NCBI RefSeq assembly: GCF_028389875.1
Contig: NC_084678.1
Location: forward strand, 12,988,899 to 13,052,898
DNA length: 64,000 nt
Direction of reading: 5' to 3'
From: Rhea pennata
Taxonomy: Eukaryota > Chordata > Aves > Rheiformes > Rheidae
Under the pieces are notes generated by a model. It did no database searches. It saw only the letters and a list, made by a program, of their open reading frames with translations, and was not told the DNA's origin. The position numbers were made by a program, and so were the translations under genes. Below are positions 1 through 64,000 of this stretch, in pieces. Position 1 is the stretch's first letter. Every line of letters starts with the position of its first letter.

Positions 1-2261
1 AGCTCAAAGAATACTTAAGATGCTTTACATACCTAATCTTTTATAATTTAATTAGCCATTAAGTTCTTACACTTTTTCATTTGGACATCTTCTGTGTTGG
101 ATATGGTTGCTGTACAGTATAAAATGTCCAACTGTAGTAGGATCTTCCCAGATAATTTGTTTAACAGCATGCTGAATGCCTAGCATTAATTTCCTGAATG
201 ATCTGGGGCATCCAAGCAGTGTGCTCTCATCCTTATGTTGCAGACCTGTTGGGACCTCTCTGTAATTCCTTTTGTCTTCAGTGTTTGTTTTGAGAGCCAT
301 GCATTTCTGAAATAGGACTGGTTATTGGATACATCACTACAGATTTCAGTCAATCAGTTAATATAGCCTAGTTTGAAAGTGTTATCTCAGAGAGTAGCAA
401 GGATAGCTTTAAATATTTTCTTTTACAGTACATTTGTTAGAAGTTAGATCTAACTTTAAGCTTTTAATACAGAGCTTTTACTGTGAACACTTGACAGTTG
501 TGAATTGGCAGCAGAACACAGATTTTGTGATTGTTTTGTTTTCTTGACTTATTTTGTTTTCTTTTGATTTTAAGCAAAGTTCTGACTTGTCAGTTCAGTT
601 CTTTCATTGCTAGAAATAAAATGGAATTAGAGATTTATGCAAAACATCTATATGAGTAGAACATTCAGTTTTGCAAATGTTTGCATCTTGTTGATGCACA
701 CTCAACTTGCTCATGCTATGGCAGACTTCTAATATACTGTCAGCAAAAAAGCACCATTTGAGAAGAGTGAAATAAATTTCATTATAGGTTTTTGTTGTGC
801 ATAGTGGTAAACTGAGATCATTAAGGCATTAACCACTGGGAAACAAGTCTTAAAGTAATTGCAAGCAATTTGCACAAACTGAACTGGAAATAGATGAATC
901 AATTGTAATGAAGACTACTTCTAATCTAGTAGTAGTTAATGAATTGTCAGCAAACCCCTTTTCTGCCTGCTGATTAGAGTATGGATTTTTGATGCAATGT
1001 GCAGTTTAGATCAGATATTTGCAGTTCAGCATAGAAATTTTCTCACCTATGATGTGAGATGTACGCACACATCTGAATAGTAATATAAAACACAGATCCT
1101 GTCTGTTTTTTAAAGTGTTGGTAACTTTATTCTAATTTAATATGTGTAATGTCATATTTTTTTCTGTTTTAATTAGCATAATTATCACAAACTACCTGGA
1201 AAGCACTTTCACAGAAATTTCATTCATTCACTCCAGAAATCTTGATATGAATTACTAGTTACCAAGTCATCCTTCACATGAAAATTGGAATCAAAGTTAC
1301 TGCTTTGTGATACTTTAAGCCTAATTAAATAGTCACAGTGGTTGCACGTAAGATAGTTGCAGGTCAAAACTCCTTTTTAGTAGATCTGATAACAAATAAT
1401 TATTTTCCAGGGACTGTAAAGGAGCAGAATTAATTCTTTTTCCCTTTTAAATTTTCAAGGTTTATTAATTTAAAACGAATTAAATGCAAGTTTTGTTTTG
1501 TTTAGCTTCTATTAGCAGACTTTCATTTGGCTTTTGGAGAGTTTTCTCCACGTTGCCTCCTTTTAATTCCCCTGGGAAAAAGAGAAAAGGGATGAGAAAA
1601 TGTGGTTAGAAGAAAGAAGGAATGAAGCAGGAAACTGAGAACAAATCAAAATGAAAACTTTCAGTTCTATTTGAATTTAAATGAAAATGCACAGCTGAAT
1701 CAGGTACAATAAAATTCATAACAAAAACTTCATTGTTTTAATAGGCATTTTTGATGTCCTTTGAGTATAATACAGGAATCTTATACCAACAAAATGAGTT
1801 AAAGCATTTTACCAGATCTTACTGTTCAAACTTTGACATGCCCAGTTGCCTCAGTTTTGTTTCCACAGTCTTCATAGCTAAGTGTTCTTAGAAATGAAGT
1901 ATCACTTCTGTATAACTAATATTACATGCAGTATCTTACGGGAGCTTAGGACCTTCTCAAGGACTGCTGAAAATAAGTCACAGCCAGGTTGCTTAACAAA
2001 TATGAGGTGCATTCTTCTGTGAAGAGCCTCTCCTATTCAGTATGGATAAATGTGACTTCAGTGTACATTTATCTTCACTGAAGTTGATAGTGAGACTGGA
2101 GTTATTTTGTGAGAGTTGCTTGCAATATACATTGTATTAAATGTCAATTTACCAAAGAAAAAAATACTAAAATACATGGACTTGACTATACTAAGTAACA
2201 GTTCATACTTCAGAGTTTTGCAGAAATGTAAGTATTAATTGTCTCTTTTCTGTTTCTATAG
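1..2261 (+). other. STX16: STX16 intron (3' part of the last intron)
   Basis: AT-rich non-coding sequence ending in a pyrimidine-rich tract and an AG acceptor directly before the last STX16 coding exon at 2262. The preceding exon, which would encode the SNARE helix, is not found here, so this intron is longer than 2.2 kb and begins outside the window. No repeat family or other gene was recognised in it. Confidence 0.8.
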
Positions 2262-2366
2262 GCAGAGCAATATCAAAAGAAGAATCGGAAGATGCTTGTT
2301 ATTTTAATTTTGTTTGTTGTAGTAATTGTCCTTATTGTTGTTCTCATTGGTGTAAAGTCACACTAG
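2262..2366 (+). CDS. STX16: Syntaxin-16, last coding exon (partial gene)
   Basis: This exon encodes the C-terminal 34 residues and stop codon of syntaxin-16, a t-SNARE of the trans-Golgi network that takes part in endosome-to-Golgi retrograde fusion. The reading begins AEQYQKKNRKM, the basic end of the SNARE motif, followed by about 20 very hydrophobic residues (the single C-terminal membrane anchor), and ends GVKSH before TAG. This matches the vertebrate STX16 C-terminus almost residue for residue. The exon starts after an AG acceptor at 2260-2261 in phase 0. The rest of the gene lies upstream of the window. NPEPL1 follows 5.4 kb downstream on the same strand, the gene order known in mammals. 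Confidence 0.95.
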   Translation, partial: AEQYQKKNRKMLVILILFVVVIVLIVVLIGVKSH

Positions 2367-4300
2367 GTTTCACTTAATTTTCTTTCTTTTTTTTTTTTTT
2401 TTTTTGGCGGGGGGGGGAGTTTGTGAACTTTTTTCCCAGTGTGAATGGATGGACCTGCACTCCAGAAAGCTGCCTTTGAATGTATAAACCCTTGTGGTAC
2501 AAAGTCTGTGCAATGTTTCAGAACTCTTTGAAGTACAAGTTTGGTCATCTGTGAGGTGTTCGTAAAGATTATATGGAAAGTGTTGGAAATTTGATGATGC
2601 TCTGGAACAAATTATCTGGCTCTTTATCCAGAGGTATTTGGAAACACAGTACATTAAAAAATATGTATATATTAATGACTACAGTAAGTAGTGTGTTATT
2701 GTAAACAAAAATGTTTTCTGTCTTTTTGTCATAGTTATCATGGGCTTCAAATTTAAACAATGTTACTGAGTCACGGGGCTCAATAACAAACAGATCTAGA
2801 TTCAAGATGCATTAGAAGAAGCACAAAAATGTTTGACTTCGTCTCTTTTCCTCCAGATTCAATCCTCCCCACAAAGAACTGGATAGACTGCTAAAAAGGA
2901 GAGCTTTTAACAACCAGAACCTAATCCATCCCTGTGATCTTAATTTAGATATTGCACCATTGCTAAGAATCAGAGCAGTACTTAGTCTTGTAAATAACAA
3001 GATTTAATCACTGACATAATTTAACCTGTTTAGTTAATTAAAAAACTTTATAAGCTTGAGTAATCATGGGAATGTTTTTTCCTCTTCAGAAAGATTGCAT
3101 ATGTGTTTCCATATACAGTTTTTTTATATAGTTTAAAGTACAACCATTACATTGAAACAGTGATAAAGTTAAAGCCAAAAAATACAGAGATTATCCTTTT
3201 GGCCTTCTATATCATCTGGCCTGCTATCGCGGATCTGGGATATTTCATTCTACTGTTGTTGCATAAGCTGTTTATATTACAGTCCATCTGTCCATAGAAG
3301 TTGGTAAGCTTTTATATAAAAATGTGAATTCACTACAGTATATATTGCACCCATTCTCTGTGATAAGATTATTTTTTCAAACACCTACCTGGAAGAGGAC
3401 AGGTTATTGGTCTTCTGCTGATCATGACAAATGTGCGACTGACAGGTATTAGGCCTTCATTATAGGATTTGGGGGATTTTCTACTTTTTTTTTGCAGCTT
3501 AAAATTTTGCCGTGGGCCATGAAAGAAAATAGGGAAACATTTAGTAATAGATTATTCATGATTAAATTCAGGCCTGAAGTGATGTGCAATTTTAGAGGCC
3601 TTGCCTTAATATTTTTAATACAGCTTTTCTGTGTGGGTTGTTTTTGCTACGGGACTGTAATGTTTATCTCCTTTTCTGACTGATACAGTGATCCCCATAA
3701 ACTTGCAGAGATGATCTGCTCAAGGCCCCTGAAGTACAAATTCATAATATTAATGATTCTGATCTTGCCTATGGGAAACAGGAGTTCTCTACCTGCCCTG
3801 AGCTTGTCTTTACTGTGTATGTACTAAGTAGGACCTTAAGTATGATTCTAAGCTTAATGCAGGAACAGACCTGATGAAAGAGACTACAGAGACATGAAAG
3901 CCTTGGGTTTTTTTTGTGGCTTGTTGTGAAAAGCTTTGTACCTCTCTTGTTACCTCTGGACAAAGGGGATTTTGAACTTCCAAAACTGCCAGTTCAAACC
4001 CTGGTTGAATTTACAGAGTAAATTGGCAAAAGAAAGAATGATGCTTTTAGTTGGGTGTGCAGCTCCCCTGTTTTGGTATAGATCTCTTCAATGATCGTGA
4101 GTAAAACTACTGTATCCCTAGTGTGCTGTCTACATCATTTGGTATGAAGCAGCATATTGCTATAATTTAATATACTGTACTTGCAACGTTCTCTCTAACA
4201 TGAGATTGTGTTATTTATTTCTGTCTTGACTGGTGCTTTTGACATTTTATCATGCCTAATGAATTCAAAGAAGTAATAAAACATTTCCAACCTAATTGGT
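2367..4300 (+). other. STX16: STX16 3' untranslated region
   Basis: Non-coding sequence after the STX16 stop. It begins with a 19-base T run (2387-2405) and a G9 run (2409-2417). A canonical AATAAA at 4275-4280 gives a likely 3' end near 4300, for a UTR of about 1.9 kb. A second AATAAA at 5166-5171 could give a longer form. The exact cleavage site cannot be read from sequence alone. Confidence 0.6.
4275..4280 (+). terminator. STX16: Poly(A) signal, probable STX16 3' end
   Basis: Canonical AATAAA about 1.9 kb after the STX16 stop codon, followed within 40 bases by a T-rich stretch as expected of a downstream element. An alternative AATAAA lies at 5166-5171. Confidence 0.5.
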
Positions 4301-7299
4301 CAATTGCTCTTTTTTTTTTAAGTAGTATAAACTGACACAAATACTCGCATTGATGTTAATGTGTCTATATATATATAATTCTCTAAAATTAAATGAAAGT
4401 AGCAGTGACGTATCTTTAAAAGACTCTTTTTTATCTGTTCTTTAGCACAATGTAATTTTGCATTGTCAAAAGTGGGACAGGGATGGATTTTTTTCTGTGT
4501 AGGTGGTATGAAATCACAATGGGATTTTAACTCTAGTAAGGTAATTGGCTACATATTTTCTATCCAAATACTGTAAAGGGAAGTGCACTTTTTAATATAC
4601 ACTGCACACGAGATTGAACTGAGATGGGAGTTGTCCTGTGTAACTTGAGCTGGAAGTGATTGAAGCAGACTGTATCTAGAAAAAAACAATTCCTAGGTTT
4701 TCTAAATAATCTCAGACGTCCAGAGTTTGTTATAATTCAGTGTAAATAATACTTGGCAGCTAAATCATAAACCCTCATGCAAGGCTTTGTAAAAGGATCT
4801 CTACATAGTGTTACAGAGGGATACCATCAGTGCCATTAAGCTGTGAAAGCCCCCCAAAGCCACAGCAAGCAAGCAAGGAGTTTTAGCAGCAGCTGGTGCC
4901 TGCTCCAGTGCTACAGCAGCTGCCTGAACCTACTGACCGCACTTTTGCCCAGTGCGGTAGCCGTGTCTGTGCGCTGCAGAGGAAGCTAGTACGCTGAGCT
5001 CCGGGGCCTCTAGCCTCTCTGAGGTTGCTGGATTCTTCTTGGCCTGTCCTGAGACTGATTGCTAGACTATCTCCCAAGAATCTAAGGTTTTTCTCCACCT
5101 TTTGTGAACTGCTGAATCTATTGGCTTGTACAAAATGTCTGCTAAAATGCACACAAACATACAAAAATAAAATCAAGGATTAGCATTTTTTTTAAAAAAA
5201 ATACATTCTAGTGATATTTGACAGGATTATAAACACTGTTGTGGTGAATTCATTCCAACGTTAGAGACTATGAGAAGTAAAATGGAAGAATTTTTTTTTT
5301 CCGGTAAGTTTTGGATTGTGATAAAAATGTGAATGAATATAAATGATGCAATGGCCACTGAGGCTTCCTAGATTGCATTAATTTCGGATATGCTTTTATG
5401 AAATATTTTAATCATCTTTGCCTAAATCCTTAGAAACCTTGTTTTTGGCAAAGCCATGTTTTTGCCATGTTTTTGCATGCGTGATAGACTTGTGGAATTG
5501 ATTTTGACAAGGAAAATGTATCTTTTTTGCTATCTCTAGAAAAGTTCCCAGATTTAATTAGTTATAATAGATTCCCTATTTTTGATTAGTTTTGTTTCTC
5601 AAGTATTAATTGTACTGGGGGGGGGCTTAATTCCATAAATACTTGTAGTAGGTAGAGGACTAAAAATTGTAGTAACTATTGCCACAACTTTCACTGTGGC
5701 TTGCATTAGTAGAAATCTTTGCAACTACTGTTAGAGGAAAATATGTAGAAAACATTTATACTGTAGATAGAAATGACTTAGTTTACTGCCTTGATTAGGC
5801 TCCTCCCCTGGTGTCATTAAAGTTGATGAAATAAGGATCAAAGGGCTAGATGAGTATTTCCTGTTGCTTTGTTCACATTTTGGATAAAGCAGTACTGTCC
5901 CAAAATCCACATTAATAATTCTGCAATAGCAGGATTTGGGCTAAATGACTACAAGTTTTCCATCTGGTAGAGTCTTTATGTCTCAATCATGAAATAATTG
6001 CTGTTCTTATTTTTCGTATCTCCAACACTGTCCGTGTGTATTCGAATGATATTGAACCACTAAACAGATTGTGCTCTTTGGCTCAATACGAGACTCATAA
6101 AAGGTGGAGTTGGAACTTGTTTATTGGGTTATCTTGTCCATTCTGTGATGATGCTTTGCTGACCTCCACAGATTTTGCTAAATCTTTTATCCAGGCTAAT
6201 TTTAAATCTATTGGGCAGTAAAGTTTCCACAGCTTCCTTTCAGAGACTGAGTCTCTGGACTCAGGAGCTTATGTTAAGGAAGCCTTTTCTGGAATACAGC
6301 CTATTTTTTTTTTCTTTTTAGATGTATTTCCATTATTTCCACCAGCATTCATTTCTCCAATTTAAGTGGAAATGCACTCCCTTTTTCATGTTTAGTCTTT
6401 CCACATAACTGCAAATTAATGTGTATTCATTCTCTACTGACCTAGCATTAATAGGATATCCTTGGCAAATATAAAAAGATGAGGATAAATACCCTATTAT
6501 ATTTGTTTCGCAAACTCCAACTGTCATAGTTAATTGTAATATTTGAAACAATGTTTTATCTTAGACTCCAAGGTATAGCATGGGGTTCACTATTTTGGCC
6601 ATTTCCCATTTCTGGAATGCTTTTAGAAGTACATTTTGGGTGATACTTAACTTTCTGAAGCAGAGCATTTTCTGTATTTATCCCTACATAATTTTACACT
6701 TTCAAAATGATTTACATCCTTAAACTGTATGACAAATGGGAAACCTGGACCATTGTTAAAACTGCATGCATTTTTAATTGTACCTGAAGGTAGCTATAAT
6801 TACTGCTTTAATTTTTTGAAAATATGCTATAGCAACTGATGCATGTAGCACACAGCGCATCTCACATTTTGCACAGCAGCAGCACAGTATATTTTTCCAT
6901 TTTCCTCTCTGAACTGTTTGTGAGTAAACTGTAGAAGTGATCTACCTGTGTGTTTTTTGGAAAGCTATTCCAGTATTACCTAGCACAGGGGTTTTTTAGC
7001 CCAGCGTTTACAGCAGATGCGAGGCGGACGCCGATGTTACACACACGCGTCGTTCAGTGGCTTCCAGTAACGAGGGGGACCCAAACGTGAAGGAGCTGCA
7101 AAACGTGACTGAGCGCTAGCGCGGCTCCGCTCGGGAAGCTGTTTGCTCCAGGCTTTCTCCCTGCAAAGCCTCTGCCGCTTGGATTGTCCTGTAGGCCAAA
7201 GTTTTTCCCTCTGAAAGGTTGATGCTGTCGTTAGTATAATTTAGATATGTAGCCTCTATTTTTCCTGTATGTTTTTATATATACCCGTGCCCTAACTCA
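4301..7299. other. Spacer between STX16 and NPEPL1
   Basis: AT-rich sequence without a recognised gene or repeat. A few CpGs appear from about 7017, where the shoulder of the NPEPL1 CpG island begins. Short T runs are present. In mammals STX16-NPEPL1 read-through transcripts cross the equivalent interval. Confidence 0.6.
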
Positions 7300-7739
7300 A
7301 GACAATTGGATCGCCGCGCTTCTTTCTGTGCGACGCTAAAAACGTGTATTTTTCTCCAGCCGTTTTTGCAGATTCCCAGGCCGAGGCCTAGTTTTCCACG
7401 CGCGCCGCCCTCCTCCTCCTCCTCCCCATCTTCCTCCTCCTTCCCCCGCGGCCGGGCACGCTGGGGCCCGCGTCCCTCCGGGCCGCCGCCGCCGGGGGGA
7501 TACGGCCGCGGCGGGGGGCAGCGGGCGCCATGTGACGGCGAGGCCGCGGGGCGACGCCGCCGCCCGCCATCTCGCATCCGGCCGCCGCCTGCTGTGCCCG
7601 GCGCGGCCGCCGGGGGCCGCCCGCCCCGCCGAGCCGCTCCGCGCTGCGCTGCGCTGCCCGCCCCGCCGAGCCGGCGCGGGGCGGGGCGGAGCCGGGCCGG
7701 GCCGGGCCGGGCCGAGCCGGGCCGGGAAGGGAAGGGAAG

Positions 7740-23010
<15,271 letters not shown>

Positions 23011-23512
23011 TGCACCCCTATCCCAAAGTGACAGGGTGCATGTGTTACCTCACTTTGCACTGATTCATTCTCAAGCAATGAAAAAGTCATACATCAGAAA
23101 TTGCCATTTTTTACTATCATGATATGATTTATTACTTGTTTCTGATAAAAACAATTTAATTTTTTTTTAAATTATTGGTGCACACAGTGGCTGAACAATA
23201 CCAGTGGTGCAGACTCCAGGCTCTACTAACTATCAGGGGGATGGCAGGTCCTCTTTGGAGCACCTCACAAAACTTAACTAAGTGCATTTAATGCATGAGA
23301 AGCTTCTCTCTAGTCTGAAGAAGCAACTGCAGCTCTTGCTTACACAGCCTTCTGAATTACTTATTTTATGTGAGGTTTTATCAGACATTTTTGCAGGCCC
23401 CACTACATCTTGGAACATAGGATGAGGGAAAAACCACTGTAGGTTTGGCTTATACAGTGACAATTTAGCTTAGCAGCAAGAGAGATGTAACGATGAAACG
23501 CATTTAGTTTTA

Positions 23513-23518
23513 ATAAAG
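23513..23518 (+). terminator. NPEPL1: Poly(A) signal, NPEPL1 (proximal)
   Basis: AATAAA 500 bases after the stop codon, followed by a GTGCTGTTT-type GU-rich stretch. Confidence 0.6.
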
Positions 23519-23709
23519 TGCTGTTTCTGCATGTTTAATGTTTTGCTGACCAGTAAAATCAACAAGAGAGTGGGCCAGAACATATCTCTCTGTAAATCTT
23601 TTACATGCAAATTACAGAATAATTCATGCTAACTGAGGAAAAGAGAAAAAAAGGGGGGACTGTGATTGAGTAAAATCAGTTTACAAAGCAGAGTGGCTTC
23701 TTGCCACTT

Positions 23710-23715
23710 AATAAA
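23710..23715 (+). terminator. NPEPL1: Poly(A) signal, NPEPL1 (distal)
   Basis: Second AATAAA 700 bases after the stop codon, with TGTGATGTCTGGTAGTG downstream as a possible GU-rich element. Confidence 0.5.
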
Positions 23716-24487
23716 TTTATTATTAAAGCAGCTTATGCATCCCATGTGATGTCTGGTAGTGTTATTTACATTTCTCAGTACACCAAGTGCTCCAGAAGTT
23801 TGCATGCAACTTCATTACTCTGTTCAGTTTTGTCTTCCAAGCATTCAAACATCTGAAAATAGACCTAACACAGTAATGGTTTATACTGAATGACTTGTTG
23901 GAGGGCTGAGGAACTTAGGCTGATTCACTTCATTTGATTGATTCAGCAGGAATCAGGGATGGGATGTATCATTATTTTCTATGCAAGCTAGTCACAAATC
24001 GCTTACGAGTAATAGCTTGGCTTAGACACCCACGGGAAATGACTTGCTTCGGTTTATGTAATGTCAGCAGCAGAATTAGGAATGGGGTGACCAAGTTTTA
24101 ATCAGAGCTGGTCCCTGTGCCGTGGATTCAAGCATCAGCCTTTGGAAACATTTCTTGGCTCAGCCAGAGTGTTGACACTGAAAAATCCCACCCACAACAC
24201 ACTTTTTGGCTGCTTTGCAGATTAAGTCAAACTGAACTGTAATAAATTACGCTATTCCTCGTGTGCAAGGTGATCTCTGGAGAAAACTGGTGCTAGGATT
24301 TAGCTGAGGCTCGAACAATGAGGTACATGTCTGGTTTAGACATCAGTCTTTTTGATTAAAGACCTTGTGGAAAGCTTAACACAGAACAGAGAAGAAAAAA
24401 CATTTTTTTATTTTGATTTTGCAACTAAATGTAACTTTTTTAAAAACAGAATTTCATTGTTATATTTACTCCGCTATGCTGGTTTCA

Positions 24488-24704
24488 ATTCCCTGGTCTA
24501 CTTGATCATAGTTTCCAGAGATCTATGTAAAAGATGAGTTTAGAAAAGAGTTGTTCCTCCAGCTCCCGAGTCTTCCTCACTAAGAAGATACCTGCATGGA
24601 GTTCCGGGATGCAATCCATTTTGGGAAGCTCTTCAAACATTATAGAGCAGGAAATACTATTGAAGAGCTCTCTAACTTACCGTGACAAACAGAGTCCGGC
24701 AATG
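24488..24704 (-). pseudogene. PIEZO relic last exon (inner helix and C-terminal domain)
   Basis: After CTTTCTTCAG it reads IAGLC, then in shifted frames GK and VRELFNSISCSIMFEELPKM (PIEZO2: VREFFSGISHSIMFEELPNV), IFLVRKTRELEEQLFSKLIF (PIEZO2: IFLVRETGELELEEDLYAKL), and after a further shift ETMIK, TAG (24498-24500), TRE. The family ends ETMIKWTREK. This fixes the 3' end of the relic gene and its minus-strand orientation. Confidence 0.96.
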
Positions 24705-25903
24705 CTGAAGAAAGGAAGAAAACAAGGACAGTATTTGATTTTTTCCCCCCCTCTTTTTCCTCAAAAAAAAAAAAAAAAAAACAACTTCAGCTTTGTGAAA
24801 CTAGTAAATTCTCATCTCCCTGTCGCTCTGGGCACGCAGTATCTGCTGCCCAAACCTACTGTGGGGGAAAAACTTAAAGCAGTTATTTTCATTAGTGATT
24901 CAGTCTCACTACTGAAATTAATTGCAAAATGTTCTAATTTCGTTGCTGTGAAATTGAGTTTTAAATCATCTGGTAGAAACCTCTTTAGATTAATCAGTTC
25001 TGATTTTGAAATTTAGTGCTTTACCAAAATTAGGCAGATTTCTACATGAAGACTAGCCTGCAGTTTTGTGAGCCTGGGTTAAATTCTAGTATTATTCACC
25101 ATTGCAATTTCACTGAATGCAGGACGTCCAGGTAAAACAGAAATGGCTCACTAACATTCTTATTTTGCTGGTTCTCAAAGCATGTCATGCTGCTGGAGTT
25201 GAAAGGAACTTAAGCCAGCTGACCAGTGCAGGTAAGAAGTCTAATATGAAATACTTGAGTAGCAATAGGAAGACTAAACAGGATAAATACCAAGGAAATC
25301 AAAACCTGAGCAACTGCTTAAGTTTGCTTAAGCAAGATAAAACAAAAAGAGCAAAAGGGTGTGATGTTGGTAGTACATTGTTTGCCTTCTTACCCACATT
25401 CTGCCAAAAGTCCCAGGCCAGAAGGGCTGACTTTGTCCTTGAGGATGATCGGCTCCGTGTTGTTGCAAACCTTCCTAGAGCGTCTTGTACTCTGCTCTTC
25501 AACAATTCGTCACTCAGTAACTTGGCTTGAGGATGAGTTGGGGGGCAGCTGCTGTAGTTTTAGGGTTATATTTTGGAAGGAGGTGATTTTGTCTAGATCT
25601 TGTGCTTTTTGAGAAAGAGCTGTTTCACAGATACAAAAATTGAGTCTTTAAATTTTCTTAATAACATCTCTTGCTGTGCCCCATCCATGTTATTCTTTCC
25701 TCCCTTTTAGAGGGGGAAGTACTTTCTAGGGAAGAATTTTCTTACTCGTACAAGGAAGTGATTCATGAGCTGTGTACCCAAATAAGTGATGCTCTTCCTT
25801 TTATGTATCACAGAGGTGCTGGGATCATTCTTGTAAGCCCACACTGTTTCTTTACTACCACTCCACTACCTCCTTTATTTTCTTACCCACTTTCAGATGA
25901 TAT

Positions 25904-26253
25904 GAGGGGGGGGGATCTTATCAATGTGTATAAGTACCTGAAGGGAGGGTGTCAAGGGGACAGGGACAAACTCTTTTCAGTTGTCCCATGTGACAGGACA
26001 AGAGGTAATGGGCAGAAATTGAAGGACAGGCAGTTCCGCCTGACCGTGAGGGGGAATTTCTTCCCTGTGAGAGTGACGGGGCCTTGGACCAGGTTGCCCA
26101 GAGAGGTTGTGGAGTCTCCTTCTCTGGAGATCTTCAAGGCCCATCTGGATGCAACCCTGTCTACCATGTTCTAGGTGACCGTGCTGAGCAGGGGGGTTGG
26201 ACTAGATGATCTCCAGAGGTCCCTTCCAACCTTACTGGTTCTATGATTCTATG
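25904..26253 (+). mobile_element. CR1 LINE, 5'-truncated
   Basis: Contains the C-terminal end of CR1 ORF2 (reading [20 protein letters not shown]), then the characteristic GGTTGGACTAGATGATCTCC 3' region, and ends in TTCTATGATTCTATG, the ATTCTATG-type 3' repeat of CR1. It is severely 5'-truncated, as is usual for avian CR1. It is inserted on the plus strand where the cap-domain exons of the PIEZO relic would be expected. Confidence 0.95.
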
Positions 26254-27020
26254 CTGTTTTAGCTTCTGCTGCAGTGCTTGCCCTCAAGTATCTTGGTGTG
26301 AGGCCTGGAAGCAACCTAGAAAAGGGGAAATGCCAAAACTGCCTTGGAAGTAGCAAATATTCAGTGTTAGAAATGAATTTGTGGGGTAGTTACCAAACAG
26401 AAAGAAGCCTGTACTGAGCAGCCCAACTGGAATTCAGTGGCCGCAGCTGCCTCTCCTGCTGAGAGCCCTGGGTGGCTTGAGGCGAGCCTATGGCAGAAGC
26501 TCCCTGAAGTTCTTATTGCCCCTATCACGAGCCTGACTGAACACTTTACAGTGACTAGTGCACTTAACTTTACAGGCCCCTCCATTAAGTCATTCCAGCT
26601 TAAATTATTAAATAATTAGATTGTCATTACAGCCTAAATGGTTACAGCTGTAGAGCCATTGCAGGCCCAGCGCTTTTCAGAAGAGGCTGATGACAGGTGT
26701 CTTGGAGGTGGAAACTTCATCTTCTCCACCCTCCTGGCTAGGAAATGGTCCTAGCAAAGTACGCTTATTTCTGTAACACTAAGTCTTTGCCAGTGCACAT
26801 TTTGTAACACCTCCCTGAAGAGAAGGAAAAATACTGACGTTGGCTCCATCCTGGTCCTGTTCAGCGTTTGAATGATTTGGTCTTGTATTTCCTTCTCCTG
26901 GTGCCCCACCGTGTGTTTGCCAGACACTTCCACGTTCTCTGCCGGGGAGGCATACTTGGGGTAAGATTGACAGAGGTTGCTTCAATTTTATCCTCTCCTC
27001 TTTCTCCTTCTCCTCCTCCT

Positions 27021-27059
27021 CCAAAAAAACAAAACAAAACAAACAAACAAACAAAAAAA
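27021..27059 (+). repeat. A-rich simple repeat (CAAAA/CAAA units)
   Basis: Run of A7, CAAAA and CAAA units preceded by TCC repeats. No element body was recognised on either side. Confidence 0.8.
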
Positions 27060-27916
27060 GCTCCAGTGGAGACTGCTGCCTTCTGGCAGGACCGGCAGCC
27101 CTGGCCGCCCAGGAGCACCCAGAGCACAGGGGCAGGACTGGCCACGGCAGAGGTCACCTGCTGCTTTTTCGGGCTGTTTGAGCTGCCGCTGGGGGAGCGC
27201 AGGGCGCTGCTCTGAGGAGCCGTGAGCTCTCCCAGGAGCAGAACTGCCCTTCTGCCCAGGTCTCTTACAAGAGCAGCTTAACCTGGAGGCAAGTTCGAAC
27301 TACCAAAGTTGTGCTGCTGAGTTTCAGTGAGCAAAAGGTCTATCTTGCAACCAGGAGATGTGCTTAGAAGTGATCAGATTGCTTTTTAAAACCCAGGGGG
27401 AATGGGTGTTTCAAGGACTTTCCCAGATTGAGCATGTTCGCCTGTCTTTATGGTATCTATCACAGTTCATACGTTCTTGGGTGACACTTAGCAGGTGAGG
27501 GGCGTAATGATTTGTTGGGTCACTGCTGCTTGTGTACAGGGCACCAAGTTCTTCTGCTGAATGCTCATGGTGAATAGTGACTAGGAAAGGAAGAGAAGGA
27601 GAGTCTGAGACAGTCTAAGTGCAACCTGTAGCCCATAGCATAAAGGTGACGTATAGCCTAGGGAGACGGATTAGCTTAGTCTCTTATTCTGTTAATATGG
27701 AGAGAAAAGCTATTCTGGAGGACCCTGTGGTCTGCCTGCCACACGAGGGGAAAACTGCTCTCATCGACTGCAGAGAGTCTGGGTTGCTGGGTGTTTGCAA
27801 ATACCTCCTTCTGCATCCAGAACAGGTTTTACTAACGCTAGCGAAATCTGTAATGTTGAGAGGCAGAAAGAAACTAAATGGATCTCACTGCTTCCACATT
27901 TCTTACCATCCCTTAC

Positions 27917-27957
27917 CTTTTTTCTGTCGTTCACCTCCTGCCGCTTTGTAAGCGGCA
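27917..27957 (-). pseudogene. Possible PIEZO relic exon (RYPQPRGQKKKK region)
   Basis: A 41-bp stretch between a GTTCAG acceptor and a GTAAGG donor ends in a Lys-rich reading (NDRKK) like the PRGQKKKK segment that follows the anchor in PIEZO2. It is in the right position. The identity is too short to be certain. Confidence 0.4.
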
Positions 27958-28039
27958 CTGAACAGCCTTCCACTTACATTAAGGAGAAAATACTCCAGAG
28001 TTTTTAATCAGGAGGGATTGCACAGCCAGAGTCTCTCAT

Positions 28040-28181
28040 CTTCTCAGATTCTCTTCAGCATTTCAGAATGAAAATGTTTGCATATAAATCCTTGACAAAG
28101 ATCCAACTAGCAAGGATGAGAGTTGTTTCAGTCCAGTCCATGAGAGTCCAGAGCTCTGTGAGGAAAGGCACCAGGAGAAAC
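28040..28181 (-). pseudogene. PIEZO relic exon W (anchor region with PF-x2-E-x6-W motif)
   Basis: Reads FLLVPFLTELWTLMDW, keeping the family's PF-x2-E-x6-W signature, then TETTLILASWIFVKDLYANI (PIEZO2: TDTTLSLSSWICVEDIYAHI). Two residues (VW) are missing after MDW. A TGA at 28055-28057 replaces the Trp of KCWRESEK. The exon ends GAGAAG followed by ATGAGA, where the family boundary would need GTGAGA. Confidence 0.95.
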
Positions 28182-30497
28182 CTATAGATTGAACCAAAAA
28201 ACAACTTATACCTTTTAGACTGTTGTATTAGGTAAGCCCAAGAAGTTGGAGTCGTAGCTGCAGGTCTTCACTGGCATGTTTTCTTGACGTGGTCCCTGTT
28301 GGGTGTATTAGACTTTTTCTGAAGCTCCTAATTTTAAGTCTGTTGGACAGCTGCCAAGTGTCCAGGGGGTTCAGGAGCCACAGAAAGGTACAATCTTCTT
28401 TGGGTGCCGTACGAGAAAGGGAAACATAGAACACCCGTCCTGTTTGTAAAATTCTGGACAAAGCAGCTTTCTGGAGAAAGGGCTTTGGGACATTAAGACA
28501 GGCGTCCGTATTCCAGGACTGTTCTAGGTGAATTGGGACATCTTGTTACCAGAGAACTGTTGTTTTCTACAGTAGGGGCTAAGCACCAGCTAGAAAGGGA
28601 TCCCAGAAGAATAGGGTCCATTTGCTGTACTGACTCAGGCTCCGTACAAACCCACACTAGATAATTGGACTGATTTCTTCCATTTGCACATAAAAGGGAT
28701 AGAATTATTGTGACTTATTCTTTGGTTCTCATTGTGTTTTCTGCTGCAAAATCTGTTGCCTTAGTATATAATAATATATAATGACTTCTAGCCTCTGAAC
28801 GGGTAAAAAATGGGTTCAAAAACAGCAGTGCAATGATTTGTGCATGTGCTGCTTGAAATCTAGGCACATAGCTTACAGTAGGGATGTTTTTTTTCTTTCG
28901 TGTTTTCTTTCAAACACTTACACAAAATCCGCAGAGAGAGTTCCAGGCAGTGTCCACCCATATGAAAACAGACATTCTTTCCATAATCTTTTTATAGATT
29001 TGATAATATTTAACTCAGCATGTATTAAAAATACATTGAGTACATAAAATTCATTTTAAATGTCACCATATGGGCCAATGGCTTTTTAATATCACTGCCA
29101 CAAGACTACCTATTTCCTATCTGGATCCATTCCAATGGCAGCTCCAGGAGGGAAATATATTTAGTCTGTATTTACTTAGTGTGTTTAACTTTCTGTTAGT
29201 GTCTTTGGCTCATCCCAAGGCCATGCTATTTTGGGATGATTTATACAATATTTACATTAAATTCTGCTAATATTTCCTTGCCTCTTGAAGCTGGATTACA
29301 CTATTTACATCTCAAAGGCCCAAGATGGAGGAATAAGCAGCTGTTCCAGGCACCAGAGAGAATTTAGCGTAGGGGTGGCTGCCAGAAATGAGACCGGGTT
29401 TCTCAAATACTCGTGGAGTAATTATTTAGAATTGGAACAGTCTCCTATCAGGGAAAGGGGTAAGGCTGACCACAGCAGCAAGAAAGACTGTCTATATTCA
29501 GGGGTCAAACAACAGCATTCAGATACAGCTCATGTTCTGCAAAGAATTTTTGGTGCACTTGCCATAAATTGCAATTATTCTAAACTCAACCATGGAAAGA
29601 ATGTGCCTGTCGCCTCTTAGGCGAGTAGAACCAGGCCTGCAGTTTGCATACTTTGCTGCAAAAGCTGAATGTCACTGTTGTACTTACCCCTGAAATAAAA
29701 GAGGTTGATGCAATTGCAGCTCTTTGTCAGAAGGTCGCCTAGGATGCGACCTGGATTTGATCTGATAGGCTAGCAAACCAACACATGGTTTCTGTCAAAG
29801 CTCTTGGGAATCAGCAGATTACAGGATTTGTTTGAGTTTCACTCAAACACTTCCCATTAAAGTGGTTTTTAAGAACATAAATGTGACTATTTCAAAATAA
29901 CTGCTTTGACCTCTTTGTTAAAATCTGGACCAAATCTGAACCCAGCAAAACCCAAGATTCAATGAGGAGGCCATATGCCAGAGCTGGCAGCCCTGTTAAA
30001 CACTGTTCTTTTCTCTGTAGCTTCAACAATAAGAAGTCCAAGAAGACTGGGGTCTACTTATAGAGAAGAGCTTTTGACAGGCTATAGCTAAGACTGGGCA
30101 AATATTTCTGCAGAGATTTTTTTCCTTTGCTATATTTCATACAAGCAATGAGCAAATGGCTCTCTTTCCTGGTAGAGCTTAGGCTGCCTTATCGGATCAA
30201 GTATTTTTTACCACATCTGAGCAGGCATGTAAACCACAGACATGATTGTCTGCAGAGGCAAACTAAACTACAGTTAATCCTATGTTTTTTGCATAATCAT
30301 TGCCCAGAACATGCTGTGTTTCTCAGTTGTGGATTATTGGAAAACCTGAAGTTCACAGTGTCTGTCTACCTACCCTTTTCAAATATCCTCATCGTAGCTT
30401 ACCAACCAAAAGCATATTTTCTCGCTTCTCCGTTGAAAGCGGTGGATGAGCCTTAGGGCGTAAGAAGTGTTTTATATGAAACTGGGCAGGCTAATAC

Positions 30498-30712
30498 CTT
30501 TTAGTATTGCCTGGCAAGATGAAAAACATCCAAAAGTGAATGCCAAAGACAAGGGTCACCCAGAATACATGCTTCCCAGGCATGATCCTCCTTAAGTATA
30601 CAGCCCAGTCCACAGTCGTTGAGCAAAACTGAAACAGGAGCATCACTAAAAAGGCTGCTGGGACCAGGTCTTCTGAAAGCAATTCAGTGATGTCAGTAGC
30701 AACTGGATGTTT
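30498..30712 (-). pseudogene. PIEZO relic exon U, undamaged
   Basis: Open through 71 codons. Reads LLSEDLVPAAFLVML, then FGIHFWMFFILPGNTKR. PIEZO2 has SLSEDQVPGPFLVMV and FGIHFWMFFILPGVTER. This is the transmembrane region close to the pore module. CATTTTAG acceptor in phase 0, GTATTA donor in phase 2. Confidence 0.96.
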
Positions 30713-33693
30713 CTAAAATGAATTGTAGAAACTAGGGTTTGTAATAGAAAGAAGAGGAAAATCTGTATACCAACACACGTGACTCAGAGTTCTGGTGATT
30801 TGATATATCCAGTAGAATAACTGAAAATTTGGATCCATGTTCACATGTGTTGTTGCTGTTTAGGTAAGTAGTGCCACTGAATGCATCTTCAGGAAAGACA
30901 CAGATAAACAGCAACATGGATGCATAAGAAAGGGTTCAAATATAGTATTTTAATAGTTTTCTTTGTTAGTATGTTTTATGTACGAATGGGCGCCAGTCCT
31001 ACATTCAAGCCTGACATGTTTGTTTCTTGAAGCTCCTGAAACCAAATGCTTTCATACTGCTCTGCTCTAGATTTCTTATCCCTAGGTTTCAGAGGCTTTC
31101 TTTTTTTCTTTTTTTTTTCCTGGAGGGAAGAGGGGAGAAAAAAGGGGGAGGGGGATTCAGATCCAGATCCAGCTTTTGATTTCTCTGTCCTTTTTCTTTT
31201 TTCTTTTAATTGCTAGAACTATTTGGAAAGTTTTTTCTCTCTTAAGATGCACCAATCATTATTGTTACCTCTCTTCTCACATTGGTATCCACTTCTCTTT
31301 TATTGAAGCAACAGTCAACTGTGGTAAGAGATGCAGAGCTAAGATCCTTAGTATGCATTTATGGTGTAAGCTCCCTTTTGCATCTCATTGCAAAGCTTGG
31401 TCTAGAAAAGTGCATTGCAGTATGCAAACAGCCAAGCTAACAACATTTCAAAGACTGAGCTGAGCATTTTTTCTAGAAATTTATTGTTCCCAGTTGGCAC
31501 TGAGAGTAGTTTGGAAGTGAAGCTGGCCTTCTCACTCTGGCTCTGGAAATCTGAACCTGAAAAAGCGTTTCTCTTGTTACAGCAGTGCCCTATGTAAGTC
31601 TGATCTTGATGGAATTCAGGTCTGTTCATTTCCTCAGGGAGTCATCCTAGGCCCTCTGATTTATTTCTGATTAGTTTTCATGTCTTATCTCTGCACTGAG
31701 ATCTGCTCCCATCCTGCACAGGAGCCCTTCAGTATCACCTAGGAAAGAAAAATGCTTTGAGAAAACCTCACAGCACATGGTTCACTTTTCTTGGGAAACA
31801 GTGACTTTTTGCCACATCTGCATTCCATTTTCATGATCTTTTCTTGTGCCTCCCCTTTTTGCATTTTCATGGTTAGTCACTCTGATATTCATCTGAGCTG
31901 TTGTGTTTCACTGGAGTTTGAGGCTGAATCAGAAATCAAACAAACAGAAAAAGAGTGGCTGTAGATCAGAGGAAATTCCCATCGTGTTCATAGTGGCAGA
32001 GCAAAGCAATCAGCTAAAGTGAATACAGAGTGTATATAGGCTTATGAAGACAGACTTCCAGTTCTCGTCATTTGAACAGTCTGTCAAAAGGTTCTCCTCA
32101 ACCCCAGCTTTAAGAATAAAGTTTCTCTCTCTACATTTGAATTTATGTTATGGTCCCTAAGTCGAGAATTAAATGATCTTGCTCCACAGGCTATAGAACC
32201 AAATTCACTCTTGTGCTTACCCTAAAACCCCAGCGATAATGATAATGAAAAGGTAATGATAATAAAATTGATCACATCAACCAAAAACATCAGAGCATAG
32301 ACATCACACACAGGTCTGTATTCCAGATGAATGATATAGAAAAGCTGCCTGATGAGCCTAGGGACCTAGACTGGAAGGGCACTAGGGAATAAAAATAGAA
32401 TTTTTTAGTGGAAATTTCTGCTAGAGAGTCATTAAAATGCATAAATTCATGTCCTTAATGCATTTGAAGCCTATGCATTTCCAGCCTATGAAGATCCTAT
32501 GAAGACTGGAATTAATATAACTGCTGGGTGAAGTGCGTCTTTTTAAGGGAGGCAAGAAGTAATATTCAAGTTATGTTTTAACCCTCATCATCTGTCTTGA
32601 GTATCAGTTGTTTCTTCTTATGCTTAAGAAGTTTCTTCTTACTACTGAGATTCTTTCCAAAAAGACCCCATCTCTTCCTTGCTTCCTTCTTACAAAGCTT
32701 ATCCACCAAAGGAAAGACAAATAACATTTGCTTTAAGAAAAGGAATTTTTTTTATCATAGTATGTTTCCCAATTTCCTTGGGAAGATGACTGGTTTTGTT
32801 TTAACTATGGCAAAAATGCACTCATTCAGTCAACACAGTTGTACTTTTGTTGTACTCTTCCTACCTTAATTTAAAATGGAACATGCTTCTCTTTAAGTGT
32901 ACAAAAATAGCTTTGAGAATCCAAAGGCCTCCATTCACTGGAGTTGTTAGACTTCCTATGAAAACACTTGCTGAAGGATTATGTCATCTGAAAAGATGCC
33001 ATCCCATTGACCCAGGTTCCTCTTCCACTAAGCTCTCTGCACTGCTTTTTCTTTTGCCATCTAATTGGTCTTTTCTTCTTGGAATCAAGAATATTGGTAC
33101 ATCCAAAATCCCACAGTCCATGGCACTAGAAGGACTATTTTAAGAAAACATAATACAATGTTATGAGTTATGAAAATTGCATATCACCCATCAGATAAGG
33201 AAAAGGACAAAAATGGGAACAGCCATAAAGAGAGCCTGCACTTGAGATTTAAGAAAGGCTTTTATAGTGAGTAAATAATAAACCCAGCCTCACAGATGTA
33301 GGTCAACATTTCACATTCCTTTAAATTTTTGGCACAATTTGCTGTGCTTCAAAGGGACCATAATTTTTCCTCCCAAGGCTCCAACTACTTCAGTATATAT
33401 ACAGCTTCTATTAAATATGTAGCATTTTTTTTGAATCATGTAGCCAAAGAATTAGGGCCAGTGGTGTTTAGGTCTGTGGTTTAGCCTTTTACAAAGCTGA
33501 GAAACAGATCTTAAGTTTACTTTCAAATCAATAGTTGGATGCTGAGGCTATACTCCTTAAAACATAAAAGTCAGTTTTGGATTCATAACAAAAGTTAAGA
33601 CAAAGCACATTCATCAGCATTTGATTTAACTGCAAATATACATCAGAATTTAGAAGAAAGAATGATTTCCTTTTCTGATATAGGACCACTTAC

Positions 33694-33882
33694 CTTCAGG
33701 ACTGACCTGTGAAAGAACACAGCAAGTAGCTGGATGAGATCAAAGTGTGCATCGCCAGGCTTCTTCTCAGTCCCAACCATATTTGGCAGAACGAATGGTT
33801 CTTCTGCACTGATAGCACAATACAATTTGGTTGTCCATGGAAAGAATCCAAACTGCAAAATATATTTGACAACTACTGTTAT
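33694..33882 (-). pseudogene. PIEZO relic exon S, undamaged
   Basis: 189 bp, 63 open codons, with a TCTCTCTAG acceptor and a perfect GTAAGT donor. Reads VVVKYILQFGFFPW, later DLIQLLAVFFHRSVLK. PIEZO2 has IVVKYFFQFGFFPW and DLIQLLALFFHRSILK. No lesion is visible, unlike most neighbouring remnants. Confidence 0.96.
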
Positions 33883-34272
33883 CTAGAGAGAAAAAAAAAT
33901 AGAAACCGAATGAGCTGGAAGATACAAAACTTGTGGAGAATAAGTATTTTCAGAAGGATTTGCAGATCTTTTAAGAAAGGGGACTGGCTCCAAGAACCAT
34001 TGGGAACAACCAACAGACATTCTTAATGGTATGAAATTCTGGGGAGCAAGCCTTTCTCTGAAAGCCAGTAAAATTTTTTGGTGGATAGATATTTTATCTT
34101 TTTACTCAACTTCTTGTTTTCAGTCAATATACTTCTTACAGTTCATGCACCATTTTTTAAGTCTTATCCTCTTGCTAATCCACTTAAATATTTGTCCTAA
34201 GAGAAATTTACTATGTTCTTAAGAAAAAAGCCACTCAATTCAGTAATTAGAAAAACTTCAGCAGTAGTGAGA

Positions 34273-34348
34273 AAAACATATCTGTGTATAAGTAGTGGCC
34301 ATCATCCAGAAAAACATACCTGTGTATAAATAGTTGCTGTCATCTAGA
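34273..34348. repeat. 38-bp tandem duplication of a PIEZO exon end with its donor site
   Basis: Units 34273-34310 and 34311-34348 are about 80% identical. In minus-strand sense the upstream unit (34311-34348) has the Trp-to-stop change but keeps the GT donor. The downstream unit keeps Trp (FWMMATTYTQ) but has AT at the donor position. Confidence 0.95.
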
Positions 34349-34587
34349 AGAATTTTGTAGGCCTTGTAACAGATAACATGACCCAGAGGAAAATAAGAAC
34401 AGACAGAACCACAGTGAGGGTTGAAGCAGAAACATTGTAGTTCGGAATGATCACAAAATAGCAAAACACTTCTGATTCGGACACTGCGGCATTACACAAA
34501 GCAAAGCCCAGCTTTAAAGGATTTAAAGGAGGAGACAGACTTTGATAAAAATTTGTCTGACTCTTCCAGTTTACTGTCATGAAACAT
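34320..34587 (-). pseudogene. PIEZO relic exon R (end of blade)
   Basis: Begins MFHDSKLEESDKF (PIEZO2: MFHDDELEESEKF) after a TTCAAG acceptor. A frameshift leads to SEVFCYFVIIPNYNVSAS (PIEZO2: SEMVCYFVIILNHMVSAS) and IFLWVMLSVTRPTKFF. A TAG (34344-34346) then replaces the Trp of RFWMM. It ends ACACAG before GTATGT. The last 38 bases, including the donor, are tandemly duplicated downstream. Confidence 0.96.
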
Positions 34588-36889
34588 CTTGAATGACAGA
34601 ACAAAAAAATATGCAAAGGAATCAATTATGTTTCCTAGGAAAAAGGGTGTGAGGTTGCTAACCAGAATTTTTGACCTTTGCCTCGAAAGAGGTGGCACAG
34701 TGGAACCTCTTCAGATCTACAGGTGTGGAGTTTTAACAGCCTGTTCACCAAGTCTTACTAAAAGCTATTGTTGACTATATCCACCAATAATCATATTCCA
34801 TTTCTGATTTCCTATCAAACCTTTCTTAGTGAATAAGTCCGGATTACAAATCTGGAAGTGTTTTCCCAAAAGATATAAGGCTAAGACTAAAACCAAGGAG
34901 ACAGTGGCTCTAGGTCTGGTGGCTAGGTCTGGTGGTAAAAAATACTGTCACTTGTTTGCTCTGGGCATCACCTGACTCACACACATGATTTTCTTCCTCC
35001 TTCATCTGACTGTCACACTCTTTCTCACAAGACTGAGTATCCCACCACCACACTTCTTTGTGAATCCTATTCCACAAGCAATTTCACAATGTTAGCCACT
35101 TCTTGTATCTGTCTGAAATATTGCCAGTGGTACTGAAATAGTATCCCTTTGTCTTTAATATACTTAGTAATGGACAAGTCCACAAGCCTGATTCAGTGTC
35201 CATTGTATGAATATGAAAAGGGATAAGGATGGATCTTAAATATGTATTTTGTTGGATATTGCTTTGACATGTAAAATATAAAGGTTATGAGAATAACAAA
35301 ATCTTTCATATCTTTGGCCACCTGAGATTTAGCATATGTCTTTCAAAATTGTCCCTCTCCCATGAACGAATGTAAGTTTGCAAGCCAGGAAATAATAAAG
35401 AGATAATTATTCATGAGAGTAGTTATACTTTTGTTGAGATTATTGTTTTTATTTTTATTGAGCACAGCTTACTTTGGACTTGGCTAGTATTTGGAAGCTC
35501 TCCATCCCAAAATATAATATCCAAAACAGGAAGCAGCTTTGACAGGCACATGCAATACTATAGGCAAACACAAAACAACATTGTAAATGTTTGGCTCTGG
35601 ACCAGCTTTGTATGTGCTATTGAAACATTTGGTATTCTGCTTAAGATTTCTGCAAGGAAACATCTGTGAGATTCTGCCATGGATAACACAAAATGTTTGG
35701 TCAATCTTTGTTCATCTAGAAAGGCATAGAGAAGGCTTCATTCAGTCCCAACAGCAAAGTGAAAATGAGTCTCAAAATTCCAATATGGAAAGGGCAGGTA
35801 CTGGTAGCTTCAAATGGGGCTCTGCCAAGCAGTGGTGACATAGTGCCCAGGCAGTTAAAATGGGCGAGGACAATCCTGTGTTGTCCCTGCTGGACCACAG
35901 ATCACAGTCACAAGGCAAATCTATATCTAACACACTTCCCTTCCATCTTCCAAGGACATTCCACAACTTTATATCTTTTCTTTGTCTGCATCTTCAGCGG
36001 GGGAATCTTAATAAACTGCAAGGCTTTCACACTGATATGTCTGCCTAACATATTGTCTTAATGTCAGGCTTTTTTGGAGAGCTTATAGGAGAAGGTGCAG
36101 GGGTTACTCTGTGTTTACTCCAGCGCAATGTGTTTACACTAGTTGTTCGCACCAGTGCAATTATGGTATCAACAAAAGTCTTAGTGTGCAGATGGCCTCG
36201 GTGTCATTATGCCCAGCTCCTGCCACTGAATCGTTTGCCGCAATGGTTTATGCTTTGCTGTAAAACAGTGAAGAAGCCAGAATCCTGTAGGGTGAAGCAG
36301 AAAGTGTCTCCTAGCAGAAAAACACTGCCTTGGTGAGCAGAAACAGGTCATCTGAGGTAGCAGCCACAATGCTGAGCCAACAGACGGTGGTTTAGAGACA
36401 GGTCAGATGGACGAACGTGAGTGAGCACTGCCTAGATTCAGAGAGGGCCAGGGATAAGCCAGCTACACCCTAGGAGCCAAAATGGTGGGAAACCAGTTGA
36501 TATAGATACATGGCTCACGTCCTGTCCCCTTGAGTGTGGATCCCACTGAAGAACGCAGCTATGGAGTAAAGAGCTGTTGCTGTATTTTGGGCACATGGTC
36601 CATAATCTGAGCCTTTCCAGCTGAATCTCTGACTCTTACATCAGAGCCTTGTATTTTGATCTTAGTTAATATTATTATAATGTTAACCCCCATTCCTCCT
36701 AATGGTAAAAGATTTAAGATCAATGCTACTGTGAAGGACAGGAGGAGAAGAAAAAAAATAAAAAAGAATGAAAGATCATTCATCTGAGTATAGAAAGGGA
36801 GAAGTAAAAATATAAAACCTCTCACTGTACTCACCAACTGGATACACTGTATATTTTAAAATGCAGTTTTAAATGGGCAGTAAACTTAC

Positions 36890-36978
36890 GGTCTTTTCAG
36901 AGCCTGTAGGAATTTCTTCTCTTCCTCCAATTTATACAGCACAACTTTCTTCAGCTTTGCTGCAACAGCTCAGCTCCT
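36890..36978 (-). pseudogene. PIEZO relic exon P
   Basis: Begins RGAELLQ (PIEZO2: RGAELFQ). A frameshift then leads to KLEEEKKFLQALKR (PIEZO2: RIEEEKKSMDQLKR), the start of the cytosolic beam-proximal coiled region. CCTACAG acceptor and GTAAGT donor. Confidence 0.9.
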
Positions 36979-38044
36979 CTGTAGGTCTTTCGATGAAACA
37001 TTCCTCTGGGCACCGTGCAGCCCCCTGCAATACCACACAGAAACAGGCCATGCTAAAACAAACGAGTTGACTATGGTTATGAATTTGGTAGATTCAGGGG
37101 CTGATATCAAAGTGGGTTGGGAGGATTCACAATTACATCACCACTATCACTGATAGTCTGGTAGCAAAAGTCTGGCCTAAGGGATTTGCTTTTGCCACTA
37201 GAATGGAGCAGTAGAAGAAGAAGAGAGGGAAGATCCAGTCTTACAGGGAGTTACTCAACTAACAGTAAATCACTCTTCATCAGAGTTGAGAAGAGATAGC
37301 ATTACAGACATTACATTTGCAGAAAGACATCTCTTAGCAACAGGAAGCTTTACAGAAATATAGATCAATGGACAGGACAGAAACTGTCTGAGAGAGACTT
37401 GGAGCAGGAGTAGAAGGGCTGAGGATGCTTCCTAACAGTCCCTATAGAGCATGCAGGTTTTTTTTTCTTTTCTAATCCCTGCTGCTTTCTGAGCGAATGT
37501 AAGCACTTCTGATTGTGCCAATGTGCTTGTCAAACCCTTCCTCTTTTCAGAATTACAGCAGCATTTCACAGTTTCAAAATAAGCCCCAGTTTCTTTCCTT
37601 TTCTTTGTTTCTTCTCTGGGTAAATAAAGTAGCCATGTAAATTATTTTCTAAAGCCAGGTTTAATGTTTTTCTTGTTCTCATGGTGGATTTTTCAGCATT
37701 TAAAATACTAAATTCCTTATGCCAAACTCTACTCCTCAAACTCCTCGGCAGTGGTACTAGCAAGATTTTTGCTGTGTGGCTATGTAAGTGCATCAGCACT
37801 GGGGCTAACTGTGGCTTTGATGTAGAAGGGCTTCTGCGTCACTTCATATTTTCTCCTTGTCATATGACCAGGAACATGGGTTGCATCTCTCAGTACTCAC
37901 AGAGTGATAGGTATACAATTATATTAACTTCCCTCCCTACCTAATAAACCAGTTCTTGACCTAGGGTTTTAGCAGCTATTCCTGAATTTCCTATTCATCT
38001 TTTATTGTAGTACTGAGTTCCCAGCAAAATAGTAGTTTTCAGAT

Positions 38045-38070
38045 TGTGTGTGTGTGTGTGCGTGTGTGTA
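38045..38070 (+). repeat. TG dinucleotide microsatellite
   Basis: About 11 TG units with one CG interruption and a terminal TATG, within the PIEZO relic just upstream (plus-strand sense) of its exon O. Confidence 0.85.
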
Positions 38071-38251
38071 TGTAGGCAGGAATAAGGAGGAACAATATAA
38101 ACCCTGGGGAGATTCTTCTTCATTGTCCCTAGAAATCTGCATCCCTAGCCAATATCATTTGGTTATAGGTAGAATGAGGGATCTAGCTGCTCTCTGCCTT
38201 GCTAAGAACTGGCTTAAACCTTCTAAGAAGTCTTGCATCCTGCAAGTGTAT

Positions 38252-38414
38252 CTGGAAGCTAAGATCTTGGTGACCTTCAGATCTGCCACCACACAGAGGT
38301 AAGAGTAACTTGTGAAGATCCTTCACCATACTAGCAGGAAAATGAATTATATTGCATCCCAGACTATTCCTGCGTCATTTTCAGGTAGTTCACATTTCCT
38401 GTCCGCAGGAACTG
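38252..38414 (-). pseudogene. PIEZO relic exon O, two stops and dead donor
   Basis: One frame reads ELPENDAGIVWDAI, stop (TAA 38347-38349), FIFLLVW, stop (TGA 38323-38325), RIFTSYSYLCVVADLKVTK, then ILAS. PIEZO2 has EAGIIWDSICFAFLLLQRRVFMSYYF and then VVADIKASQILASRG. The exon ends TCCAG followed by ATACAC, where GT is expected. The next remnant starts with A GGA GCT GAG and completes the family's RGAE. Confidence 0.95.
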
Positions 38415-39011
38415 CTGGATGGGAGAAAATATCATGATAACTATTCAAATGTTCTATTTTACATGAAGACGTTAGTACAAGCATTGTCCAGTTTTCATGC
38501 AGAAAACGACACAAACATGTGGCTAGCACCTGGTGATTTGTGCGGGCCTTAAAAACAGTTAGGTGCTGTAAAACATCAAAAAACAAAACTGCAGTGGATT
38601 TGGAAATTTTGTGCACTACTCCTTGCTTCATTCTTAAGGGTCTGATCCAGAAGCACTCACTGGCTTCCTCTTGTTCTGCGGTCTCTATCTCCTGCCTCAC
38701 ATGCTGTCAAGTAATACATTGGACAAGTTACAGACATAAGTGACTCCAGTCATTCCTTTGGAGAATCTAGTACCTGATTCCAGTCAGTTCACCCAGCTGC
38801 AGAACACAATATATGATCTGCACTAAAGATCTTACACATTCCTGTGGTTCTGCGCTTTGCCCGTACTGCTAATGGTTCACTGTGTTCCCCTTGCTCTCTA
38901 CAAGAAAAATTCTGATGTTTATTCCTCTGAAGCAATACACCTGCCAACAACGATGCCCTTAAAGCCTCTTCTCTCCTTCCCAGTGTTCACGTTTACTTAC
39001 CAAAGTCATAC

Positions 39012-39096
39012 CTGGTGTGGTGTAGAACATGCCAAAGGTCCATCTTAGCCAGCAGTGATTTCTCAGGAGTTTGTCAAGATAGACATATGCTCTGAT
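39012..39096 (-). pseudogene. PIEZO relic exon N
   Basis: Open frame IRAYVYLDKLLRNHCWLRWT, matching IGACGYIGTLVHNSCWLIQA of PIEZO2 without gaps. It starts in phase 0 after CCAACAG and ends in phase 1 at GTATGA, both agreeing with its neighbours. Confidence 0.85.
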
Positions 39097-39763
39097 CTGT
39101 TGGGAAGGAAGACAGCATGGTTTGGTGCCGGTGTATCAGCTCACCCATGCTCCAGTGCATCTCTACTTTCTGATCCAACCTGATACGATAGGCCAGTCGA
39201 ATGAGCGTTTGCCTTTGCTGCATGTGATTTCTGGAAGAAAGGATTCTCCAAGAACGCAGTGGTGGAAAGCAGGCAGGGGTGTATAAAAAAATGCTGTGCT
39301 CACCACTTGCTGTTGGCAGACCACCCAGGCACAGGAATGGAGTCAAATTCCCCACTTATTTTGGAAGACTTGATGGATTTTTCATGATCAAGAGGCTCTT
39401 TTTTGAAAAATCTTTTGTTTTATAATTGAATTTAGCTCTCATGCCAAGGACATTTGTGTTTATCTGCAAAACAGATCCAGAGCAGACCATAACTCTTGAC
39501 TGCTTCATACATCCTTGAGAAGACAAGTAATTCAGTTTTAGTGCCTTATGCAGTGCCTGAATTTAGTACCTATCAGTGTGGAGACTATCATAGGAACATA
39601 GCATTTGACTAGGAGATATTTAGGATAGTACTTGTTGGGAAACAACATGTGAACATCAGCACATTATTCCTGTATCTTAGGTAGTGCTTCTTGGCATTAA
39701 TACAATAACAATAAAGTGTAGATTTTCCCCTATTTTTGTAAAGTGCAAAGAGAAAATACATAC

Positions 39764-39985
39764 AGCCAGGAGAGTCTTCATCACTATTACTAAGATAGTG
39801 TGTGTAATCAAATAAACCCACAGCCTAAGAATATTCTTGACTGGCTTGAGTAGAAGGCTGTTTCCAAAAAGCTATCAGAGAGCCCAGACAAAAGATGTTG
39901 ATTAGAGTTGTCCCAGTGATAAAAATCAGGCAGAGCATGAACCAGAAGTGACAGTTGAACCACATTAACCATATCCAGATAGGAC
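39764..39985 (-). pseudogene. PIEZO relic exon M, two frameshifts
   Basis: After CCTGCAG it reads SYLDMVNVV. A frameshift leads to FWFMLCLIFITGTTLINIFC (PIEZO2: FWFVLTIIFITGTTRISIFC). A second shift leads to LLLKPVKNILRLWVYLI (PIEZO2: LLLKPIKSILRYWDWLI) and IVMKTLLA, then a GTATGT donor in phase 0. Some residues between the last two blocks are missing. Confidence 0.95.
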
Positions 39986-40747
39986 CTGCAGGTGAGAAAC
40001 CATTGCAGAAAATGAACCCTCAGAGCATTACAAGGGACTCTGTCTGTTGTTCTATGAGCTATAGATTAAGATTGAAATTTGGATAATTTTTTTGATGTAA
40101 CATTGAGGATTCTGCAGCAACCTATTTTCCGATATCATGGCTTCACATAATTAAATGATGTTTTAAAAGCTATTTCTAATTGTGTCAGACACAGGCACTG
40201 TATTGGATTGTTAATACTTGGACTTTTCTGTAAGAGGAGCAGCAACCATGCATTAGTTTATTTTTTAAAGGGAGAAAACTTATTAGATGGTAGAGCAAAC
40301 TGTTAGGAGAAATGGGAGCGTCTCCTGATTTCTTCAGATGGAACTAGATGTTGAAGATATAATTTAGTCAAACACAAGCTAATGACTCATGTAAATAGCA
40401 GTCAGTTCTTGATTTTGCCAGAAAATAATGGAAAATGGGATACCCAGGATCAATGAAAAACATACAAACTCATAAAACATATGCAAAATTAGTCTAAGGA
40501 ATATATTTTCAGGGATTAATGGAAGAAAGAAAAGTCAGTACTAACATCTGCAGTGCAGAACAGTAATCTCAGTTAGTCTTGGCTGAGGTGGTAGCATTTG
40601 CAAATGCCTTTCTCTTCTGTAATCTCCTGAGCCAAGATCAAAAGATTCAGCATTTCCACCTGTTACAGCTTCCTGGCTCTCACCTGCAGTGTATAAAGTT
40701 TGGCACGGGACTGTACTGGCTGAGGACAGCTAGGTCTAAATTATGAC

Positions 40748-40853
40748 TGATTTAGATGTTTCACGTCTCCTGCCTGCGTTCTCAAACAAGCTTTATTCCT
40801 GTCCTCGAACACTTGCCACTGGAGGGAGGCAGAAAGCAGAATTAGGAAGTCAT
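40748..40853 (-). pseudogene. PIEZO relic exon L2
   Basis: Open frame DFLILLSASLQWQVFEDRNK, very close to DFMLLLCASLQRQIFEDENK of PIEZO2, followed by an AGD motif also present in the family. Good TTTCCAG acceptor. The donor (GTCATA) is poor and the 3' border is uncertain. Confidence 0.93.
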
Positions 40854-40913
40854 CTGGAAAGGCAGAAAAGCCAGAAAAATTGCAGCAGTCATAATGTAGC
40901 TTTAACTTCATAC

Positions 40914-41008
40914 TTAGGAAAAAGCTAGCATCAGGTCTAGCATCCGGCAGACAGAGCCATTTAATCAGATTGGAATGACTGACCAGTGAGGGGTCTTCCA
41001 CAGGTAAT
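40914..41008 (-). pseudogene. PIEZO relic exon L1
   Basis: With the G carried over from the previous exon it opens DYLWK (PIEZO2: DYPWRF), then shifts frame and continues SNLIKWLCLPDARPD (PIEZO2: DNIIKWLYFPDFIVRPN). It ends in a GTATGA donor, phase 1. It is separated from the next remnant by an intron of only 60 bp. Confidence 0.93.
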
Positions 41009-42425
41009 CTGTTAACAGAGGAGTTATATTCATCACATATAATGCTTCAAGCTATTTTCTATGCTTGTGCTGTAGAAATACAGACATTTCTCCAGAGGAG
41101 AATGACGTGTCTAGAGAGAATGCAGAGGTGATGTTGTTGCTGCCCATAAAAAAATGCACCTTCTCTGTGCATTGACCTCCGTGGCAAGGGATGGGAATGG
41201 CTGTGTGAGCTGACTTCAGCCCTGAGAAAAGTCAACAGGAGGCTTTCTAAGGGGAGATGGATGTTTACAGCTGCATAGATTGTACGCGCTGCTTCCCTGC
41301 TTAGCAACTGATGCTTTGGGGATACAAAAGAAGAAGCTCATCAGAGTCTATTCCAAGGTGATTTCTGATCTTGTCATTAGTCAGCATTAGCAGAACCCTG
41401 CTCCTTGCTAACTGAACTCTGAAATACTTCCCTCCTCATTTTTCTTCCCCCTTTGTTTTAGATGTTTCATTGCAGTGGCTGCCTTCTTCTTCCACTCCCT
41501 AGGATCTGCAAGATGGTGTTAGAACCTGGCTTCTGGATCACTCATGGGCTGGGAGAGGACATGGGAAGTCACCTATGCCAGAGGAGGAACTCGCTTCTGC
41601 TATCTTCATTTTGTTGCACCCTTTAGAAAGGAATTGAGGGATAAACCAATTTGGGGGAAAACAAAAAGCAAACAGGAGAATGATTTACAGCAACGATCAC
41701 TGTTTTATTACACTTTGGGCTAGAAGTTCCCAAAATGCACTGTGTATATTTGCCTCCGGCAAAATGAGGGTGCAATGAGACTTTTTAATTGTGGGCATAA
41801 AGTTGTCAGGAGCATGAATACTTTGTGTCATAGATTCACTTTTTTACATGGGTTTCAGCCTCACATGTTAACAGTTGGGTCTTTCTGAGCAAAAATTAAG
41901 GAACTTTTGATTTGCATAGCTATTTTCTATGGAGTTAATACCTCTTTAGACATAGGTGCTTAGGATGCAGAAGAGTAAGAGATGGGAGGCTATTTGAAAT
42001 GGAACACAGAGAAAGAGCATGTCTTCCAGAACATGACTAAGTTTTGATGATTATTGTGCAGATTGAAGTTGATCGCTGCTTTTCTGATTGTTGGGCAGAC
42101 AATAAACAAGCCTTGAGGAAATAGCCCTAGTGACCTGAGGCTTGGAGAACTGTTTGCACCCACTTGTGGGTGAAATGGCCCTCACTAGCCTGGTGCTGCT
42201 CTTGAAAGAGCATCCAGTGAGAGTGTAATGATGCGAAGAACAGTAAGTGAGACTATTGACTGGAATCCCACCTCCCACTCTTGTGTTGCTGGGCAGGTGG
42301 TCCTCTCTGGCGAAGCTGGAAGGGGAGTAACCCTCCAGCCTCCCACTGCCATGCCTTGGCCAGTTATTCTATCAGTCTTTTCTGTGTTCTCCGTTTTCCA
42401 GACCTAGAAATTACACTGCACAAAC

Positions 42426-42655
42426 CTTTGCAGAAAACACGGGGGAGTCTAAGACATACCAAATACTGGAAGGTCATCATGGTGGCAAGGAAACAGCAGT
42501 ATCTTGGCCAGACTTCAGCCACTGCCTTTCTTCTCTGATGCCACGGCAGACAGATTATCCAACATACATGGAACAATGCATAGAAAACATACATGGAGCA
42601 ATGCATAGAAATCCATGTGGTGCTGTATAACATTAATGGCAGCAATGAGACACAT
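42426..42655 (-). pseudogene. PIEZO relic exon K, broken by a 25-bp tandem duplication
   Basis: Begins MCLIAAINVIQHHMDFYAL (PIEZO2: FLMSVNVIGQRMDFYAM). A 25-bp tandem copy then shifts the frame. It resumes in the shifted frame with WHQRRKAVAEVWPRYCCFLA (PIEZO2: YRRRRKAIAEIWPKYCCFLA) and ends LPRVFCK before GTTTGT in phase 1. Removing one repeat unit would restore length agreement with the family. Confidence 0.95.
42561..42610. repeat. 25-bp tandem duplication within a PIEZO relic exon
   Basis: Two adjacent 25-bp units, 42561-42585 and 42586-42610, differ at one position (A/G). The unit corresponds to the FYALLHV codons. Its length is not divisible by three, so it shifts the frame. Confidence 0.97.
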
Positions 42656-42841
42656 CTGAAATAACATAGAAATCCAAGTCAGAAAGAAGGCATGGCTTTG
42701 TAGATAGCAATCTACTGTCATTTATAAAATTATCCTGCCTTGCACTGCAGTCTCCTGACTGTAGCTGAAGAAAAGTTTTGAGCAACACTTAAAAAAACAA
42801 ACCATTTCTTCTGGAAGTAAACTCCTATACTAGAGGTTTGC

Positions 42842-42990
42842 TTGTAAAAGTACAGTGATGTAACTATACAGATAAAATTTTGCTGTATTAGTGAGGCCTG
42901 TGTTTATAGGAGTCATAAAACAATGCTGGTCTTTTGGGAGTGAGGCATTAAAACTCTGTTTTTTCTGTACAAGTGGGTGATAACCCTGAT
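42842..42990 (-). pseudogene. Possible PIEZO relic exon (DGLINCAKYFINYFF region)
   Basis: Reads FNASLPKDQHC... and TGLTNTAKFYLYSYITVLLQ, weakly resembling NLTAPVS and DGLINCAKYFINYFFYKFGLE of PIEZO2. It is in the correct order and strand. No clear donor was seen. Confidence 0.45.
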
Positions 42991-43379
42991 AACTAGTCAG
43001 AAACCCTGACATCTCAAACCTCCTCTGACATGTCTTGTGGGAGGAAAAGGGGAATGGAAGAAATGCAAACACCACAACCCATACTCAGAGCTTATATCTC
43101 TAGTATCTCTAGTACTAGGAAGAGAGCAACTGAAGAGAAGACAAATGTATGTTGGTGTTGCTGTGTATGCTTATAGCAACAGAGAATTTCACTTCTGCTT
43201 AACTGAGTTTACTGTGATTCATCACCTCAACCGTTTTATTTATTCATGGCACCAGCTGTCTGACTTTGAAGCTCTGGTTATAACCAAATGTCTGTCCTGT
43301 GTCTGTCACTACGACAGGCTGGCTGCCACTTTATGACTTGAGGGCTTAGCGGTCCAACCTAAGCCCTGTTCCATGATGA

Positions 43380-43433
43380 CATACTTTAAAGATTTTAGGA
43401 GCAGATGAGGATCAAGAAATAAGTGGAGCCAGT
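43380..43433 (-). pseudogene. Possible PIEZO relic exon (TVWTCVIIVCKMLYQ region)
   Basis: After TTCTTCCCAG the reading TYFLILICS is followed by stops at spacings that fit the SVCTVWTCVIIVCKMLYQ segment. Identity is low. The main support is its correct place between neighbouring relic exons. Confidence 0.35.
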
Positions 43434-43736
43434 CTGGGAAGAAAGCTGTGAAACACGGTAATGCTTTGGAGCAGAGGAAGGAATCATTTCAGGGAGTAGG
43501 AAGGCACACTCTCTCCCAAGCAATCAGTTAAAAAAAAAAGGCCTATAAGCTTAAGATCTGGGGGAAGATAGAGAATGATGGAGCCTCTGCTTCTTTCTAA
43601 TATGCTTTCTTTCTGCTTTGGAAGACCAGGTGGTGGTCCCAACCTGAATATAACTTGTTATAGTTACTAATCTAGGCATGATTTTGTTCTGCCATTGTGC
43701 CAGAAAAGAAGCTTATAAGAAAAAATCATTACTGAC

Positions 43737-43800
43737 CTCTTGAAGAGTGATCCAGATAACTCAAGTAGAGACAACTTTAAGGGAGTGCAGTTCTAAGAGT
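43737..43800 (-). pseudogene. PIEZO relic exon J (blade)
   Basis: Reads LLELHSLKVVST, stop (TGA 43761-43763), VIWITLQEVS, aligned with ILELHIIKIVSSYIIWVSVKEVS of PIEZO2. The acceptor is GCATGCAG. The GTCAGT after GAG may be a donor, or the homology may continue weakly to about 43690. Confidence 0.8.
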
Positions 43801-45000
43801 CTGCATGCTAATATCTCAGTCTCATAAACAAGTTCCAAAAGTTTCAGGTGAAGAACAGCCAACTTGTTGATAGCTAGCATCCAACTGCTAGACTCTTCCG
43901 CTATGAAAAAGAAGTGCTGCTTTAGTGCTTTCACACAGCCTTCACCTCAAGTTTCTCAAGTTCCCCTTTCCCCTTGGTGAGTTATGAGTTCCTGATTTAT
44001 CCTAACTTCCTAGTATGTCAGCATAGCTTAAGAAGTAGTGTGATGGAAAATGGTTTGTTGAATTAGAGAAACTAGGGACAAGCTACACATTCTTGATCTG
44101 GCTTTATGATACTGCCATACAGTAAGCAGTAGGCGTAAAGTATGAATAGTTGGAGCAAAACTTATGAAATAATTCCCAGTATCTATCTCACTTGATTCAT
44201 CCTGCATGTCTCCTGATGAAGGCCTTTTGCCCTGTATTGCTGGAATTTGAGACTGGAGGTTTCTAGTGTTAATCCAAATAAATTATATTCTAACTTTGCT
44301 TTCCAGCTTTCTTTAGATTTTTGTCTTTGGGGAGACTAGAGAATTCACCTGTGTCCAGCTGAGACCAGGAGGCACTGCACCATGCCGGATATTGACATCG
44401 TGTAACACCAAACTGCAAACATCACTGTACTGTGGTGTGATCTATAAATATATTTGCCGAAACACTTCTACTCCCATGAGCTGTGTGTTCAGAACCAGGG
44501 ACAGCTGGAGGTATGAAGTCTTGATAGTGCTTTAAACTGGACCAATACCCACCCAATTTGCAGTGAACACTGATAAAATCATTGATTTCTTTACAATCCT
44601 CTCAACCTCTTTCCATAATTCTTAGCAGAGGTCACACAAGTTCTTTCATGCTGCTTAGGGTCATTCAGTTGACACTCAAAGAACTTTCAGTTCTTTCACC
44701 TGATTTTTCCTGCTTAGTCATTCCCATGGCTTCATCCATTGTTGTATCTTCTGTTTAATCCAAGGATGCCTGACTAATACTATGCAGGAAAAGATGGAGC
44801 AGGGGTGGGAGGGGGAAGAAGCATTGTTACATTTTGTTTGATGGGGCAAAGCTGGGTATATTCAGAAATTAGGATACTTGAAGACCATTTGTAGTTGCTT
44901 GCAGCTAAATTGAGCTAAACTCAGTTGAGTTGTGTGCTTTTGCTGTACAAGTAATTTCTTTTCAATAAGAGTTTTAAGAGTTCTAGGGAAAAAAAAATCT

Positions 45001-45104
45001 AGCCTCTCTAAAACTGGTGGAGGAGAAAGATGGCCACTGGCTATCCTGGGTACAACTGTGAGCCAAACATACTTCAGGATTTTTCTCGACTAGTTACAGT
45101 GCAC
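45001..45104 (-). pseudogene. PIEZO relic exon I (blade)
   Basis: After TTTTCAG it reads VHCN, stop (TAG 45090-45092), then SRKILKYVWLTVV. The family has VHYEWWRKILKYFWMSVV, so the stop replaces the first Trp. A frameshift follows, with further stops around VAIFLLHQF (family VLIFIYTYQF). The 3' border is uncertain. Confidence 0.9.
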
Positions 45105-45151
45105 CTGAAAACAAATACACTGTAAGTTGGAGGAGCCTCTACTTCTTTTTC

Positions 45152-45174
45152 TTTTTTTTTTTTTTTTTTTTTTT
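45152..45174 (+). repeat. Poly(T) run of about 23
   Basis: T-rich run (T5 C T23) between relic exons H and I. No retroelement body was recognised. Confidence 0.8.
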
Positions 45175-45585
45175 AAAAAGCTGTCAATACAGTCTTTTTC
45201 TTAAACAAGCATCAAATTTCCTCTCCCAAGACCCAAACTTGATGCATCTTCCTTGAGAAATCTGACAATGTAGTGAAGGCTGCTTAGCTCTTGATAAAAT
45301 CTTGCTGTTTTTCCAAGCCTGAGTTTTCAGTGTTTCCAGCAATGACAAAATGAGGAGTTAGAAGAGATGTTTTTTTCCATTTTACTTGAGTAATTAAATT
45401 CAATTTTAAACTCCAGGATGCTATCTAGGGGTATAATACAGACCAGTAGTTGTACATTCTGCTTTAAGTCAAAGCTAAAAAAAAATAAGAGGCAGACTTT
45501 ACTCCACCTGATTCAATAGAAATGTGACAGTTTACTCCAGCCAAGGAGCTGCCGTAAAAGATGTTATTAATTTGATTTTGCTCAT

Positions 45586-45767
45586 TTGATACAGAGCCAT
45601 GCATAACAGAAAGAACACGATATAGAGTATTTTGTACACAGCTACTTTGCCACCAAAACTGACAGCAAAAAATATGGCAGCACAAAAATAGATCCAGTAT
45701 TTAACCAGTACTCCCCTAAGCAGAGAGCCAAGGACTTTCAGAGGAAGATTTTGTCTTTTATTCCCTT
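45586..45767 (-). pseudogene. PIEZO relic exon H (blade), donor destroyed
   Basis: Open frame reading LVKYWIYFCAAIFFAVSF, then VYKILYIVFFLLCMALYQ, one of the most conserved PIEZO segments (FIKYWIYVCGGMFFFVSF...ALYQ). The exon ends at CAA followed by ATGAGC, where a GTGAGC-type donor is expected. The donor GT has become AT (45584-45585). Confidence 0.95.
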
Positions 45768-46543
45768 CTGTTATAAAAAGAAAGAATACAAATCTGTTGG
45801 GCATGATGCTATCACTGCACCATTCCGACAACTTTTTGATAATTACACACAGCTATGGTTGCAAACTCCTCTCTTACTAGGTGACTTATCTTATATTTAG
45901 ACATAGTCACCTAGCAACAGAGGCTGAAAATGCAGAAGATACTGGCGGTCCTATAAAATGGTCACTGCTCCCGAGCACAGATAGCAGGCTCTCCCACCAC
46001 ACACGGCAAGGCTCCGCTTGTTTGTCCCAAAGCCATTTACCTAAAGCAGTAACCTGAGTGAGCAGAACAATTTGTAGAAACAAAGATATGTTCTTAGCAT
46101 CAGCAGCTTCTGCTTTAGGCGCTGTATATGAGCCTCGCAATATTCCGTGTTGCTCACAGAATGGCTGGGAAGTCTTTACTGTGAGCGTCAATATATCACC
46201 CATTTCTTCCCTGTGCTTTATGGCAGGAAGCACGGGAAATTTGAGAAGTCTGTTCTAACGCCAATAAAAATAATAAAAAAAACATGGCTAAGTTTTTGCA
46301 AAAGCCTACGTACAAATGCATGGAAAAGCCAGGTAGCTGTCTACACAAATTAGTTGCTCATGTCTGCACAATTGATATTTAGCAAAACTATCCTTAGAGT
46401 ATTTTGCTATGAGATTCCAGATTTAGTTTAGCAAAACCAAATGCTTGGCTGTATTGCTAAAGAGAAAGTCGGAAAACCACAGCAGGCTCGATTTGTGTTG
46501 TTTCCTTACCATTCTCAGTCACTATCACTTCTTGGGATGGTTC

Positions 46544-46615
46544 TTATTTATCCTTCATGTGCCTCTCAATCACATGCTGCCTTAGCAACAACCAGAATGT
46601 GGATGCATACAGGAT
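46544..46615 (-). pseudogene. PIEZO relic exon G (blade helix)
   Basis: After a TTGCAG acceptor the reading is ILYASTFWLLLRQHVIERH, matching ILFTITFWLLLRQHLTEQK of PIEZO2. A TAA follows at 46544-46546 and no GT donor is visible at the expected end, so the 3' border is uncertain. Confidence 0.9.
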
Positions 46616-47418
46616 CTGCAATTAAACCACATTTACACCTTATTTTTTCTGCAGAACTCATAAAGGAATACCAGCAATGCCCTTTCCCTTTTACTAGAGA
46701 TCTAGATCCTCACAAACCACCTAAATAAGTCAAAAAGTAGCAAGCTTTAACGAAGAGCTTTGTCACAGCAGCGATATCTTATATACATGCAAATTAGAGA
46801 GTTCAGGTTGCAAAGACATTAGGGGCAAGAGTCACTTTGTGTCTGTGCGGCACAGAACGTTGTGAGATCTGTGCGTTGTCAGAAAACAAGGTGAGAAGTC
46901 TAGTTGTTGTGCTTCTCTTCAGTAATAACAACTACTTTCTTTTATTTCTGACAGCTAATTAATTTAGCATAGGAAGAAAGTTTAAGTTGGCTGTATAACA
47001 CCATCTCCCCTAAACTCCCCGTGTCCAGCATTGAAATGTCTTTGACAAATCAAGCAGTAAGTATTTCAAACACCGCAGTTCTCTTGTTCAAGTTCCAGGA
47101 CTAGCCATTCGCCGCTCTGGGCTCTCCTATAAAGCCAAGTTCTTGTACTGCAGTAACCTGGCAGGCCTGGAACAAACCCCTGGGCTCTAACCCTGCGAAC
47201 TGGACTTTGCAGGCCAAGCCATACTGCATATGTTTTTCATGAATGCCTTAGCCAGCTAATTTCTTTTTGTCCCTCTTATCATTCCTAACACGGAGGTGCT
47301 TACTGCAGTCTGAGGGAGAGTATGACACAGTAACAAGAATAAAAACACACTTTTTATTCTCTGAAGGCCTACACTCTAGGTTACCTAAAAAGGGAGTGAG
47401 AATATGAAGAATTATTAC

Positions 47419-47691
47419 CTTCACACCAAGATGCGTGCCTGGCAAGGAATATGGTTTTAAGTCAAAGTCGACGAGAACCGACTGTGCAGGGAAGAGCTCT
47501 GTGTGTTCTGTGACCCCTAGGGAGATGTTCAGCCCTACAAGGAAACGGAGGACAAGCAGGGTGTTCCCATAAACAGTAAGGAACAGAGAACTATGCGAGG
47601 CATAATGTCTCTAGTCACGAGCCGTTCAAATGATTCAGGACCAAATCAGCTGTGCAAAAGTCAAATAGCTGTTATGGGTGATGCTCCAAAC
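47419..47691 (-). pseudogene. PIEZO relic exon F (blade helices), three stops
   Basis: Reads VWSITHNSYLTFAQLIWS (PIEZO2: AWSITYHSWLTFVLLIWS). The same frame then passes three stops: TGA 47635-47637, TGA 47626-47628 and TAG 47611-47613. It resumes FLTVYGNTLLVLRFL (PIEZO2: FMVVYGNLLLILQYI) without any indel. 273 bp, phase 0 at both ends, good acceptor and GTAATA donor. One of the stops replaces a family Trp. Confidence 0.95.
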
Positions 47692-48730
47692 CTGCAAGAC
47701 AGCACAAACACCCAGGGGAGGAAATGTTGCTGTTTACGTTTTGGTAGCACTCAAAATCAGACATATCAGAAAAGTTATGCACTATGATATCTGCTTTGAT
47801 TCCCTGTGAGAAGCAAAATTAGGGTTTATTTGGCTCCAAAGTGGAAAAGTTGTACATCTGTATATACAGCTGGGCATGCAGAAGTGTGATGTGGCGCCTC
47901 GGAAGGGAAGGAAGCAGAATAGTCTCTTAGGCAAGTGGCAGCCAGCACCTTTTCAGGCCTCAGTTTCTCAGTCCCTCTGGCCATGGTCTTCTGGGCACTT
48001 ACAGAGCTAGCATACTCAGTCCCCGTGCCTTTCATTTTCTGTCCTAAATACCATTACTCATTCATTTCAGTAGGAGGCAGATGTGATGCTGGAATGTCCC
48101 TTAAGGTTACCTGCAAACTTAGCACAAATTCTACAAAGCCAGAGTGTTTAAAAAAATCAGATTAGATAGATTTAACTGACCTAACTGAACATGTTTTATT
48201 TGTATGTGCTTCATCATGAAGTTTTTTTGCACATTGACAGCAGAGAGGAGTTTTATTTTTAGAGCTTGTTCTGACACTGGAGCTTCTTTCAATCATTCAT
48301 TGCCTAGCAGTAGTGAAAAAATGAAAGCATATGGCACCTGCCATTAAACCACATGTATACTTCCTTTCCTGCCCAAGGGGAAAAAAAGGCAAAGAAAGAA
48401 TAATTAGTGTTTGCTCATATTGGTAATACTAAGGGAAGTAAGTGCCTTTTATAGTATGCATATGGCTGATCAGGACTGTTCCACAAATGTACTGGTCCTT
48501 TCGAAATTTCAGTGCTACATATGCAATGGTCAGCTGGGGAGTACAGAACAGGAAGCTTTGCTGCAACAGAAGAAGAATCCTATTTCTTTACAAGAGTTCT
48601 ACAGCTTAGGAAATCTATTTTCCTTCCTTTTCCACTCCAAACAACGGAGAGGCCCAGCTCTGTGCCAAGCGGTTAATGAAACCTGGAAAGCAATATAAAT
48701 ATATACAGTTGCCGCAGATCTGTGTCCTAC

Positions 48731-48775
48731 CAGCATGGCAATCAGGCCACTGACACAGCTCTGATTCACAACGAA
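48731..48775 (-). pseudogene. PIEZO relic exon E (start of conserved blade helix)
   Basis: Short reading FVVNQSCVSGLIAML, matching FIMKQSYICALIAMM of PIEZO2, with an acceptor CAG and a GTAGGA donor in phase 0. The next relic exon continues VWSIT exactly as the family does. The true 5' limit of the exon may lie further upstream. Confidence 0.82.
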
Positions 48776-50105
48776 CTGCCCGTGTGCAGCCAGAGAGTCA
48801 GTACTGTTAACCCAGGCAACCTGTCTTCACACCCCTGTGTGTCCTGAGGCTGTGAATTTACACAACCACCTTCCTTTTTGTATAAGGTGTCCGAACCTCC
48901 CCAAATACTGCACAGAGAATATCCCCTCGTCAGTGCAATTGGTGTCGAAGGCCTGTAGTGAAAGTCTTGCTTTACAAAAGCAAATAAGCCTCTTCATTTG
49001 AAGAGGCTTGTGCTCTTCTGCAGTGAGAAATACTATGCATCAAACCCTGCTCCTTGACATGGCTTGATGCTGCTCTTCCACTGAATGCTGGATTTGGCAG
49101 CTCCTTCGAAGTGATTTTATTTACCCAGCAGCCTGGCCCTCCCACTGCCATAGCTGCAAGATGAACCTGGCTTTTCTTTACAGTTCCCCCCTTTTTTTTC
49201 CCCCTAGAAAAAGTATTCTGAAAAGACTGATTTTTAGTTTTCATGTTCTTTTTGGTACTACATCCTTTCATCGCATTAAGTGGCAACAGTGCTTTGCTCT
49301 GCATTGCACTTAATCACGTAATGATCACCCTAGCAGTATTTTGCCTGATAAAGGACTACATCCTTCACAGATACTGGCAGGAACTTTGCAGGAAATGCTA
49401 TGTTCACGCTGTGAAAGGGGCATGTCCTGACAGCTTCCACTTGAGAAATAAGCTGACTAAAAATAAAATATTGTAGGTGTAGCCTCATCTTCCCGCAGAG
49501 GTTGTCTAGTGCAGCAGCATAGGAAGCTGGAACTACTTTCTAATGATTCATAGTTCCAGCATGTTGACATGGCTATTGAGATGTTAGCTTTCTGAATGTT
49601 GGATTTTTTAATAAGAAACTTAAATGGGGAGAGAGGAAAGCAGGACAGGAGAAACAATAGCTCTCAATTTCTCTGCATACATTTGTGTTGATAAGAGAAA
49701 GAAACAATCTACCTTATTCTTTTCATTCTTGGTCATCCATAGCATGTTATCCTCCTGCAGACTTCTGCTCCCTGCTGGCAGCAGTGGGATTTTTGCCCTA
49801 CTCTCCCACATTAAATGTCACTCCAGGATATCATACACCCAGAGCACAACTACACACCAGCCAGTGTTGATGTTACTAGCTGAGAGTAATCACAGAGTAT
49901 CAGCAAAACTTCTAAAACTTTTTCTCAGTAACAGAGTCCATTTATAAACCAGGAAAGTGGAAACATGTTTTTGAACATGACCTAGCACAGGAGAGATGAA
50001 TCTATACAGAATTTCCTGCTACTGACTCCTCTTGTGGAGCAATCCTGTAGAAAAAAAAAGAAACTCGCTTCTTTCTGATCATCTCTTTTATAGGTTTGTG
50101 TTTAC

Positions 50106-50300
50106 TGCACCACTTGCTCTGCCTTGCGCCTGTTTGTGTTTGTAGAGCACATCCTCTGCTCTAGCAATGTGACCAATGCATAATATAGTACAAGCAGTAT
50201 GACAAGATTTAAAAACGCTGGCCAGGTTAATCCAGGATGAACTTGCACTTTCCATGACTCTGTGATGTTTGTCTTGATGAGTACCATCATCCCAAAGAGC
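50106..50300 (-). pseudogene. PIEZO relic exon D (blade)
   Basis: Reads LFGMMVLIKTNITESWKV and then HPGLTWPAFLNLVILLVLYY, matching LFGIKSVIQTDCSSTWKI and NPDLSWYHHANPILLLVMYY of PIEZO2. The reading frame is open. The acceptor is broken: a fine pyrimidine tract ends in TG instead of AG (plus-strand positions 50301-50302). The donor is GTAAAC. Confidence 0.93.
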
Positions 50301-50938
50301 CAGGAGAAGTGGAAGAGAAACAGCAAAGATGCTAAAAATCTTGTTTTCTGAAGTGGTAGCAAAGAAATGCTAAGAGCTCAACCCATGGAAATCATCATCC
50401 ACCGGCTACTCTGCACAGTCACCCACTTAGTAATTATTGTGAAACAGAATTGGTGCGAGCTGCCAGAATAGCATTAGGGTCCTCACTCCTGATAAGCAGA
50501 GATGGGAACTGGGCCTCCTGCAGTGAAGTTTAGGTCCTTTGAAATCTGCAGTGAAACAGCCACTGACTTTGGCAAGCCCAGGTTCCTCTGGAGCTGTTCT
50601 AGCAGTGTTCCACGTTGCCTTGGAAAAGCTGTTAAACTTCAGCCTTGGAGTATGTAAATCGGGAAGAATAAATAGGAGAGGGGTTGAGGTTTGAATAAAG
50701 TTTGTCAAGTGCTCTGGAATTCTCCACTAAAAATTGCAAGGAGGGTGCCAAAGAACATATGTGCTACACCTTAGAAAGCAGATTGTCCCATAGAGAGCTT
50801 TCTTCAAATATTTCTTTAAAATATTGACATTTCACTTGTATTTATGTTGCCTTGGTGATAAGATAACATATGAGTTTCAATCCATTCTGAAAGCAGTTTA
50901 CTTTAACTATTTCCCTGCACAGCAGATGATGTCTTTAC

Positions 50939-51174
50939 CTTGCATAAATGTCATCAGGAGGATGCTGATGCACTGGAAAACGGTGTCAAGTACAGGGAAG
51001 GGCAGAAAGGTGCCCTGCACCAAACACAGCCATCTGATGGGCTGCTGGAGCTGACCAAAGTAATGCTACGATGACAAACCCACCAGGAACACAAGCCCAA
51101 GAAGGTAAGAAAATAGATAGCAGATGTTGCAGAAGGTGTGATTACACATGGGGAAAAGTAGTCAATGAAATAGA
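50939..51174 (-). pseudogene. PIEZO relic exon C (blade helices)
   Basis: Reads ITPSATSAIYFLTFLGLCSW, matching the SLTSSVYFFVFLGLCTWW region of PIEZO2. The frame then shifts near 51045 to give AVFGAGHLSAL (family: FxAGHLIxL). It meets a TGA at 50986-50988 and finishes HPPDDIYAR (family: VPPNDYYAR) before a GTAAAG donor in phase 2. At least one frameshift and one stop. Confidence 0.92.
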
Positions 51175-51666
51175 CTGTGTTCCATGGCAAGCAACTTGTA
51201 CAGGTCACACACTCGGCAGAATAGCATCTCATTGATAGATATTGACTCAAGGTAACAAGAACATAAGCAGATATTAACTTCTGCCCTCTAGATAATCAGC
51301 AAAAATGAAAGGAAATTTTTGAAATCCTCATAGATCTCTGGACAACAGGTCTGCACTAAAGAAATGCTTTTTCAATTGCACAGCAACTGTACTATCTGAA
51401 CGCCCCATCATACAGCCTGGGTGACTAGAACAGCTGTTTCAAGAGCTATCTGTGAGTTGAGAAAGAAATTCTGCCTGGGAAGTACTACAAGTTTACAACA
51501 ATATTTGACACGATGACAACAATAACAGGTTCATAGCAAATAGTAAGCAAGAAAGCAAAAGTAACAGGGCAGTTAAGATCTGGTTGGTCCTTTTTTCTTT
51601 CATTTTTCTTTTTTTTTTTAATGGACTGAGGCCTGGGACTTTGAGACCTCTTCTTTAAAGCTTTAC

Positions 51667-51853
51667 TTGCTAAGCCTAAAACTACTTTTGCAGCACTGAT
51701 CCAAATAGCGTCAAATAGGATTTTCAACCCTGCCAGGAAGACAGTGATTTTATGCATGAAATGTGGTTTTCTCGCCCTTCTTTCTCTTCTCAAATCTTCA
51801 GCTGAGCAGCCAGACTGTATTCCATCACTATCTCCTCCTTCCACATCAGAGTC
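51667..51853 (-). pseudogene. PIEZO relic exon B (blade, cytosolic loop and helix)
   Basis: Open across 62 codons plus one base. It runs from an acidic start DSDVEGGDSDG through a basic stretch into ISAAKVVLGLA, the helix equivalent to TTAGKVVVTILL of PIEZO2. It has a good acceptor and a GTAAAG donor (phase 1). No lesion was seen in this exon. Confidence 0.88.
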
Positions 51854-52248
51854 CTGTGAAAAGTGGGAGCAAAATATCAGTGTGAAAGGTAAAATGAAAA
51901 CCAACCAATGGTTCATCAGCACTCAAACCATCTTTAATGTGCTTTTTCATTAGGGGAAATGTGTTTCAGTCTGGACACAGTAATGTGCAGAACAGGACAC
52001 AAAAATCTTATGAAAAGCAATTCAAGGTACATCTAAGTCTCTAAACATTGTGTTGTATATTCACAGCTGGAGTGTGAGAAGCTTTTCTGGGAGATCACTT
52101 AGGCTGTACAGTGAGCCAGAGAAAGCAAAACTTCTCTGTAGACAATTTATTTAGCTCCTGTATATGCTGCCAACAAATTTTACCCCAGCTGCTTGGCTTT
52201 TTAATATTTGTCGGCATTATAATTCAGATAATAGAGTACTGCATGTAC

Positions 52249-52437
52249 CTCTTCATTGTTCTTCTCTTCCTCCTCCTCCCCCCCTTGTTCCTGGCCTTTG
52301 GAATAAGACTGGTTCTTTTGGGAACAGGAGGTTTCATCAGTTTTTTACAAATTCTTGTAATTGTGATGCTAGTAAGAAACATTCCAACATCAGGAATCAG
52401 TAGGTGGAAGATATTCCCACCATTGACCTTGCTGAGT
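52249..52437 (-). pseudogene. PIEZO relic exon A (N-terminal blade)
   Basis: After an AG acceptor the reading contains LLIPDVGMFLTS, matching the VFVPDIGMFIAS segment of PIEZO2 (roughly residue 130 of the family). A C7 run on the plus strand (G7 in coding sense, 52278-52284) breaks the frame just before an acidic stretch that would read EEEEEKNNEE up to the GTACAT donor. The frameshift could be a real lesion or a homopolymer error. Confidence 0.85.
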
Positions 52438-54278
52438 CTGCAGAGCAGGAAGCAGCACTTTAAAAAACTACAGCTTCATTTTTTCATAATCCTTTTGAAT
52501 AATTAAACTGAAATCTCTCTTCCTCTCAGAAGTGTATTATACAGAATATTCTTCAAAACAAATTTCCATTAATAATACATATAAGAAATCAAGTTCCTAT
52601 CAGATCATTAAAAGCTAAGATATTACACTTCAAAATAATTTTCTGAAAATTATTATAATACAGCAACGAAAAAAGTTATCCTTTTCTTCAGGGACACCTT
52701 TACATGCCAAGTTCCACTCAGATACAAGAAAGGTATAAAAAATGAAGTTTCAGTAGATAAATGAAGTTATATACGATACACTAGTTTTCTAACTATGTGC
52801 ATTTTATGAGTGAGAGTGTTTTCAAGGGAAGCAATCCTTTATGCAAAAAGAGATCTAACAGCTGATGAAGGAAAGATGTAATCACATATAAGTGTCCTTA
52901 TGCCAACAGCATGAAATTTTGATAGCAATCCTTCCTTAGCAAGCATCATCTTTTTCTCTTTGTTTCTAAAGTTTTCACCTGTAAGAGAATTCTTTTGAAG
53001 AGAAAAGCAACTTCTTCCAAGGCAAATAAACACATCAGAGAATTACTGAGCATCTAGTCTTGCATCTAGTTTCTCTCATTCCACACGTGCCCAGCTCTTC
53101 TGTCCAGACCCCGCATTATCATTCCACCCAGTGCAACGCTACTGGAATTGTCTTTAAAAGTTGTAGCTCCTAAAGATCATCTTTCTGAACCGCTACCTTT
53201 TTTTTTGTTTCGGTTGGTTTGGTTGCCTTTTACACACCTTGTTCAGTATCAGTCCTGCTGCGGCTTCGTGGCACTTCGTGTGATTGCGTTAGGAGTAAGT
53301 TTTACCTACTCGGCCCCTTATCTTGCTGCATTATGCTACTCATGAAAAAATTATCTTACCTGCTCTCAAGGCAAATGACAAAACTATTCTGAAAGTCAAC
53401 CCAGAAGCTAAGTTTTTCTGCATGGTCATCTTGTCACTTCTGTGGTTGGTGTAGCGAACTGCAAGGCTTCCACAAAACCCGAGTGAGCAGCAATTGTTCA
53501 CGCGGCTCAAAGGAAAAGAGGAGCAACCTTAGAGTGACCTGTTTCTAATTTCTTTCCCTTTCTTCATTTTTCTTAAATGACAAGCCTGAACTGTGTTAAA
53601 AGTATGATCAATAAAGCAATCGATCAGTGTAAACATTTCTAATCATCAATCAAAATGCTTGGATTTGGTTTCTGTCCGGTTCTCTGAAATGGAGACTATT
53701 GATCCCTTATGTTTCACTTTAATCCAGCCTATTGCTGAACTAGTATTCTTGAATGTGGCCAGCAGATCATTCTTTCTAAAGTTTCTTTCCTTGATTTCTT
53801 CCCAGATGCAAACAAATATTCGGAGCTGAACCTTCTTTTCAAATTGCAAATAAGATTCTGATTTTTCTTTTTTTAATTAATGTTCAAAAGTCTAATTCTT
53901 GAGTTTATGGCAAATGCAGACAGTTTGTATACAACATATCCTTAAATACTTAATAAGTCAAGTGGAGAGACTTTAAAGAAAATTCTAAGCAGCAGCCCAA
54001 GCACCGTAGAGGCCACATGCAGCAGCCTTCATTATCCGCCAGAAAGTTTATTCTAAAGAAAGGCACTGCAGCATGGCCACAAGTGTTTGGAGTGAGATGG
54101 AAAACTCTGTGGATATGATTTATCATGTTTTATCTGTTCGGGAACATTCAATGTGCAAATGCTCAGTTCAAAATCCTTCTCCACTTCCCTCACCTCTCCC
54201 TTCCCCGAGAGGAAATCCTAATGCCAGCGTGCTCTGGTTATACAAAGATTATGCTGCAGGCTGGACAGAAGAATGCTA
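52438..54278. other. No gene recognised
   Basis: AT-rich sequence upstream (in minus-strand sense) of the first located PIEZO relic exon. I searched it for the family N-terminus (QGHTGRLL motif and flanking helices) and saw nothing convincing. Confidence 0.5.
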
Positions 54279-54868
54279 GAGGCTCTCTCAGACCCAGGGT
54301 CAGATGCTAGAAGTCCATCTAGCGCACCGTCTTGTGTCTCACAGTGACCACAAGCAGGTGCGCTGGGAAGGGCAGGCAAGCACGTAGCATTGCTTCCTCG
54401 GAGCACTCTTCCAGGCTCCAGTGGCTGCAGCTCATGACTTCTGAGGCAGAGGCAGGGTCTTTGAATTAATAGCCTATGATATTCTTTTCTTCCATGTATT
54501 TGCCTGGTCTCGTTTTGAACCTAGGTAAATGTTTAACATCCACAATTTCTAGTAGCAAGGAATTCCAGAGCTTAATATCAAGTTTTATGAAGAACCGTCT
54601 CCCACCAGTTGCATTTAACCTTCTTCATCCTTATGTTGGGGGAAATAATCAGCAGGAATTCCTTATGCTTCAATTCCCCACATAATTTTCTAAACCACCA
54701 GCATGTGCCATCTGCCATTTCCTTGCCAGGCTGAAAGAGCTAGCCTATTCTCATTCCTCCCATAGTTATTCTTCTTTCTGGTCTTTGCCATCCTTCTCTG
54801 GACTGTTTCATTCTACTAAACATCTTTGGAGATGCAGGGCACCAGGACTGTACACAGCATCAACTCAT
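54279..54868 (-). mobile_element. Ancient inverted CR1-type LINE fragment
   Basis: In plus-strand sense it begins CCAGGGTCAGATGCTAGAAG and TCCATCTAGCGCACCGTCTT, continues through GTGACCACAAGCAGGTGC, a TTTGCCTGGTCTCGTTTTGA segment, and AAGGAATTCCAGAGCTTAAT followed by TGAAGAACCGTCTCCC. This is the antisense 3' part of CR1 elements widespread in turtles, crocodiles and birds (TCCATCTAGCCCAGTATCCT, AAGGAGTTCCACAGGTT, GTGAAGAAATACTTCC). It is much more diverged than the CR1 at 26 kb, so an older insertion. Confidence 0.8.
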
Positions 54869-57800
54869 CTTTGATGATAGTTTCTCTCTCTTCCCTTAAT
54901 GTTGAGGAATAAACAACAATGTAAGTGAATCATTATTACTACTTATTTCAAGAAGTCATTGCGGCAGGGCTAATGTGTGTTTTGCATTCAGCCATTATGG
55001 GATAACATTTACTCTGATGAGTATATCTAAAAAATCCAAACACAGGTGAAACACCGTGATAATTCTCTGCTGTAGCTGCGTTCTGATCTTTTCCAGATTG
55101 CCATTCAGTCAAGAGAGTGCTAGATTAACTGTCCAATGTGTTTTCTTGCATATGTTGTGGAACGTCCCAAAATTAACACGAATGCTTTGACCACTAGGAG
55201 CAATGATGTTAAGTGTTCCCAGTCACAACGTATGCATTGTTGTGTTTGCTCCAGTGGAGCAAAAATATTTTTTATCAGCTATCGTTCCAAGTATGAACTC
55301 CAAGTTCACCCAGCCGAGTGTTGCAGAAAGATACCCAGCCCAGCCCTGCGCAAACTAGTGCAGAGACTAGAAATAGTAGAGGTGCATCAGCATAGTACTT
55401 TGGCTGAGTTGTTATTCTCACAAAGGTCAGCATTAACTAGCCAAGGCAGAGCACAGTTATGTTGATGCAGTAACACTGGGACTACCAACTCACTCAAGTC
55501 TTCTGTGTGTCATGTTAATTATTTGCTGAAGCCATTTACTTCTTAAACTGTGAAAGCTGAAATATTTCTGTGAGTTTTCTTTTTAATCTTTGCCAAGATC
55601 TTTGCCACAAAAATGATTTTGTAACAGATAATCTAACAGAGAGTATATGGTGGGACTGTGATTTTGTTGGCAAATGTGTCCATAAATAAACTTTGCAGCT
55701 CTGAAAGTATGGAGCTTTTTAAAATAATTTGCCAAAAAAGCAATTACAAGCTATTTTGAGGCCGGTACTTGTGTACAATCTCCTTTTACATTATTCTTAG
55801 CTTTAAATGAAATTAATCATAGGGTGAACCAGAGCTTCTATCGTAGAGACGAGCCAAAATGCTGTTAACATGTTCGCATGCATATGTTCAGTTGAAATAA
55901 TGCAGGTGGCTGGACTGTACCCTGAGTCACAACAATTCCCAGAGTTTCCTTTAGCATCGGGCAGCTGCATGCTACTCCCACACTTTAATGGGAATTAGTT
56001 CAGGGGCCAGTGCCTTAACTACACAGCCTGTCCGAAGGGATTTTGTCAATGTGTCTGTGGAGTATCAGTCCTGGAGAGGAACACGTGTTTTCAAAGTTCT
56101 TAGAATGAGTGAGTCAATTAAAGAACTACACTTTTCAGACTAAATGTACTCATCCGTTTATATATTTCATTTCCAAGATTGTTCTACTCTCAGTAGAATT
56201 TAATTCAGTCCTACAAACCTCTCTGTGGTATGTGAAGACTGAATGATAACTAATGTTGCATCCTGTATCTAAAATCTTGTTGGAAATACAACAGATATCT
56301 ACTCAGGCACTGGCTGTATACAAAATTATTTCATAAAGGAGTGCTGGTAAACATCACCAGCAAAATAACAAAGCTCATCAAATCCTCCTTTGCTGTCCAG
56401 TGAAAAATATCACTTAAGATATGATTGACATCTTAGTAAGGGGAAGCACTTTTTAAAATGCAACAGAAAAGAAAGTCTCTTGTGTTACATGCACAAAGGG
56501 ATGATTAAAGTGACGGTGGTACAATCCAAAATACAGATGTTTACTCTTCCCTATATTCCAGCAGTTTCTGGAAACTGGCAGAAATTAATGTCCTGTTCCG
56601 CCTTGCTTTTATCTGTGCCACATCACTGACTTAGGCTGCACTTTGGCTTCCAAGCTGGAAGTTGAGGCACCATCGAACCAGTGAGCAAAATTTATCCCTC
56701 AGTCTCTGAGGAGAAATTACAGTACAGTTGCAATGGCCAGAATTTCAGAATTACGTGGCCTTAGCTGGGGGCTCTGGTCAATAAGTCATAAGGTGCACTT
56801 GCAAGTATTTGGAGCTTTTATTTTATCCAAAAGCCAAAGCAAGCTAAAGCATGAGGGATGCTTACATATGTAAGGGAAAATTTTTAAAAAATAATCAGTG
56901 TTCTGCCACAGCTATCTCAAAATAACTGGGTGAAGGAACGCTATCCATGCCTTGCTTTCAGTCAGACATTACGCTGAGGTCTCCCGATGCAATAACACTC
57001 TGTTTGTTCGTTTGTTTTAATCTGTGGAGAGACCGCCTAAGATTCTCAAGTAGTTTGAAGAAAAAGAGGAAAATAAGCTACTGCCATTTATGGGTTGACT
57101 TTATCGTTATATGGAAGTGGAAAATAGGGGAGAGTAAGGAAGGTACAAGCTCTGTGAACTTAGAAATTGCATAAATTCTCAGCAAGATGTCATCTTTGTG
57201 CATATTTTAGCTGACATGTTTCAGTAACATTTGGAACTACCTGGTTAATGAGTAGAAGAAAATAACTACACTTTCAAAAAATATATAGTCTTGTTTTATT
57301 TCTGACAAAGGCTACCTCTATAAAGAATGGCATGTTTAAAATTCTTATTTTTGCGCTTTCTGACTAGTTCTACTAAAGTTGGCTCAGTTCCCAATATAGA
57401 CACAAGTTTGGTGAAGAAAGAATCCCTTGGCTTCCTTTTAGGTTCATAAGATGATACCTATTTTGCCTTGTTTCTCTTGCAGGCCTTTGTAGCCATTGCT
57501 GATGCTGTACAGTATTTGGTGTGCTGTTTGCCAGATGAAACAGTTTCTTAATGTGAAAAGACTTCATTGCCTTCCATCCTCTGGCTTTTTTTTTTTTTTT
57601 CAGTAGCGAGAGTTAGGAATGCTTTACACTTCCAAGAGGGCTGGAGGCTTTTTTCCTCACTGCAGCTGCATCTCTCTCTCCTGGAGCTCTTCCATTTGGT
57701 CCAGTTGTTACTGCAAGTTGTCCAGACAGCACAGAAGGATCCTCTTGAGTAAAGGGTAGCTGCGTGTCCTAATAAACAAAAGCCTTTTGTTTGGGTCGTC

Positions 57801-59658
57801 CAACCAGAAGTGCAGATATCTGATCTGATTAGAGACCAGCCATGGAAAAGCAAATCAAGTGAAGTAACAGCTTAAATAATAAAAAAGAAATGAAAGGGGT
57901 TTTGTTTTGGTTGTTAACTTTTAATGAGTCTTGTGTTATTACAGTGATGTCTCATTAGCAATTTAAAAAAATATCTTTAAAGCTGGCCATCTCCAGTAGC
58001 TCGCTCTTTGTTCTTAGAGGACAGACTTCAGGGGCTGCCTTACTGCAGGACCAAACGTTTGCAAGCCTTTGGCAGTGGTGACATCTAGAGGATTAGCGCT
58101 CTCTGCCTTATCGACGGCTCGGTGCAGCCAGCTGAAAGGATGTGCTTTCCAACCCGGGCCATTGTACGCTGCTAGCCAAACCAACTTCATAGTGATGTAG
58201 CAGAGGAAAAAATCTTAAAAGGTCTCTGTGTGCATATATTGCTGTCCCCTGAGAAAACACTGTGCTTTCATAGTTCTGTACTCTCGCTGTAGTTTAATTT
58301 GTCATCAACTAACAGCTCTACTACTTCAAGCAAAGAGTGAGAAATCAAAATCCGTTACTTTAGTGTTGTGATCAGCTGACTGATCGGAGTGCTTATATCT
58401 GGGGACACCTTGACTTTGTTCCCAGAGTCAGGGTCAAGTGTAATGCAGACCAGATGCAGCCCTGGTGTCGTAGGGAAATATTTCCATTGCCCTCCTTCCG
58501 ATCACTGACAGTATCTTGCCCTGGAAGCAGCGCACAAATGGTCAGAATTGCAACTGCAACTGCAATGACTTGATGCCTCTGTTTTCTGCAATCCGAACGA
58601 GAGGCAAGATGCAGGGGTTTAGGCAATGTGGGTATATAAAAAGAAGGTGCATGTGGGAGTTAAACTCTGCTGCAAGGCTGCTTCCCATTTCCTTGAGACA
58701 TGCCCCTGAAGTACCTTAGCGAGAGCCCTGGGCTCACTCAGCCTCCTTGTTCTGGCAGCTCCAGCTCTTCTCCTCAGCTCTCGAGCTCCCTGGCCCAGGA
58801 TCGCGCAGTGGCAGAGCTGCTCGACAGCGGGGAGCCACCAGCCTTCCTCACTTCCCCGGTCTTGTGTGGCCAGAAACGCCTTCAGGTTCGGTGCCTTTTC
58901 CCGGGAATGTGGGTCCATAGTTTCCCTGCCATTTTCCCCTTTAAAGCTGCCTGAGAACAACCAAGTCTAACAGGCAAAGTCAGCCTGGCCCAGTGCTTCC
59001 ACATGAAATACTAAACTGCCAGTGCTCAGAGACAGGCAAAACCTTTACTGGTAGAATTTTAACAGTTATGCTGGAGTCAACCAGGAGAGATTTGTAAAGC
59101 TGTAAAATAAGCTAATTCTCTACTAAATACTTTCAAAAACTAAACAGCATGAACCCTTTAAAACTAAAGGGCAGATCTGAGTCTTCTTAAAAAGACTGTG
59201 CTTTGTAAGGCCCAAACTCAGTGCTGGTGACCCAAACCTTTAACAAATATTTGTGGGGAATAGCAGGAAAACGGATTTCTGGGATTGTTTCTCCACAAAG
59301 GGGAAATTGATAGCAGCCTCCATTTCTTTGGGGCAGTCCAGGGCAGGTACAGAGGCTGCACGTGGCATCCTGTTCCCCTCCACACGACAGGAACGAGCAG
59401 CAGCTGGCAATTTCCTTGTTCGTCAACCCAAGTCTCCTTTTCCAGGCAGTGCTGTCCTAGAAGGTTCCTTCTGCGTAATTTCCTCCCAGGCTCACACTAC
59501 CTCTTTCGTACTTGTTTGCTGTTTCTTTCCCTCACAAAGACTGCAGCCAAATGGGCACCCAGATCAGCTGCGTGCTGTATTTGCAGTGAGTTTCCAAGAA
59601 AACCCCTTGGGCTGCACAGTCATACGTAGGACTTGCCAAACCTTAGGCAGTGGCTCCT

Positions 59659-59689
<31 letters not shown>

Positions 59690-60358
59690 GTTAGTAAGTC
59701 CTTAAAAAAGTGGCCTATAATTGCTTCATCACGGAGCCTGACAGAGGTGGGTAGCACTGTGCTCTACTTCAGTTAGGTCTCGTGTTACTTGCGTTGATTA
59801 GAGTACTGGCGTGTGAGGACAGTATTTGCAGGATGCTGGCTAAATTCCAGTACATCCAGTTGTTCTTTGCTTATTACCCTCAATATGAAGTTCTGTTATG
59901 AAAGTTGCGCATCTGAGTAAGACTTTGGTCATTCAGCTGAAATTTGCTCAGTTCTTACTTGTCTTTTCCAACAGGCTATGTGATCTTTTCAAACACTGAT
60001 TCAGAAAAGAGTGTTTGTGCCCCACCACTGGTTTAATTAGTCAAATGGACTTAACATGCTTAAAATGAAAGACACAGCTTCATGCAGCAGGCTTTAGCCT
60101 TCTTCAGAACAGCAACTTCAGAAAGGCAACTGTTGCATTTTCTCAGGATAAAATGTAGTGAGAGCCACAAAACAGGACAGACAACAGCTGGGAGTGATGG
60201 GTTGCATAAGGAGCATGATACATCGCCGACTGTATAGGAGGCCCTTAGTTTCTAAACTTATTTGACCCTACCCGCTGCACAGTACTGCATGAATTACTTA
60301 TCACTCCTGGACGCAAGCCAGTGTTATTGCAAGATTACTCGCCCGGTTATTTGTTTCT
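54869..60358. other. No gene recognised
   Basis: Mostly unique AT-rich sequence. A mildly GC-rich stretch at about 58.68-58.96 kb is open on both strands but has no recognised homology, codon structure or splice context. A T8-A24 homopolymer block lies at 59658-59689. Confidence 0.5.
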
Positions 60359-60632
60359 GCCCGCGAGCGCTATCTCAGCGCGTGGAACCAACTGGTTTTG
60401 TTTTGCACTACCTTTGTTGATAAGAGCCAACAGATGTCAGTATAGCCTGGACAACAAGAGGCCGCGCTGGCGCGGAGGGAGCGGGCTCTGCAGGAGCATC
60501 CCTCCGTGGGAGTGGGAGTCGCGCCTGGGGCGGCCGTAACGCGCCTGGGAGAGGGGGAGAGGGCCGCCGAGAACAGTCCCAGCGTGTTAGCGGAGGCTGG
60601 AGAGGCTCTCGCAGCTAAAAATACCCGCCCAA
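60359..60632. promoter_or_regulatory. Small isolated CpG-rich patch
   Basis: A patch with many CpGs (GCGAGCGC, GGCCGCGCTGGCGCGG, GTCGCGCC, GGCGGCCGTAACGCGCC, GGGCCGCCGAG) in otherwise AT-rich sequence. Such patches in vertebrates often mark promoters. It could be the promoter of an unannotated transcript, a distal GNAS-locus element, or what is left of the PIEZO relic promoter. Reading frames here show no homology. Confidence 0.45.
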
Positions 60633-63600
60633 GTAATTCTGAAAACACATTCAAGGGTCCTTACAAACACATAGACTTGTGTTGACAGAACAAGACTGCT
60701 CGTTTGTGTTGTGTATTATCCTTGAAAAGTCGCTGTGTTTGTGCAGGGAGTCCCATGACAACCCTGGCTCACTAGAGGGGCCACAATGATCTCAACAACA
60801 ACCGTGTTGCTTTATCTTTCAGAAAGGGACAGAGGGGAAACAGGAAGTATCTGCAGTCTGTAGGAAAACCAGTTAAGAAATGGAAATAAGCTGTTTTATC
60901 AAAATATTGCTATTCTGTTTTCACAAGCACAATCCCAGAGGTTTTCTAGCCCAACACTGGATACCTGTTATGTGGTCGGTTGTTGCTAGGTATATGTATA
61001 AACCCCAGTGCAACCAGGGGAAATAGGTAGGTCATCTGGTTAAGTGATTTCTGTACAGAAAGGAGTTTTAAAACATGCTCTTTTTTTCCCCCACTTGAAA
61101 CCCTGTTCCTCGAGATGACAGCTTAAGGCCAGCAGGAGCCACTGTAGGGAACCTCACAGACAATCTTCAATTGGTGAAAAAGGGTAAATATTTTGTTATT
61201 CTTGAAATAAAGCTGAAACATGATGCTAAGAATAAACCAAGAGTCTGTAAAGATAGTTAAGGGGGAACATAGCCAGTTTCACTGTATGCAACAGGGGGAA
61301 AGTTTGGACATTGGAATTTGAATGTTGATACTGGCTGGTTCTGTGCCCAGTGATCCCTACTTGTCAGAGTAATTAGGCTGCTGTTACTACCAAAAGATGC
61401 TTCAGTGAGTGCTTTCAGAAGTTTGGCAAGAGGAATAGGCCCAGGAGCAAACACTCACATTTTAATTTATACATACAGTGTCAGTTTGAACTCATAACGC
61501 ACTACTCACAGCTACAAACATTCAAGTCCCATACCATCTTTGCATGTTATTTTTCTTACCACAACCAGTCAGTTATTGCTCTCTGCATTGTTAGGACCAG
61601 CGAGCACATAAGAGTTAGATGAGATGATGAAGGATCTCATGGGAATTGCTTTGGCATAACTAACATCTACATAAAGTCAATCGGGATATTAATGACTTGG
61701 ATGGCTATCACTTCAGCTATGCTTCACATGCACTGAAGTGCACAGCTTTGCTTCTGGAGTCCAGGACTTGGCCCTGCAGGTTCAGGAAACCTAAGATGGA
61801 CTGCAAGGGTGTCAGAACCGACATTTAGACCAGGATGCTGTCCCCCCACAGCCATATATTCCAGTCTCCCCACATAAAGGCTTTGCTCTCTTTATACGTG
61901 GAATGGTTTTGAATCTCTTCCTAGGTGAAGAGTAGTTTTGCTCAGCCTATGTCCTTGTGAGCCCAGGGTGGGAAGCTGAAAATCTGCTGTGCAGTAACAG
62001 TAATATAGCATTTATTGATAGTATTTTGGGAACACATTCATGTGACTTTCCAGTCATTTTGTCATTTGGCACTTTTGTCATTTTATATCTGAAACACAGT
62101 TCAAATGTAACATTTGTAACAAACGTAAAATTGTAACAGTCATCTCTTGTCTGAAAATTTAGATGTTCATTTTACAGATGAAGTGGCTATGAGTTAAAAG
62201 AAGAGACAAGGCCACTGACAGTGGCTTTGTGGTTATAGGTATTAGGAACTCTTGGCTCTCAAATCTGAAAGAAGAAAAAAGTTAACAGTTTAAATGTATA
62301 CATGAACAAGGATTTAGGAATCCAAGATTGAAATTAGGCACTTAATTACCTTTTTAGATCTAGACAATAATATAGGAAATAGAGGACAGCAACTACGTAT
62401 TGACCTAAAGCAAAGGGCCAAATGTAGAGATCGGACAGAACATGCTTCTGGTAAAATTAATGGAAAACACTCAGTGGCTGTGAGTGTTGAATCATGTAGA
62501 CTCTGACTTTACAAATGCAGAGGCCTTTCTTCATGCCCTGAAAGCCTCATTTTGCATTTGGGTGGCAAGATTTATTTTTCAAGGGTACTCAGCACCCCTT
62601 GTTGCTCTAGGCTTGCTAGGAACTGCAGTTACAGGGCCTCTTTGAAAAGCTAACTCCTTTACTGAAGGTCCCTTTAACTGAGTGCCAGGCTACAGCCACC
62701 TACATTGGAAAAGTTGAGTGTAAATCAGTGCACTGGAGAGAGGACTGCCTGTGGGAGGGGAGTACCAGAAAGCTCATGAATGACTCTGACACATTAATGT
62801 TTTGCAACAAGAAATGAACATTGCATGTATAGATCACTTACGGTAACAGGGTTGGGAGTTTTCCTAGGATGTCTTGAGTTTAATCAATTATTTTCTCTCC
62901 CAAGGCACAAATAAATGCAAATTTTTCTCATTTACATTTTTCTTGCTGACGTATTTCTTGGTGGTGGTCCAAGTTCTTTCACTTGTGTGTCCCTGTCTCT
63001 TCTTTAATTCTGTAGTCTCAGTTACTGCCTCTCTTTCTCTTTTCCATGAAACTTTTGCATTCCCAGATGGCCTGCTCTGCTTTTTCACCTCTACATTTTT
63101 TTTTCTGTTGCAGATGGTAGAGGCAGCAGAATAATGATCTAGAGAAATCTGGAACCCTGCGCTCAGAGAGACCAATTCTCTATTCCCTTCCTACCCTGAT
63201 GGGGAGTCAGGAAGAGGCAGGGTCTCAAGTCACCCCCACTCTGCTAGTCCACCAGAGGGATGCGAGTAAAGATGCATGGGAAAGCAGCAGACTGCACAGC
63301 CACGATATTTCTGCAGACTCAGTGCCTCAGAGAGCCTTCCGATACACTTGGAGCGGAGAACACTCTCTGGGCTGGTACAGCCACGCGTTGTCCCAACAGG
63401 TGGCTGAGCTTTACGAGGGGCAAGTCTCCTCAGGCATTTGGCTCATTCAATTTTGCACTCTCTTGGGTTTTTCCTATAAAAATTACTAAGTAAATTTTCA
63501 TAGCAAGAATCTAACAATTGAGAAACTTTTATCTCAGCTCCCACTTTACTATGCATGGCTGCTTGCTTCTTGTAAATGTGGTATGTTACATTTTTTTGCT

Positions 63601-64000
63601 TAGGGAGTTTGAAAGAAGCTGAATGTATTACATGCAGTAATATGCCATGCAGTTTATCATGCATAGATGAAGTAGTGTAAATACACGTTGTGTGGTTGTG
63701 GGCACGGCCTGTCCCTGTTGGAAACACACTCTTTTGTGAAACCCACTTAATCTGTGCTCTTTAAAACTGAATCTGGCCCACAGTATAAATTCTCCATGTA
63801 TGTGGATGAATAATATACATAAATGGTAAAAGATGGTTTGATCTTGGAGATAATTTCCTCTGTTGTCTTTCAAATTGAATGTGATTTCAAGAAGTTGTCA
63901 ATCTGTATCTGTCTGTGTGTCATGCACTCTTTATGCAGTTGAAATATATGACTTGCTGTGACTGAAGTCCACCAGAAATTTTGCCACGGACTTTAACTGG
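60633..64000. other. No gene recognised
   Basis: AT-rich intergenic sequence. No GNAS exon (for example the conserved exon 1 start MGCLGNSK) was seen on either strand, so GNAS, if syntenic, lies beyond the window. Confidence 0.5.

What the first reader, a model, noticed from the sequence alone, without database searches (positions are those of the whole stretch)
24488..52437. Remains of a third vertebrate PIEZO channel gene
Twenty-two or more minus-strand segments match PIEZO1/PIEZO2 in strict N-to-C order over 28 kb. Hallmark stretches include VKYWIY...ALYQ (45.6 kb), FITGTT (39.9 kb), CYFVII (34.4 kb), QFGFFPW and FFHRS (33.8 kb), FGIHFWMFFILPG (30.5 kb), PFLTEL (28.1 kb) and SIMFEELP (24.6 kb). 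Introns survive with matching phases, so it arose by gene or genome duplication, not retroposition. The copy lies between NPEPL1 and the expected GNAS site, where neither PIEZO1 nor PIEZO2 maps in humans. I do not recall a described bird PIEZO gene or pseudogene here; that novelty is unverified.
Basis: partly seen in the sequence, partly recalled or inferred. Interest (0 to 1): 0.95.

Follow-up and report, generated by a model that had tools for sequence, protein, structure and literature searches.

The report
Dead third PIEZO gene in bird
This stretch of what looks like a bird genome holds the decayed remains of a third PIEZO touch-and-pressure channel gene, which turtles, crocodiles, lizards, amphibians and fish still carry intact, so vertebrates seem once to have had three such genes rather than the two studied in mammals.

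Summary
Minus strand 52,455-24,483 holds a collinear, intron-bearing, broken PIEZO gene: 32 confident pieces, 1,723 aligned codons, 63.5% identical to a turtle protein, 20 in-frame stops, 20 frameshifts. It is a remnant of neither PIEZO1 nor PIEZO2: both read intact elsewhere in this genome. The relic falls, at 100/100 support, in the sauropsid part of a third PIEZO clade that also holds amphibians, lungfish, coelacanth, ray-finned fish and a chimaera fragment. In databases these are named PIEZO2-like (51 of 120 names), plain PIEZO2, or not at all. Grouping the relic with own or bird PIEZO2, or with PIEZO1, is rejected. GNAL-PIEZO2-APCDD1 and GNAS-relic-APCDD1L have the same order and orientation; 17 of 39 relic introns match PIEZO1/2 introns in position and phase. 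So the gene is PIEZO2's block-duplication partner, most likely from the early vertebrate genome duplications, lost here and decaying neutrally. No third-clade bird or mammal protein was among the hits listed (capped lists). No description was found in print, but only open-access text was searched and five searches failed.

The parts
52240..52455 (-). relic exon, N-terminal blade (turtle residues 12-82), 1 frameshift
   Evidence: tblastn
51667..51853 (-). relic exon (83-149), no stop
50939..51147 (-). relic exon (151-220), 3 frameshifts
50139..50300 (-). relic exon (222-274)
   Evidence: Pfam Piezo_TM1-24
49709..49806 (-). relic exon (276-307), linker like that of turtle third PIEZO
49345..49452 (-). 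relic exon (309-344), linker like that of turtle third PIEZO
48731..48845 (-). relic exon (346-383), 1 frameshift
47419..47691 (-). relic exon (384-471), 3 stops
46510..46615 (-). relic exon (472-506), 1 stop
45586..45767 (-). relic exon (508-567), VKYWIY...ALYQ, open
45054..45104 (-). relic exon (568-584), 1 stop
43715..43900 (-). relic exon (722-785), 1 stop
42426..42655 (-). relic exon (950-1017), insertion and frameshift at a 25-bp tandem duplication (42561-42611)
40914..41008 (-). relic exon (1019-1051), 1 frameshift
   Evidence: intron match
40684..40853 (-). relic exon (1053-1106), 1 frameshift
   Evidence: intron match
39764..39985 (-). relic exon (1108-1188), FITGTT, 2 frameshifts
   Evidence: Pfam Piezo_TM25-28
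38979..39096 (-). relic exon (1189-1224), 2 stops, 1 frameshift
38252..38398 (-). relic exon (1226-1273), 2 stops
36891..36978 (-). relic exon (1275-1303), 1 frameshift
34320..34587 (-). relic exon (1690-1775), CYFVII, 1 stop, 1 frameshift; a 38-bp tandem duplication lies at its 3' end (34270-34349)
33694..33882 (-). relic exon (1776-1838), QFGFFPW...FFHRS, open
32927..33125 (-). relic exon (1839-1905), HGLWD and linker like that of turtle third PIEZO, 1 stop, 1 frameshift
32559..32700 (-). relic exon (1906-1953), 1 stop, 1 frameshift
32250..32359 (-). relic exon (1954-1990)
30497..30731 (-). relic exon (1992-2069), FGIHFWMFFILPG, 1 stop
29688..29802 (-). relic exon (2070-2121), 2 frameshifts
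27945..28182 (-). relic exon (2123-2234; its 3' part is uncertain), PFLTEL anchor, 2 stops, 1 frameshift
27465..27580 (-). relic exon (2235-2287), cap start, 1 frameshift
26839..26954 (-). relic exon (2323-2360), cap
26236..26315 (-). relic exon (2362-2385), cap, 1 stop
25394..25625 (-). relic exon (2387-2463), cap and inner-helix start, 1 stop
24483..24704 (-). last relic exon (2465-2546), inner helix and C-terminal domain, SIMFEELP, 2 stops, 1 frameshift
7740..23007 (+). NPEPL1 neighbour, 12 exon matches, tail to tail with the relic
   Evidence: recalled human query
2262..2360 (+). STX16 C-terminal match
   Evidence: recalled human query

Best explanation
This is a unitary pseudogene of a third vertebrate PIEZO channel gene. 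The gene arose together with PIEZO2 by duplication of a GNA-PIEZO-APCDD1 block, most likely in the early vertebrate whole-genome duplications. It stays intact in many non-avian, non-mammalian vertebrates, encoding by homology a trimeric mechanically gated cation channel. In this bird it lost function and decays neutrally in place between NPEPL1 and GNAS. It makes no channel now. Shown here: homology, lesions, retained introns, phylogeny, paralogous block, PIEZO1 and PIEZO2 that read intact. Inferred: that the host is a bird, channel function of the intact orthologues, whole-genome rather than large segmental duplication, and the date of loss (about 0.08-0.12 neutral changes per site, tens of millions of years at an avian rate that I recall).
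For: Spliced alignment ranks turtle third PIEZO (4,330) and crocodile (3,974) far over PIEZO2 (2,550) and PIEZO1 (2,012); the three controls of that call stay under 370. There are 20 stops and 20 frameshifts in 1,723 codons. Identity to turtle is 53-73% in the 8 of 9 domains with enough relic residues, whereas the crocodile orthologue ranges 52-90%, the pattern of lost constraint. Trees: relic inside the sauropsid third clade at 100/100. AU rejects relic with 9 bird PIEZO2s, all PIEZO2s and PIEZO1 and with own PIEZO2 and own PIEZO1. PIEZO1 (C13) and PIEZO2 (C2) of the same genome read without stops. C2: GNAL(-), PIEZO2(+), APCDD1(+); C16 reversed: GNAS(-), relic(+), APCDD1L(+). Introns at the same column and phase as PIEZO1/2: 17 of 39 with the turtle guide (no null run); with human guides 11 of 46 and 12 of 49 against rotation nulls of mean about 0.3, maximum 4.
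Against: The order of PIEZO1, PIEZO2 and the third gene is not rooted: no invertebrate or lamprey sequence was used. The relic branch is long; the tree program also warned of long branches and odd letter make-up for PIEZO1 rows and one or two others. The relic's place beside crocodile is weak (87/50, 55/90, not recovered) and turtles as sisters are not rejected (p 0.30). The third-PIEZO neighbourhood in turtles or crocodiles could not be seen, so orthology rests on sequence. Only 19 of 240 first-look candidates were scored in the own-genome search. The labels GNAS/GNAL and APCDD1/APCDD1L rest on identity and place. Only two flanking pairs of the block were tested.
Confidence: 0.95

Rival explanations
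1. A recent duplicate of this bird's PIEZO2 or PIEZO1 that has decayed.
For: PIEZO2 scores above PIEZO1 on most segments, and phmmer of one exon against solved structures puts PIEZO2 first.
Against: Relic is 43% identical to own PIEZO2 and 40% to own PIEZO1 but 64.5% to turtle third PIEZO; AU rejects both groupings (p 9e-108 and 2e-7). One linker is 59% identical between relic and turtle, where turtle and human PIEZO2 are 16% alike.
Confidence: 0.01
2. A processed (retroposed) PIEZO pseudogene.
For: None found.
Against: Kept exons that follow each other directly in the protein are separated by 60-1,518 bp, and 17 of 39 introns sit at the same column and phase as introns of PIEZO1/2 in the same genome.
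Confidence: 0.005
3. A third PIEZO born by an older local or segmental duplication, not by the two rounds of early vertebrate genome duplication.
For: No rooted tree; I tested only the GNA and APCDD1 pairs of the block.
Against: Two flanking gene pairs are duplicated in the same order and orientation on two chromosomes. A chimaera fragment sits in the third clade (100/99), so the gene predates living jawed vertebrates.
Confidence: 0.08
4. Not wholly dead: the remnant makes a functional RNA or a truncated peptide.
For: Some exons remain open; no expression data were seen.
Against: Stops and frameshifts are spread along the gene, the first ~95 residues are not found, and decay is flat across domains. 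No Rfam match at gathering score in the window.
Confidence: 0.04

Closest known systems
Third-clade PIEZO proteins ('PIEZO2-like', PIEZO2 or unnamed) of turtles, crocodiles, squamates, amphibians, lungfish, coelacanth, ray-finned fish
   Same: Same clade at 100% support; linkers alike; 65% identical to sea turtle over 1,631 columns
   Different: Those are predicted proteins, many full-length at 2,400-2,850 aa and some partial; this one is broken
PIEZO2
   Same: Same domain order, introns in common, sits in a paralogous block beside a G-alpha gene and an APCDD1 gene
   Different: Only 43% identical; reads intact in this genome on another chromosome
PIEZO1
   Same: Same domains, introns in common
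   Different: 39-40% identical; intact on a third chromosome (C13, 22.4 Mb), where no G-alpha or APCDD1 match lies close by
Zebrafish piezo2a and piezo2b
   Same: Fish PIEZO2-type genes beyond piezo1
   Different: The guide site printed for piezo2a (PMC10801085, passages seen) reads ATLIRLW, 6 of 7 as in human PIEZO2; four third-clade proteins checked have no such site (best 4 of 7). Carp 'piezo2a tandem duplicate 2' falls in PIEZO2. A review gives 66.9% and 62.6% identity of 2a and 2b to human PIEZO2 (PMC8526690, passages seen), above the 44-51% of the third-clade Danio aesculapii protein P0107

Membership tests
PIEZO channel family | PIEZO Pfam domains in N-to-C order | tested here: met
   Five models match in order on the minus strand
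PIEZO channel family | Mechanically gated cation current | not testable with these tools
   Pseudogene; pore helix and MFEELP stretch are conserved in the six intact third-clade proteins printed, one with MYEELP
Third vertebrate PIEZO clade (PIEZO2-like) | Falls inside the clade, outside PIEZO1 and PIEZO2 | tested here: met
   100/100 sauropsid subclade; AU tests
Third vertebrate PIEZO clade (PIEZO2-like) | Same chromosomal neighbourhood as in other vertebrates | not testable with these tools
   No reptile or amphibian genome context on hand
Ohnologue of PIEZO2 | Collinear duplicated block | tested here: met
   GNAL-PIEZO2-APCDD1 and GNAS-relic-APCDD1L, same order and orientation
Ohnologue of PIEZO2 | Duplication dated to early vertebrate genome duplications | tested here: inconclusive
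   Chimaera fragment inside the clade (419 columns); no lamprey or invertebrate root
Unitary pseudogene | Disabling lesions at the ancestral locus, introns kept | tested here: met
   20 stops, 20 frameshifts, shared introns
Unitary pseudogene | No intact copy elsewhere in the genome | tested here: met
   22 matches, all at PIEZO2, PIEZO1 and the relic (19 of 240 candidates scored, so a lower bound)
Processed pseudogene | No introns | tested here: not met

The most novel reading that the evidence does not exclude
Jawed vertebrates ancestrally had three PIEZO channels. The third, a whole-genome-duplication partner of PIEZO2, is still intact and constrained from fish to turtles but has been overlooked under the names PIEZO2-like or PIEZO2; mammals and birds each lost it, and in this bird the loss may postdate the origin of living birds.
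Probability: 0.8. Interest if true: 0.85.

Novelty: new member of a known kind. Interest (0 to 1): 0.78.

Why it matters
PIEZO1 and PIEZO2 are major force sensors of vertebrates (recalled), and mammals are described as having two (PMC8526690, passage seen). A third ancestral gene, intact in turtles, crocodiles, lizards, amphibians and fish and lost here, means that mechanosensory work in those animals may rest partly on an unstudied channel, and that mammals and birds, if they lost it as the listed hits suggest, rewired touch or pressure sensing. Studies of 'Piezo2' in reptiles, frogs or fish may be mixing two genes. The pseudogene gives a loss that can be dated and set against changes in skin, lung or vascular mechanics.

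Tried and rejected
Considered and rejected: recent copy of PIEZO2 or PIEZO1; retrocopy; chance matches (controls). I thought that zebrafish piezo2b might be the third gene; the 62.6% identity to human PIEZO2 quoted in PMC8526690 speaks against it, and no zebrafish sequence was fetched, so it stays open.

Led nowhere: N-terminal exons (one weak candidate); splice sites without any preference were noisy (12 of 71 in register within 6 nt, null mean 3.3, maximum 11 in 1,000 trials; 14 of 71 within 12 nt, null mean 6.1, 2 of 1,000 trials as high); Rfam and tRNA scans empty; VAPB as a further paralogon pair did not complete. Rows left out of trees: three aligned rows (Natator, Pelodiscus P0020, Latimeria P0053); searches used chosen subsets. 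Tree columns were limited to those where the relic has a residue and at least 80% (70%) of rows are filled.

Papers. Searches answered: (two returned none). Failed; met the cap. 'PIEZO3' in any position gave 7 papers, none whose title or abstract start concerns a vertebrate PIEZO gene (listing only). 'PIEZO2-like' gave 4 papers, 3 listed; one passage opened (PMC7618154) speaks of currents, not a gene; the others were seen in the listing only. PMC10801085: passages. PMC12652723: passages and one section. PMC8526690: passages. The library holds open-access papers only.
Full report
What is there. On the minus strand from 52,455 to 24,483 the window carries a broken PIEZO gene. Five PIEZO Pfam models match segments in the right order. 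I wrote a spliced aligner that allows introns, stops and frameshifts. Guided by the loggerhead turtle protein P0003 it chained 40 pieces; I set aside 8 weak ones and kept 32, with 1,723 aligned codons, 1,094 identical (63.5%), 20 in-frame stops and 20 frameshifts. Scores with the same settings: loggerhead 4,330, other turtles 4,254 and 4,166, crocodile 3,974, two lizards 3,563 and 3,485, two amphibians 3,635 and 3,574, lungfish 3,428, coelacanth 3,362, sturgeon 3,106, human PIEZO2 2,550, human PIEZO1 2,012; reversed turtle and crocodile proteins and turtle on the plus strand gave 357, 365 and 362. With slightly cheaper introns, six controls with the human proteins gave 432-518. Two small tandem duplications, of 25 and 38 bp, sit in or at exons.

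Not PIEZO1 or PIEZO2. The window is part of a 1.27-Gb assembly of 180 contigs. The 7 Piezo_cap matches lie at three places: C2 (PIEZO2), C13 (PIEZO1) and the relic on C16. A search with the whole turtle protein gave 22 matches, all at these places, though only 19 of 240 first-look candidates were scored. Own PIEZO1 (2,483 aa) and PIEZO2 (two overlapping parts) align from end to end without stops or frameshifts under strict penalties, with 49 introns, and 33 and 22; a few of these introns have odd splice sites and are probably false. They are 73.6% and 84.6% identical to the human proteins; the relic is 43.2% identical to own PIEZO2, 39.7% to own PIEZO1, 64.5% to turtle and 60.1% to crocodile third PIEZO. 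The own PIEZO2 fits birds: apart from the human full-length protein, the 24 best by score of 121 proteins compared are bird PIEZO2 fragments at 88-91% (no crocodile or turtle PIEZO2 was in that set). With the genome size and a CR1-like tail I take the host to be a bird, as inference.

A third clade. A protein search with the relic listed the best 120 of 1,959 hits. By BLAST against references, 115 of the 117 tested belong to a third clade and 2 to PIEZO2; 3 of the 120 served as third-clade references. The names listed are turtles, a crocodile, squamates including a python, frogs, salamanders, caecilians, lungfish, coelacanth and ray-finned fish; no bird and no mammal. A second search with a 469-aa stretch listed 120 of 192 hits: 40 are third-clade, none of them from a bird or mammal by the names shown; of 60 bird proteins 58 are PIEZO2 and 2 PIEZO1 (one of these, P0330, by a margin of only 10%), and all 7 mammal proteins are PIEZO2. 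Trees: 32 rows by 1,632 columns, 40 rows by 675 columns with 9 bird PIEZO2s and a chimaera fragment, 27 rows by 1,658 columns with own PIEZO1 and PIEZO2. All put the relic in the sauropsid part of the third clade at 100/100. Its exact sister is open: with crocodile 87/50 and 55/90, elsewhere; turtles are not rejected (p 0.30). AU p-values: relic with bird PIEZO2 2e-43, all PIEZO2 4e-9, PIEZO1 2e-50; own PIEZO2 9e-108, own plus human PIEZO2 9e-6, own PIEZO1 2e-7. The program warned of long branches (PIEZO1, one sturgeon PIEZO2, the relic) and, of PIEZO1 and PIEZO2 meeting. The linker after THU8 is 59% identical between relic and turtle but 16% between turtle and human PIEZO2.

Origin. The relic keeps introns: with the turtle guide 17 of 39 lie at the same alignment column and phase as introns of own PIEZO1 or PIEZO2 (no null run for this count); with human guides 11 of 46 and 12 of 49, against rotation nulls of mean 0.29 and 0.32, maximum 4 and 3. 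Order on C16: APCDD1L(-) 12.886-12.889 Mb, STX16(+), NPEPL1(+), relic(-) 13.013-13.041 Mb, GNAS(+) 13.121-13.219 Mb. Order on C2: GNAL(-) 108.756-108.878 Mb, PIEZO2(+) ending at 109.478 Mb, APCDD1(+) 109.780-109.798 Mb. Turned round, the two blocks have the same order and orientation. GNAL and GNAS, and APCDD1 and APCDD1L, are told apart by identity and place, with human gene order recalled. This is what whole-genome duplication leaves. The chimaera fragment in the clade (100/99) puts the gene before living jawed vertebrates. I had no outgroup to root PIEZO1, PIEZO2 and the third gene.

Function and loss. The six intact members printed keep the pore helix, the M(F/Y)EELP stretch and the C-terminal domain (the role of these parts is recalled), and the closest solved structures are PIEZO2 and PIEZO1. 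So they most likely are force-gated cation channels; no measurement was seen. In the relic, identity to turtle is flat across domains with data (53-73%; the linker at human residues 1360-1660 has only 8 relic residues), while crocodile ranges 52-90%: constraint was lost. A simulation of neutral decay fits about 0.115 changes per site from stop density and about 0.08 from identity, roughly 40-60 million years at 2e-9 per site per year, a rate that I recall; lost exons make this a rough guess.

Known or not. Of the 120 names shown, 51 contain '2-like'; the others are PIEZO2, unnamed, or once PIEZO1. Seven answered searches of the open-access library showed no paper about a third vertebrate PIEZO; five further searches failed and one met the cap. 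A subscription or preprint description may exist.

Noticed in passing
26195-26231: CR1-like 3' tail motif on the + strand, inside a relic intron; the only place in the window that matched any of the CR1 tail patterns tried.
   Followed up: partly
42561-42611 and 34270-34349: 25-bp and 38-bp tandem duplications inside or at relic exons; the first goes with a frameshift.
   Followed up: partly
P0107, P0310 (database proteins): Fish proteins annotated PIEZO2 mix two clades: Danio aesculapii P0107 is third-clade, carp 'piezo2a tandem duplicate 2' P0310 is PIEZO2.
   Followed up: partly
P0001, P0028 (database proteins): Coregonus P0001 and Acipenser P0028 are the only 2 of 117 tested hits that class as PIEZO2; P0001 scores oddly high in two searches and may be a merged gene model.
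   Followed up: no
15191-15237: Run of 47 T in an NPEPL1 intron.
   Followed up: no
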